From positions 1 to 49,788 of the forward strand of contig JAQTZQ010000010.1 in NCBI GenBank assembly GCA_028687645.1: a DNA stretch of 49,788 nt. The letters run 5' to 3'. The position numbers and the translations under genes were made by a program. Below, one piece after another: positions 1-49,788 of the stretch (its first letter is position 1; each line of letters starts with the position of its first letter). Source of the DNA: Rhodocyclaceae bacterium. Its GTDB lineage: Bacteria; Pseudomonadota; Gammaproteobacteria; Burkholderiales; Rhodocyclaceae. The notes beneath the pieces were generated by a model that was not told the origin of the DNA, ran no database searches, and worked only from the letters and a program-made list of their open reading frames with translations.

Positions 1-236
1 TAGTAATTGATTACTATCCTACCACAAGAGGCAACTCAAACAAGAGAAAACCCGACGTACTCGTCAATATCTAGCGTCTGCAATGGGCTTAACGTGCTTT
101 ATTTTCCGTTTTCTGAGACGTCCCCAAGTACACTCAAGGGAGCGTGGTTTTTTCGCCTATGGCGGACAATCAAAAATCGGCTATGTGCAATCTAGGGTTG
201 GAATTCTAGCCTTACGCCAAACGTGATAGTTCTCCG

Positions 237-302
237 TTTTGTGCAAAACATGGTTGAAAGTTCAAGCCGGTTTGATATACTGTTTTGTGCAAAACATGGT
301 TG
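237..302 (+). promoter_or_regulatory. hsdM1 promoter bracketed by two identical operator-like repeats
   Basis: A sigma70-like promoter is visible: TTGAAA (254-259), 16-nt spacer, TATACT (276-281). The 20-bp word TTTTGTGCAAAACATGGTTG occurs twice, at 237-256 and 283-302. The first copy overlaps the -35 element and the second covers the expected start of transcription. Each copy carries the palindromic core TTTTG-TG-CAAAA. Two identical sites flanking a promoter are typical of a repressor or controller protein, but no obvious regulator is adjacent. The second restriction operon has no such repeats upstream. The rest of 1-311 holds no convincing gene. Confidence 0.7.
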
Positions 303-311
303 GAGAACCAC

Positions 312-2342
312 ATGACAGAACAGACAGGCTCGGGCGCATCGCTGGCGGATTTCATCTGGAAAAACGCCGAAGACCTTTGGGGTGATTTCAAGCATACGGA
401 TTTCGGCAAGATCATTCTGCCGTTCACCCTGCTGCGTCGATTGGAATGCGTACTGGAGCCGACCCGTGAAGGTGTTCGCGAAAGCCATGCCGCCTTCAAG
501 GATGCCGGGATCGACATTGACCTGATCCTCCGCCAAGCCACTCGCTACCCGTTCTACAACACGTCCGAATACGCGTTGAGCAATATGGGGAGCACCAAGA
601 CCCGCCAGAATCTCCAAGATTACATCGCACACTTCTCGGACAACGCCCGCATCATCTTCGAGCAGTTCGATTTCTCGAACACCGTCATCCGCTTGGACAA
701 GGCCGGTGTTCTCTTCAAGATTTGCAAGAACTTCGCCGGCATCGATCTCCACCCGGAAGCGGTGCCTGATCGCGTCATGAGCAACATCTACGAGCACCTG
801 ATTCGCCGGTTCGGTGCCGAAGTCAATGAAGGGGCCGAGGACTTCATGACGCCTCGCGACGTGGTGCATCTGGCGACGGCGCTTCTGCTTGATCCGGACG
901 ATGCCCTGTTCGAATCAAACCCCGGCCTGATCCGCACCTTGTATGACCCAACCTGTGGCACGGGCGGCTTTCTGACCGACGCCATGAACCATGTTGCCGA
1001 GTACGGCAATCGCTTCAAGGTGCCGCCTGTTCTTGTTCCTCATGGACAGGAACTTGAACCTGAAACCCATGCCGTCTGCCTCACCAGCATGTTGCTGCGC
1101 ACCCTCGAATCCGATCCGGGGCGAGACCTGTCGAAGAATATCCGACTGGGTAGCACGCTCTCCAACGACCAGTTTGCCAACGAGCGATTCCACTACGGAC
1201 TCTCGAATCCGCCCTTCGGCAAGAAGTGGGAGAAGGACGCGACAGCCGTTAACGCCGAGCATAACGACAAGGGTTACGACGGTCGTTTTGGCCCTGGTCT
1301 GCCGCGCATCAATGATGGCTCGATGCTGTTCCTGATGCACCTGGCCAGCAAGCTGGAGTTGCCTGAGAACGGCGGTGGCCGGGCTGCTATCGTGTTGTCG
1401 GGGTCGCCGTTGTTCAATGGCGGCGCATCGTCAGGAGAATCCGAGATTCGCCGCTGGTTGCTCGAAAACGATCTGGTTGAAGCCATCGTGGCCCTGCCCA
1501 CTGAAATCTTCTTTCGCACCGGCATTGGTACTTACCTCTGGCTGTTGTCCAACAAGAAGGCGGGTCGCAGGGAAAAGCGCGTGCAACTCATCAATGCCAC
1601 CGGCTTCTGGACTTCGATCAAGAATGAAGGCAACAAGCGTCGGATCGTGGATGACGAACAGCGCCGCCAGATTGTCGACATCTATGCTGCCGCCGAGAAC
1701 AACGAAGTCTCGCGGATGATCGATTACCGCACCTTTGGCTATCGCCGGATCAGAGTGTTGCGTCCACTGCGTATGTCTCTGCATATCGAAGAGACTGGCT
1801 TGGACAAGCTCAAGGCAGACAAGGTGTGGCTGAAGCTGTCGCCGGAGCATCAAAGCCTATGGGAAGAGGCTCTGCTGGGACAGATTGGCGCGACGCACCC
1901 ATTTGGATGGGCGGAAACGTTCGCTGCTGATGTTGTGCAATCCTCTCTGGCCGCTGGCAAGGTCGTCAAGGCAGGAAAGACCTTCGGCAAGGCGCTGACC
2001 AATGCTTTTGGCAAGCGTGACCCGGACGGTGAGCCGGTTCTGGATGCTGATGGCGAAATCGTCGCCGATCTTGAACTGACCGATTACGAAAACGTGCCGC
2101 TGACGGAAAACATCCGGGACTACTTGGCCCGTGAAGTCCTGCCGCATCTGCCGGATGCCTACGTCGACGAAACCTTCCGCGACGATAAGGACAAGGAAAT
2201 CGGGCGCGTTGGTTACGAGATCAACTTCAACCGTTTTTTTTACCAGTACATGCCGCCGCGCAAGCTGCATGACATCGATGCTGAACTGAAACAGGTTGAG
2301 TCTGAAATTGCGGCGCTGCTAGCTGAGGTGGCAACGGAATGA
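312..2342 (+). CDS. hsdM: Type I restriction-modification N6-adenine methyltransferase subunit (copy 1)
   Basis: HsdM methylates adenine in the sequence chosen by HsdS and forms M2S and R2M2S complexes. The 676-residue product has an N-terminal HsdM_N-type region, SAM-binding motif DPTCGTGGF at about residues 212-220 and catalytic NPPF at about 299-302, followed by a long C-terminal region that ends in a helical tail. I chose ATG 312 because GGAG at 302-305 precedes it; an in-frame TTG at 285 lies inside the operator repeat. The stop overlaps the next gene by 4 nt, so this is the first gene of an operon running to hsdR. A close paralogue lies at 43963-45984 on the other strand. Confidence 0.97.
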   Translation: MTEQTGSGASLADFIWKNAEDLWGDFKHTDFGKIILPFTLLRRLECVLEPTREGVRESHAAFKDAGIDIDLILRQATRYPFYNTSEYALSNMGSTKTRQNLQDYIAHFSDNARIIFEQFDFSNTVIRLDKAGVLFKICKNFAGIDLHPEAVPDRVMSNIYEHLIRRFGAEVNEGAEDFMTPRDVVHLATALLLDPDDALFESNPGLIRTLYDPTCGTGGFLTDAMNHVAEYGNRFKVPPVLVPHGQELEPETHAVCLTSMLLRTLESDPGRDLSKNIRLGSTLSNDQFANERFHYGLSNPPFGKKWEKDATAVNAEHNDKGYDGRFGPGLPRINDGSMLFLMHLASKLELPENGGGRAAIVLSGSPLFNGGASSGESEIRRWLLENDLVEAIVALPTEIFFRTGIGTYLWLLSNKKAGRREKRVQLINATGFWTSIKNEGNKRRIVDDEQRRQIVDIYAAAENNEVSRMIDYRTFGYRRIRVLRPLRMSLHIEETGLDKLKADKVWLKLSPEHQSLWEEALLGQIGATHPFGWAETFAADVVQSSLAAGKVVKAGKTFGKALTNAFGKRDPDGEPVLDADGEIVADLELTDYENVPLTENIRDYLAREVLPHLPDAYVDETFRDDKDKEIGRVGYEINFNRFFYQYMPPRKLHDIDAELKQVESEIAALLAEVATE

Positions 2343-2878
2343 TCATCACGCCTTGCTGGACCATAGAGGTTGTTGGAGCCGAATTGGACTGGCATACCTT
2401 TGCCCTTCAAACCAAAGACGGTTGTTACCTCTCAGGCAATACCAAACTGGTTGGGCGAGACAAGGCCGTGGCGTTATCTAGCAGGGAGTTGGCGCAAACC
2501 CTATGTGATGCGGTTTTGCCGACTATGCGCCGACGCCATGGCGAAGAAGTGGAATTGCAAATCAAGCCTGGGCACCTGCCACAAAAAGGGGCCGGTTTCG
2601 ATGATGACCTAATCATGGCGCGTATTGCGGAAGGGAATTTTGCTCCGAACAAGCGCCCCTCCGGTTTAGGCTTGTCTCTCGGAAACACCAAACAAGCGCC
2701 CAAGCATTATCTATGCACCATTGGCACCAAAACTTGTTCGGTAATTCTGAAAGGAAACGGGAAACCGAAAACGGGAAAGCCGATCACGTTCCGCCTTTCT
2801 GAGCCTGGTTCAACCTGGCAAAAGGGAATTGTGGGTGAAATATCCACAGAAGGCTCTTTTCCCGTCACATTGATCTGA
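2339..2878 (+). CDS. Hypothetical protein in type I RM cargo slot
   Basis: A 179-residue protein whose ATG overlaps the hsdM stop (ATGA), so it is translationally coupled. I do not recognise a family. It is soluble, with no signal peptide or membrane segment visible; the C-terminal half contains basic, glycine-rich stretches (GNGKPKTGKP). Its location between hsdM and hsdS is shared with three other cargo genes and is occupied by unrelated genes in the second operon. A link to modification or restriction is only inferred from position. Confidence 0.75.
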   Translation: MIITPCWTIEVVGAELDWHTFALQTKDGCYLSGNTKLVGRDKAVALSSRELAQTLCDAVLPTMRRRHGEEVELQIKPGHLPQKGAGFDDDLIMARIAEGNFAPNKRPSGLGLSLGNTKQAPKHYLCTIGTKTCSVILKGNGKPKTGKPITFRLSEPGSTWQKGIVGEISTEGSFPVTLI

Positions 2879-2889
2879 GCCGACAAGCA

Positions 2890-3495
2890 ATGAATATCTA
2901 CGAAATGTACGTTGAGCACTGGAAGCAACCAGGGTTCTGGATTCGCCGGACAACCTGGGGGAATACCATTGCCAAGATCAAGCATGTTGGCGAACTGTCT
3001 GGTCGGCCACCGTATTACGGCAATCCAGAAGTCGTTGCCATAGTCTTTGACCTTCACACGGGGGAGGTTAAGGACGAGCATTTTGTGATCGACACTGCCG
3101 GGACATACAAAACTTGGCGCTGGGTGCATCCACCCAGTTGGAGTTCGGATGCAACCTTTGACCCGAATGCTGGCCGCGTAATTCTCAACGTGCCATTTGC
3201 CGAGAACCGTCGAGCCAGCCGCATCGGTGCCCGGTGGTCGGATTTGCTCGGTGCTTGGTGGATTGCGGAGTTTGATGAGAAGGCGCTTGCCAAGGCAAAA
3301 GACCTTGGCTTCATGGAGCCAGTGGCCCCATTGATTTTCTTCTCCGCACTCTATGAGCAAAGGCAAATAGCCAAGGACGCTGGGGCAAAATGGGAAGGCG
3401 GCAAGAAACAATGGTCATTGCCAGTCACTAATCATGAAGCCATAGCTAAGCTACGAGAGGCTGGGTTTCAGGAAGTGTTGTCGCATGATGACTGA
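2890..3495 (+). CDS. Protein with two DUF5710-like domains
   Basis: The 201-residue product carries two tandem units resembling DUF5710. The first is around residues 96-140 (LNVPFAENRRASRIGARW ... WWIAEFDEKALAKAKDLGF). The second is around 150-195 (FSALYEQRQIAKDAGAKW ... KQWSLPV). DUF5710 is a small domain often found in plasmid and phage DNA-metabolism proteins, where its molecular role is unclear. The N-terminal about 90 residues are rich in Trp and Tyr and I do not recognise them. The gene starts 12 nt after the previous stop and overlaps the next gene by 11 nt. Confidence 0.75.
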   Translation: MNIYEMYVEHWKQPGFWIRRTTWGNTIAKIKHVGELSGRPPYYGNPEVVAIVFDLHTGEVKDEHFVIDTAGTYKTWRWVHPPSWSSDATFDPNAGRVILNVPFAENRRASRIGARWSDLLGAWWIAEFDEKALAKAKDLGFMEPVAPLIFFSALYEQRQIAKDAGAKWEGGKKQWSLPVTNHEAIAKLREAGFQEVLSHDD

Positions 3496-3784
3496 AGCTA
3501 CTGTGCTGGCCACCTTGATTACCCAAAACGGGGAAGTCGATTCGATCTTTTTGCCGGAAGACGATGAAAGCCGTCTGCGCCAACTTCAGGGGGTCGTTGG
3601 CGGCTACATCGAGGCCGTTTCCCTGCCTGGCGAGCGTTGCATGGTCATCAACGAAAACGGCAAAGATGGCCCGCACATGATCAACCACACAGCAACAGCT
3701 ATTGCCCATGAGGCAGAAGCCATCATGTCCAGCGACTACATCGCTGGGGTTGCCGTCATTCTTCCTGCCGAGATGCTGCAATGA
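3485..3784 (+). CDS. DUF3846-like protein
   Basis: A 99-residue protein with the DUF3846 pattern: a short beta-rich N-terminus, LQGVVGGYIEAVSLPGERCMVINENGKDG in the middle (quoted in parts: VGGYIEAV, VINENGK), then an N-rich helix and a late hydrophobic strand (AGVAVILP). DUF3846 proteins are small and common on mobile elements; their function is unknown. Two adjacent ATGs (3485, 3488) are possible starts. The stop overlaps the RhuM gene by 4 nt. Confidence 0.75.
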   Translation: MMTEATVLATLITQNGEVDSIFLPEDDESRLRQLQGVVGGYIEAVSLPGERCMVINENGKDGPHMINHTATAIAHEAEAIMSSDYIAGVAVILPAEMLQ

Positions 3785-4821
3785 CCAAGAAACCTATCCA
3801 GAACAGCATTGTTCGCTCATCGGCTGCGGAATATCTAACCTTTGTCGCCGCCAGCGGCCAAGGGAACGTCGAAGCCATCTATGCCAACGAAAACGTGTGG
3901 CTCACCCAGAAGATGATGGCCTTGCTCTACGACGTGGATGTGAGAACCATCAACTATCACCTGAAAACGGTGTTTGCCGACAGTGAATTGGACGCAAATT
4001 CAGTTATCCAAAATTTTCGGATAACTGCCGCTGACGGCAAGAGCTATGACACCAAGCATTACAACCTAGCGGCCATCATCGCGGTTGGCTACAAGGTCAA
4101 TTCCGAACGCGCCGTGCAGTTCCGGAAATGGGCGACCACCATCGTTGAGTCCTTCACCATCAAGGGTTTTGCGATGGATGATGAGCGCCTGAAGAACGAC
4201 GGTTCGGTGCTTACCAAGCAGTATTTCGAAGAGCAGTTGCAGCGCATTCGGGAAATCCGGCTCTCCGAGCGCAAGTTCTACCAGAAAATCACCGACATCT
4301 ACGCCACAGCGATTGATTACGACGGCAAGGCACAGGCAACCCAGCGTTTCTTCGCCACGGTGCAAAACAAGCTGCATTGGGCCATCCACGGGAAGACAGC
4401 AGCAGAGGTTATCCACAACCGTGCCGATGCTTCCAAAGACCACATGGGTCTGACCTCCTGGAAGGATGCTCCCACTGGCAAGATTCAAAAATTCGATGTG
4501 GCGGTTGCCAAGAACTATCTCTTCGAGAGCGAAATGGCGCAGTTGCAGCGTTTGGTGTCGGCCTACCTGGATGTGGCCGAGGACATGGCGATTCGCCAAA
4601 TTCCGATGACCATGCAGGACTGGGAAACGCGCCTGAATCGTTTCATTGAAGCAACCGACCGGGCCGTGTTGCAGGATGCAGGCAAAGTCTCCATGGAAAT
4701 TGCCAAGGCGCACGCCGAGAGCGAGTTCGAGAAATACCGAGTCATTCAGGATCAGCGGTACGAGTCCGATTTCGACCGTCTGCTGCGGGGTGATGCCGCC
4801 CAGGAAGGAAACGACGAATGA
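3781..4821 (+). CDS. RhuM family protein
   Basis: 346 residues matching the virulence RhuM family (PF13310): a characteristic N-terminal region with VEAIYANENVWLTQKMMALLYDVD, here noted as the NVWLTQ and ALLYDVD segments at about residues 38-55, then the YNLAAIIAVGYKVNS segment at about 100-113 and a long helical C-terminus. RhuM proteins are frequent between hsdM and hsdS in type I loci; the biochemical role is not known. It overlaps hsdS by 4 nt (ATGA). Confidence 0.88.
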   Translation: MTKKPIQNSIVRSSAAEYLTFVAASGQGNVEAIYANENVWLTQKMMALLYDVDVRTINYHLKTVFADSELDANSVIQNFRITAADGKSYDTKHYNLAAIIAVGYKVNSERAVQFRKWATTIVESFTIKGFAMDDERLKNDGSVLTKQYFEEQLQRIREIRLSERKFYQKITDIYATAIDYDGKAQATQRFFATVQNKLHWAIHGKTAAEVIHNRADASKDHMGLTSWKDAPTGKIQKFDVAVAKNYLFESEMAQLQRLVSAYLDVAEDMAIRQIPMTMQDWETRLNRFIEATDRAVLQDAGKVSMEIAKAHAESEFEKYRVIQDQRYESDFDRLLRGDAAQEGNDE

Positions 4822-6134
4822 GCCACTACAAGCCTTACCCGGCCTATCGGGATTCCGGCGTGGAATGGATTGGACAGGTGCCGGAGCATTGGCGCGTTAG
4901 CGCAGTAAAGAGGGAGTTCAATACCCAACTTGGAAAAATGCTTCAGCCAGAGCAAAAGAATCCTTTGGACATTCCCGTTCCTTACCATAAAGCGGTTTCG
5001 GTCCAATGGGAAAGGGTTGCTGATATTCCGCCAGAAATAATGTGGGCATCCCCTGTAGAGCTAGAACAATACCGTGTTCGCAAAGGCGATTTGCTGATTT
5101 GCGAAGGAGGAGATGTCGGTCGTGCTGCCATATTTGAAGGTGAAGATTTCGAGCCGGTAATCATCCAAAATTCCATTCACCGGATTCGTGCCAAAAACGG
5201 CAACGACAACGAGCTACTGCTTCGTGTGATGCAAACCGTAAAACGGTCAGGATGGTTTGATGTCCTTTGCAGCAAGGCCACGATTGTTCATTTCACTTCC
5301 GAAAAGCTGGGTGATTTGGCTTTTCCGGTGGCCCCACTGGATGAGCGCAAAGCAATCATCTCCACAGTTAGGCACGAAACCAACCGCATCGACGCCCTGA
5401 TCACCAAGAAAACCCGCTTCATCGAACTCCTGAAGGAAAAGCGGCACGCCCTCATCGATCATGCCGTCATCAAGGGTTTGAATTCTGATACCCCGCTGCG
5501 GGATTCTGATGTTGAATGGCTAGGTGAAATTCCTGCACATTGGGCAGTGCGGCGCATGGCGAGCATTTTCCGTGAGGCAATTCGTCCGGGTGATCCTGAC
5601 TTGCCTATCCTCTCTATCTCGATTCACGACGGCATCACAGATAACGAGGTAGCCCCTGAAAATCGGGAACGCCGCGTCTCACAGATCGAAGACCGCACCA
5701 AATACAAGCGTGTAGCCCCAAACGATCTGGCCTACAACATGATGCGTGCCTGGCAGGGAGCGTTTGGCGCTGTCACCGTAAATGGTCTGGTCAGCCCTGC
5801 CTACGTGGTTGCCGAGCCGATGATTGAATTCCGCACGGCCTATATCGAAAACCTGTTGCGCACACCGATGGCGATTGAGGAAATGCGCCGCTATTCACGG
5901 GGCATCGCCGATTTCCGGATGCGCCTGTACTGGGATTACTTCCGCGACCTGAAGGTTTGTCTCCCTCCGTTGGAAGAACAGGACAAGATTCTTGAGATGA
6001 TCACCCGCGAAACATCGCGCATTGATCTTCTCACCGAAAAAACCCAGCGCAGCATCGATCTACTGAAGGAACGCCGCGCTGCCTTCATTACCGCCGCCGT
6101 AACCGGCCAAATCGACCTCCGGGAGTCCGCATGA
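4818..6134 (+). CDS. hsdS: Type I restriction specificity subunit (copy 1)
   Basis: HsdS selects the bipartite DNA target through two target-recognition domains (TRDs) separated by conserved helices. The 438-residue product has a conserved start (YRDSGVEWIGQVPEHW), TRD1 at about 28-170, a conserved spacer helix (RIDALITKKTRFIELLKEKR, about 190-210), a second GVEWLGEIP-like entry (DVEWLGEIPAHW), TRD2 at about 245-390 and a closing helix (LLKERRAAFITAAVTGQIDL). Compared with the copy at 40646-41950, these scaffold parts are nearly the same while both TRDs are unrelated, so the two systems should read different sequences. Confidence 0.96.
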   Translation: MSHYKPYPAYRDSGVEWIGQVPEHWRVSAVKREFNTQLGKMLQPEQKNPLDIPVPYHKAVSVQWERVADIPPEIMWASPVELEQYRVRKGDLLICEGGDVGRAAIFEGEDFEPVIIQNSIHRIRAKNGNDNELLLRVMQTVKRSGWFDVLCSKATIVHFTSEKLGDLAFPVAPLDERKAIISTVRHETNRIDALITKKTRFIELLKEKRHALIDHAVIKGLNSDTPLRDSDVEWLGEIPAHWAVRRMASIFREAIRPGDPDLPILSISIHDGITDNEVAPENRERRVSQIEDRTKYKRVAPNDLAYNMMRAWQGAFGAVTVNGLVSPAYVVAEPMIEFRTAYIENLLRTPMAIEEMRRYSRGIADFRMRLYWDYFRDLKVCLPPLEEQDKILEMITRETSRIDLLTEKTQRSIDLLKERRAAFITAAVTGQIDLRESA

Positions 6135-9100
6135 GCGACACCGCACACCAAGAAAAGCACTTCGAGAGCTACATCGTTTCCAAGCTGGAGGCACAGGGCT
6201 GGAAGGTTGGCGAAACCGCCAAATACGACACCGAACGGGCGTTGTATGCCGACGATCTCATTGCCTGGCTGGAAGCCTCCGGCCAAGGCGAGAAATGGGC
6301 CAAACTCAAGAAGGACAACGGCGACCGTGCCCTTGATGTGCTGATGGATCGGCTCGCCAAGGCACTGGAAACGCACGGCACCGTTCAGGTGCTACGTCAG
6401 GGCTTCTCCATTGCCGGGTGCGGGCATATCGATCTCACCGAAGCGGCCCCGGAAGACAAGCGCAACGCCGACGTATTGAAGCGCTACGCCGCCAATATTC
6501 TGCGCGTGGTGCCACAGCTTCAATACCACCCGTCGCGCAAGCTGGCGATTGATCTGGTGCTGTTCATCAACGGCATTCCAGTGGCGACCATCGAACTCAA
6601 GACCGACTTCACCCAGTCGGCAGAAGCAGCCATGGATCAGTACCGCACAGATCGTCTGCCGTTTGACGCAAAGACCAAGCGCCGTGAGCCGCTACTAACT
6701 TTCAAGCGCGGTGCGGTTGTCCATTTCGCCATGTCGGATTCGGAAATCCAGATGGCGACCAAGCTCGATGGCGAGAACACATTCTTCCTGCCATTCAACA
6801 AGGGCAACGATGGCCACGCAGGCAACCCGGAAGGCGAGAAGAAGGAAGATGGCATCCGCGAATACCCGGTAGCCTACTTATGGGAGGCTGTCTGCCAGCC
6901 CGATGCCTGGCTGCGCGTGTTCCACAGTTTCGTCTATGTCGAGAAGAAGGATGTCGTTGACCTGAAGGGCAACTGGTCGAAGAAGGAAACGCTGATCTTC
7001 CCGCGCTTCCACCAGTGGTCTGCGGTCAATGAAATGATCGCCGATGCCAAGAAAAACGGCCCTGGCATGGTCTATCTGGCCGATCACAGCGCAGGCTCCG
7101 GCAAGACCAGCACGATTTCCTGGACAGCCCACGACCTCGTGAAGTTGCGCCGTGACAATGGCGATTCGATCTTCAGCAGCGTCATCATCGTCACTGACCG
7201 CAATGTGCTGGACGGCCAGCTTCAGGATGCCGTCAAACAGATCGACCATCAGTTTGGCGTCATTGCGGCCATCGACAGGCAGAAGTCCTCAAAGTCGAAG
7301 AGTCAGCAATTGGCCGATGCCCTGTTGGCAGAAACGCCCATCATCGTCGTGACCATCCAAACCTTCCCCCATGCGATGGAAGCCATCGTCACGGATAAGA
7401 CCCTCAAGGGGAAGAACTTCGCGGTCATCATCGACGAGGCGCACAATTCCCAGACCGGCACCACGGCGGCGAAGCTCCAGACGGCGCTCGCCATGAGCGG
7501 CCAAGGCAAGATGGCATCGCTGACTGTTGAGGAACTGTTGGAGCAGCTTCAGAAGTCACGAGCACGTCCGGACAACATCAGTTACTTCGCTTTCACCGGC
7601 ACGCCCAAACACTCCACGTTGATGCTCTTTGGCCGTCCTGCCGACCCGACACAGCCGCCGTCCAAGGACAATCTACCCAAAGCCTTTCATCGCTATCCGA
7701 TGCGTCAGGCAATCGAAGAGGGGTTCATCCTGGATGTCCTGAAGGGCTATGTGCCCTACAAGACGGCCTTCAATCTCGCTAAACAGGTTGAGGACAACAA
7801 GCGCGTCAGCGGGAAGGCAGCAAAACGGGCTTTGGCTCAATGGATGTCGCTACACCCAACGAATGTCACGCAGAAGGTGCAGTTCATCATCGAGCACTTC
7901 AGCAAGAATGTAGCGCACCGTCTGGATGGCAAGGCTAAGGCAATGGTCGTTACCAGTTCCCGTGCTGCCGCTATCCGCTACAAGAAGGCATTTGACCGCT
8001 ACATCGCCAAGCATACCGAATATAGCCACATCCATTCGCTGATTGCCTTCTCGGGCAAGATGACCGGCAAGCAGGTGATGCATGGCGACGACGAGCAATT
8101 CAAGGATGATATGTTCATCGTCGATGAGAACGAGGAATATACCGAGGAAAGCATGAACCCGGACGTGAAGGGGCAGGACTTGCGCCTAGCTTTTGATCGA
8201 CCGGAATACCGGGTGATGCTGGTGGCCGATAAATTCCAGACCGGCTTCGACCAGCCCAAGCTAGTAGCTCAGTACGTCGACAAGAAGATCACCAACGATG
8301 TCGAAATTGTTCAGACCTTCTCACGTCTCAACCGGATGGCACCGGGCAAGGATGAAGTCTTCATCATCGACTTCGTGAACGACCCGGAAAACGTTCGTCG
8401 CGCCTTTGCCATGTACGACGACGGGGCGCAGATTGACGACGTGCAAGACCTCAACGTGGTTTATGAAATCAAGGAACAGCTTGATGGCCAGGGCTTGTAC
8501 GAGACATCAGACCTCGAAGCCTTCAAGGAAGCTCGCTTCAAGACCATCCGTGACATCACGCATGCTCAGGAGCCGCAGCACAAGGCGCTCTACACGGCGA
8601 CCGATGGCCCTAAGCGTCTCTTTGAGCAACGCCTGAAAATGCTTCGCGAGGCAATCGCAACTTGGGAGGCGGCATTCGACAAGGCGCACGGCCAAGGTGA
8701 CCAGGCTGGCATGAAGTCGGCTGATCACCACCGGCAGGAGCATGCGGAGCAAATCAAGACGCTGATGGCCTTCAAAGCTGGCCTTGGTCGTTTCTGCCGT
8801 ACCTATGCCTACGTGGCCCAGTTGATCGATTTCGGCGACCCGGAACTGGAGAACTTCGCCGCCTTCGCCAAGCTGCTGCAAAAGCGCCTTTCCGGCGAGA
8901 CGCCCGAGAGCGTTGATTTGAAGGGGCTGGTACTGACCGGCTTTGACATCAAGGGCAAGGACGTTACCCCTGGCGAAGAAGACGATGCGCCCGTCCTCAA
9001 GCCTGTCGGGCCGGGCGGTGGTGGTGGTGCAGGCGATACGCCACGCTTCCTCACCGAAATCATCGACAAGCTCAATCATCTCTTTGGAGAGGCTACACCG

Positions 9101-9379
9101 CTGCGCGATCAAGTGGCATTCGTGAATCAGATTGCGGCCATCGCCCGCGAGAACGATGTCGTGATGGCGCAGGTTGAAAGCAATACGCGGGATCAGGCTA
9201 TGAAGGGCAATTTGCCTGGCGCGGTTCAGCAAGGTGTGGTTCGTGCCCTGACCAGCCACCAGAAGCTCGCCACGCTGGTATTGAAGTCGGATCGGCAGGC
9301 AATGTCGGCGCTGACCGATGTGATTTACGAACTGATCTGCAACCAGCGGAACATCGACCTGGATAGCACAAGTGATTGA
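6131..9379 (+). CDS. hsdR: Type I restriction endonuclease/translocase subunit (copy 1)
   Basis: HsdR uses ATP to translocate DNA and cleaves at a distance. The 1082-residue protein has a PD-(D/E)XK nuclease site (D about 140, E-L-K about 154-156, in IDLVLF and ATIELKT), Walker A SAGSGKTS at about 320-327, DEAH at about 435-438, FAFTGTP motif III and the C-terminal helicase motifs DKFQTGFDQP and QTFSRLNRM. It overlaps hsdS by 4 nt. The product is very similar along its length to the copy at 37401-40649, except the last few residues (DSTSD here, DRSNV there). It overlaps the transposase start by 8 nt. Confidence 0.97.
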   Translation: MSDTAHQEKHFESYIVSKLEAQGWKVGETAKYDTERALYADDLIAWLEASGQGEKWAKLKKDNGDRALDVLMDRLAKALETHGTVQVLRQGFSIAGCGHIDLTEAAPEDKRNADVLKRYAANILRVVPQLQYHPSRKLAIDLVLFINGIPVATIELKTDFTQSAEAAMDQYRTDRLPFDAKTKRREPLLTFKRGAVVHFAMSDSEIQMATKLDGENTFFLPFNKGNDGHAGNPEGEKKEDGIREYPVAYLWEAVCQPDAWLRVFHSFVYVEKKDVVDLKGNWSKKETLIFPRFHQWSAVNEMIADAKKNGPGMVYLADHSAGSGKTSTISWTAHDLVKLRRDNGDSIFSSVIIVTDRNVLDGQLQDAVKQIDHQFGVIAAIDRQKSSKSKSQQLADALLAETPIIVVTIQTFPHAMEAIVTDKTLKGKNFAVIIDEAHNSQTGTTAAKLQTALAMSGQGKMASLTVEELLEQLQKSRARPDNISYFAFTGTPKHSTLMLFGRPADPTQPPSKDNLPKAFHRYPMRQAIEEGFILDVLKGYVPYKTAFNLAKQVEDNKRVSGKAAKRALAQWMSLHPTNVTQKVQFIIEHFSKNVAHRLDGKAKAMVVTSSRAAAIRYKKAFDRYIAKHTEYSHIHSLIAFSGKMTGKQVMHGDDEQFKDDMFIVDENEEYTEESMNPDVKGQDLRLAFDRPEYRVMLVADKFQTGFDQPKLVAQYVDKKITNDVEIVQTFSRLNRMAPGKDEVFIIDFVNDPENVRRAFAMYDDGAQIDDVQDLNVVYEIKEQLDGQGLYETSDLEAFKEARFKTIRDITHAQEPQHKALYTATDGPKRLFEQRLKMLREAIATWEAAFDKAHGQGDQAGMKSADHHRQEHAEQIKTLMAFKAGLGRFCRTYAYVAQLIDFGDPELENFAAFAKLLQKRLSGETPESVDLKGLVLTGFDIKGKDVTPGEEDDAPVLKPVGPGGGGGAGDTPRFLTEIIDKLNHLFGEATPLRDQVAFVNQIAAIARENDVVMAQVESNTRDQAMKGNLPGAVQQGVVRALTSHQKLATLVLKSDRQAMSALTDVIYELICNQRNIDLDSTSD

Positions 9380-10676
9380 CCTTCTGAATCTCCCCGGCGT
9401 CAAGCCGGTGGACTACTTCTCGAAAAATCGCGGACTCACCGTCGTTGCCGAAGCGCTCGACGGTGATTTACCTTCTTGCCCAGACTGCGCCAAAGCCATG
9501 TATCGGCACGGCAAGCGATCCAATATCTTTGCCGACACGCCGATGCAGATGCAGCCGGTGCGGCTAGAAATCTTCCGGCCACGGTTCAGATGCGATAGCT
9601 GCGGAAAGATGTTCTCTCCTGAATTGACGTTTCTGGATGAGAAGCGCCGGGCGACCAAGCGACTCGTTGATGCTATCCGGGAACGATGCCTGGACATGAC
9701 GTTTCACGCACTTGCCGACCAGACAGGATTAGCCGTCAATACCATCAAGAACATCGCGCACGATCTCATTGAAGAGCTAGACCGAACGGTGCGTTACGAG
9801 ACGCCGGTCATCATGGGGATCGACGAAGTAAGCATTGCAGGCAAGTATCGGTGTGTCATCACGAACTTGGCCACGAACAACGTCTATCAGATGCTGGAGT
9901 TGCGCACCCAGGATCATCTGAAGCCATTCTTCAAGAACATGCCAGACCGGGAACGGGTGGAATGGGTTTGCACGGATATGTGGCGTCCGTTCAAACGATC
10001 CTTTGCCCAATACCTTCCGAATGCCCGCTTGGTCATCGACAAGTTCCACGTTGTCAAAATGGCCTCCGAAGCGCTGGAAGAAGAGCGTAAGAAGTACCAG
10101 GCGACCTTGAGCAAGGAGGAACGTGTCCATGTGAAGAAGTCGATTCGCTGGCTCACGCTGAAGCGCCCCGGCAATCTGAATGCGGGTGAGTTGAAGGCTC
10201 TGGCAGCCGTTCGAGAAGCCATTCCGGAACTGGGCAAAGCCTACGACTTCAAGGAAGCCTTCTTCCGGATTTACGACGATCCAGATAAGGTGTCAGCCCA
10301 ACATGCCTTTGAGGCATGGGAAAACACCCTGCCAGAAGGTGAGCTGGAGATGTTCCACTCCCTCGCCAAGACGGTGCACAACCACTACGACGACATCTTC
10401 GCCTACTGGGATTCTCCGGGTCGGATCACCAACGCCTACACGGAATGCCTCAACGGACTGATCAAGCTGTCGAACAGATTGGGGCGCGGGTACAGCTACG
10501 AGATCATCCGGGCCAAAACGCTCTATGCGAAACATGCCCGAAAAGTGGGGAGTGGCGTGAGGCTATCGAAGCCTTCGGAATCGCAGATTCCAACCAAGAG
10601 CACTACTGAGACAGTTGAGTACGGGCCGCACATTCCAACCTTGGTGGAGCTTGCCGAATCAGGTGGTCTGGACTGA
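9372..10676 (+). CDS. ISL3 family transposase
   Basis: 434 residues with ISL3 architecture: N-terminal zinc-binding pairs CPDC (about 36-39) and CDSC (about 74-77), a helix-turn-helix region, and a DDE catalytic core with D about 151 (GIDEVS), D about 202 (CTDMWRP) and E about 358 (NAYTECLNG). The likely start is GTG 9372, giving the usual IDLLNLPG beginning. It lies inside the hsdR tail, leaving no room for a left terminal inverted repeat, and I found none matching the right side. The protein looks intact, but the element looks decapitated and may not move by itself. Confidence 0.93.
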   Translation: MIDLLNLPGVKPVDYFSKNRGLTVVAEALDGDLPSCPDCAKAMYRHGKRSNIFADTPMQMQPVRLEIFRPRFRCDSCGKMFSPELTFLDEKRRATKRLVDAIRERCLDMTFHALADQTGLAVNTIKNIAHDLIEELDRTVRYETPVIMGIDEVSIAGKYRCVITNLATNNVYQMLELRTQDHLKPFFKNMPDRERVEWVCTDMWRPFKRSFAQYLPNARLVIDKFHVVKMASEALEEERKKYQATLSKEERVHVKKSIRWLTLKRPGNLNAGELKALAAVREAIPELGKAYDFKEAFFRIYDDPDKVSAQHAFEAWENTLPEGELEMFHSLAKTVHNHYDDIFAYWDSPGRITNAYTECLNGLIKLSNRLGRGYSYEIIRAKTLYAKHARKVGSGVRLSKPSESQIPTKSTTETVEYGPHIPTLVELAESGGLD

Positions 10677-10701
10677 GAAAACAGGACTTTCCAACCTCAG
10701 A

Positions 10702-10908
10702 ATGCATATAGCCCGTTATTTCTCAGAATCCGGTTATCGGCGGCTGCCTATCGAGCCAGAACATGCGGTTGCTGTTGAAGATTTGCCCGCGCACCATAAC
10801 GATCCGTTTGACCGCATTCTTGTCGCCCAGGCGCTCGTCGAGCCAATGCGCCTGATGACCCATGACGCACTGGTGGCGCTCTACAGCGACACGATCATCA
10901 AGATTTGA
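10702..10908 (+). pseudogene. Truncated VapC-like PIN toxin remnant
   Basis: The reading frame encodes only the C-terminal half of a PIN-domain toxin: the GYRRLPIEPEHAVAVEDLP helix (in parts), then HHNDPFDRILVAQA, MTHDALVALY and a final strand. PIN toxins are about 130 residues and need an N-terminal LDT motif aspartate, which is absent here. The upstream sequence is the end of the transposase gene, so insertion of the IS or a later deletion removed the 5' half and the cognate antitoxin. Confidence 0.8.
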
Positions 10909-10962
10909 GATTACGAAACTGAAAAGGAAGGAAACCATGAAAAGCCAGACTCCCCCAAGATT

Positions 10963-11748
10963 TCACAACCATCCCCCAATCGACCAACTTGGCCCACCAT
11001 CGGAACTTCCATCCGAGCAAACTAGCGGTGTAATTTCTTCCTGCTCACGCCGCCGCCGTGGTCCTTGCGGTTTATTTACCTGATAGCAAGACGACACAAA
11101 ATCACACCGGCTGCAAATAGCAACATCGGTATAGCGCATTAAAGAGCGCTTTTCGTGGGCAGTATCAGAGTAACGCTTAATGAGTTCCTCGACCCAAGCA
11201 TAGCTGTGCAAGGTGACAATTTTTAAGCGCTCTTTACCCGTCGCGTGATCGACAAAGCGAATATAGCCGTGGATACTGATCTTGTGACCTGGTGCAGATT
11301 TGCTGATCAAATAGCGATAAATAGATATCGAAACAATGTCGTCATCGTGAATTTCAAGGTCTGGACGCATTTTCTTGGTATCACCCACGACAAAAACGCC
11401 GCGTTCACTTTTCCGCACTTCATCCACTCGACCAACAACCCGAATCCCGGCCACATTAACTACCAATTCATGCTCGCAGGCGACAAACGACATGGCACGC
11501 AAACGCCGGATAAGACCCCGCTTTAAATTCTTAATGTGATCCTCTTTGTATTTTGAGCGGAAAATACCGACAAAAACCAAGAGGCAGAAAACCGCCAAAG
11601 CAATATGCACCCACTCACGCAGGGTATAAGCGGCTTCAAACAGAATGGTGGCATCAAATGCAGTGGACAATAGCGAGATTAAAGATTCGCCATCGCCCTC
11701 AACACCAAGATCAGCGACGGGTGAGATTTTTTCGATGGATGATTGCAT
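10963..11748 (-). CDS. Membrane-anchored Cas4-like Fe-S nuclease, catalytic part
   Basis: A 261-residue protein. Residues 46-64 form a hydrophobic segment (WVHIALAVFCLLVFVGIF). The nuclease core follows: D109 in GRVDE and D123-T-K125 in VVGDTKK match the D...(D/E)xK part of PD-(D/E)XK enzymes. C212-x2-C215-x5-C221 (CSRCDFVSSC) is the C-terminal cysteine triad of Cas4/AddB-type 4Fe-4S nucleases. The first Fe-S cysteine and the GxxxH histidine are missing from this frame; both occur in the overlapping upstream frame at 11711-11887. SD-like AAGGAG lies 9 nt before the ATG. The two parts may assemble as subunits or be joined by a frameshift. Family assignment is by motif only. Confidence 0.72.
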   Translation of the reverse strand: MQSSIEKISPVADLGVEGDGESLISLLSTAFDATILFEAAYTLREWVHIALAVFCLLVFVGIFRSKYKEDHIKNLKRGLIRRLRAMSFVACEHELVVNVAGIRVVGRVDEVRKSERGVFVVGDTKKMRPDLEIHDDDIVSISIYRYLISKSAPGHKISIHGYIRFVDHATGKERLKIVTLHSYAWVEELIKRYSDTAHEKRSLMRYTDVAICSRCDFVSSCYQVNKPQGPRRRREQEEITPLVCSDGSSDGGPSWSIGGWL

Positions 11749-11887
11749 GGGTAATTACTCCTTGTTCGGCTGGACTACGCTTCTCATAACGATGCGAATC
11801 TTGAGGCGCTCCTTGTTGAATGAGTTCTGCTTTGCGGCCACATTTTGCAAATGCAACCAGTTCAGTGACGGTAACTTGCTTGTTCAT
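11711..11887 (-). CDS. Small protein matching the Cas4 N-terminal Fe-S/His region
   Basis: A 58-residue gene. Its SD (AAAGGAGG) is one of the strongest in the window. The sequence ELVAFAKCGRKAELIQQG with C16, followed by EQGVITH with G43 and H47, resembles the start of Cas4/RecB-type nucleases: first cluster cysteine, basic segment, then GxxxH. It overlaps the catalytic part by 38 nt in the +1 frame. A run of six A in the overlap (T6 at 11727-11732 on the given strand) lies where losing one base would fuse the frames into about 305 residues. A sequencing error is possible; so is a real two-subunit enzyme. Confidence 0.7.
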   Translation of the reverse strand: MNKQVTVTELVAFAKCGRKAELIQQGAPQDSHRYEKRSPAEQGVITHAIIHRKNLTRR

Positions 11888-11916
11888 CAAAACCTCCTTT
11901 GATTAGAGACAAGTCA

Positions 11917-11945
11917 ATTATCGCAGACATGGCAATATACCTAAG
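11917..11945 (-). promoter_or_regulatory. CTTAGG-family promoter for the Cas4-like pair
   Basis: Reading leftward: CGCTTAGG with CTTAGG at 11945-11940, 17-nt spacer, GATAAT at 11922-11917. The first gene starts 30 nt further on. The box directly follows the terminator of the partition operon. Confidence 0.75.
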
Positions 11946-11947
11946 CG

Positions 11948-11972
11948 AAAAAGGCCACTTAAAGCGGCCTTT
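11948..11972 (-). terminator. Rho-independent terminator of the parM-parR operon
   Basis: AAAGGCC (11950-11956) pairs with GGCCTTT (11966-11972) around a 9-nt loop; leftward the hairpin is followed by a T run. It lies 10 bp beyond the parR-like stop. Confidence 0.8.
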
Positions 11973-11981
11973 GAGATGGAT

Positions 11982-12323
11982 TCAAAATATATTAGCGATT
12001 CCACTATCTCGATCATCGTATTCTTTTTCATCAACACCAGAAGGTGCAGGTTGCGATACCGCTAGTGAACCACTTTTAACTTTCTTGGTCTGCCGTTTAT
12101 CTGCAATTTTGCCAGGCGTATCAAACTTGTTTGTTTTATCATCAACGGCGATCCGGCCACTTGCAACCATAAATCCAAGATAAGCCCAATATTTTAAATT
12201 ACGAGCGCGATTTCTTAGTGGCAATTTTACTAGCTCGTGAAATACATCTGGCTCCGAAACTTTTGAAACGACAAGATTCAACCGCATCGTTTCAGTCCGC
12301 TCAAGTTGGCTCGTATCGTTCAT
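11982..12323 (-). CDS. ParR/StbB-like partition partner
   Basis: 113 residues. The N-terminal half (MRLNLVVSKVSEPDVFHELVKL, then RNRARNLKYWAYLGFMV) resembles the ribbon-helix-helix region of small ParR-type adaptor proteins that bind the centromere and the ParM filament. The C-terminal half is polar and probably disordered. ATG overlaps the parM stop by 4 nt, and a terminator follows. I infer the role mostly from position after the actin-like gene; sequence resemblance alone is modest. Confidence 0.65.
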   Translation of the reverse strand: MNDTSQLERTETMRLNLVVSKVSEPDVFHELVKLPLRNRARNLKYWAYLGFMVASGRIAVDDKTNKFDTPGKIADKRQTKKVKSGSLAVSQPAPSGVDEKEYDDRDSGIANIF

Positions 12324-13372
12324 TTAAATTCTCCGGCATTAATATTATTACGCGCCCACGTTTCTCCGATAAGCTGAAATCCACGTACATTCGCGTAAAT
12401 TCCATCGTGAATAATTTTGATATCATGTTTTGGGAATTCGTTGCGAACAAGATCAGCGAATACATGCGCCCCGCCGCCAACAAGAATAATGTTATCAATA
12501 CTACCCGCTGGTCCAACGCTTTGAACTAATTTCAACAGTGGGTCAAGGGCGCGTTCTTTAGCTATTTCAAAATAATAATCAATTGGTCTTTTTGAATTCT
12601 TCCCAAAAACGCGAATGGGCTTACCGTCCCGAATCGAACGATCAATATTCTCATGCGACCCAATTTCAGATACAGAAGAATCAAAATCAGTTGCGACTTG
12701 CTCAGTCACAGCCCGAATAACTTCTGCCATTCCGCCGTTATTTACTGCGTTTGATCTAGCCTCAACTGGCGTGATTCCATCAGCCAACAGCCAATCAAGT
12801 GTGTAATAACCAGGGTCGATAATCAAATTCATCTGATCCTGCAATGTCCGAAATTGACCAATCCCTAGACCATAATCGTAGAACCCACCGATAGGCTGAG
12901 GGGCAACCAAAACTTTGACAATCGTGCAAGAAAAATCATGGGTGATCCGGTGAGTCCCCGTCATCTTAAGTGCCAAGGCGTCCTTGTACTTTCGCCAAGT
13001 TGACATTGGCAAACCAAGTACCAAAACATCAATATGCGGTTGCTGCATTAAATTTAGCGCACCGTAGGTCAGCGCACGATAAGTATCTGATAGGCAGTAA
13101 TCTTCTTTCAATACGCGACCGCTTTCATTTCCGAACTGCGCTTTCTGGGCATCAGGACCGACTTCGTATTCGTCGCTGTCAATCAAGACTCGCACAGTGT
13201 CACGCTGCTTCATAAAACCGCTTGCTATCGACTCATCTTGACTTTTCATGCAGCGCGGGGCAAACGATGGAAAAAGCGCCGCACGAATTGTGTTTTTTGA
13301 GTAATTTCGATTACTGATGAATTTCGTATTCCCGTAGCCCACGTCGATTGAGCGAATTACTGTTTGTTCCAT
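12320..13372 (-). CDS. parM: ParM/PRTRC-D-like actin-fold plasmid segregation ATPase
   Basis: 350 residues with actin/ParM signatures: phosphate-1 loop IDVGYGNTK at about residues 7-15, GLPMSTW near 128, the phosphate-2 segment LIIDPGYYTLDWL near 195 and adenosine motif IILVGGGAHVF near 300. The pattern NLIIDPGY-x-TLDWL with NNGGM is close to PRTRC system protein D and StbA/ParM. Such proteins form filaments that push plasmid copies apart. The chosen ATG follows GGAGG; an upstream in-frame ATG (13408) lacks a ribosome-binding site. A 100-nt leader separates it from the promoter. Confidence 0.88.
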   Translation of the reverse strand: MEQTVIRSIDVGYGNTKFISNRNYSKNTIRAALFPSFAPRCMKSQDESIASGFMKQRDTVRVLIDSDEYEVGPDAQKAQFGNESGRVLKEDYCLSDTYRALTYGALNLMQQPHIDVLVLGLPMSTWRKYKDALALKMTGTHRITHDFSCTIVKVLVAPQPIGGFYDYGLGIGQFRTLQDQMNLIIDPGYYTLDWLLADGITPVEARSNAVNNGGMAEVIRAVTEQVATDFDSSVSEIGSHENIDRSIRDGKPIRVFGKNSKRPIDYYFEIAKERALDPLLKLVQSVGPAGSIDNIILVGGGAHVFADLVRNEFPKHDIKIIHDGIYANVRGFQLIGETWARNNINAGEFK

Positions 13373-13484
13373 ATAAAACCTCCATTGAAAATATAGATTT
13401 TGCTCCAAGCATGGCCACTAATTACTTGAAGATCAGCGCAATAAATGCGGTGACTAAAAACAATAAGGTGTCGCCAATGACGCC

Positions 13485-13513
13485 AATTTACAGAGCAGTC
13501 GCGATTGCCTAAG
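13485..13513 (-). promoter_or_regulatory. CTTAGG-family promoter for parM
   Basis: Leftward: CTTAGG 13513-13508 within TCGCTTAGGCAA, 17-nt spacer, TAAATT 13490-13485. The ACGTG repeat region begins 14 bp upstream, the usual place for a parC-type centromere. Confidence 0.75.
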
Positions 13514-13526
13514 CGATTTTTTCAAG

Positions 13527-13703
13527 ACGTGACATGAGCGACACTTAATCAGGGTTGATCGATGAGATGTCGATGTGAGACGTGTTGCGAAAGTCACGTT
13601 TTTGGTGGGAACGGATAAATCACCAGATCAAAACGTGACGCGCTTGCCACGTTCCGCATGAGATTGCCAAAATAGAAGAATTAGACGTGTCATTGCCGAC
13701 GTG
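13527..13703. repeat. ACGTG repeat cluster, candidate centromere
   Basis: Seven ACGTG/CACGT cores occur in 177 bp: direct at 13527, 13580, 13633, 13685 and 13699, inverse at 13595 and 13648. Four of the direct ones extend as GACGTG. Spacings of 53, 53 and 52 bp between the first four direct copies are close to five helical turns. The location upstream of parM fits a partition site. No gene is convincing here. Confidence 0.5.
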
Positions 13704-14382
13704 TCGCCTATATCGCGCTCCACGCACCTGTTTTGCGTGTTTCTGGGATGTTTATTCTATTGCCTGGTGGTCATTGATCCAGGTTTTTGGCCCGATATTG
13801 GGTGAGTTTTCGGGGTTCGGGGCGGGCGATCGGAGTGAGAAAAATCAACTGAGTAAAAATATTAATTAAGGAGAGTGTTGAGACAACGCAGCAGCATCAA
13901 GCAATCGAGACGACGTTTTCAAAAGACTCACTAGATGACGCAAAATTGTGACGCATAAAACGCTTGACGCGAATGCCGTTTTCGCACTACGATGATCACA
14001 CTTCACAAGTCGTCGGGTTTACTCGACGCACAGCGCAGCCGTCCTGCGCATCTCAACTTTCCCCTCTGAAAAAATGGGGGTCTCAACAAAGCCGGTTGCG
14101 GTTTTCAAAGTACGAATTCCAAGAGGTAGTAGCTTGTGTGTATCTGAAGGCATCATTGACCTTCAGCGTCCAGTGGTTCCGATCCCTTCGTTTAAGTCTG
14201 TTACTGATGAAAAGTCAGGGGCTTCTACGATGCGTGTTCAAAAATCCCGTGGCGAGAACTGATGTTGTCCTGCCGTGCTGAGTCTTTGACTGCATTACAG
14301 CGTGGGGTGATGATCTGAAAGAGCTATCAAGCTGCAAACTCATTTCAAAGCAATGCGAAAGTTTCAAAATTAAGCGTCTTAA

Positions 14383-14774
14383 TCTCTGCGGAGAAGCTAA
14401 AAACGTGATGCAAATTGTGCGTCGGTTTTTGAGCTGTGACAGCTCGTGAAGTCTTTTGTGGTGGCAGCAAAAGAACAGAACACACGTATCTATAAAAGTT
14501 TGACGAAGACTTAACTTCGTGCTCTGTCTAGTTTTATCTCTGCGGGGATAAAAGGGCGGGCTACAGGTCGTAATTGGTTTGCGATCTAATCGACGGGATT
14601 CAAAATCCTGTTGCGATTTTTCGTTTCTGTCGCAGAAATGCAGACAAATCGAAAGTATGAAACATTTTTAAGAGTGCCATTTTTCTGTGTTGCAAGATGA
14701 GCGTTTGACGAAAAACGCCATCAATTTTGCGTTACGAATTCGCCGGTTTGAAGACATGAGCGCCGAACCGGCGA
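14383..14774. other. Gene-free DNA with a chain of eight short hairpins
   Basis: Perfect or near-perfect stems follow each other at 14383-14394, 14431-14445 (GAGCTG/CAGCTC), 14453-14473 (CTTTTG/CAAAAG), 14532-14553 (TTTTATC/GATAAAA), 14596-14608 (GGATT/AATCC), 14624-14638 (TTTCTG/CAGAAA), 14696-14722 (terminator-like, followed by TTTT) and 14740-14774 (TCGCCGGTT/AACCGGCGA). Two stems share a CTCTGCGG element. No credible reading frame covers this stretch. A structured RNA, an origin or a transfer site are all possible; the DNA from 13704 to 14382 shows no feature I can support. Confidence 0.5.
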
Positions 14775-14783
14775 TTAAATTCC

Positions 14784-14812
14784 CTTAGCTTTTCCTCTGA
14801 ATTCCATAGTAT
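14784..14812 (+). promoter_or_regulatory. CTTAGG-family promoter (variant)
   Basis: CTTAGC 14784-14789, 17-nt spacer, TAGTAT 14807-14812. The box has one change from the family consensus. It precedes the gene at 14848. Confidence 0.55.
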
Positions 14813-14847
14813 GTATCCATCAGAAATTTCATTGATGGGTGACTACG

Positions 14848-15207
14848 ATGAGCAGGAATTTGGAATTATTCAGCCAGAAGTTCAAAGCATCTACTCCGTT
14901 TAATGGGGTGTATGTTGGCCGTGTAATAGGCGAAGAAACCAAAAGCCGAAAGCGATTTCTGATTGATGGGGTTGTATCCCCTGCGCTTCCCCTTCAAATG
15001 AATGGAACTCGCCGCCGTGGCTATCGCGTGGGTGAGGTCATTGAAGTTCCCGGCCATGCTGTGAAGCCCACTGAGGCAATGGGGACTGATTACGAGTCTT
15101 CGGTTCGCAATCAACTGGTCGAGTGTGCCAACAAGTCAAAGGCGTTGGCTGATGCCTATTTAAAAGTTCTGAATGAACTTCAGTCTGGCGAATTTTTCAG
15201 CGCCTGA
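14848..15207 (+). CDS. Hypothetical protein
   Basis: 119 residues from ATG 14848; an in-frame GTG at 14839 is an alternative, and neither has a strong SD. The middle is basic and beta-like (YVGRVIGEETKSRKRF, RRRGYRVGEVIEVPG), the C-terminus helical. I do not recognise a family. It follows a variant CTTAGG promoter and would be first in its short operon. Confidence 0.6.
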   Translation: MSRNLELFSQKFKASTPFNGVYVGRVIGEETKSRKRFLIDGVVSPALPLQMNGTRRRGYRVGEVIEVPGHAVKPTEAMGTDYESSVRNQLVECANKSKALADAYLKVLNELQSGEFFSA

Positions 15208-15409
15208 AACAAACCCCATTATTTTTGCAAAGCTTTTCTCCGATGGTGATGAGATTCCCCTTGGAGAAAAGTCGCGCTCATTTTTTGGTGAGCGTTTGCT
15301 GTTGATCGCTTCACCTAAGAGAAATGACTTATATGAAATGATGGCCTCGACACTTTTCCTCGATTTGAATCAACGCATCGAATTGAAATTCGCAACGAGA
15401 GATTGGTAG
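15173..15409 (+). CDS. Possible small hypothetical protein
   Basis: 78 residues, overlapping the previous gene by 35 nt. There is no clear SD before ATG 15173. Composition is plausible for a folded protein (DLYEMMASTLFLDLNQRIELKF), but nothing is recognised. It may be real and coupled, or a chance frame. Confidence 0.35.
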   Translation: MNFSLANFSAPETNPIIFAKLFSDGDEIPLGEKSRSFFGERLLLIASPKRNDLYEMMASTLFLDLNQRIELKFATRDW

Positions 15410-15423
15410 CCGATGAATAATCG

Positions 15424-15452
15424 CTTAGGTTAAAAGGCCATTTCTCTACAAT
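15424..15452 (+). promoter_or_regulatory. CTTAGG-family promoter for the methyltransferase operon
   Basis: TCGCTTAGG with CTTAGG 15424-15429, 17-nt spacer, TACAAT 15447-15452. ATG of the first gene is at 15501. Confidence 0.75.
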
Positions 15453-15500
15453 TCACCTATCGACAACACGGCATCAATTACCAGAAAGAGGGGAATCAAG

Positions 15501-15905
15501 ATGGCAAACTTTACCGGCTCTGCACGCAGCAATTATTTCCGAGTGAAAGACGTTGAGAACTTTAAATCATGGGCGCTCAATATTTCTAACATTGGCTTCT
15601 GGGAAAAGGAAGGCACCTTCGCAATTTATTCCGATGATCCAGATACGGGCTGCTGGCCGTCAAGCGCATTAAACCCCGAAACAGATGACCACGAAGAAAT
15701 AGATCTGGTGGCTGAGTTGGCTGATCATCTTCAAGATGGCGAAGTGGCGGTTTTGATGCAGGCTGGTGCTGAGAAGCTTCGCTATATCGGAGCCTATGCC
15801 ACGGCGGTCAATCACAAAGGCGAAACGGTCGATGTCTCCCTTAACCAGATTTATCAATTGGCGATGGATAAGTTTGGTGTTGATCCCTCCCGAGCAGAGT
15901 ATTAA
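15501..15905 (+). CDS. Hypothetical acidic protein
   Basis: 134 residues, start ATG preceded by AGAGGGG. Begins with MANFTGSARSNYFRVKD, then an acidic middle (DDPDTGCW, ETDDHEEIDL) and a helix ending with DKFGVDPSRAEY. This pattern is shared by small proteins on plasmids and phages, but I cannot name a function. First gene of the operon that continues with a DNA methyltransferase. Confidence 0.75.
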   Translation: MANFTGSARSNYFRVKDVENFKSWALNISNIGFWEKEGTFAIYSDDPDTGCWPSSALNPETDDHEEIDLVAELADHLQDGEVAVLMQAGAEKLRYIGAYATAVNHKGETVDVSLNQIYQLAMDKFGVDPSRAEY

Positions 15906-15950
15906 TTCGCCGCATCAAATCCAAAAGCCAAAACAACGAGGACATAAAAA

Positions 15951-17357
15951 ATGCTCACCTATCTCTACCGGAAGATCACACAGCATCGCGGTTCGCCTCG
16001 TTTTTGGCTGGAAGGAAAACAAGCCTCCCGTGGTGGCTTTGAGCCCGGCGTTCGTTATACCGTCACTGCAAATCCGGATAAGAAAATGGTTATCCTATCT
16101 GTGATGGATGCGGGACAACGCATGGTTTCCTCCAAAGAAAAAGGCGGGAATCGAATCCCCGTCATCGACATTAATTCCCGCGAAGTTCTCCAAGTCTTTG
16201 ATGGCTTTGAAACCGTGCGAGTGATCATTCGCCACCAGCGGATATTCATTCTGCCCGGTGTTGTTGAAATCAAGCGGCGAGATCGCCTTGAACGTCTGAC
16301 TAAGAAAATGGAAACCGGGGAATCAATATCGGTTGGTTCAATTTCCCACGGAATCGGCGTCCTCTCCCATGCGCTACACACCGGCCTCAAAGAAGGGGGC
16401 ATTAATTCCACCATGGCATTCGCCAACGATATTCGGGAAGAACTGCTCGACCAGTCATTTACAGCAAACAACGCATGGGACGGTAATACCCAACTTCTGT
16501 CGGCACCCATGCAAGAACTCGCCCTTGATGGATGGGCAATCGCCCAAATGCCACAAGTTGACATTCTCGAAGGTGGCCTGCCATGTTCTGGTGCCTCAGT
16601 CGCTGGCCGAGCGAAGCGCGGCACTGAATGTGCAGAAGCGCACTCTGAAGTTGGGGCGCTCATTGTTCCCTTCATCCAACTAATCCAAGCCACAAATGCA
16701 TGTGTCGTATTGCTGGAAAATGTCCCGCCCTATCAATCAAGCGCATCCATGTGGATACTGCGAAATTCCCTGCGCGATCTTGGTTACGACGTGCACGAAA
16801 CCATACTGGACGCCGCCGACCATAACGAACTCGAACACAGAAAACGATTGTGCATGGTCGCTGTTACTCGCGGGATGGCCTTCGACTTTGCGGAATTGGA
16901 AAAGCCCATTCTTGCCGAGCGCAAGCTTGGTGAAGTCCTTGACCAGTTTCCCGAAGACGATGCCTGCTGGAGCAGCTTCGATTACCTGAAACGGCATCAA
17001 GAGAAACATGCCGCACTTGGCAATGGATTTCAGATGCAGATTTTTAACGGTGAGTCAGATCACGTTGGCACCATCACCAAAGGTTACGCCAAGATACGCT
17101 CAACCGATCCGAAGATTGCCCACCCAAGCAATCCAGAATTGATGCGCCAACTTACGCCGGCCGAACATGCACGTTGCAAAGGCATCCCTGATGAACTGGT
17201 GACCGGCATGGGCAAAACGATAGCCCACGAAGGCTTGGGCCAAAGCATCTGCTATGCGCCATTTAAGGCGGTGGGCCGACTACTGGCACGGACACTGCAG
17301 AAGCCGATCGACTATTGCACCAAGACCATCGTGCCAGACCTGCTGGCTGCGGCATAA
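15951..17357 (+). CDS. DNA cytosine-5 methyltransferase with extra N-terminal domain
   Basis: 468 residues. C5-methylase motifs: IV with the catalytic PC (C212 in GGLPCSGAS), VI ENVPP (E about 256), VIII-like HRKRLCMV (about 294-301) and X GQSICYAPFKAVG (about 429). Motif I is unusual: SISHGIGVLSHAL instead of the common F-G-G form. Residues 1-125 form an added, beta-rich basic domain. There is no adjacent restriction gene, so it is probably an orphan methylase that protects the element or acts in regulation. SD GAGGAC precedes the ATG. Confidence 0.9.
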   Translation: MLTYLYRKITQHRGSPRFWLEGKQASRGGFEPGVRYTVTANPDKKMVILSVMDAGQRMVSSKEKGGNRIPVIDINSREVLQVFDGFETVRVIIRHQRIFILPGVVEIKRRDRLERLTKKMETGESISVGSISHGIGVLSHALHTGLKEGGINSTMAFANDIREELLDQSFTANNAWDGNTQLLSAPMQELALDGWAIAQMPQVDILEGGLPCSGASVAGRAKRGTECAEAHSEVGALIVPFIQLIQATNACVVLLENVPPYQSSASMWILRNSLRDLGYDVHETILDAADHNELEHRKRLCMVAVTRGMAFDFAELEKPILAERKLGEVLDQFPEDDACWSSFDYLKRHQEKHAALGNGFQMQIFNGESDHVGTITKGYAKIRSTDPKIAHPSNPELMRQLTPAEHARCKGIPDELVTGMGKTIAHEGLGQSICYAPFKAVGRLLARTLQKPIDYCTKTIVPDLLAAA

Positions 17358-17376
17358 ACCACGAAGGGAATTTTTG

Positions 17377-17748
17377 ATGATCAGCAACAAAACAGTTTCG
17401 CAATCCAACCAGGAAAACCGGTCAAACACTCAGAAGCCGTGCGCGTGGGGGATTTTCTATTTCGGCGGCAAGAACGCCGGGAAGCTGTATTCGCAGATCG
17501 ACACTGAAGAAGACGCGAAGCGCTACATCGCCGACCTGCACCAGTCGAACGATCGGGACACATTTCGGGCTGCCGCGCTCTTCACCAACCCAATCCCCAC
17601 CGACGCATTGCGTAATAGCAAGATGCAAGATGCGGTTCGGAAGGTGCTAAAACACCACCATCTTCTCGGCGAGAAACCGGGGGATGGCGTCATCGAAGCC
17701 GACCTAATTTATGCGGTGCTCGACAACCTGCACCGTGGCAGCAAGTAA
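17377..17748 (+). CDS. Hypothetical protein
   Basis: 123 residues from ATG 17377, preceded by GAAGGGA. Contains WGIFYFGGKNAGKLYSQ, a helical DTEEDAKRYIADLHQ segment and a C-terminal helical region. I do not recognise a family. It is 19 nt downstream of the methyltransferase and is the last gene of that operon. Confidence 0.75.
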   Translation: MISNKTVSQSNQENRSNTQKPCAWGIFYFGGKNAGKLYSQIDTEEDAKRYIADLHQSNDRDTFRAAALFTNPIPTDALRNSKMQDAVRKVLKHHHLLGEKPGDGVIEADLIYAVLDNLHRGSK

Positions 17749-17816
17749 TCCGACGATTACATTTTCGCACTCAGATTCTGAGCGAAAACAGCGACAAAAT
17801 CAGATCAAAAATATCG

Positions 17817-17845
17817 CTTAGGCAAACCGTTGCAATCCCTAAAAT
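17817..17845 (+). promoter_or_regulatory. CTTAGG-family promoter
   Basis: TCGCTTAGGCAAA with CTTAGG 17817-17822, 17-nt spacer, TAAAAT 17840-17845, preceded by an A-rich stretch. Drives the small-gene operon beginning at 17891. Confidence 0.8.
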
Positions 17846-17890
17846 TCATCTATCGCACCAGATCAGGTGCTGGCTTTTAAGGGGATTGAC

Positions 17891-18289
17891 GTGGCGAAGA
17901 CGAGTGAGCTGGTGGGTGTTGCATTGGACTGGGCAGTGGCGAAGTGTGAAGGCCGTCAATGGCCCGACCCTGCGGCGAAATACCTTGGGGAGCAATACTT
18001 CAAGCCGTCCACCGACTGGGCGTTTGGTGGCCCAATCATCGAGCGAGAAGGCATCGACATACAGCAAGTTTTTGGCGGTGGGTGCGAAGGTTCATTTTCA
18101 CAACCTATTGGGTGGCAAGCTAAGCGCCATACAAATGGCGGGGTAATCAACCCGCGTGGGTTCATCGCTCAAACCCCGCTAATCGCCGCCATGCGCTGCT
18201 ATTGCCAAGCCAAGCTTGGTGATGAAGTCGATGTCCCAGAAGAAATCTTGGGATTAGCAGTGCAGGCAGAATCATTGATCCGACCATAG
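17891..18289 (+). CDS. DUF2591 family phage/plasmid protein
   Basis: 132 residues. The start KTSELVGVALDWAVAKCEG is the typical DUF2591 opening, followed by WAFGGPIIEREGI and a closing NPRGFIAQTPLIAAMRCYC helix (in parts: TPLIAAMR). DUF2591 proteins occur in phages and plasmids with no known function. I chose GTG 17891 because AAGGGG is 7-9 nt upstream; a GTG at 17867 is also in frame but lies without SD close to the predicted transcription start. Confidence 0.82.
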   Translation: MAKTSELVGVALDWAVAKCEGRQWPDPAAKYLGEQYFKPSTDWAFGGPIIEREGIDIQQVFGGGCEGSFSQPIGWQAKRHTNGGVINPRGFIAQTPLIAAMRCYCQAKLGDEVDVPEEILGLAVQAESLIRP

Positions 18290-18319
18290 TTGCGGCCTGA
18301 TGCCGGAAAGGATTTGGAA

Positions 18320-18460
18320 GTGAGTGCATTACAGATAAAGTTTGAGGCTTGGGCCCATCGTAACGGTTTTGATTTGTCGAAGCATGAGGCGGGCACCTAT
18401 AAGTCGGCCAAGACGGTTGCGGCCATGCTGGGCTATTTCGCCGGCGCGAGCGGCAAATAG
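18320..18460 (+). CDS. Small hypothetical protein, 46 residues
   Basis: GTG start preceded by AAAGGA. Encodes a single domain-like sequence beginning VSALQIKFEAWAHRNGFDLS and containing KSAKTVAAMLGYF. The pattern resembles short phage proteins with a W-A--G-DL motif, but I cannot assign a family. Good SD and tight spacing to both neighbours support it. Confidence 0.65.
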   Translation: MSALQIKFEAWAHRNGFDLSKHEAGTYKSAKTVAAMLGYFAGASGK

Positions 18461-18476
18461 CCGGAAAGGATTGGCG

Positions 18477-18548
18477 ATGGCTATCTCATGCGAGAACCGT
18501 AAGCCAGACTGGCGAAAACGCCGCTTGGCCTACTTTGGGACATTTTGA
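18477..18548 (+). CDS. Possible 23-residue peptide
   Basis: ATG 18477 with AAAGGA upstream, identical in layout to the preceding small gene. The product is basic (ENRKPDWRKRRLAYFGTF) and ends just before the next gene, so it may be a coupled leader peptide. Its size makes the call uncertain. Confidence 0.4.
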   Translation: MAISCENRKPDWRKRRLAYFGTF

Positions 18549-18550
18549 AG

Positions 18551-19054
18551 ATGGACAACAAAAGCATGTTCGAGCAATCGGTGCGATCACTCGCCGCGAT
18601 TGATGATGCGCTCGGTATTGGTGAAGACGGATGTGGCGACCTGGAACAAACGCTCTATGCAATAGCCGAGTTGAAAGCCCAGGCCGCGAAATCGCACTCA
18701 GAATCCGAGCAACCAACGCGCCTTCGTTGCGGCGGTTCAGCCCCGCTCGACATTGAGGCAATTCGCCAGTCACCGCGCCAGTTTTGCGATTTGGAAACGG
18801 TCGAGAAGCTATCGGATTACGCGCTGGTTTGCGAACTGCGAATCGCAAGACAGGAAAGACAGATTGCTGAATTAGTCTCTAATCTTGCTGAGCCGTCAGC
18901 TTGGATGCTGGAGTGCCAGACACCAGGCGGCGATACGACGTGGCGACTGTCGTGGGGACGCTCAGGCGCTGGAATGTGCAACCGCATTGAAGGGGAAGCT
19001 CACGAAATCCCGCTCTATGCTTTGAAGAAAAGGGACGAACCGTGTGGGCAGTGA
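18551..19054 (+). CDS. Hypothetical protein with coiled-coil N-terminus
   Basis: 167 residues from ATG 18551; an in-frame TTG at 18545 overlaps the preceding stop and is an alternative. The N-terminal half is helical. The C-terminal half, SAWMLECQTPGGDTTWRLSWG with a later ALKKRDEP, resembles small phage proteins that follow a helical segment. Function unknown. Its stop overlaps the next gene. Confidence 0.7.
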   Translation: MDNKSMFEQSVRSLAAIDDALGIGEDGCGDLEQTLYAIAELKAQAAKSHSESEQPTRLRCGGSAPLDIEAIRQSPRQFCDLETVEKLSDYALVCELRIARQERQIAELVSNLAEPSAWMLECQTPGGDTTWRLSWGRSGAGMCNRIEGEAHEIPLYALKKRDEPCGQ

Positions 19055-19270
19055 AGGTCAAAAAATCTTGGCGGAAAAGTGTCCCTTGCGAACCTGGGCT
19101 GCATTGGGTTCGCGATGACAAGTGCGAAGTTTGTTAGCAAGGCCGAACGTGGCTTGTGGCATACGCGGGAAGAAGCCCAACGGCAGGTTGTGGAAAGTTG
19201 GGAGATTGTTGTCGAGGTGAATGCAGACAGCAATCAAAATCGCACTCGGAATTCGGAAGTCAGCAAATAA
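19042..19270 (+). pseudogene. Small gene split by an apparent frameshift
   Basis: Two frames appear to encode one small protein. From GTG 19042 or 19051 the product runs VKVKKSWRKSVPCEPGLHW to a TAG at 19135. The +1 frame continues with FVSKAERGLWHTREEAQRQV and ends at 19270. Together they read as one basic, Trp-rich protein of about 70 residues with HWVRDD leading into SKAERGLW. Either the gene is broken, there is a base error near 19110-19130, or two tiny proteins are made. Confidence 0.5.
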
Positions 19271-19285
19271 AAGCGCCGAAAATCG

Positions 19286-19314
19286 CTTAGGCAAACTGCT
19301 GTAATCCATAAAAT
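19286..19314 (+). promoter_or_regulatory. CTTAGG-family promoter
   Basis: TCGCTTAGGCAAA with CTTAGG 19286-19291, 17-nt spacer, TAAAAT 19309-19314. Nearly the same as the copy at 17817. First gene at 19349. Confidence 0.8.
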
Positions 19315-19348
19315 TCATGCTTCACCCGCGCCAACACAAGGAACCCCT

Positions 19349-19564
19349 GTGACCCACGACCAAATTCTCGCAGCAAACCCGAACCTGATCGCCTATCGCA
19401 TCATGCTCAGCGAAGACGCCGGCGACACCGATTTTCAGATCGCCTTCGACTGCTATGCCGAGGACGACGATCATGCCGAAGAGCAGGCGCTAAACGCATA
19501 TCCGAACGGCGCAATCCTGACCATCACCCCGTTTGCGGGATTTCCACAACTGGACGCAAATTGA
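19349..19564 (+). CDS. Small acidic hypothetical protein
   Basis: 71 residues from GTG 19349 (SD AAGGA). Contains FQIAFDCYAEDDDHAEEQALNAYP (in parts), an acidic helix often seen in small element-encoded proteins. Family not recognised. The stop overlaps the TTG start of the next gene (TTGA). Confidence 0.7.
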   Translation: MTHDQILAANPNLIAYRIMLSEDAGDTDFQIAFDCYAEDDDHAEEQALNAYPNGAILTITPFAGFPQLDAN

Positions 19565-19965
19565 TCCCGACCTGCCCCTACTGCGGGATCGCCGCCACCC
19601 TTGTTACCGGGGAAGCGATCTACCCACACCGCCCTGATCTGCACAGCCAAAGATTCTGGCAATGCGCCCCATGTGATGCCTATGTCGGATGCCATAAGCC
19701 GAACACGAAAATGGGTTATGACGGTACGCAACCGCTTGGCCGCTTGGCTGGTGCCCGACTCCGAAAAGCCAAATCGCAAGCCCATGCCGCGTTTGATCCA
19801 TTGTGGCGGGACGGGGAGATGGATCGGAACCAAGCCTATGCTTGGCTGGCCGGGGAATTGGGGATTGAACCTGAAGACTGCCACATTGGCGAATTCGACG
19901 TGGACACCTGCAAGCGCGTTGTTGCGCTGGTAATCCAACGCGGAAAACAAAAGGAATTGTTTTGA
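19561..19965 (+). CDS. DUF3268 zinc-finger protein
   Basis: 134 residues. CPYCG near the start, then CAPCDAYVGCHK, GTQPLGRLAGARLRKAK, AHAAFDPLW and NQAYAWLAGELGI match DUF3268, a zinc-binding family in phages and plasmids of unknown role. The only start in register is TTG 19561, overlapping the previous TGA. Confidence 0.9.
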   Translation: MIPTCPYCGIAATLVTGEAIYPHRPDLHSQRFWQCAPCDAYVGCHKPNTKMGYDGTQPLGRLAGARLRKAKSQAHAAFDPLWRDGEMDRNQAYAWLAGELGIEPEDCHIGEFDVDTCKRVVALVIQRGKQKELF

Positions 19966-20147
19966 GATACTTTTCTGGTTACTTGGCCACGGAAGAGGGA
20001 CGCATCCAGTTCGACTTTGCCGTGTCGGATAACGCCACCGAACAAGAGGTCGATGCGCTGGCGCTGGCCGCACTGAGCGAAAAGGCAAGGATCGACTATC
20101 TGGAAATCGGAAGCGATTCGACGGTTGGCGCCGGCCCTGCGAAATAG
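19962..20147 (+). CDS. Small hypothetical protein
   Basis: 61 residues from TTG 19962, which overlaps the preceding stop as TTGA. Predicted beta strand then acidic helix (DNATEQEVDALALAALSEKA). Resembles short beta-alpha proteins in phages; not assigned. Confidence 0.65.
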   Translation: MRYFSGYLATEEGRIQFDFAVSDNATEQEVDALALAALSEKARIDYLEIGSDSTVGAGPAK

Positions 20148-20149
20148 CG

Positions 20150-20407
20150 ATGCTGAAAAAAGCGGTCATCCGCAACGCCGGTCATCCCTGGGACGGAAGG
20201 CCGGGATTCGACCTGCTCGAATACCAATGCGATTCGATTTCTGAGTCCGAAGTTTTCGTACAAGCCGCTGAAGCGAAATTCTGGCTCCCCTGGTTAGTGC
20301 ACGGCACCTGCGAGGACGGCACGTTTGGCGGTGTGCTTTATAAGCCGAGTGGGATTTCGGCTCCCTGGACGGACGATCCTCGCAATCCACATCCGGGAAT
20401 TTGCTAG
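20150..20407 (+). CDS. Hypothetical protein
   Basis: 85 residues, ATG two bases after the previous stop. Contains HPWDGRPGFDLLEYQCDS and FWLPWLVHGTC (in parts). Family not recognised and the SD is weak; its place in a tight operon supports it. Confidence 0.55.
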   Translation: MLKKAVIRNAGHPWDGRPGFDLLEYQCDSISESEVFVQAAEAKFWLPWLVHGTCEDGTFGGVLYKPSGISAPWTDDPRNPHPGIC

Positions 20408-20433
20408 GCAGAAGAAGCGGGGGCATTGGGCCG

Positions 20434-20462
20434 TTGACGGAGTAATGCAATCGCATTACCAT
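20434..20462 (+). promoter_or_regulatory. Promoter and palindromic operator of the PrlF/YhaV module
   Basis: TTGACG 20434-20439, 17-nt spacer, TACCAT 20457-20462. The perfect palindrome GTAATGC-AATC-GCATTAC (20442-20459) fills the spacer and enters the -10, as expected for autorepression by an antitoxin complex. This module does not use the CTTAGG promoter. Confidence 0.65.
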
Positions 20463-20496
20463 AAGACGCCAATTGAATTGTTGCCCGGAGTAAGCC

Positions 20497-20826
20497 ATGC
20501 CCGCAGCCCTCGAAGCCGAATCCACCCTTACTGACCGCTATCAGACCACGGTGCCGGAAGCTGTGCGCCGCATCCTCCATCTCGCCAAGCGCGACAAAAT
20601 ACACTACACAATCCGTCCCTGCGGCGAGGTTGTGCTCACTCGCGCCGAACCCTCCGACGACGATGATCCGGTGCTCGGACAGTTCCTGAGCTTTCTGACC
20701 CGCGACATTACCAATCATCCTGAACGCTTGCAGGCCGTGGGTGCCGAACTTGTTCAACGATTACAATCGTTGGTCTGTAGCGTGGTAGTCGATCTTGATG
20801 CCCCGCTATCGGCGGACGATGAATGA
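20497..20826 (+). CDS. prlF: Type II antitoxin, PrlF (SohA) family
   Basis: 109 residues. An AbrB/MazE-like N-terminal domain (STLTDRYQTTVPEAVRRILHLA, quoted partly; LTDRYQTTVP at about 10-19) is followed by a C-terminal LGQFLSFLTRDI segment typical of PrlF, which neutralises the toxin. CGGAG precedes ATG. The stop overlaps yhaV by 4 nt. Confidence 0.9.
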   Translation: MPAALEAESTLTDRYQTTVPEAVRRILHLAKRDKIHYTIRPCGEVVLTRAEPSDDDDPVLGQFLSFLTRDITNHPERLQAVGAELVQRLQSLVCSVVVDLDAPLSADDE

Positions 20827-21335
20827 GCGCTGGCAAATCTGCGCTTTTGGTAATCCACGGTTGGGTGGTTTTTGCCCATCCGCTGTTTCTTTCACAGATT
20901 GAGTTTTTGGTTCAACAAGTCGAAGCCTTAAAACAGAAAGACCCGGATGGCTACATGAAGAAGAACGCCAGCAAGCGGCTGGCGGCAATCACCAAACTAG
21001 CCTTCGATATTATCCCCCAAGACCCTACGCGTCCAGAATATAGGCAAGGTCACTCCCTTGGTGACGACCATAAACATTGGTTCCGAGCTAAGTTCTTCCA
21101 GCAGTATCGTTTGTTTTTTCGTTACCACGCGCCAAGTCAGGTGATCGTGCTTGCGTGGGTCAACGACGATGCCACCAAGCGTGCCTATGAGAGCGATCAC
21201 GATGCTTACAGGGTTTTCCGCAAGATGCTAGAAAGCGGCCATCCTCCCGACAATTGGGAAGAACTGCTTGATGAGTGCCAACAGATCGTCCAATCAGAAT
21301 TTGCACAATACCGGACTGCATCTGATTATTCTTAG
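20823..21335 (+). CDS. yhaV: Type II toxin, YhaV family ribonuclease
   Basis: 170 residues with YhaV features: HGWVVFAHPLFL near the start, KNASKRLAAITKLAFDIIP, RQGHSLGDDHKHWFRAKFFQQYRLFFRYH (as GDDHKHWFRAKF, QYRLFFRY) and the VIVLAWVNDDATKRAY segment. YhaV is an RNase whose activity is blocked by PrlF. The pair likely stabilises the element. Confidence 0.93.
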   Translation: MSAGKSALLVIHGWVVFAHPLFLSQIEFLVQQVEALKQKDPDGYMKKNASKRLAAITKLAFDIIPQDPTRPEYRQGHSLGDDHKHWFRAKFFQQYRLFFRYHAPSQVIVLAWVNDDATKRAYESDHDAYRVFRKMLESGHPPDNWEELLDECQQIVQSEFAQYRTASDYS

Positions 21336-21401
21336 CTTGTGAATTCCAACATCTATTTGCACAAAGCCCTGTTTTTTGAATGCCGGATAGGCAGAAAACC
21401 C

Positions 21402-21484
21402 AAAAAAAACCCGGCCAAACTGCGCCGGGTGAAGTTACAACGAGGGAGGAAAAAACGATCGCAAGCAGTGTTTATTGCTGCGAT
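21402..21484 (-). ncRNA. Predicted small RNA of about 83 nt
   Basis: A leftward CTTAGG promoter predicts a start near 21484. A strong terminator (ACCCGGC 21409-21415 with GCCGGGT 21424-21430, then eight T) ends it at about 21402. No start codon or reading frame of use lies between. The RNA would fold a 5' hairpin (21459-21483, 8 bp with one bulge), leave a U-rich single strand containing CCUCCCUCGUUG, then the terminator hairpin. The CCUCC could pair with GGAGG ribosome-binding sites. Prediction only. Confidence 0.55.
21409..21430 (-). terminator. Strong leftward rho-independent terminator
   Basis: Seven G/C-rich base pairs, 8-nt loop, then eight T on the minus strand (21408-21401). No T run is present in the rightward direction, so it does not serve yhaV. 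Confidence 0.85.
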
Positions 21485-21490
21485 ATGGTT

Positions 21491-21519
21491 ATTCTAGGGA
21501 AACCGAACAAACACCTAAG
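21491..21519 (-). promoter_or_regulatory. CTTAGG-family promoter for the small RNA
   Basis: Leftward CGCTTAGG with CTTAGG 21519-21514, 17-nt spacer, TAGAAT 21496-21491. It stands back to back with the rightward copy at 21566; the A/T-rich 46 bp between the two boxes could be a shared upstream region. Confidence 0.7.
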
Positions 21520-21565
21520 CGATATTTTTCGATTTAAATGCCAATTTTTATTTAAAAAAATATCG

Positions 21566-21594
21566 CTTAGGTATTCAGCCACCTCTCGTAAACT
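21566..21594 (+). promoter_or_regulatory. CTTAGG-family promoter
   Basis: ATATCGCTTAGG with CTTAGG 21566-21571, 17-nt spacer, TAAACT 21589-21594. Drives the operon from 21625 to 24016. Confidence 0.78.
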
Positions 21595-21624
21595 TTGCCC
21601 ATTACCAACGCAACGGAGGTTTTG

Positions 21625-21882
21625 ATGAGCGAAGTTTTTGAGCGCGTAATCGCTGAACAGCAGAAACAAATTGATCATCTGCTTGCACGCGAAAAATCCA
21701 ACATCGCGTCTTTGCAACGCGAATTCGCAATGACCGACAAGCTGACCGAGGCGGCATTCAGCGTCATCGATTTTCCCGACCGCAAGGAGTGCCGCGATCA
21801 TTTACGGGCGGTGCTCGTCGAGATGGGCTTTTGCCTAACCTGCGAACAGCGCATTTGCCATTGCGAAGATCATGACTATTGA
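21625..21882 (+). CDS. Small coiled-coil protein with C-terminal cysteines
   Basis: 85 residues, ATG preceded by GGAGG. Residues 5-45 form a long amphipathic helix; the end has CLTCEQRICHC, a possible metal site. An ATG at 21595 coincides with the -10 region and is excluded. First gene of a six-gene operon. Family not recognised. Confidence 0.75.
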   Translation: MSEVFERVIAEQQKQIDHLLAREKSNIASLQREFAMTDKLTEAAFSVIDFPDRKECRDHLRAVLVEMGFCLTCEQRICHCEDHDY

Positions 21883-22216
21883 TTCCGGACTCAGCAAGGA
21901 ACAGGAGGCGATGTTCCAGCCAGGTGGCTTCGTCATGCTGCACCCGGACAGCAAGCACCCAGATGCCGGTCGTATTGGGAAAATCATTTCCCGTCGCGGC
22001 GTCGATATGGTTGTCGAATTCTTTGCGGACGAACTCATCGGCAAAAGCGAATTCAGCTTGATCCCGCTCGGGCATTGGGGGCCGGTGCCCGATTTTCTGG
22101 TTGAGTCGTACGAAATTCGCGCTCAGAAACGCGGCTGGAAAATCGGGGAGCGCGGGATCACGATGTTCAAGAAGCTCGGTTGGGGATATACGCTGGCTTC
22201 GATTGGAAACCGATAG
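21872..22216 (+). CDS. Hypothetical protein with a small beta-barrel-like core
   Basis: 114 residues; ATG overlaps the preceding stop by 11 nt. The segment GGFVMLHPDSKHPDAGRIGKI with VDMVVEFFADELIG resembles KOW/SH3-like barrel proteins that bind nucleic acid or other proteins, but I cannot name a family. Confidence 0.7.
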   Translation: MTIDSGLSKEQEAMFQPGGFVMLHPDSKHPDAGRIGKIISRRGVDMVVEFFADELIGKSEFSLIPLGHWGPVPDFLVESYEIRAQKRGWKIGERGITMFKKLGWGYTLASIGNR

Positions 22217-22218
22217 CG

Positions 22219-22395
22219 ATGCACCAGATTACGATCCAGAAAACCAAGGCCGGTCTTTTCGATGTGTTGCTCAACGGCCATGCCTACAAAGTCCATAGCG
22301 GCCTCACCGAACAGCAAGCCATCCAAACCGCAACAGAAGCACAACGACAGTTTCGGGTAATGCGCCAGCGCAGCACCATAAAACGCAAGGAATAG
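22219..22395 (+). CDS. Small hypothetical protein, 58 residues
   Basis: ATG 22219 lies two bases after the previous stop. Beta strands ITIQKTKAGLFDVLLNG and a helix TEQQAIQTATEAQRQF suggest a compact fold. Basic C-terminus (RSTIKRKE). Unassigned. Confidence 0.65.
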   Translation: MHQITIQKTKAGLFDVLLNGHAYKVHSGLTEQQAIQTATEAQRQFRVMRQRSTIKRKE

Positions 22396-22402
22396 AAACA
22401 TT

Positions 22403-22858
22403 ATGCAAGCCATTCGGAATGCCATCGAAACCGCAGCCGGCGACAGCGAATCCTCCGCGCATATCTGGGCCAGCGTCAAAGGCGCAATGCTGGCGCAAGG
22501 CATGATCCTGTTCGACAAGCCAGTAACCGTCGCGATGCTCAATCGCCAGATCGAAGAAACTGCCAAGTTTGAGGTGGCGCTGGCTGAGGTCGCTCAGGAA
22601 TTGAACGAAGCCTTGGGCGACTTTGATCATGCCACCACAAGGGACGATATTGGGCGCACACTCACAGCGTTAGTCGGCGCGGTGCGCCGGTCGGTCAAAA
22701 TGGCCGAGCAAGCAAACCCGAACTGGCCGCTATACAAAGACCAGGAGCAAGGTGCCCACGACCGATTGTGGGAACACCACATGCTGCGCGGTACCGCGCC
22801 GAGCGAAGAAGCGATAATCGCAGCGCGAAAATCAGATGCCGAGGCCCAAAATGGCTGA
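22403..22858 (+). CDS. Hypothetical helical protein
   Basis: 151 residues with SD AAGGAAT. Almost wholly alpha-helical (MLNRQIEETAKFEVALAEVAQ). The last residues overlap the next gene. Resembles helical phage accessory proteins; not assigned. Confidence 0.7.
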   Translation: MQAIRNAIETAAGDSESSAHIWASVKGAMLAQGMILFDKPVTVAMLNRQIEETAKFEVALAEVAQELNEALGDFDHATTRDDIGRTLTALVGAVRRSVKMAEQANPNWPLYKDQEQGAHDRLWEHHMLRGTAPSEEAIIAARKSDAEAQNG

Positions 22859-23411
22859 TACCGACCCAAAACTTTCACGCTATGTCCTGAGCAACGCTGA
22901 AATCGTTCACGAAAATAGCCATCGGTTTGTGGATACAAGAAAGCTCGGACTGCGGAAAAAAGGCGAATGCTGCCTGGACTGCGGCAACATGCGTCGTGCG
23001 GACGGCAAGAATAGCCAATGCAAGGGGGAAACTCAGATCGCGCTCAGGGAAAATTACAGCAACGACGAACTTTTTGCCCGAGCAGAAAATGCCGAAAATC
23101 TGATTAAGGAACTGTTGGCCGAAAACGAAGCACTGCGCTCAGAAATGCTGACGCCTCAAGTTTTCCTGCGCCTCGTCGACTGGTTGCGCGAAGAACCAAT
23201 CCGGTCAGCCACCGCCGCATTCACTGCCGGGATCGAAAGACAGATCGCCTATGCGCTGGAAATGGATGTGTTGCCTGAGATTAAGAGCCTGCGGATCAAG
23301 CTGGCGAATTCGGAACAGGAAAACCAGCGCTTGCGTGCGGGCGAGTACATTTGCCTGCGCTGCGGATTGCGCAAAGACGCTGATAAACCAGCCGGGGAGG
23401 TGCCGTTTTGA
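22851..23411 (+). CDS. Hypothetical zinc-finger and coiled-coil protein
   Basis: 186 residues from ATG 22851. Cysteine pairs occur in CCLDCGNMRRADGKNSQC near residue 43 and in CLRCG near the C-terminus; between them is a helical coiled coil (ENAENLIKELLAENEALR). No family recognised. The stop overlaps the next TTG start. Confidence 0.7.
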   Translation: MADTDPKLSRYVLSNAEIVHENSHRFVDTRKLGLRKKGECCLDCGNMRRADGKNSQCKGETQIALRENYSNDELFARAENAENLIKELLAENEALRSEMLTPQVFLRLVDWLREEPIRSATAAFTAGIERQIAYALEMDVLPEIKSLRIKLANSEQENQRLRAGEYICLRCGLRKDADKPAGEVPF

Positions 23412-24016
23412 GCGATCCGAAAGAACGGCCAATACTCTTTTCTGCTGAGATGGTTCGCGCCATTTTGGAAGGCCGAAAAACACAGACGCGGCGAGCTATA
23501 AAGTTGCGCCACGATGCGGATGTTGTCGTGGTCGATGGGAAAGTCTGGAAACCGGATCGTGTCGATTATGCCGGTTATGTTGACTGTCCTCGCGGCCAGC
23601 CAGGCGATCTGCTCTGGGTTCGCGAAACTTGGGCAAACTTCTTGGGCGACGACCATATTTTGTACCGAGCCACAAACGACCCGTCGATCGAACTTGTCGC
23701 CACCTGGAAACCGTCAATCCATATGCCGCGCTGGGCCAGCCGAATTCTGCTTCAGATAACGAACGTCCGTGTTGAGCGGCTGCAGGAGATCAGCGAGGCG
23801 GATGCTATCGCGGAAGGCGTTGAGCTTTTTGCGACACCAGCGCAGCCCCGACCATCTGAGCAATGTCTGTGGAAGGACTATCTCACGCCGGGATTGTCGG
23901 AGCCATCGGCGAAGCGGTCTTATGCGAGTCTTTGGGATTCGATAAACGGCGAAGGTTCCTGGACAAAAAATCCTTGGGTTTGGGTTGTCGAGTTTTCTGT
24001 GAACGCCAGTCAATAA
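23408..24016 (+). CDS. ASCH-like phage 'morphogenetic protein' homologue
   Basis: 202 residues. RPILFSAEMVRAILEGRKTQTRR is a hallmark opening (quoted: ILFSAEMVRAILEGRKTQTR), followed by PGDLLWVRETW, MPRWASRILLQITNVRVERL (partly) and DAIAEGV, and NPWVWVVEF near the end. This matches phage-encoded ASCH-type proteins often labelled morphogenetic; an RNA-related role is likely for ASCH folds. Start is TTG 23408 overlapping TGA. Confidence 0.88.
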   Translation: MSDPKERPILFSAEMVRAILEGRKTQTRRAIKLRHDADVVVVDGKVWKPDRVDYAGYVDCPRGQPGDLLWVRETWANFLGDDHILYRATNDPSIELVATWKPSIHMPRWASRILLQITNVRVERLQEISEADAIAEGVELFATPAQPRPSEQCLWKDYLTPGLSEPSAKRSYASLWDSINGEGSWTKNPWVWVVEFSVNASQ

Positions 24017-24042
24017 CCCTCCGCAAATCGAGCGAATTTCGG

Positions 24043-26606
<2,564 letters not shown>

Positions 26607-26631
26607 AATCACTTATCCACCGGAGATTTTG

Positions 26632-27012
26632 ATGAATTTCAAAAACGGTGATCTCGCAGTCATTGTTAGCGGCCCTTGGAAGGAAGCCATCGGGCGAGTC
26701 GTCAAGATTATCTGGCGGTGCAGGGAACACTACGGGAAAGGCGTTTCCGCTGATGGGCTGGATTATTGGTTGGATGGTGGTGCGCCTATCTATCTTGTTA
26801 GGCCGGTGAACGGAATTGCCATGCCTGCTGGGCTGCATACTGGAGAAATTCTTTATCGTCTGAAGCGCCGGCCCTATTGCGGTGTCTGGATGAGGCCGCT
26901 AGTACGATCAGAGGTTGCCGCAAGCGTCGCGTCAGAAACAATCCCAACAAACCTCGAATTCGCACTTCGGTTTCAATCTTGTCGTGCGACAGAAATCGAG
27001 CCGAATATTTGA
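26632..27012 (+). CDS. Hypothetical protein whose 3' end lies in an inverted repeat
   Basis: 126 residues from ATG 26632 (SD CCGGAG). The first about 85 residues form a KOW/SH3-like segment (GDLAVIVSGPWKEAIGRVVKI). The last about 25 residues are encoded by the left arm of the 46-bp inverted repeat (26946-26991), so the natural C-terminus may have been replaced when the downstream segment arrived. Stop and next ATG share one base. Confidence 0.65.
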   Translation: MNFKNGDLAVIVSGPWKEAIGRVVKIIWRCREHYGKGVSADGLDYWLDGGAPIYLVRPVNGIAMPAGLHTGEILYRLKRRPYCGVWMRPLVRSEVAASVASETIPTNLEFALRFQSCRATEIEPNI

Positions 27013-28012
27013 TGGGCGGGAAAGCGCTATCCTGCGGATCGGTCAGGCTGCCGAAATCGCAATACGAAACGCTGGCCAGCCGGTGTATCGAGACGCTACA
27101 GCGCCGGTTTCCCGGTCGGAAAATGGCAGCGCTCGGCTCGTACAAATCAAAGCCGGATTTTGGCGATTGCGATTTGCTGATCGAAGGCGGGGAAGGTTAT
27201 AACGCTGTCGCCGCTGCCGAGGCGCTGGGTGCCGTCGAAGTGGTGCGCAACGGCCCCGTCACTTCGGTCGGCGTCTTGGTTTCCAGTGCGCTTGGCAAAA
27301 TAGAAGGGAATATTTTCCAGGTCGATCTGATCAGCATCGACCCAGAAGCCTTCCATTTTGCAAAGTCGTATTTTGGGCACGGCGATACCGGCAACCTGCT
27401 GGGAAGGATTTTCCACGCGGCGGGAATGGCGCTTCGGCATGATGGTTTGTTCTATTACGTGCGCTTCGGCGACCACAAATTTCGCGAGATTTTGTTGACC
27501 AGGGACTTTTCGGAAGCCTTGCGGGTGATGGATTTCGACCCAAGCGTGCTGGATCGCGGATTCGATACACCGGAGGATATTTTCCGTTACGTCGCCGCTT
27601 CCAAATTTTTCAATGTGGCGATATTCCTTCTCGAAAATCGTAACGCGAGATCGCGAGTGCGCGACAAAAAACGACCGTTATACACGCAGTTTTTGCAGTG
27701 GTATGAGTCCCAGGTGGGTCACGCGGCGTTTGCGTATCCGCAAGACAAGGGGGAATGGCTGCCGCGCATCTCGGCCCACTTCCCGGGCTTCGCGCCTGCG
27801 TACCAGCAGGCGCATGCCGATATGGCCGAGCTGAAGGCCGTCAAAGGAAAATTCAATGGCGAATGGGTGGCGGCGATCACCGGATTGCGGGGAAAAGAAT
27901 TGGGTGTGCTGATGCGCCGGTTTTCCCAGTCGTTCGACTCAGCGGAGGCGATGCGCTCGTACATCGTGTCGCACGACAAGATTGAAATCGAAGTGCGAAT
28001 TCGAGGTTTATT
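26946..28012. repeat. 46-bp inverted repeat bracketing a nucleotidyltransferase gene
   Basis: Arms at 26946-26991 and 27967-28012 are reverse complements with two mismatches; the core is CCTCGAATTCGCACTTCG next to TTTCAATCTTGTCGTGCGAC. The enclosed about 0.98 kb holds one gene. Both arms are coding at their outer edge. I see no flanking target duplication or transposase, so this may be an invertible segment, a MITE-like insertion or a gene-capture remnant. Confidence 0.85.
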
Positions 28013-28022
28013 GGATCAGTGA
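27012..28022 (+). CDS. Pol beta-like nucleotidyltransferase-fold protein
   Basis: 336 residues. The N-terminal pattern GSYKSKPDFGDCDLLIE (G-S at about 42, D-x-D at about 52-54) and VDLISID (about 104) match the metal-binding carboxylates of pol beta/family X nucleotidyltransferases. A helical C-terminal region follows. It could add nucleotides or NMP to RNA, protein or DNA ends; the substrate cannot be read from sequence. The final residues (HDKIEIEVRIRGL) come from the right arm of the inverted repeat. Confidence 0.72.
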   Translation: MGGKALSCGSVRLPKSQYETLASRCIETLQRRFPGRKMAALGSYKSKPDFGDCDLLIEGGEGYNAVAAAEALGAVEVVRNGPVTSVGVLVSSALGKIEGNIFQVDLISIDPEAFHFAKSYFGHGDTGNLLGRIFHAAGMALRHDGLFYYVRFGDHKFREILLTRDFSEALRVMDFDPSVLDRGFDTPEDIFRYVAASKFFNVAIFLLENRNARSRVRDKKRPLYTQFLQWYESQVGHAAFAYPQDKGEWLPRISAHFPGFAPAYQQAHADMAELKAVKGKFNGEWVAAITGLRGKELGVLMRRFSQSFDSAEAMRSYIVSHDKIEIEVRIRGLLDQ

Positions 28023-28060
28023 AATTGACCCCGTTCGGCATCGGGCAAAGTCTGAAATCA

Positions 28061-28089
28061 CTTAGGCAACCACCCAAAGCCGGTAAATT
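28061..28089 (+). promoter_or_regulatory. CTTAGG-family promoter
   Basis: CACTTAGGCAA with CTTAGG 28061-28066, 17-nt spacer, TAAATT 28084-28089. Drives the operon from 28134 to 29453. Confidence 0.75.
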
Positions 28090-28133
28090 GTCTCCATTGG
28101 CACCGAATGTGTGCCGTCACCAACGAGGACAAA

Positions 28134-28406
28134 ATGCTCAAAATCGACCGCTCCGCAAATGGATGGGAACTGTATTCCAAGGCCACGGCCAAGGATGTTC
28201 ACGAACTCAACCGCGCCGCCAATAAGGCCGTTCTCGATACCCTGGTCGAAATGCAAACTGAAGGCGTTAGCATCACTGCAGCGCTGAACACGGCGCTCGG
28301 CACAGCGCGTGAGGTGTTTTATAAGCATGCCGAAATTGGCGCATACGACACCGAAGCGTTGTTGGCCTTGGAGTACGAAGTAACTCGGCAATTTACGATC
28401 AAATAG
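28134..28406 (+). CDS. Small helical hypothetical protein
   Basis: 90 residues from ATG 28134 with GAGGAC upstream. Helix-rich (DVHELNRAANKAVLDTLVEM), acidic C-terminus. A GTG at 28107 is in frame but lacks SD. Unassigned. Confidence 0.72.
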   Translation: MLKIDRSANGWELYSKATAKDVHELNRAANKAVLDTLVEMQTEGVSITAALNTALGTAREVFYKHAEIGAYDTEALLALEYEVTRQFTIK

Positions 28407-28414
28407 GCCGGCGT

Positions 28415-29011
28415 ATGCCAGAAAAGAAGCCCAAAGAGCCAAACCTAACGCAAACAGCGATTCTGGAACGCACCGGCTGGACAAAAACGCTGCTGCTCAA
28501 ACTTTTGGGGGAGCCCGATCTTCGCAAGAAGATTCACGGGCGTACCCAGTTGGCCTGCCTGTACCGGGAAGTCCGGGTACTCGAAGCCGAAGGCTCAGCG
28601 GCATTTGCCGCCGCTCAGGACGGCATCCAAAAACGCAAAGCCGCTGGCAAGAAAGCCGTTGAGACCAAAATCGAAAAGCTTATGCTGGCCGTCGCTGAGA
28701 TGCGCGTTACTGTCCAGCACGTTGGGATCGACAAAGTGCGCCGGGATGCAATCCGTTCGTACAACGATTGGCACTGGGACAGTTGCATGCCTGCATCACT
28801 GAAATCTGAGCCAGAATTTCTTGATCGGATTACCGTCAATTACATCCGGCACGAACTCACGGATTACGACTATGCGCTGGAAGAAGTTGCCGGAAAAGTC
28901 GGCGTTCAGATCGCCATCGATACTATTCGCGACAAGATATACGCCAGCATTGCTAACGCTTATCCCGTGCTTGCCCAGGAATGCAAAAAGCAATTAGACG
29001 CACGACAATAA
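28415..29011 (+). CDS. Hypothetical helical protein, possible DNA-binding N-terminus
   Basis: 198 residues. LTQTAILERTGWTKTLLLKLLGEPDL at the start (as AILERTGWTKTLLLKLLG) looks like a helix-turn-helix seen in small phage proteins of the 'GWTKxLI-LLG-PD' type; the rest is helical. Function not known; a regulator role is possible. Confidence 0.7.
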   Translation: MPEKKPKEPNLTQTAILERTGWTKTLLLKLLGEPDLRKKIHGRTQLACLYREVRVLEAEGSAAFAAAQDGIQKRKAAGKKAVETKIEKLMLAVAEMRVTVQHVGIDKVRRDAIRSYNDWHWDSCMPASLKSEPEFLDRITVNYIRHELTDYDYALEEVAGKVGVQIAIDTIRDKIYASIANAYPVLAQECKKQLDARQ

Positions 29012-29022
29012 GGCAATTACTG

Positions 29023-29244
29023 ATGCAAAAAAAATACGACAACCGCGCCATCGCCGCCGAGCTTGCCGCCACCGCGCTTGGCCAGGCGTATTACGGCAAT
29101 GCGCTATACGTGGCCGTCGACATGCCCGGACTCAGCGAGGACGAACGGCTGTGCCTAAAACGCTGGCTGGATGGTGGGCAGAATCGTGGCGACGGATTCC
29201 GCCTCCAAGATATCTCCATCAAAATCGCAAAGGGAATTCGATGA
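29023..29244 (+). CDS. Small hypothetical protein, 73 residues
   Basis: ATG 29023 is favoured over 28981, which overlaps the previous gene. Helical, with GLSEDERLCLKRWLDGGQN. Overlaps the next gene by 4 nt (ATGA). Unassigned. Confidence 0.65.
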   Translation: MQKKYDNRAIAAELAATALGQAYYGNALYVAVDMPGLSEDERLCLKRWLDGGQNRGDGFRLQDISIKIAKGIR

Positions 29245-29453
29245 CCATCAGATACACCGCCGACGTGTTCTGCAACGGCTGCGGCAACTGGATGCACGGC
29301 AAAACCTCAGACAAGCCAACCGGGCTGGCGCGGCCATCGCGGGAGGCGGCTCGGAAAGCCGGCTGGTCGCATAGCAACACCTCGATTGCCAGCGATCTTT
29401 GTCCAGAATGCATGCGAAAAGCATCGGCCAAAAAGGACCAAAAAACCGCTTAG
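29241..29453 (+). CDS. Small zinc-ribbon protein
   Basis: 70 residues. CNGCGNW at about 11-17 and CPEC at about 54-57 form a two-pair zinc ribbon; REAARKAGWSH lies between. Such small ribbons are common in phage and plasmid regions. Last gene of the 28.1-29.5 kb operon. Confidence 0.75.
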   Translation: MTIRYTADVFCNGCGNWMHGKTSDKPTGLARPSREAARKAGWSHSNTSIASDLCPECMRKASAKKDQKTA

Positions 29454-29477
29454 GCAAAGCCCCGCACCCGGTAAATT
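29449..29477 (+). promoter_or_regulatory. CTTAGG-family promoter
   Basis: ACCGCTTAGGCAAA with CTTAGG 29449-29454, 17-nt spacer, TAAATT 29472-29477. The box overlaps the stop codon of the preceding gene (GCT TAG G). Confidence 0.78.
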
Positions 29478-29520
29478 GTCGTTATCGCGGCGATGATGCC
29501 GCACCGCACGGGGCAATAAA

Positions 29521-30039
29521 ATGGCAGCGAACATCAAATCGAACTGGGTACCGGTCTTCACCAAATGGCGTCACGGCGGCTGGTACGTTTCCAACCTTCA
29601 CTACCCAAGCGGCGCATGCGGCTGCGTCAGCAACAACTACCCGGATAAAAAATGGCGCATTGCCTGCGATGACCGCCGCATTGGTGACTTGGGCGAGGAA
29701 GGCGATTTCACGTACAAATCGCGTGATGCGGCTGCACGGGCTGAATACGACCTGGTGCAGCGCTTGTTGGCTCCCGGCCAGCGGTACGACCAGCAGGATT
29801 TCGAGGCTTCACCGGATAAATATTCCCGTTTTCGCACCGCGAGAATCGCGGAAAAGATGCTCACTTGGCAAGGCCTCGAAGTTGGCCAGGTGGTTCGGAT
29901 CGAGTTTATGTTCGCGCAGGTCAACGTAGTTGCCGACAAGGCGATCATGCCGGTCTACAAGGTCTGGGCAGTGGATGCTGCGAGCGAGGACGGTTTTGTG
30001 ATGATGTACGCCCGTGCGTTGATGGATTTTTGTCTTTGA
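29521..30039 (+). CDS. Hypothetical protein
   Basis: 172 residues. N-terminal W/Y-rich sequence (WRHGGWYVSNLHYPSGACGCV), then a helical middle and beta-rich end (VGQVVRIEFMFAQVNVVADK). Family not recognised. First gene of the operon reaching the CRISPR arrays. Confidence 0.7.
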   Translation: MAANIKSNWVPVFTKWRHGGWYVSNLHYPSGACGCVSNNYPDKKWRIACDDRRIGDLGEEGDFTYKSRDAAARAEYDLVQRLLAPGQRYDQQDFEASPDKYSRFRTARIAEKMLTWQGLEVGQVVRIEFMFAQVNVVADKAIMPVYKVWAVDAASEDGFVMMYARALMDFCL

Positions 30040-30052
30040 AAAGGGAAGAATT

Positions 30053-30541
30053 TTGAGAGTCGTTGCCCCATTTAGCGCTGCGCAAGTGCAGCGCCTAAAC
30101 GAAATCCAGGCCGATGTGCTTTCGGATTACCCAAAATTTCATCCGTTTACCTGCGGAAATCGCGGCGATCACTCCCATGCGCCCGTAAACTCCGTGACTG
30201 ACGTGTTGGTGGCCACCAGCGCGGGATGGATATGTCCGTACTGCGGAGCGACCCAAGACTGGGCATATTTAGCGATGGCCGAACCTCATCCAAGGGCAGC
30301 CGAGTTTCAGGCAAGTATCGACGCCTTGATAAATCGCAACGGAATTTTGGCGAACGAAGCGATGCTTTCGCGTGTTGAGGGAGCCATAGACGCCTACCGC
30401 GCCTTGAGTGCAAGCCTAAAGCTGTCCCTGAACCAGTCTGCCGACAATGCGGCAATGCGTGCTTGGGAAGCGACGGAAGTGATGCTGGAGTGCCTGAACC
30501 GCCGCCGTGTGGTGTTGGAAGGCGTTGAGGGGGACTGTTGA
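30053..30541 (+). CDS. Hypothetical zinc-binding protein
   Basis: 162 residues from TTG 30053, preceded by AGGGAAG; no ATG or GTG is in register. HPFTCGNRGDHSH and CPYCG at residues 31-65 give a likely zinc site found in phage proteins of the 'FTC-NR--H' type; the rest is helical. Overlaps the next gene by 4 nt. Confidence 0.72.
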   Translation: MRVVAPFSAAQVQRLNEIQADVLSDYPKFHPFTCGNRGDHSHAPVNSVTDVLVATSAGWICPYCGATQDWAYLAMAEPHPRAAEFQASIDALINRNGILANEAMLSRVEGAIDAYRALSASLKLSLNQSADNAAMRAWEATEVMLECLNRRRVVLEGVEGDC

Positions 30542-31143
30542 TGCCAATGCCAAACATCGTTGCGACAGAGACGCTCACCGCTCGGATTCTAACAATTCGA
30601 GGCCAGCGCGTCATGATCGATGCTGATCTCGCCGAACTCTATGGCGTGCCGACAAAGCGTTTGAACGAGCAGTTAAAACGCAACCGTGAACGTTTCCCGG
30701 CTGATTTTATGTTTCAGCTCTCCGACGAAGAGAAGGCGGAGGTGGTCGCAAATTGCGACCACCTATCAAAGCTAAAATTTGCTAAGACGTTGCCATTCGC
30801 CTTCACCGAGCATGGCGCGATTCAGGCTGCCAATGTACTGAACAGCGATCAGGCAGTGGCAATGGGAATCTATGTTGTGCGGGAGTTTGTTCGCATGCGA
30901 GAACTGATTGCCAGCCATCAAGACCTAGCCAAGCGCCTTGCCGACCTTGAAGAAAAAACCGAAGCCTTGGCGCTTCAGCAAGATACGTTCGCGCATAACA
31001 CTCGCGTCCAGTTGAAGCAGGTTGTCGAAGCAATCCGCCAATTGACGATGCTGCCTGAGCAACCCAAGAGGCCTATCGGCTTCACCGCCAATCACCAAGC
31101 CTCTACCGGGGAACCGGGATGCGCAAAAGGTTTTGCTGATTAG
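30538..31143 (+). CDS. ORF6N domain protein
   Basis: 201 residues. Residues about 10-100 match the ORF6N (KilA-N-related) DNA-binding domain: ILTIRGQRVMIDADLAELYGV, TKRLNEQLKRN, RFPADFMFQLS and LPFAFTEHGA. The C-terminus is a coiled coil (LAKRLADLEEKTEALALQQD). ORF6N proteins occur in phages and mobile elements as regulators or antirepressors. It is a possible, unproven candidate for control of the CTTAGG promoters. Confidence 0.9.
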   Translation: MMPMPNIVATETLTARILTIRGQRVMIDADLAELYGVPTKRLNEQLKRNRERFPADFMFQLSDEEKAEVVANCDHLSKLKFAKTLPFAFTEHGAIQAANVLNSDQAVAMGIYVVREFVRMRELIASHQDLAKRLADLEEKTEALALQQDTFAHNTRVQLKQVVEAIRQLTMLPEQPKRPIGFTANHQASTGEPGCAKGFAD

Positions 31144-31167
31144 ATTTGTATTACCAAAGGAAATTTT

Positions 31168-31626
31168 ATGTGGAAAAAGAAGAAACATAAGGCCACGTTG
31201 CTGCTGGACGCCATTTGCCAAATTCCGGGCCGGAAAATCATCACAATTTCGGATTCCGAGGACGATTTTGATTTTGATGTCCATGCCGACGGCAGCGTTG
31301 GCTATAAGCCAAGTCACCGACACATGCTACTTGCCGCGTTGCGCAATGGTCTCGAAAACGATTGCGGCCTAATCATTCGGCAATTTATCCCGGACTCTGA
31401 AGAGCCAGTTGTGATGCCTAACGGCAACACGGTGATGATGCCCTGGAAAGCACTTTACGGTATTCGTTTGGGTGGCGGGAATATCGAAGCGCTGTCAGCG
31501 GAGGTGGTTGAACAGTGCTGCACCACGGATAGTTGCACGGGCGATACTTTTGATTCTGAGCCGTTCGTGGTCTACAAGGACTTTGCCGATTATTTGCCAG
31601 CATCAGATGCACTGGTTGCATCATGA
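31168..31626 (+). CDS. Hypothetical protein
   Basis: 152 residues; AAAGGAAA precedes ATG. Lys-rich start, acidic segment DSEDDFDFDVHADG, and a central VMPNGNTVMMPWKALYGIRLGG. Unassigned. Overlaps the next gene by 4 nt. Confidence 0.7.
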   Translation: MWKKKKHKATLLLDAICQIPGRKIITISDSEDDFDFDVHADGSVGYKPSHRHMLLAALRNGLENDCGLIIRQFIPDSEEPVVMPNGNTVMMPWKALYGIRLGGGNIEALSAEVVEQCCTTDSCTGDTFDSEPFVVYKDFADYLPASDALVAS

Positions 31627-31919
31627 TGATTACGACCATCGAATCCTTAGCGGCGGAAATGCGGCCATTCCACAACGATATTTGCATAGCCCACGATATC
31701 GAACTTGGCCGCTTGGTCGGTGTGGTTGAATGTGAGGACGATTTTTATTATTTGGTCCATTTGCTGGGCAAAGAAAAGCCTTCTTATCTCTCGGCGGTTG
31801 GCCATTGCATCAGCATAAAAGGGAAATACCCGGACGAACATTACGCCCGTTTGGATAGTGTGTTTGCGTTGAACCGTGCTGTGCCGACGCCGGAGTTTTT
31901 GATTTGGACGGAAGATTGA
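31623..31919 (+). CDS. Hypothetical protein
   Basis: 98 residues, ATG overlapping the prior stop. Beta-rich (LGRLVGVVECEDDFYYLVHLLG). Unassigned; last gene before the CRISPR leader. Confidence 0.68.
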   Translation: MMITTIESLAAEMRPFHNDICIAHDIELGRLVGVVECEDDFYYLVHLLGKEKPSYLSAVGHCISIKGKYPDEHYARLDSVFALNRAVPTPEFLIWTED

Positions 31920-32016
31920 TTTCCTCTTTTTTTGGATATAATTGCAATGCTTCCCGAAAAAACCCAAAGCGGTTGCGCCAAACCATTGATTGCAAATTGG
32001 TTTTTTGGGTGGCGCG
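31920..32016 (+). promoter_or_regulatory. Leader of CRISPR array 1 with IHF consensus
   Basis: A/T-rich 97-bp stretch with TATAAT at 31937-31942. A perfect IHF consensus (WATCAANNNNTTR, AATCAATGGTTTG) reads on the minus strand at 31979-31991, ending 25 bp before the first repeat. A GCGCC/GGCGC inverted repeat frames the IHF site. Confidence 0.65.
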
Positions 32017-32716
32017 GATCAAACCCAGCCCTGATTCAAAGGGATTAAGACTCATCATCTACATCTTTGATGATGCGCAGGCTAGATCAAACCCAGCCCT
32101 GATTCAAAGGGATTAAGACCTTCCCACCCGTGCGGGGTTGGGACGACCGTAGATCAAACCCAGCCCTGATTCAAAGGGATTAAGACTAAAATAAGATAAT
32201 GATAATGCTGGCGAACATTGATCAAACCCAGCCCTGATTCAAAGGGATTAAGACGGTAATCAAACAATGATTTAAGCGCAAAATAAGATCAAACCCAGCC
32301 CTGATTCAAAGGGATTAAGACGACCGACGGTGAGCCGGACAACCGTAATCTAGTCGGATCAAACCCAGCCCTGATTCAAAGGGATTAAGACGTTTTCGAT
32401 CACTGATTGACCCGACCCGGCGGATCAAACCCAGCCCTGATTCAAAGGGATTAAGACCGTCGACAATGATGTAATCAAACATTGCCGCCGATCAAACCCA
32501 GCCCTGATTCAAAGGGATTAAGACCATCTCCCACACGAGGTAGGTGAAGACTGCAACAGATCAAACCCAGCCCTGATTCAAAGGGATTAAGACTTGACGA
32601 TTGGTGAGACTGCGGGATCAATAAATGATCAAACCCAGCCCTGATTCAAAGGGATTAAGACGGCCTGCGCTTCACGGACTACTGACACAGGAATCGGAGT
32701 AACGCCAGCCCTGATT
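32017..32716 (+). CRISPR. CRISPR array 1: 35-bp repeats, 10 spacers
   Basis: Ten identical 35-bp repeats start at 32017, 32085, 32152, 32220, 32287, 32357, 32423, 32490, 32559 and 32627. The repeat begins GATCAAACCC, contains CCCTGATTCAAAGGG and ends with the 8-nt tag ATTAAGAC. Spacers are 31-35 nt. A degenerate last repeat (about 32697-32716, keeping CCAGCCCTGATT) puts the leader on the left and transcription rightward. Spacers 4 and 7 share GTAATCAAACA, so they may hit related targets. The type cannot be fixed without cas genes; the tag is type III- or I-like. Confidence 0.97.
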
Positions 32717-32793
32717 GTCAGCTAGGAAATGGTTTTGAGGTTCGCGCAAAGGACTGAAATAAAGTAAAATTATCAATGCCTTGCAACATAATG
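32717..32793 (+). promoter_or_regulatory. Leader of CRISPR array 2 with IHF consensus
   Basis: 77 bp between the arrays. A perfect IHF consensus (TATCAATGCCTTG) is at 32771-32783, ten bp before the first repeat, on the opposite strand to that of array 1. Confidence 0.65.
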
Positions 32794-33173
32794 GCATCAC
32801 CCACCGGAAACGGTGGGTGTGGATTGAAACAGGTAAACCAGCTTCTTAGCCAAAATTTCGGCGAGCATCACCCACCGGAAACGGTGGGTGTGGATTGAAA
32901 CGCCGCCAGGGTGTTTTACTCGCACCTCTGCCAAAGCATCACCCACCGGAAACGGTGGGTGTGGATTGAAACCTCAATGCTGTCAATCCAGCTTGCGACC
33001 ACTGGCGCATCACCCACCGGAAACGGTGGGTGTGGATTGAAACGCTTATCCACCAGGCAACGTATTCGCCGATGGCGGCATCACCCACCGGAAACGGTGG
33101 GTGTGGATTGAAACAATGTTTCCTGGTCGAGATATACAACGCCGCCTTGCATCACCCACCGGAAACGGTGGGT
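32794..33173 (+). CRISPR. CRISPR array 2: 37-bp repeats, 5 spacers
   Basis: Five full 37-bp repeats start at 32794, 32865, 32936, 33007 and 33078; a sixth (33149-33173) is cut after 25 bp. Within the repeat CACCCACCG-GAAA-CGGTGGGTG is a perfect 9-bp stem with a GNRA loop, and it ends with tag ATTGAAAC. All five spacers are exactly 34 nt. The GTGGATTGAAAC ending is like type I-C repeats. No cas gene lies near, so processing must come from elsewhere. Confidence 0.97.
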
Positions 33174-33193
33174 CATCGCCACACACCCGACGA

Positions 33194-33481
33194 TTACGCG
33201 CAATAAACCAACCTAACCCCATGCCCAAGCGTTAGCAGCAACCGGCATTGCGCATGGGCCTTGGCTTCAGGCCGGGTCAGCCCGAACGCCTCGTAAACAG
33301 GTGCGCCGAAGGGGATAGCACGAATCGGACGCAAGCCGAGCGCCCGCCCAATGCCTTGTGCCGCGTCCTCGCACGCCTTTAGGCGAAGCTCGTGCGGTAG
33401 TTCGCCGATCACCTTGGCATCGCGCATTACTGCGTTGCCGGCGCTATCAAGCGCTTCGTAAGGGATGCCGCTATAGCTCAT
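33194..33481 (-). CDS. Hypothetical protein
   Basis: 95 residues; ATG overlaps the upstream gene's stop (4 nt). Contains MRDAKVIGELPHELRLKACEDA and a Pro/Gly-rich middle (IRAIPFGAPVYEAFG). Unassigned. Last gene of the leftward operon; it ends 20 bp from CRISPR array 2. Confidence 0.65.
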   Translation of the reverse strand: MSYSGIPYEALDSAGNAVMRDAKVIGELPHELRLKACEDAAQGIGRALGLRPIRAIPFGAPVYEAFGLTRPEAKAHAQCRLLLTLGHGVRLVYCA

Positions 33482-33879
33482 TCAGCACCTTGCTCGCCAG
33501 CATCTTCCAGCCGCTGAAAACTAAGCACAACGACTTTTGCGTTATTGTTCGACTTGGAAATCAAATCGACCAGCCTATTGAAATCTTCAGAGCCAGACAT
33601 TGGCTGATCGAGACCAACTAAGGTATGGCCATGTCCCGTGCAGGGAGTGCATCCCTGGTACATATAAGACACAAAATAGCGATACGGCTTGTCGAATTGA
33701 TTGGTTTTTACCGCCGAAACCATGACAGGCGCACTTTGCGATTCCGAAGCTCGTTTATAAGCCGCATCTTCCGCGCCGCGAATACAGGATTCCATCGTGG
33801 CGGCGGAAGAATAACCAAATAACTCAGCGAAGCTATCCAACATTCCGCGAAACAAGCCCACTTTTTGCGAATAAACCAT
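33478..33879 (-). CDS. Hypothetical protein
   Basis: 133 residues from ATG 33879, which has GGAGG five bases upstream; longer frames start without SD. Contains MVYSQKVGLFRGMLDSF and CTPCTGHGHTLVG, with the CxxC pair a possible metal site. Family not recognised. Confidence 0.7.
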   Translation of the reverse strand: MVYSQKVGLFRGMLDSFAELFGYSSAATMESCIRGAEDAAYKRASESQSAPVMVSAVKTNQFDKPYRYFVSYMYQGCTPCTGHGHTLVGLDQPMSGSEDFNRLVDLISKSNNNAKVVVLSFQRLEDAGEQGAE

Positions 33880-33896
33880 CAATTCCTCCAAAAAAA

Positions 33897-34088
33897 TTAG
33901 TACCGCCAGCCGCGCACAAGCGGCGTAACCCTGCCATCCGCGCCTGCTGTCGCCAAAACGACCCGACAAGCGCCGCGCTTGATCCAGCCGCTGCCTTCCG
34001 GACGAAACCGCAGCATCCGAAGTTCCGCCTCGGAAAACCGCCGCCGCGTCGTGGCGTAAATTTTCTCGCTACGATTTCGGCGCAGCAT
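33897..34088 (-). CDS. Small basic hypothetical protein
   Basis: 63 residues; overlaps the upstream gene by 20 nt. Very basic (RRNRSEKIYATTRRRF, FRPEGSGWIKRGACRV). Could bind nucleic acid. Unassigned and without clear SD. Confidence 0.5.
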   Translation of the reverse strand: MLRRNRSEKIYATTRRRFSEAELRMLRFRPEGSGWIKRGACRVVLATAGADGRVTPLVRGWRY

Positions 34089-34383
34089 CGCTTTTCGCCG
34101 CGTTGATTAGATTTCGCGCCGCCTTTTTCGCACCATGCCGCGCCATAGCGGTCTGCTGGGTGCCGTCGCGCTCGGGCATGGCCAGCACCGCTTCGAGCGC
34201 AGCAAGGAGTTCGTCCCGCTGCTTCACCAACAACGCAAGCTTGGCGTCGATTTCGCTCTCGCGCCGCTCTTCATCGCGCATTTCTTGCAGGCAATTGGCG
34301 CACAACGAAAGCATGATCTCTTCTTCGGTATCGCAATAGCCGCCGCAATTGCGATGGAATTGGCACTCGATATAATCCTGCAT
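34069..34383 (-). CDS. Small cysteine-rich coiled-coil protein
   Basis: 104 residues. Cysteines at CQFHRNCGGYC and CANC near the start suggest a zinc site; residues about 34-70 form a coiled coil (RRESEIDAKLALLVKQRDEL). Unassigned. Confidence 0.68.
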   Translation of the reverse strand: MQDYIECQFHRNCGGYCDTEEEIMLSLCANCLQEMRDEERRESEIDAKLALLVKQRDELLAALEAVLAMPERDGTQQTAMARHGAKKAARNLINAAKSDAAPKS

Positions 34384-34390
34384 GGCGACC

Positions 34391-34633
34391 TCAGCTTAGC
34401 TTGTATTCGGAAATTAGATCAGCGCAGTGCTTGTTAGCCTGAGCCATCACCTCGGGCGGGTCGCCGCGAATAATTTTGTGGATATCCGCAGCATCCCGCT
34501 CGATTGCCGCTTGGTGCATAACGTGCACCGGCTCTCCGCCAAGAACCTTCTCGGCATTGGCCACGCTGGGCATCTCGTATCCAAGGCGCTTGCCAGCCAA
34601 CACCATGACCGCCTGCATTTGTCCGTAGTTCAC
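34391..34633 (-). CDS. Hypothetical protein
   Basis: 80 residues from GTG 34633 with AGGGGAG upstream. An upstream ATG at 34675 would fall in the promoter. Helical, with AVMVLAGKRLGYEMPS. First gene of the five-gene leftward operon. Confidence 0.68.
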   Translation of the reverse strand: MNYGQMQAVMVLAGKRLGYEMPSVANAEKVLGGEPVHVMHQAAIERDAADIHKIIRGDPPEVMAQANKHCADLISEYKLS

Positions 34634-34665
34634 TTTCTCCCCTTTAGATGCCGTTTCGATAAGCA

Positions 34666-34694
34666 ATTGTGGCATTTCCGCCTGATTGCCTAAG
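34666..34694 (-). promoter_or_regulatory. CTTAGG-family promoter, duplicated copy A
   Basis: Leftward TCGCTTAGGCAA with CTTAGG 34694-34689, 17-nt spacer, CACAAT 34671-34666. About 58 bp around it (34648-34705) recur almost unchanged at 35455-35512. Confidence 0.72.
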
Positions 34695-34771
34695 CGAAAT
34701 TTTCGCCAACAAGGGAAGTGGAATCGAATTGCAGCCTCGACTTTCGCACTACGATTTTGGTGCCGCTTCGA

Positions 34772-35335
34772 TTATCCAACTGGTTCACCAACCAACTGTT
34801 CGGCTTCTGCTTGGGGGATTTCCACGGCAAAGGGCGGTGCAACAGGATCGCTACCAAGACTGCCGCGCTTGTAGTCCTGGGAATCGCGCACCGGCAGACT
34901 CAGAACTACTCGGCCGTCATTAAGCGGCCTTGCGATGCTATTGAGAAAGACGCGGCTGCCACGATAATAGCCAAACAGACTGCCATCAACGCCCAGTGCA
35001 CTCTCCAACGACCACTGCCAAATTTCAAGCAGTTTGCCAACCTCACCCATCTCCTGCGCCGCCTGCTTGCCGCGCAACGTATTTTTCTTGGGCTTTTGAA
35101 GCCAAACGCCTTGACCGGCATTCCACTTCGGAACAGTAAACCCTGCCATCGCAATCGGCTGGTCTCGCCAAGCCAAGGCCTCAATATGCACACCAGATCG
35201 CAAAATCGCATCAGCGCCATACTTGGCCAAAAGATCGCGCTTTGCTGCCAAGGCATCCTCTTTGGCAATCGCATGGAGTTCCAGTGCCTTCGCGCATTCG
35301 CTGGCTGGAAGCAGAAAAAATTTCAGAATTGCCAC
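34772..35335 (-). CDS. Hypothetical protein
   Basis: 187 residues from GTG 35335, chosen because GAGG lies about 8 nt before it; longer starts would lie upstream of the transcript. Helical first part (ALAAKRDLLAKYGADAILRSG), then beta-rich segments (GSLFGYYRGSRVFLNSI). Family not recognised. Confidence 0.68.
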   Translation of the reverse strand: MAILKFFLLPASECAKALELHAIAKEDALAAKRDLLAKYGADAILRSGVHIEALAWRDQPIAMAGFTVPKWNAGQGVWLQKPKKNTLRGKQAAQEMGEVGKLLEIWQWSLESALGVDGSLFGYYRGSRVFLNSIARPLNDGRVVLSLPVRDSQDYKRGSLGSDPVAPPFAVEIPQAEAEQLVGEPVG

Positions 35336-35360
35336 CGCATGTACCTCAATTATGTTGGAA

Positions 35361-35447
35361 CCAATACCGCACGTTTGCTGATCACACCAGGCCGACTCGA
35401 ATATCGCTCGCGCCCCGTCATCGCCTCCACGACAACCTCTTTTTTCC
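35361..35447. repeat. Direct repeat, copy 1 (fragment of exonuclease gene end)
   Basis: About 87 bp nearly the same as 36413-36499, which is the 3' coding end of the DnaQ-like gene. The fragment still encodes EVVVEAMTGRERYSSRPGV in register but is detached from the rest. The two copies flank the DUF1778/GNAT module in direct orientation. Confidence 0.85.
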
Positions 35448-35471
35448 CTTTGAATGCCGTTTCGATAAGTA

Positions 35472-35500
35472 ATTGTGGCATTTCCGCCTGATTGCCTAAG
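35472..35500 (-). promoter_or_regulatory. CTTAGG-family promoter, duplicated copy B
   Basis: Leftward TCGCTTAGGCAA with CTTAGG 35500-35495, 17-nt spacer, CACAAT 35477-35472. It is transcribed through the exonuclease fragment into the gene at 35335. Confidence 0.72.
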
Positions 35501-35612
35501 CGAATTTTTCACCGCATGATTGCGCATCCTCTACGCTTTGGCCAGACAAGCTTGGGACTGGCGATTGTGCGTCATTTGTACTAACATTGCGAAATTGACG
35601 AAAGGATTTCTG

Positions 35613-35903
35613 ATGCCTGCTATCGCAACTTCACTTGTTACCCGATCTTCACGCTTAGGGCTGCGAGCCACACCAGAACAAGAAACGATCCTGCGCCGCG
35701 CTGCCGAGGTGGCTCATAAATCATTGACGGATTACATTTTGGATAGCGCATGCCTTGCTGCTGAGCAAACCCTGCTGGACCAGCGCCTATTTATGGTGTC
35801 TGGTGGCCAATACCAAGCATTGATCGAATTGCTTGAGCGTCCAGCGCAGCCTAATGATGGCTTGCGGGATTTATTTTCTCGCAAAGCGCCTTGGTCTGTT
35901 TGA
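35613..35903 (+). CDS. DUF1778 antitoxin
   Basis: 96 residues from ATG 35613 (SD AAAGGA). The ribbon-helix-helix start (SRLGLRATPEQETILRRAAEVA, in part) and KSLTDYILDSAC match DUF1778 antitoxins of the TacA type, whose C-terminal tail covers the toxin acetyl-CoA site. The stop overlaps the toxin frame. The strand is opposite to surrounding genes. Confidence 0.9.
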   Translation: MPAIATSLVTRSSRLGLRATPEQETILRRAAEVAHKSLTDYILDSACLAAEQTLLDQRLFMVSGGQYQALIELLERPAQPNDGLRDLFSRKAPWSV

Positions 35904-36400
35904 TGAGCCTGAGCAGTCCTGATTCTCTCGCTGCGCGGCATCGACTCGAAAACTTTGATTGTGGAAAACCGGCACTTAACGACTGGCTGATTCGACATGC
36001 ACGGCAAGCACAAGGCAGTGGATCAGCAAAAACGTTTGTCGTTGCCGATGATGATTGTGTGGTCGGCTATTTTAGTCTGACCGTTGGCCAGGTCGATACG
36101 CTGGCCGTTCCTGAGCGTGTCCGCAAAGGGATGGGGCAGTACCCGATCCCCGTGGTTGTCCTTGCTCGTTTGGCGGTTTCGACGCAGCATCAGGGAGAGG
36201 GGATAGGCTTTGGCATGTTGCAAGATGCGATTCGCCGTACACTTCTCATTGCCGAGCATGCCGGAATCCGAGGGATGCTAACCCAACCGATTGATGAGGT
36301 AGCAGCAAGTTTCTATCGCCGCTTCGGGTTCATCGCGTCCCCCTTGAGCGAACAGCAATTGCTGCTGCTCCTGAAGGACGCCAAGCAAACGTTGGACTAA
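35903..36400 (+). CDS. GNAT acetyltransferase toxin (TacT/AtaT-like)
   Basis: 165 residues counted from ATG 35903; an in-frame start at 35891 is possible. The opening LAARHRLENFDCGKPALNDWLIRHA is typical for toxin-type GNATs (quoted: FDCGKPALNDWL), followed by VVGYFSLTVG, LARLAVSTQHQGEGIGFGML with the acetyl-CoA loop (QGEGIG) and ASFYRRFGF. TacT-like toxins acetylate aminoacyl-tRNA and block translation; here the target is inferred. Confidence 0.9.
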   Translation: MSLSSPDSLAARHRLENFDCGKPALNDWLIRHARQAQGSGSAKTFVVADDDCVVGYFSLTVGQVDTLAVPERVRKGMGQYPIPVVVLARLAVSTQHQGEGIGFGMLQDAIRRTLLIAEHAGIRGMLTQPIDEVAASFYRRFGFIASPLSEQQLLLLLKDAKQTLD

Positions 36401-36403
36401 CGC

Positions 36404-37321
36404 CTAAGCGGAAACCAATACCGCACGATTGCTGATCACACCAGCCCGACTCGAATACCGCTCGCGCCCCGTCATCGCCTCCACGACAACCTCTTTTGCC
36501 GTGCCATAAATTCCGCCCAGGAATTTCAACTCGTCGTCCAGTTCGAGCACGCCGTCTTTGTACCATGCCTTCCGGGGCAGGGCGGGATCGTTGCCGTCCG
36601 CCCAGCGGTAACCGGCACCTTTGAGATCGTCCTTGCGGTCGTACGGTGAATCAATGGCCCAAACGCGGTAGCTTGGTTTTCTGGCTCGGGCAATGAGATG
36701 CGACGACACCGAGTTCCCATCGTGTGCCTCAACTGTCAGGACATGCAGCAGCACTTCGGCATCGACCAGCGCCCGGTGCGCGTCATAGAAAACGCCGCAT
36801 TGGGTTGCCAGGAATTCCAGCTTCGCTGAGCCGGTACGCATTTCCGTCCACGGCGCGTCCTTGATCGAACACGCCCACCACTTCCCGGTGAAATCCGGGA
36901 AACGCAGGTCGAGAAAGCCACGGTCGAACTGAGCATTGTGGGCAACCACCAGATCGGCTTTCGCAATCGCAGCGCGAATTCGATCATCATCGAAATGCTG
37001 GCCCACCAGATCAGCATCGCTGATGCCGGTGATTTCCTTGATCGCTTCCGACAAGGGAAATCCGGGGTCTTCAAGGCCTGAATAGCGTTCGATCACGTCG
37101 CAGATATCCCCGGTGGCGGCATCGAAGCGTGCCAGGACGAAGCCGATTTCGATGATCTTGTCTTGCGCAGCGGATAGGCCGGTTGTCTCGGTGTCGATCA
37201 CCATCATCGTGCGGGTCGCCCCTTGCGGCTGGCGGTAACAATCGACCGGGGCAAAGCGGCGAAGTACCCGGAAATCGGGATGGGAATTTAGCGTTTCAAA
37301 AGCGGTTGCAATGGGGTCCAA
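36404..37321 (-). CDS. DnaQ-like DEDDh 3'-5' exonuclease
   Basis: 305 residues. Exo I: D43 and E45 (VIDTETTGL); Exo II: H128-N-A-Q-F-D133; Exo III: H182 and D187 (HRALVDAEVLL). This is the DEDDh set of Pol III epsilon. A C-terminal region of about 105 residues carries YDRKDDLKGAGYRWADG, a DUF5710-like element, and the tail that is duplicated at 35361. TTG 37321 is the likely start with GAGG upstream. A proofreading or defence-related nuclease role is inferred. Confidence 0.9.
   Translation of the reverse strand: MDPIATAFETLNSHPDFRVLRRFAPVDCYRQPQGATRTMMVIDTETTGLSAAQDKIIEIGFVLARFDAATGDICDVIERYSGLEDPGFPLSEAIKEITGISDADLVGQHFDDDRIRAAIAKADLVVAHNAQFDRGFLDLRFPDFTGKWWACSIKDAPWTEMRTGSAKLEFLATQCGVFYDAHRALVDAEVLLHVLTVEAHDGNSVSSHLIARARKPSYRVWAIDSPYDRKDDLKGAGYRWADGNDPALPRKAWYKDGVLELDDELKFLGGIYGTAKEVVVEAMTGRERYSSRAGVISNRAVLVSA
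36413..36499. repeat. Direct repeat, copy 2 (inside exonuclease gene)
   Basis: The intact parent copy of the 87-bp repeat also at 35361-35447, with only a few mismatches. It codes for the last about 30 residues of the exonuclease. Confidence 0.85.
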
Positions 37322-37400
37322 AGGGAAACCTCGTTAAATAATTTGGATTTTGGGTAAAACACGAACGATTGCCATGGTCTGCATGGAGACCGTCAGGAGA

Positions 37401-40400
37401 TCAAACATTTGATCTGTCTAGGTCGATGTTCTGCTGGTTGCAGATCAATTCATAAATCACATCGGTCAGTGCAGACATGGCTTGCCGATCCGACTTCAAG
37501 ACCAGCGTAGCGAGTTTTTGGTGGCTGGTGAGGGCGCGAACAACGCCTTGCTGAACTGCACCAGGTAGATTGCCCTTCATGGCTTGATCTCGTGTATTGC
37601 TTTCAACCTGCGCCATCACCACGTCGTTCTCACGAGCAATGGCTGCGATCTGATTCACGAACGCCACCTGATCGCCCAGCGGCGTAGCCTCGCCAAAGAG
37701 ATGATTAAGCTTATCGATGATTTCGGTGAGGAAGCGCGGTGTATCGCCTGCGCCACCACCTCCAGGCCCAACAATAGGCTTGAGCAGGGGCGCATCTACT
37801 TCTTCAGCGGGAGCGTCATCCTTTCCCTTGATGTCGAAGCCAGACAGCACCAAGCCCTTCAAGTCGACGTTCTCCGGCGTTTCGCCCGAGAGGCGCTTTT
37901 GCAGCAGTTTGGCGAAAGCGGCGAAGTTCTCCAGTTCCGGGTCGCCAAAGTCGATCAACTGAGCCACGTAGGCGTAGGTGCGGCAGAAACGGCCCAGGCC
38001 CGCCTTGAACGCCATCAGCGCCTTGATTTGCTCGGCGTGCTCTTGCCTGTGATGGTCTGCCGACTTCATGCCTGCCTGATCGCCTTGGCTGTGAGCCTTA
38101 TCGAATGCCGCCTCCCAGGTTGCGATCGCTTCGCGCAGCATCTTCATGCGTTGGTTGAATAGCCGGGTTGGCCCTTCCGTCGCGGTGTAGAGCGCCTTGT
38201 GTTGTGGCTCTTGGGCGTGCGTGATGTCGCGGATGGTTTTGAAACGCGCTTCCTTGAAGGCTTCGAGGTCAGCCGCTTGGTACAAGCCTTGGCAGTCTAG
38301 TTGTTCCTTAATTTCATAGACCACGTTGAGGTCTTGCACATCATCAATCTGTGCCCCGTCGTCGTACATGGCAAAGGCGCGGCGCACATTTTCTGGGTCG
38401 TTTACGAAGTCGATAATGAAGACTTGATCCTTGCCCGGTGCCATCCGATTCAGGCGAGAGAAGGTCTGAACGATTTCGACATCGTTGGCGATTTTCTTGT
38501 CGATATATTGAGCAACCAGTTTAGGCTGATCGAAACCGGTTTGGAACTTGTCAGCCACGAGCATCACGCGATACTCCGGTCGATCAAAGGCAAGGCGTAA
38601 ATCCTGCCCCTTCACGTCCGGGTTCATGCTTTCCTCGGTGTATTCCTCGTTCTCATCGACGATGAACAGATCATCTTTGAATTGCGCATCGTCACCGTGC
38701 ATCACTTGTTTGCCCGTGACCTTGCCCGAGAAGGCAATCAAAGAATGGATATAGCCGTACTCGGTATGCTGGGCGATGTAGCGGTCAAACGCTTTCTTGT
38801 AGCGAATGGCGGCGGCGCGGGAGCTGGTCACAACCATTGCCTTGGCCTTGCCATCTAGCCGGTGCGCCACGTTCCTGCTGAAGTGCTCGATGATGAACTG
38901 CACCTTCTGGGTGACATTGGTTGGGTGCAGCGACATCCATTGAGCCAAAGCTCGTTTTGCAGCCTTTGCGCTGACCCGCTTGTTGTCCTCGATCTGCTTG
39001 GCAAGATTAAAAGCGGTCTTGTAGGGGACATAGCCCTTCAAGACATCCAAGATGAACCCCTCTTCGATTGCCTGGCGCATCGAGTAGCGATGGAAGGCTT
39101 TCGGCAGATTGTCCTTGGACGGCGGCTGTGTCGGGTCGGCAGGACGGCCAAAGAGCATCAGCGTGGAATGCTTGGGTGTGCCCGTAAAAGCAAAATAGCT
39201 GATGTTGTCCGGACGGGCACGAGACTTCTGAAGCTGCTCAAGCAATTCCTCAACGGTCAACGAAGCCATCTTGCCTTGGCCACTCATCGCGAGCGCTGTC
39301 TGGAGCTTGGCGGCCGTGGTGCCAGTCTGGGAATTGTGCGCCTCGTCGATGATGACGGCGAAGTTTTTGCCTTTCAGGGTCTTGTCCGTCACGATGGCTT
39401 CCATCGCATACGGGAAGGTCTGGATGGTCACCACGATGATGGGGGTACTAGCCAGCAGCGCATCCGCCAACTGCTGACTTTTCGACTTCGAGGATTTTTG
39501 ACGATCAATGGCAGCGATCACGCCAAACTGGTGGTCGATCTGTTTGACAGCATCCTGAAGCTGGCCGTCCAGTACGTTGCGATCAGTCACGATGATGACG
39601 CTGCTGAAGATTGCATCGCCGTTGTCACGGCGCAACTTCAAGAGATCATGCGCCGTCCAGGAAATCGTGCTCGTCTTTCCAGAACCGGCGCTGTGATCGG
39701 CCAGATAGACCATACCGGGGCTGTTCTGCTTGGCATCGGCGATCATCTCGTTGACCGCAGACCACTGGTGGAAGCGCGGGAAGATCAGGGTTTCCTTTTT
39801 GGACCAGTTGCCTTTCAGGTCAACAACATCCTTCTTCTCGACATAGACAAAGCTATGGAAGACGCGCAGCCAGGCGTCCGGCTTGCAGACATCTTCCCAG
39901 AAGTAAGCGACCGGGTATTCACGGGTGCCATCCGCCTTCAGTTTTCCCTCGGGGTTGCCCGCATGGCCATTGTTTCCCTTGTTGAACGGCAAGAAGAAAG
40001 TGTTCTCGCCGTCGAGCTTGGTCGCCATCTGGATTTCCGAATCCGACATGGCGAAATGGACAACAGCCCCGCGCTTGAAACTCAGCAGCGGTTCCTTGCG
40101 TTTGGTTTTTGGGTCGTAGGGCAGGCGGTCGGTGCGGTACTGATCCATGGCGGCTTCTGCCGACTGGGTAAAGTCAGTCTTGAGTTCAATAGTCGCCACC
40201 GGAATGCCGTTGATAAACAGCACCAGATCAATCGCCAGCTTGCGTGATGGGTGGTACTGAAGCTGCGGCACCACGCGAAGGATATTGGCGGCATAGCGCT
40301 TCAGTACGTCGGCGTTGCGCTTGTCTTCCGGCGCGGCTTCAGAGAGATCGATATGCCCACATCCGGCAATGGAGAAGCCTTGGCGTAACACCTGAACTGT

Positions 40401-40649
40401 GCCATGTGTTTCCAGCGCCTTCGCCAGCCGATCCATCAGGATGTCGAGGGCACGGTCGCCATTGTCCTTCTTGAGCTTGGCCCATTTCTCACCTTGGCCG
40501 GAGGCTTCCAGCCAGGCAATCAAGTCCTCCGCGTACAACGCCCGCTCAGTGTCGTACATGGTAGTTTCGCCAACCTGCCAGCCTTGCGCTTCCATCTGGG
40601 CAACGACGTAGCTCTCGAAGTGCTTTTCTTGGTGTGCGGTGTCGCTCAT
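37401..40649 (-). CDS. hsdR: Type I restriction endonuclease/translocase subunit (copy 2)
   Basis: 1082 residues, the same length as copy 1 and mostly the same sequence. Nuclease site IDLVLF and ATIELKT (about 140-156), Walker A SAGSGKTS (about 320), DEAH (about 435), FAFTGTP and DKFQTGFDQP are all intact. Differences are scattered substitutions, with a short variable segment near 930-950 (PAEEVDAPLLKPIVG here). The stop is followed by the palindrome AGATCAAATGTTTGATCT (37397-37414), which may help end transcription. ATG overlaps the hsdS stop by 4 nt. Confidence 0.97.
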   Translation of the reverse strand: MSDTAHQEKHFESYVVAQMEAQGWQVGETTMYDTERALYAEDLIAWLEASGQGEKWAKLKKDNGDRALDILMDRLAKALETHGTVQVLRQGFSIAGCGHIDLSEAAPEDKRNADVLKRYAANILRVVPQLQYHPSRKLAIDLVLFINGIPVATIELKTDFTQSAEAAMDQYRTDRLPYDPKTKRKEPLLSFKRGAVVHFAMSDSEIQMATKLDGENTFFLPFNKGNNGHAGNPEGKLKADGTREYPVAYFWEDVCKPDAWLRVFHSFVYVEKKDVVDLKGNWSKKETLIFPRFHQWSAVNEMIADAKQNSPGMVYLADHSAGSGKTSTISWTAHDLLKLRRDNGDAIFSSVIIVTDRNVLDGQLQDAVKQIDHQFGVIAAIDRQKSSKSKSQQLADALLASTPIIVVTIQTFPYAMEAIVTDKTLKGKNFAVIIDEAHNSQTGTTAAKLQTALAMSGQGKMASLTVEELLEQLQKSRARPDNISYFAFTGTPKHSTLMLFGRPADPTQPPSKDNLPKAFHRYSMRQAIEEGFILDVLKGYVPYKTAFNLAKQIEDNKRVSAKAAKRALAQWMSLHPTNVTQKVQFIIEHFSRNVAHRLDGKAKAMVVTSSRAAAIRYKKAFDRYIAQHTEYGYIHSLIAFSGKVTGKQVMHGDDAQFKDDLFIVDENEEYTEESMNPDVKGQDLRLAFDRPEYRVMLVADKFQTGFDQPKLVAQYIDKKIANDVEIVQTFSRLNRMAPGKDQVFIIDFVNDPENVRRAFAMYDDGAQIDDVQDLNVVYEIKEQLDCQGLYQAADLEAFKEARFKTIRDITHAQEPQHKALYTATEGPTRLFNQRMKMLREAIATWEAAFDKAHSQGDQAGMKSADHHRQEHAEQIKALMAFKAGLGRFCRTYAYVAQLIDFGDPELENFAAFAKLLQKRLSGETPENVDLKGLVLSGFDIKGKDDAPAEEVDAPLLKPIVGPGGGGAGDTPRFLTEIIDKLNHLFGEATPLGDQVAFVNQIAAIARENDVVMAQVESNTRDQAMKGNLPGAVQQGVVRALTSHQKLATLVLKSDRQAMSALTDVIYELICNQQNIDLDRSNV

Positions 40650-41950
40650 ACGGACCCCCGGAGGTCGATTTGGCCGGTGACGGCAGCGGTAATAAAGGCA
40701 GCGCGGCGTTCTTTGAGAAGGTTGATGCTGCGCTGGGTTTTTTCGGTGAGGCTGTCGATTCTGCTTACTGACTTATCGAGAAAGTCGGCAATCGACTTTT
40801 GCTCATCGAGACTTGGACAGGGCAGTTTTACTTGGCGGAAATTGTTGTAGCTGAGGTCTTGGCCGTCCCGGATGAATGTCGCCGTTGCCTGAAGACCTTG
40901 AATGTATGCGCCCGATTTGAACAGGTAGGTAAAAAAGCCAATATGTGCATTCTCGCTGGCTTTTAGCACGACGTATGAAGACCGAACACATCCACGAGCC
41001 TTGACCCGCTCAATCCCACCTTCAAAACTCCGCATGCTAATAACGAAATCACCGACTTCAGCATGCTTACGTTGATCAAGATTCTTCACTGCATGCGTTA
41101 CTTGGCGTTCCTCTAAGCGTTCATATTCTGCCAGCGGAATTACACCGTATTTCTGGGTCGCCGAGAGGTGTTCATCCTCAGCCCATGCTCGCTCTTTGCT
41201 TTCTGGGAAAAGACTATTACTGGCTACAAAGTCCCAATATTCTGGAATGTCTCCTAGCCACTCCGCACCCGAATCCTTCATCTTCACACCGGGATCAAGC
41301 CCCTTGGTAACAGCATGCGTGATGAGCGCCTGGCGCTTTTCCTTCAGGAGTTCGATGAAGCGGGTTTTCTTGGTGATAAGGGCGTCGATGCGGGTGGTTT
41401 CGCGGTGAAGGCCACCGGCAATCGAAACGCACTCAGAAAGCGGCGGCATTGGAATACGCAAAGACCTTAACGCCTCGGTCGACAATTCCTGAAAGGTCGT
41501 GCCGTTGCCGCGTAGCCGTAATTCTTCTCTGGCCGCAACTAACGTAGATGCCAAATAATTCGTAGGCACATGCTGTGCGGGAATTAGGGTTCGGCAGCCT
41601 TGGTTGATCGTAGAGGGAATTGTTGTTGTTCCAACACTACCAATCGGTGCGCGGGTGCTGAGAACCACGCTTCCTGGTGGGGATAGTTTTACGGCACAAC
41701 TGTCATAGCCCGCTTGGGTAATATAGCGACGTGGCGCTCCAAGTTTTGACGCGACTTCATTATCGATGTCGGTCGGGGTGTACCACGCAATATCTCCACC
41801 CCAGTATTCTGGTTTGCCGCTTTCAGGAGTTGCGCCATTTACCGTGTCCGCAATGACCTTGAGCGGAGTAACCCGCCAATGCTCCGGCACCCGCCCAATC
41901 CATTCCACGCCGGAATCCCGGTAGGCCGGGTAAGGCTTGTAGTGGCTCAT
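40646..41950 (-). CDS. hsdS: Type I restriction specificity subunit (copy 2)
   Basis: 434 residues. The scaffold is shared with copy 1 (YRDSGVEWIGRVPEHW, RIDALITKKTRFIELLKEKR, TEKTQRSINLLKERR at the end). TRD1 (about 28-165) and TRD2 (about 245-390) are different sequences, so the DNA target differs. Overlaps the Fic gene and hsdR by 4 nt each. Confidence 0.96.
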   Translation of the reverse strand: MSHYKPYPAYRDSGVEWIGRVPEHWRVTPLKVIADTVNGATPESGKPEYWGGDIAWYTPTDIDNEVASKLGAPRRYITQAGYDSCAVKLSPPGSVVLSTRAPIGSVGTTTIPSTINQGCRTLIPAQHVPTNYLASTLVAAREELRLRGNGTTFQELSTEALRSLRIPMPPLSECVSIAGGLHRETTRIDALITKKTRFIELLKEKRQALITHAVTKGLDPGVKMKDSGAEWLGDIPEYWDFVASNSLFPESKERAWAEDEHLSATQKYGVIPLAEYERLEERQVTHAVKNLDQRKHAEVGDFVISMRSFEGGIERVKARGCVRSSYVVLKASENAHIGFFTYLFKSGAYIQGLQATATFIRDGQDLSYNNFRQVKLPCPSLDEQKSIADFLDKSVSRIDSLTEKTQRSINLLKERRAAFITAAVTGQIDLRGSV

Positions 41951-43068
41951 TCGTTATTACCCCCTTCATTACCCTTACTTGGAGGTAATGGATTACCTTC
42001 ATTGTCACCGCTTGTTCTCGACCACATAGCGCCAGCGCCGCGCCCAGAACAACCGATAAAACCTAGCTCTTGCTGCTCGCGCAAGACATGGCGAACCATG
42101 TCACGGCTGACACCGGGGCAAACTTGCTCCAATTCGCTGATCTTGAATCCACCTTTGTTACGGGAGAGCAATTGGTTGATGCCAGCAACAACCCTCTCAC
42201 GCTTTTCGCCACGAGGGGCTTTGACCTCGCCAACGCGCTCAATGAAGTCACGGTAAGCCGTTTTCTTGATGGACAGGACGTAGTTAATGTAATGCCACGG
42301 GTTATGTTTGCCCTCATGCCAGCCTGTTGAACTCAACTCAAGCGTCTCGTAGTAACGCTCCTTGTTTTGCTCGACCAAGCGCTCCACGCTGATGTAGCGA
42401 CCGACCTCATAACCCATCTGATAGCTCTGTAACAGCCACAGCAATCGAGAGACACGGCCATTGCCATCCCGGAATGGGTGGATGCACAGGAAATCAAGAT
42501 TGAAGGCAGCGAGTGCAATCAGCGGGGGCACCCAGCGCTCTTCAAGGCACTGCTGCCAGTCGGCTACCAACGTATCCATAGCCGTCTGTGTTTCTGCCGC
42601 AGGAATGGTGCGAAATCGAACACGTTCGGAGCCGTCCGGGTAGCGCTCGATGATGTCGCCATCCCGTTCCTTGTATTTCCCGGCATCCCAGATTTGTCCA
42701 CGGGTCAGTGCATGTAAACGGCAGATCGTTTCATTAATGATAGGCAGGTGATTGCCTTCCTTGTGGATCAAGGCCAATGCATCACGATAGCCGCGAACTT
42801 CTTCTTCGTCCCGGTCGCGAAATAGCGGCCTTGGCGCAACCAGAATATCGCGTACGCGATTCGGATCAATCGTAACGCCTTCAATCCGATTCGATGAGAC
42901 AGCACTTTCAATAATCGCAGACTCCCGAAGCGCCTTCAGACGCTGCGGTGATTGCTGAGTGTAAAGCGCCTGTTTTCCTCGGAACTCACCCAAGTCATTC
43001 AGATACCAAGCGGTGCTGGTTTCAATTGGAAAGCGGTTTAGCGAAAACAGGCGAAGTGTTGAGATCAC
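41947..43068 (-). CDS. Fic family protein in type I RM operon
   Basis: 373 residues from GTG 43068, overlapping the previous stop as GTGA with AGAGG upstream. The Fic motif HPFRDGNGR is complete at about 197-205, and an N-terminal inhibitory S-x3-E-G helix (SSNRIEG) is at about 58-64, so this is a self-inhibited class II enzyme. A winged-helix-like C-terminal domain follows (FKISELEQVCPGVSRDMVRHVL, in part). Fic enzymes AMPylate proteins. Its presence between hsdM and hsdS is repeated in many type I loci; the role there is not established. Confidence 0.93.
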   Translation of the reverse strand: MISTLRLFSLNRFPIETSTAWYLNDLGEFRGKQALYTQQSPQRLKALRESAIIESAVSSNRIEGVTIDPNRVRDILVAPRPLFRDRDEEEVRGYRDALALIHKEGNHLPIINETICRLHALTRGQIWDAGKYKERDGDIIERYPDGSERVRFRTIPAAETQTAMDTLVADWQQCLEERWVPPLIALAAFNLDFLCIHPFRDGNGRVSRLLWLLQSYQMGYEVGRYISVERLVEQNKERYYETLELSSTGWHEGKHNPWHYINYVLSIKKTAYRDFIERVGEVKAPRGEKRERVVAGINQLLSRNKGGFKISELEQVCPGVSRDMVRHVLREQQELGFIGCSGRGAGAMWSRTSGDNEGNPLPPSKGNEGGNNE

Positions 43069-43700
43069 TTTGCTGCCTCTTGTTCCTTGATCCAATCAGC
43101 CTTTCCATATCGATAATCAGGAAACTCGTTTTGCAAGGTCGTTTGTCCAAGAAGAAGTTGCCGCGCCAAGGTTGCCACTTGTGCAAGTTCATCTTCGCTT
43201 CTGACTTCCAATGGAACAATCAGGCTAACGCCCGTCGCCCAGTTCAAGCGTTCGCGCTTCCAGGAGGTATTGACCTCCAGATCGATCCCTTCGGCTTCCA
43301 TGCGCTGACGAACGGCACGCAGATGTTCGTAGTAAGCGTCCTGCTCTGCCGATGGCTGTCGGGAGGTGTAGCTGACGATTTTTTTGCGGGATTTTCCAAC
43401 CTGCTTGTAGTTGGTTGTTGCTCCGTCAAAAAGCCAATCATCCTGCGGGTCAGGGCCAGCCTGATCCCAGGATTGTGATTCGATGGCGGTACGGTAGATA
43501 TAACGCGGATGCTGCCACCAAACGATGACTCGCCTACCGTTGAGGATGAAGCCAAAGTCATCCCACCAGGACAGGCTATCGGGCTTGGTTTCGGCGTAGG
43601 AGTGCGGGATATACAAGCCACCCTTACTCAATCGCCATGGGTTATTCCGATGATGTTGCCGCTGCATCCGGCTAAAGAGTTCTTGTTTGTGGCTCTTCAT
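43065..43700 (-). CDS. Hypothetical protein in type I RM cargo slot
   Basis: 211 residues. Tryptophan-rich N-terminal half (LSWWDDFGFILNGRRVIVWWQHPRYIYR, in part), basic middle (GKSRKKIVSYTSR) and a helical end. No family recognised. Overlaps its neighbours by 4 nt on both sides. Confidence 0.78.
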   Translation of the reverse strand: MKSHKQELFSRMQRQHHRNNPWRLSKGGLYIPHSYAETKPDSLSWWDDFGFILNGRRVIVWWQHPRYIYRTAIESQSWDQAGPDPQDDWLFDGATTNYKQVGKSRKKIVSYTSRQPSAEQDAYYEHLRAVRQRMEAEGIDLEVNTSWKRERLNWATGVSLIVPLEVRSEDELAQVATLARQLLLGQTTLQNEFPDYRYGKADWIKEQEAAK

Positions 43701-43966
43701 TTGAGCCCCCTCCAGTAAGGGTAGTCGCCTACTTGCCTCCAGTGCGGTGCGCTGCCTTTAAGCTCATGAGGGTTGTGCGACCGCCATTCCTTTCCATCCC
43801 ACCACTGGATGACATTTCCATCGGTGAAATGGCGCTCGTAATACCCAGTAACCCCCGGCGCAGTTTCCCCAGAAAACCACTCGGTCACGCTTGCTGATTG
43901 CGGAGCACGCTCATTAGCAATCGCAATCCATGAGGAAGGATCAAGGTTAAATGGTTTGGCTTTCAT
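43697..43966 (-). CDS. Small Trp-rich hypothetical protein in type I RM cargo slot
   Basis: 89 residues with repeated W-containing units (VIQWWDGKEWRSH, HWRQVGDYPYWRG). Such patterns occur in small phage proteins that present a WDG-W surface. Overlaps hsdM by 4 nt. Unassigned. Confidence 0.72.
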   Translation of the reverse strand: MKAKPFNLDPSSWIAIANERAPQSASVTEWFSGETAPGVTGYYERHFTDGNVIQWWDGKEWRSHNPHELKGSAPHWRQVGDYPYWRGLK

Positions 43967-45984
43967 TCTGTGGCCACCTCAGCAAGAAGCGCAGCAATCT
44001 CCGACTCAACCTGCTTCAGTTCCGCATCGATGTCATGCAGCTTGCGCGGCGGCACGTACTGGTAGAAGAAGCGATTGAAGTTGATTTCGTAACCGACAAT
44101 GCCCACGCCGTTGTCAGTTTTGTCCACGTAGGACTGGTCGATCCAGGCATCGGGAATGTGGGGCAGCACCTCGCGGGCGAAGTAGTCCCGGGTATCCTCA
44201 AGGAGCGGTACGTTTTCGTAGTCAGTCAGGCCGCTGTCTGCAACGGTATTCCCGTCCGCATCAATGACTGGCTCACCTTCCGTATCGCGGATACCGAAGG
44301 CATTGACCAGCGCCTTGAGGAAGGGCTTGCCAACCTTACCAACGGCAGTATCCCTCTTTACCGCCTCATCCGCGAAGGATTCAGCCCAGGCGAATGGGTG
44401 TATTGAGCCGATATGCGGATTTAAGGCTCGCATCCATGCAGTCTGTTGATCGGGCGTGAGCTTGCCCCAGGCCTTCTCGCTTTCAAGGCGGTTCATCGTT
44501 TCCGCATTGATGTGAAGCGACATGCGCAACGGACGCAGTACACGGATGCGGCGGTAGCCGAATCGACGATAGTCGAGCATGCGACTGAGTTCGCCACTCT
44601 CTGCGGACGAGTACACTTCCACGATTTGTCGCCTCTGATCGTCGCTGATAATTCGGCGCTTGTTGCCCTCGTTTTTGATTGAGGTCCAAAGTCCCGTGGC
44701 GTTGATCAGTTGAACCTGATGACGCCGATGTTCCGGCTTCTTGTTGGAGAGAACCCAGAGATAAGTGCCAATGCCGGTGCGGAAGAATATTTCCGTCGGC
44801 AGCGCCACAATGGCATCGACCAGATCGTTTTCCAAAAGCCAACGGCGAATTTCGGATTCCCCTGACCCAGCGCCACCGTTAAAAAGGGGGGAGCCTGAAA
44901 GAACAATGGTTGCGCGGCCACCTCCCAACTCGGGCAGTTCCAGCTTGTCGGCCAGATGCAGCAGGAATAGCATAGAGCCGTCATTGATGCGGGGCAGGCC
45001 AGGGCCAAAGCGACCGTTGTAGCCCTTCTCGGTGTGCTCTGTGTTGACGAACGCAGCGTCTTTCTCCCATTTTTTGCCGAAAGGCGGATTGGAGAGGCCA
45101 TAGTGAAACCGCTCTCCCGCAAACTGATCATTGGAAAGCGTGCTGCCCAGTCGGATGTTTTTCGATAGGTCGCGGCCCGGATCGGATTCCAGCGTGCGCA
45201 GCAACATACTGGCCAGGCAGACGGCGTGAGTTTCCGGCTCAAGCTCTTGTCCATAAGGAACAAGCACAGGAGGAACCTTGGAATGATTGCCGTACTCAGC
45301 AACATGGCTCATGGCATCTGTCAGGAATCCGCCCGTGCCACAGGTCGGGTCATATAGGGTACGAATCAGGCCGGGATTGGACTCGAACAGAGCATCGTCC
45401 GGGTCAAGCAAAAGCGCAGTGGATAGATGCACCACGTCGCGGGGCGTCATGAAATCCTCGGCACCTTCGTTGACCTCGGCACCAAAGCGGCGGATCAGGT
45501 GCTCGTAGAGGTTGCTCATCACGCGATCCGGTACCGCTACCGGATGAAGGTCGATTCCGGCGAAGTTTTTGCAAATCTTGAAGAGTACACCGGCCTTGTC
45601 GAGCCGGATGATGGTGTTCGAGAAATCGAACTGCTCGAAAATGATCCTGGCGTTGTCCGAAAAGTGCGCAATGTAATCCTGAAGGTTCTGGCGGGTCTTG
45701 GTGCTACCCAAGCTGTCCAAGGCGTATTCGGACGTGTTGTAAAACGGGTAGCGGGTGGCCTGCCGAAGCACCAGATCAAGGTCGATCCCCGCATCCTTGA
45801 AAGTGGCGTAGCTTTCGCGGACGCCTTCGCGTGTCGGTTCCAGCACACATTCCAATCGACGCAGCAAGGTAAACGGCAGAATGATCTTGCCGAAATCCGT
45901 GTGCTTGAAATCACCCCAAAGGTCTTCGGCGTTTTTCCAGATGAAATCCGCCAGCGATGCGCCTGAGCCTGTCTGTTCTGCCAT
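43963..45984 (-). CDS. hsdM: Type I restriction-modification N6-adenine methyltransferase subunit (copy 2)
   Basis: 673 residues, closely similar to copy 1 from the third residue on (EQTGSGASLADF). DPTCGTGGF (about 212) and NPPF (about 298) are intact. The region after about residue 510 is the most divergent part between copies. AGGGAAAA precedes ATG. Transcription appears to start from a CTTCAG-17-TACAAT promoter (46057-46029) rather than from the operator-flanked promoter of copy 1. Confidence 0.97.
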   Translation of the reverse strand: MAEQTGSGASLADFIWKNAEDLWGDFKHTDFGKIILPFTLLRRLECVLEPTREGVRESYATFKDAGIDLDLVLRQATRYPFYNTSEYALDSLGSTKTRQNLQDYIAHFSDNARIIFEQFDFSNTIIRLDKAGVLFKICKNFAGIDLHPVAVPDRVMSNLYEHLIRRFGAEVNEGAEDFMTPRDVVHLSTALLLDPDDALFESNPGLIRTLYDPTCGTGGFLTDAMSHVAEYGNHSKVPPVLVPYGQELEPETHAVCLASMLLRTLESDPGRDLSKNIRLGSTLSNDQFAGERFHYGLSNPPFGKKWEKDAAFVNTEHTEKGYNGRFGPGLPRINDGSMLFLLHLADKLELPELGGGRATIVLSGSPLFNGGAGSGESEIRRWLLENDLVDAIVALPTEIFFRTGIGTYLWVLSNKKPEHRRHQVQLINATGLWTSIKNEGNKRRIISDDQRRQIVEVYSSAESGELSRMLDYRRFGYRRIRVLRPLRMSLHINAETMNRLESEKAWGKLTPDQQTAWMRALNPHIGSIHPFAWAESFADEAVKRDTAVGKVGKPFLKALVNAFGIRDTEGEPVIDADGNTVADSGLTDYENVPLLEDTRDYFAREVLPHIPDAWIDQSYVDKTDNGVGIVGYEINFNRFFYQYVPPRKLHDIDAELKQVESEIAALLAEVATE

Positions 45985-46028
45985 TTTTTTCCCTGCCCGC
46001 TATCGAGCCAAAGTTTGTTGCGATGATG

Positions 46029-46057
46029 ATTGTATTTATGCGAAAAACATTCTGAAG
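46029..46057 (-). promoter_or_regulatory. Promoter of hsdM2, weak CTTAGG-like
   Basis: Leftward CTTCAG 46057-46052, 17-nt spacer, TACAAT 46034-46029. The -35 has two changes from CTTAGG, so family membership is uncertain, but spacing and -10 fit. It overlaps the stop region of the small gene upstream. Confidence 0.45.
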
Positions 46058-46058
46058 T

Positions 46059-46220
46059 TTAAGCACGTCCCTCGTCACTGAGCACTTCAAGATCAACGTC
46101 AGCCACAGCCCTTTGAGCCCGCATAAAGGAAAGCATCTCGTCTACGGCAGCCACAGCATCTGCATTGTGGTTACTTTCTGCTGGCAAAAGATCGGCCACG
46201 GCCTCGCTGTCAATAAACAT
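46059..46220 (-). CDS. Small acidic protein, 53 residues
   Basis: ATG 46220 overlaps the end of the preceding small gene by 11 nt. The product is acidic and helical (FIDSEAVADLLPAES, AAVDEMLSFMRAQRAVADVD). Too short for family assignment. Gene order and frame fit an operon of three. Confidence 0.5.
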   Translation of the reverse strand: MFIDSEAVADLLPAESNHNADAVAAVDEMLSFMRAQRAVADVDLEVLSDEGRA

Positions 46221-46347
46221 CAATGTCTTTTTCCAACTCCCGCCGCTCAGCCCTCAGATGCCAGGCAAGAAGGCGCGAAAACACAAAACGACCTGCCGCC
46301 ATCAGCAGGAAGAAGAAGACAAATTGCGCCCAGAGTTCCACGATCAA
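46210..46347 (-). CDS. Small membrane protein, 45 residues
   Basis: TTG 46347 overlaps the upstream stop as TTGA. One hydrophobic segment (LWAQFVFFFLLMAAGRFVF) is followed by a basic then acidic helix (HLRAERRELEKDIDVY). Probably an inner-membrane single-pass protein. The same TTGA coupling is used elsewhere in this element, which supports it. Confidence 0.6.
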   Translation of the reverse strand: MIVELWAQFVFFFLLMAAGRFVFSRLLAWHLRAERRELEKDIDVY

Positions 46348-46823
46348 GCCGCCAATAACTCAACGGCCAGCGGCATGACTCTTGAATTCAGGGCTTCTCG
46401 CGTGACCGGGTAGCACAGGCCGTTGCACATAAAATGAAAAATCTCCCGCGTCTCGCTGGACTTTTCCAAGTGACTGATCAGCCGCATGCGCCGCCAATCC
46501 GGCTTGCCGTCGATGGGCAGCACCTTGACCATGTAGCTTTCGCCGATGACCGGATCAAGGCGGGGCAGGGCGAGGCCGATATGAGATGCCGTAATCTGCT
46601 CGCCGTCCACATCAACCACGGCAACCGTCTCAAGCATCGGCAAGACGTGGCCGAACTCGAACTCGTGGCGCGATAACCAATCCCGGTGCGCTTCTACCGG
46701 ATCAGGCCAGCGCCGGAAATTCTCGCCAGTGAGATTGTTGAACACCGTCGAGACAGCATCCGGCAGGCCAGAGATGAGCATTTTCCCGCCGACGATCAGA
46801 AAATGGGTGTTGGATGATGCCAA
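46344..46823 (-). CDS. Hypothetical protein
   Basis: 159 residues, ATG 46823 about 26 nt from the predicted transcript start. Mixed alpha/beta, with RRWPDPVEAHRDWLSRHEFEF and VIGESYMVKVLPIDGKPDW (in parts). Unassigned. First gene of a three-gene operon. Confidence 0.68.
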   Translation of the reverse strand: MASSNTHFLIVGGKMLISGLPDAVSTVFNNLTGENFRRWPDPVEAHRDWLSRHEFEFGHVLPMLETVAVVDVDGEQITASHIGLALPRLDPVIGESYMVKVLPIDGKPDWRRMRLISHLEKSSETREIFHFMCNGLCYPVTREALNSRVMPLAVELLAA

Positions 46824-46855
46824 TTTGTATCCCCTGAAAAAATTGCTATGACAGA

Positions 46856-46884
46856 ATTCTAGCTGTTCGCCGCCACCGCCTAAG
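46856..46884 (-). promoter_or_regulatory. CTTAGG-family promoter
   Basis: Leftward TCGCTTAGG with CTTAGG 46884-46879, 17-nt spacer, TAGAAT 46861-46856. The box contains the stop codon of the upstream gene (GCT TAG G). Confidence 0.78.
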
Positions 46885-47395
46885 CGATTTTCTGCCGCTG
46901 CCGATCGACAGCAACATCAACATCCTCGGGCGCATCCTCCCAATCGACGTGATTTGGGTTTCGCATCGCGAAAATGGCAACATCCTTGGCGCACATCCGA
47001 GCACGCAGCCAGGCATAACGCGCCGCGATAGCCTCCAGATCGCTGGGCAGATCGGGTACCGCCTCAGCAAGAAGCGCCTCAGAATCGCACGGGGATTTTG
47101 TGCCAGGCACGGACATATCCAGATGGGCAGGATGCGCCATCCAGTGAGTGGCCATATAAGCCTCTTGAGGCTGATAAAAATTCGGCGCGAGATCGTCTAT
47201 AGGGAGGTCAAACACCTGCTGGCCGGCGAACTCGACGCCACCGGTGTACACCAAAACGCGCTCGTACTCGTCGCGATCCGGCAAGCGATCCAAAAACGAA
47301 ATCCACGCCGGGTTGGCGGCGGTTTTCGGGCGCTCGGCTGCCGGGACATAGCGTTTTTCGATGCTGGCCAAGAAACTTTCGACGGTGTTTTCCAT
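46880..47395 (-). CDS. DUF551-like protein
   Basis: 171 residues. WISFLDRLPDRDEYERVLVYTG at about 31-52 (as WISFLDRLP, RVLVYTGG) and ATHWMAHPAHLDM near 82-94 match the DUF551 pattern W-I----RLP...THWM--P found in phage proteins. The C-terminal half is helical. The N-terminal 30 residues are extra. Function unknown. Confidence 0.75.
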   Translation of the reverse strand: MENTVESFLASIEKRYVPAAERPKTAANPAWISFLDRLPDRDEYERVLVYTGGVEFAGQQVFDLPIDDLAPNFYQPQEAYMATHWMAHPAHLDMSVPGTKSPCDSEALLAEAVPDLPSDLEAIAARYAWLRARMCAKDVAIFAMRNPNHVDWEDAPEDVDVAVDRQRQKIA

Positions 47396-47429
47396 GATTT
47401 TTTTCCTTTAATCGGTTATTGACATCTTG

Positions 47430-47458
47430 ATATTAGCGAGTTCGTTTCAACACCTAAG
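47430..47458 (-). promoter_or_regulatory. CTTAGG-family promoter
   Basis: Leftward ACGCTTAGG with CTTAGG 47458-47453, 17-nt spacer, TAATAT 47435-47430. The DNA between here and 47571 has only tiny frames (for example a 23-residue one at 47495-47566) that I cannot support. Confidence 0.72.
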
Positions 47459-47571
47459 CGTTATTTGAGCCGCCAATTTCGCCGCAAAAACCGGTTACTT
47501 GAAGGCATGGATGAGCGGCGCATCGCTCGCCACATCGAAGACGGAAACGATATGTACGTCGTTCATAACTT

Positions 47572-47853
47572 TTATGCGTTTTCATAGTACACGCCATAGG
47601 CAAGCGTGTTGCCAGGTGCGCGGGACACGTCCAGCAATAGCGAATCATCCTTGGCTAAAACGGGAAAATCTTTCGCGAGCAGCGCCTTCAATTCCTCCCG
47701 GCCCTCGCCGATGGTTTTGCCTTCGCTGACCTTTCCCATTTTTTTGATGGCAAGATAAACCGTCAGTGCTTCGTATGACGGTTTTATAAAACCTAACCCA
47801 CCAAAATAGACCACAAACACGAATAAAGCCGCTTTTAGCGTTTGCCCAAACAT
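47572..47853 (-). CDS. Small membrane-anchored hypothetical protein
   Basis: 93 residues from ATG 47853 (GGGAAACC upstream). Residues about 6-22 are hydrophobic (KAALFVFVVYFGGLGFI), then a soluble acidic/basic helical region (GEGREELKALLAKDFPVL). Likely exported or inner-membrane anchored by its N-terminus. Unassigned. Confidence 0.65.
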   Translation of the reverse strand: MFGQTLKAALFVFVVYFGGLGFIKPSYEALTVYLAIKKMGKVSEGKTIGEGREELKALLAKDFPVLAKDDSLLLDVSRAPGNTLAYGVYYENA

Positions 47854-47932
47854 AAGGTTTCCCAATCCAATAATGTTGCCATTCGGCGGGAAGGCGGACG
47901 CCCAAGCAAAACCGCCCTGTGCCGCCGTCCCG

Positions 47933-49788
47933 TTATGCCGCTTCTTTCAAATCCTCATCAATCGCGCCAATGTCACCTTTGGAAAGATCAAGCGCCTGTT
48001 CGATTTCGCGCTGGCGTACCTGCAACTGCTCAAAGCGATCTTGCTTGTCGAACGGCTTGTTCACCTCGGCATGAATCGCATCGCGGCGGGTGATAGTGCG
48101 CTGGCGATGATCCTCTGCCTCGCTAACCATGTGCGCCACTGAACCGGCAGTGGCCAGCGTGAAGAGCTTTCGGGCGGCTTCCGCATTCGAGGTCACCATG
48201 CCGACGTTGATTTCGGCGTTGCCGCGCAAGGTATAGGTACGCGCGTTCACGAGGGATTCCATGACAATCGAAAAGTGGCCAATAGAACCCAAGGTGATTC
48301 TTTCCCCGAAATTCCGCTGGCCGCGTGTGACTTTGGCAATCGCCAGCGCCATTTCGTTTTCGTCGCGACAGACGATGCCTTGGATGATCGCGGATTGTGC
48401 GCTGGTTTGCTGCATCGTGGCCAGGTCACGGTTAAGGTTCTCAACGCGATTTCCAATCTGATCAAGGCGGCTCGGCATGTTTGCCAGTTCCTGTTTATTG
48501 CGCCAAATCTGCTGGCCCCACTGCGTTTTCAGGATGGAAAGTTTCGCCAGTTCGGTATCAATCGCGGTCTTTTCCAGCACCATCGGATTGCCGGAAGCCA
48601 AGGCTTTCACTTCTGCATAGCTCAGTGCAGCCAGTTCGATATCTTCGGCGCTGCGGATACCGTTATCGCCTTGCATGATTTGGGTCACGAAGCGCAGTTT
48701 GCTTTCAAGGCATTGCCAGATATAGGCATCAAAACTCGATTCAGTGGCATAACGATAGATCGCCACGGCGGCGTTCTGGTTGCCCTGGCGCACGATACGG
48801 CCTTCGCGCTGCTCAACATCGCTCGGACGCCACGGCGCGTCGAGGTGATGCAAGGCAATCAGGCGGTTCTGAATGTTGGTGCCCACGCCCATTTTCGCGG
48901 TACTCCCCAGGACCACCCGCACCACACCATCACGAACCGCTGAAAACAGCGTTTCCTTGGCCGCGTCGGAATCGTAATCGTGGATGAAGGCAATCTGATC
49001 AGCCGGAATGCCGCGCAGCATCAGCTTGTCGCGCAAGTCGTTATAGGCACTGAAGCTGCCATCATTGCGCGGTGTCGAAAGATCGCAAAACACCGCTTGG
49101 GTACCGAGATTGGCGGCGCTTTCCTGCCAGATGCGGTGCACATTATTGGCACAGGTCGCAATCTTGCTGTCGGTCTCGTCGGCGGCGCTGGCATCCACCA
49201 GGCGCATGTCGAGCGCTGCCTTCCGGCCATCGTTGGTAATGGCCAGCATATTGTCCTCGTCGGGCGTTACTGCGCCGTTGCGCACGTCTTCAGCACGCGA
49301 CACGAGGCTGGCAACAAAGGAGCGCAGCGCCGCTGAAGGTTTGATAACGCAGGTTTCCCGTGCCGCCATCGGTACCGGCAGTTGCAGCATGTCCGCCGTG
49401 CGAATGTCGGCCACTTGGCGGAACAAACCCATCAGTTCGGGCAGATTGATAAACCGGGCAAAGCGCGTCTGCATGCGGTAACCGCTACCGTCCGGGGCCA
49501 ATTCAAGCGCGTTCACCGACTCCCCAAAATTGCCGGCCCACGTATCGAAATGATCCAGATTGGCGGCATCCAGGGCGCGAGGCTGCAAAAAGCGCTGCAT
49601 CGCGTGCAGTTCGGCCATGCTGTTTGACACCGGCGTACCGGTCATGAACACCACCCCGGCCTTTTGATCGTGCTTGGCCATCACATAGCGCGTTTTCACG
49701 AACATATCGAAAGCGCGTTCGGAATTCGTATTGGGCAACCCGGCAATCCGACTCATTTTAGTGAAACGGAATAAATTTTTGAATGCGT
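47933..49788 (-). CDS. SNF2-type helicase of large plasmid/phage methylase-helicase family, 5' end outside window
   Basis: The frame stays open to the window edge, so about 618 C-terminal residues are seen and no start is visible. FKNL and TKM near the edge are the sequence after DEAH motif II. Then VVFMTGTPVSNS (motif III), LGSTAKMGVGTNIQ and HLDAPWRPSDVEQREGRIVRQGN (motifs V and VI, in part) and a long coiled-coil C-terminus. Such proteins usually exceed 1500 residues and often carry an N-terminal N6-methylase domain; whether this one does cannot be seen. Confidence 0.9.
   Translation of the reverse strand, partial: AFKNLFRFTKMSRIAGLPNTNSERAFDMFVKTRYVMAKHDQKAGVVFMTGTPVSNSMAELHAMQRFLQPRALDAANLDHFDTWAGNFGESVNALELAPDGSGYRMQTRFARFINLPELMGLFRQVADIRTADMLQLPVPMAARETCVIKPSAALRSFVASLVSRAEDVRNGAVTPDEDNMLAITNDGRKAALDMRLVDASAADETDSKIATCANNVHRIWQESAANLGTQAVFCDLSTPRNDGSFSAYNDLRDKLMLRGIPADQIAFIHDYDSDAAKETLFSAVRDGVVRVVLGSTAKMGVGTNIQNRLIALHHLDAPWRPSDVEQREGRIVRQGNQNAAVAIYRYATESSFDAYIWQCLESKLRFVTQIMQGDNGIRSAEDIELAALSYAEVKALASGNPMVLEKTAIDTELAKLSILKTQWGQQIWRNKQELANMPSRLDQIGNRVENLNRDLATMQQTSAQSAIIQGIVCRDENEMALAIAKVTRGQRNFGERITLGSIGHFSIVMESLVNARTYTLRGNAEINVGMVTSNAEAARKLFTLATAGSVAHMVSEAEDHRQRTITRRDAIHAEVNKPFDKQDRFEQLQVRQREIEQALDLSKGDIGAIDEDLKEAA

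Follow-up and report, generated by a model that had tools for sequence, protein, structure and literature searches.

The window, a stretch of 49,788 nt on contig C43 of a Rhodocyclaceae draft genome, lies on a plasmid-like element. Many backbone genes of this element seem to be driven by promoters of one type, in which a fixed box stands where the −35 would normally be; this points to a single regulator. The box-bearing element carries helicase, PD-(D/E)XK nuclease, SSB, and ParM-like genes, a set common to IncA/C-like plasmids and islands. The genes behind the box are of the maintenance and DNA-processing class: partition, SSB, the PD-(D/E)XK nuclease, a directionality-factor-like protein, a methyltransferase, a giant helicase, and small ORFs. 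The NAD-dependent DNA ligase is perhaps also a member. The promoters of the window are collected in Table 1.

Table 1. Box promoters of the window and two boxless regions for contrast.
Feature	Coordinates	Strand	Box	−10	Predicted start	Genes and remarks
Box promoter	11910..11954	−	CTTAGG 11945	GATAAT	11910	Short ORF starting 11887; Cas4-like PD-(D/E)XK gene 10963–11748 (PDDEXK_1, E 8.6e-5)
Box promoter	13478..13522	−	CTTAGG 13513	TAAATT	13478	parM-like gene (start 13372, 106 nt on; PRTRC_D TIGR03739, E 2.5e-84), then 113-aa gene
Weak variant box	14775..14819	+	CTTAGC 14784	TAGTAT		119-aa gene at 14848; score 11.4
Box promoter	15415..15459	+	CTTAGG 15424	TACAAT		134-aa gene at 15501; C5-cytosine methyltransferase 15951–17357 (DNA_methylase, E 8.1e-24)
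Box promoter	17808..17852	+	CTTAGG 17817	TAAAAT		NinX-like gene at ~17891 (Phage_P22_NinX)
Box promoter	19277..19321	+	CTTAGG 19286	TAAAAT		71-aa ORF at 19349, DUF3268 gene at 19561
Box promoter	21484..21528	−	CTTAGG 21519	TAGAAT		Points away from 21566
Box promoter	21557..21601	+	CTTAGG 21566	TAAACT		Gene at 21625 and genes behind
Weak variant box	24034..24078	+	CTTAGA 24043	TAAACT		NAD-dependent DNA ligase, start ~24108 (ligase domains detected); score 13.6
Box promoter	28052..28096	+	CTTAGG 28061	TAAATT		CACTTAGG; small-gene operon from 28134
Box promoter	29440..29484	+	CTTAGG 29449	TAAATT		Gene at 29521
Box promoter	34659..34703	−	CTTAGG 34694	CACAAT		Gene at ~34633
Box promoter	35465..35509	−	CTTAGG 35500	CACAAT		Duplicate of the nearby 34694; uncertain start codon
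Box promoter	46849..46893	−	CTTAGG 46884	TAGAAT		159-aa gene at 46823
Box promoter	47423..47467	−	CTTAGG 47458	TAATAT		DUF551-like gene at 47395 (E 4e-4, just under cut-off)
Boxless, before prlF-yhaV	20380..20500	+				TTGACG-N17-TACCAT, by eye; Toxin_YhaV matched
Boxless, before hsdM1	180..330	+				TTGAAA-N16-TATACT, by eye

In the window the octamer CGCTTAGG was counted 15 times as compared with 0.70 expected, and none of 100 shuffles reached this count. CTTAGG-N15-19-TANNNT was found 10 times (0.23 expected). Exactly 17 nt downstream of CTTAGG, at least 4/6 matches to TATAAT were present at 13 of the 17 occurrences on both strands, against a background of 2.2% (binomial p = 8e-19); those at 8614 (−), 15319 (−), 35654 (+), and 36408 (−) have no such −10. 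When all hexamers were tested at spacings of 13–20 from TANNNT, CTTAGG at 17 ranked first in the window (p = 9e-18). The 13 exact sites comprise one CACTTAGG and 12 copies of CGCTTAGG, the latter being the number of exact octamers counted earlier. Two variant boxes were found by profile. Their scores are of a size that shuffled sequence also reaches (maxima of 2.9 to 15.4 in ten shuffled windows), and it is their position that argues for them. The family of 15 sites described previously is real, probably as the 13 exact sites plus these two variants, which by score lie within noise.

Beyond the window, the draft genome has ten more sites, spread over five further contigs, giving a hand-chosen set of 23 sites (13 on C43, 2 on C79, 4 on C144, 1 on C254, 2 on C295, and 1 on C223). 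Twenty-two of them were kept from the 41 places matching CTTAGG-N17-NANNNT (13/14 on C43, 2/3 on C79, 3/4 on C144). C144:22962, whose −10 (TATATA) falls outside this pattern, was added by hand. The places dropped were 15291 on C43, 4108 on C79, 14389 on C144, and 16 elsewhere, mostly unread.

The 23 sites yielded the consensus AAAAWATCGCTTAGGYAAW at −44 to −26, followed by N13, TANAAT, N6, and A. The best −10 match, or a tie, fell at spacing 17 in 23/23 sites (mean 4.48/6 to TATAAT), although the conservation of CTTAGG, spacing, and −10, paralogues included, is partly by construction because the sites were hand-picked from a search fixing those letters. Together with the p-value of the window, this agrees with the fixed 17-nt spacer claimed before. 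The A-tract columns (−44 to −39), which were unused for selection, have A in 14–20 of the 23 sites. C occupies −37 in 22 sites, and −36 is G in 19 and A in the other 4. Position −29 is a pyrimidine throughout; with 12 C and 11 T as the letter after CTTAGG, the trinucleotide CAA given in the preliminary description proved too narrow for what is a YAA-like continuation. At the predicted start, A was found at +1 in 16/23, Y at −1 in 21/23, and T at +2 in 19/23 sites.

A TTGACA-like −35 was looked for in the 23 box sites and not found. CTTAGG shares 2/6 letters with TTGACA, in line with the unusual −35 noted earlier, and among the alternatives at spacings of 15–19 the most −35-like hexamer averaged 3.17/6 as compared with 2.80 at random places. 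TG at −15/−14 occurs in 5/23 sites. Judged by sequence, a sigma-70-type −10 with a start about 7 nt downstream is present in the box promoters. The separate promoters proposed for prlF and hsdM1 held up, as both regions have canonical-looking −35s by eye and the profile scan gave no box before either gene. The name prlF is that of the preliminary description, which we take over, since the domain test covered yhaV; the hsd labels are likewise presumed.

At 18/23 sites, predicted leaders of 19–42 nt run to a plausible start codon. Close downstream of the promoter at 21519 (−), no gene was found. A hairpin and T-run lie within ~35 nt downstream of this promoter (fold z −3.05). In three pairs of diverged paralogous genes the promoter is present on both members with unrelated spacers (3–4/13 letters alike), which suggests that it was retained as the genes diverged. 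The 119-aa protein encoded at 14848 has a paralogue on C295 with a full box, and gave no match in the plasmid search. For the 134-aa protein encoded at 15501, the plasmid search gave five remote matches, none above 40.5% identity, and a search for a viral relative found none. The directionality-factor-like protein had matches in 40 plasmids, of which the regions of three were inspected, and none in phages or viral contigs.

The strict composite with the fixed spacer occurs 12 times in the 4.28 Mb genome and not at all in the reversed control. All 12 matches lie on C43 (9), C79, C254, and C295, so that in this form the composite is, at the level of sequence, specific to the element. The preliminary description had allowed that the motif might stand before ordinary chromosomal genes at similar density; these counts speak otherwise. 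With spacings of 15–19 there was no genome-wide enrichment (13 vs 10 reversed), and 12 of the 13 matches have spacing 17. The loose pattern CTTAGG-N17-NANNNT is unenriched genome-wide, because its 41 matches compare with 81 in the reversed control. Elsewhere, CGCTTAGG-N17-TANNNT was found in 11 of 100 genomes, the own genome included, the other ten holding 12 matches with at most 3 each. ATCGCTTAGG-N17-TANNNT was found in 12 of 399 members of the order, again including the own genome, with one match in each of the other 11. A longer pattern, which fits 9/23 own sites, gave 31 single matches in genome_contigs, a collection that may omit own-genome records, as compared with 29.7 by chance assuming equal base frequencies; in viral contigs it gave five matches, four of identical sequence. 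A set of 35 loci of 148.7 kb held three box matches, all in the own locus. In related plasmid and island stretches, a few CTTAGG or similar hexamers are correctly spaced from a loose −10, but none of these has the A-tract together with a good −10. With the patterns used, no second box cluster was found in related genomes, related plasmids, or the two large collections. Judged by titles alone, no publication was recognised as concerning the box, and an earlier description is possible.

These distributions bear on an explanation in which no special protein is involved and a copied promoter cassette is served by host sigma-70 or RpoS, the A-tract acting as UP element. A proximal UP element would indeed fit the A-rich columns −44 to −39, RpoS tolerates poor −35s, and one of the sigma genes found stands in a setting like that of rpoS. 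Copying is seen at 34694/35500, a pair recently duplicated with the spacer included; the other sites are not recent copies, because their spacers and flanks are unrelated. Promoters served by host sigma alone should, however, not require a conserved octamer that departs from the consensus and keeps one fixed distance. Elsewhere in the genome the strict composite does not occur, and in kin it gave scattered matches, no more than three per genome. We regard this explanation as improbable.

We consider it probable, with some reserve, that these promoters form a single regulon of the element, whose own activator would bind the box and stand in for the −35 contact of sigma-70. It is from the sequence that we infer transcription of the sites, protein binding at the box, the activator role, and encoding by the element. 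The activator would recognise the asymmetric box of ~19 bp, AAAAWATCGCTTAGGYAAW, at −44 to −26 and touch host sigma-70 RNA polymerase through sigma region 4 and/or the alpha-CTD, supplying the −35 contact that the box promoters lack. The polymerase would then use the sigma-70-type −10 and start 7 nt further on. Backbone genes would be expressed where the activator is present, and the restriction cassette and the toxin–antitoxin pair would run from ordinary promoters. Steady expression is the usual requirement of partition and SSB genes, and a regulon driven by an activator alone explains this less simply. An A-tract can act as a proximal UP element, so some activator-free sigma-70 activity is possible.

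We searched the genome for regulators of known type. The FlhC family (PF05280) had no match at E ≤ 1e-3 in this draft assembly, where divergent members could be missed (control positive in 1/14, E. coli). A search of the genome with an alignment of two AcaB proteins, run without a positive control, gave no match, and no lambda CII homologue (PF05269) was found in the genome (control positive in 2/14). Single-sequence folds of two element proteins were of too low confidence for use (mean pLDDT 54.8 and 49.0); a sequence search of solved structures with one of them gave no match. Among ten proteins compared with PHROGs, one gave three weak matches, all of unknown function. None of the FlhC, AcaB, and CII searches or the two folds produced a candidate, which counts against the activator reading. 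The box-bearing contigs also encode KfrA_N, H-NS, ORF6N, and HVO_A0114-type HTH proteins; nothing links any of them to the box. The ORF6N gene (30538–31143) lies further along on the same strand as promoter 29449.

The preliminary description also suggested a dedicated sigma factor. If encoded by the element, such a protein would itself recognise CGCTTAGG in the role of the −35. The asymmetry and near-invariance of this −35, its rigid spacing, and the defined start would all be in keeping with a sigma factor. The −10, however, is of the ordinary sigma-70 type, and the seven Sigma70_r2 genes of the genome (E ≤ 1e-3, six over the cut-off) all have chromosomal-looking neighbours, which we take by eye to be, e.g., surE/pcm/nlpD, dnaG, flagellar, and ilv genes. 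The Sigma70_r2 search found none on the box-bearing contigs of this 310-contig draft, in which the element may be incomplete; any sigma factor whose region 2 is unrecognisable would have escaped it. A dedicated sigma factor is, on this evidence, improbable.

The main rival of the activator is an element-wide repressor, with the box as its operator over weak sigma-70 promoters that would be active when repressor is low, e.g., just after transfer. KorA and KorB of IncP plasmids are element-wide repressors, and a regulator of this reach would fit the many box copies that the element carries ahead of its partition, SSB, and recombination genes. The core also forms, by eye, the partial palindrome TNRCNTANGYNA. 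P1 (NC_005856, first 3 kb) illustrates the principle, with C1 operators of a single type distributed along a plasmid-like element, as the box is here (two operators in 3 kb). Its Oref, however, lies between −35 and −10 and its Omat upstream on the other strand, whereas position and strand are fixed here. Repressor sites need no constant distance from the −10, as these two P1 sites show, and here the distance is 17 in 23/23. A repressed promoter would moreover need a −35 usable by sigma-70, and none was found much above background. We therefore hold the repressor to be unlikely, though less so than the sigma factor or the cassette.

The activator reading has precedents among published layouts. 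As described in excerpts of PMC4344509 and PMC4207636, SetCD of SXT/R391 ICEs and AcaCD of IncA/C plasmids govern element-wide regulons with a box at or beside a −35 that is not TTGACA, as here. The SetCD box is 19 bp long and lies at or just upstream of the missing −35 in class II arrangement (excerpt of PMC4344509). The class II geometry, a box in fixed position over or abutting a degenerate −35, is present here in layout, not in box letters. In the same excerpts the SetCD targets include transfer and excision genes (PMC4344509, PMC4207636), as compared with maintenance and DNA-processing genes here, and both the FlhC family and AcaB went undetected in this genome. T4 middle promoters, as far as an excerpt of PMC2988021 describes them, likewise keep the host −10, put an asymmetric box with a GCTT core in place of the −35, and head many operons. 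The phage likeness suggested earlier stands for this layout but not for the spacing: the MotA box is centred at −30, 12±1 bp from the −10, whereas here the distance of CTTAGG is 17 bp and the block has its centre at −35. The SetCD/AcaCD promoter, which the preliminary description does not name, is a closer published layout, and the activator would most likely be akin to those of large conjugative plasmids and phage T4. Membership in the SetCD/AcaCD or MotA families is unclaimed, because FlhC and AcaB were undetected and the spacing is not that of MotA. A Simplicispira plasmid and pSTJ2 have related gene sets and also repeat a single regulatory unit ahead of many genes; their leaders showed no convincing CTTAGG boxes, the unit being a G+C-rich leader hairpin rather than a −35 box.

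A more specific form of the activator reading is tentative and, in our judgement, rather doubtful: a master activator, unrelated to FlhDC and of a family not known from plasmids, would bind an asymmetric box exactly over the −35 and direct maintenance and establishment of the element as a whole (partition, SSB, recombination, modification, and helicase). A bolder form would have the binder be a partition or KfrA-type protein, the twenty-odd boxes doubling as distributed partition or organising sites.

Master regulators set the timing of gene expression on large plasmids, and only a few are known in detail (SetCD, AcaCD, and the Kor proteins). A strict, easily scored box on about two dozen promoters would give a direct handle for finding a new one, and illustrates how backbone and cargo of an element can be put under separate control. 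An activator, if found, would provide an orthogonal promoter–activator pair. Among the individual sites, 11945 has the lowest leave-one-out score of the 23 (15.3), and C124:5227, outside the set with a profile score of 24.3, may be a real site.

Scanning the window against shuffled sequence confirmed the excess of CTTAGG with a fixed 17-nt spacer that the preliminary description had claimed: CGCTTAGG occurred 15 times (0.70 in the shuffles), and the composite of CTTAGG with TANNNT 10 times (0.23). The hexamer is present 17 times on the two strands; a -10-like hexamer lies exactly 17 nt downstream in 13 cases and is absent in four. At this distance, 13 of the 17 copies had at least four of six matches to TATAAT, as compared with a background of 2.2% (p = 8e-19). 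In a motif-blind test of every hexamer at eight spacings from TANNNT, CTTAGG at spacing 17 ranked first (p = 9e-18). Ten sets of related plasmid or island DNA yielded a best hexamer–spacing pair of p = 7e-6, and CTTAGG at 17 was the best pair in none; for the pooled right end of C144 and C79, two other contigs of the same genome, no pair had the minimum of four copies. The count of fifteen promoters held for the 13 CTTAGG sites. The two more needed to reach it, 14784 and 24043 (window positions of the variants CTTAGC and CTTAGA, respectively), have profile scores within noise and were counted only for their position upstream of genes.

The window (contig C43) belongs to a draft genome of 310 contigs and 4.28 Mb. 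Genome-wide, the strict composite (box core, N17, TANNNT) had 12 occurrences: nine on C43 plus single ones on C79, C254, and C295. Its reversed control had none. Looser patterns showed no genome-wide enrichment (13 vs. 10 and 41 vs. 81 for the reversed controls); the C144 and C223 sites came from a looser search. C254 overlaps the right end of the window: its helicase frame closes with residues that repeat the start of the window helicase ORF at 49756. We aligned 23 hand-chosen sites, of which 13 lie in the window and the remaining 10 on five further contigs. Beyond the six letters used for selection, conservation extends to an A-tract (-44 to -39), C at -37 (22 of 23), G or A at -36 and a pyrimidine at -29 (both 23 of 23), a stretch rich in A (-28 to -26), the -10, and a pyrimidine-A-T triplet spanning -1 to +2. 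Choosing the sites involved some selection for the -10 letters, whereas the A-tract, C at -37, YAA, and the start were unselected. The promoter unit may be written as AAAAWATCGCTTAGGYAAW-N13-TANAAT-N6-A, the 19-bp width of the box being our reading of the columns. Leave-one-out profile scores ranged from 15.3 to 44.0, lowest for 11945; the maxima of ten shuffled windows were 2.9 to 15.4.

The mean -10 match was 4.48 of 6 at spacing 17; no other spacing from 10 to 24 exceeded 2.70. CTTAGG and TTGACA are alike at two positions, and the best substitute for a -35, in many cases TAGGCA at spacing 15, scored 3.17, hardly better than the 2.80 reached by chance. TG at -15/-14 occurred at five of the 23 sites. 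Judged by these elements, a box promoter should be weak with sigma-70 alone. A putative protein would replace the -35 contact, because the promoters combine the lack of a usable -35 with a near-invariant asymmetric block in its place and a single -10 distance. This would be the class II activation logic of SetCD and AcaCD, as outlined in PMC4344509 and PMC4207636; in the former, the 19-bp SetCD box is suggested to make up for a missing recognisable -35. The same -35-replacing logic would be shared with MotA at T4 middle promoters, as presented in PMC2988021. Because genome searches for FlhC and CII, and one for AcaB run without a positive control, gave no match, we liken the box system to SetCD/AcaCD in its manner of working and do not claim membership of that family.

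A sigma factor reading the box could give the same pattern; however, all seven sigma genes detected in the draft assembly sit among chromosomal-looking neighbours, which argues against the dedicated sigma factor that was suggested earlier as one option. A repressor with the box as its site is possible, but it accounts less well for the fixed spacing and for the lack of a -35, and in the P1 C1 precedent the two operators examined differ in position and strand. The box sites form a robust, element-specific class of predicted promoters served by a putative trans-acting factor.

From the predicted start, the first acceptable start codon was 19–42 nt away at 18 of the 23 sites. Longer leaders were predicted for parM (106 nt), SSB (71 nt), and the C223 gene (63 nt); that of 35500 (130 nt) is uncertain. 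Site 21519 has no convincing gene downstream, and its predicted transcript would meet a hairpin and T-run at once, so the site may give rise to a tiny RNA or be a promoter subject to attenuation.

The sequence is consistent with the proposed division into a jointly regulated backbone and cargo under control of its own. By the box profile of the window, prlF and hsdM1 have no box upstream; read by eye, they are preceded by TTGACG-N17-TACCAT and TTGAAA-N16-TATACT, respectively, both near the sigma-70 consensus. The second hsd cassette has no box, and no clear -35 was seen there either. The two longest DNA matches between the cassettes reach 86.7% over 3,364 nt and 83.4% over 1,329 nt, and by eye the specificity proteins are not alike. 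If the cassettes recombined with each other, the intervening 28 kb could be inverted. The window also holds two CRISPR arrays with different repeats; the 13 spacers matched only themselves in the DNA gathered for comparison.

Several box-headed genes have diverged paralogues in the genome, and one pair of directionality-factor-like proteins shares 69% identity. In three pairs the promoter precedes both copies, one box being degenerate in two of them. Spacers agree at 3–4 of 13 positions and upstream flanks at 14–17 of 49, close to chance. The -10 agrees at 4–5 of 6, the start triplet at 2–3 of 3, and the 12-nt box block at 6–8 of 12, the last partly by construction because the sites were found through their box. 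The common position and start in the three pairs suggest selection on the box promoter. A fourth pair, 34694/35500, arose by recent duplication. The two copies of the Gp3-like/DUF3799 gene pair suggest two related elements or one large duplication; two related elements would fit the paralogues too, as an alternative to the contigs forming one replicon.

IncA/C-like plasmids and islands carry relatives of the helicase, DUF3799, SSB, and ParM-like proteins. An example is pSTJ2 of Sulfuricystis, whose annotation includes MobI, MobH, AcaB, FlhC, and F-type transfer genes. For the methyltransferase and the helicase, the plasmid relatives ranked highest come from betaproteobacteria, so the host of the element is probably betaproteobacterial.

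Features of the window and of other contigs of the same genome
Feature	Contig or locus	Position	Remark
Restriction-modification cassettes	window	285-9379; 37401-45984	presumably type I (hsd); inverted orientation
Transposase-like ORF	window	9372-10676	presumably ISL3-type; overlaps end of first hsdR
VapC-family toxin fragment	window	10615-10908	81% identical over 64 aa to pSTJ2 toxin; just behind the transposase-like ORF
Box promoter and hairpin	window	21445-21528, minus	runs straight into hairpin, then six T
CRISPR array	window	32017-32661	10 repeats, 9 spacers
CRISPR array	window	32796-33114	5 exact repeats, 4 spacers; degenerate sixth to 33186
Gp3-like and DUF3799 gene pair	L050, L009	L050:7093-8142 / L009:4503-5555; L050:8284-9126 / L009:5713-6558	two diverged copies in one genome
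G+C-rich hairpin leader	C144 (L049)	near 4864	
ParM-like PRTRC D protein			box-headed
PD-(D/E)XK protein			box-headed
C5-cytosine methyltransferase			box-headed
NinX-like protein; DUF3268 protein			box-headed
NAD-dependent ligase			behind weak variant box
Giant helicase	C254		box-headed
SSB	C144		box-headed; identified by relation to annotated pSTJ2 SSB
DUF3799 and Gp3-like proteins	C79, C144		box-headed; tested on C79, C144 by paralogy
KfrA_N proteins	C79, C144		
H-NS proteins	C79, C254		

The stretches of related plasmids and islands examined held no convincing box, and only scattered matches to the box composite turned up among 99 related genomes and among 398 further members of the order. 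Matches in genome and viral collections did not exceed the chance number, for a pattern that fits nine of our 23 sites and collections that may omit records of this genome, so that diverged or near-identical copies could be missed. On pSTJ2 and a Simplicispira plasmid, a repeated G+C-rich hairpin leader (AACCC..CGGGG..CCCCGC..GGGG) stands upstream of many backbone genes, and the leader on C144 is similar to it.
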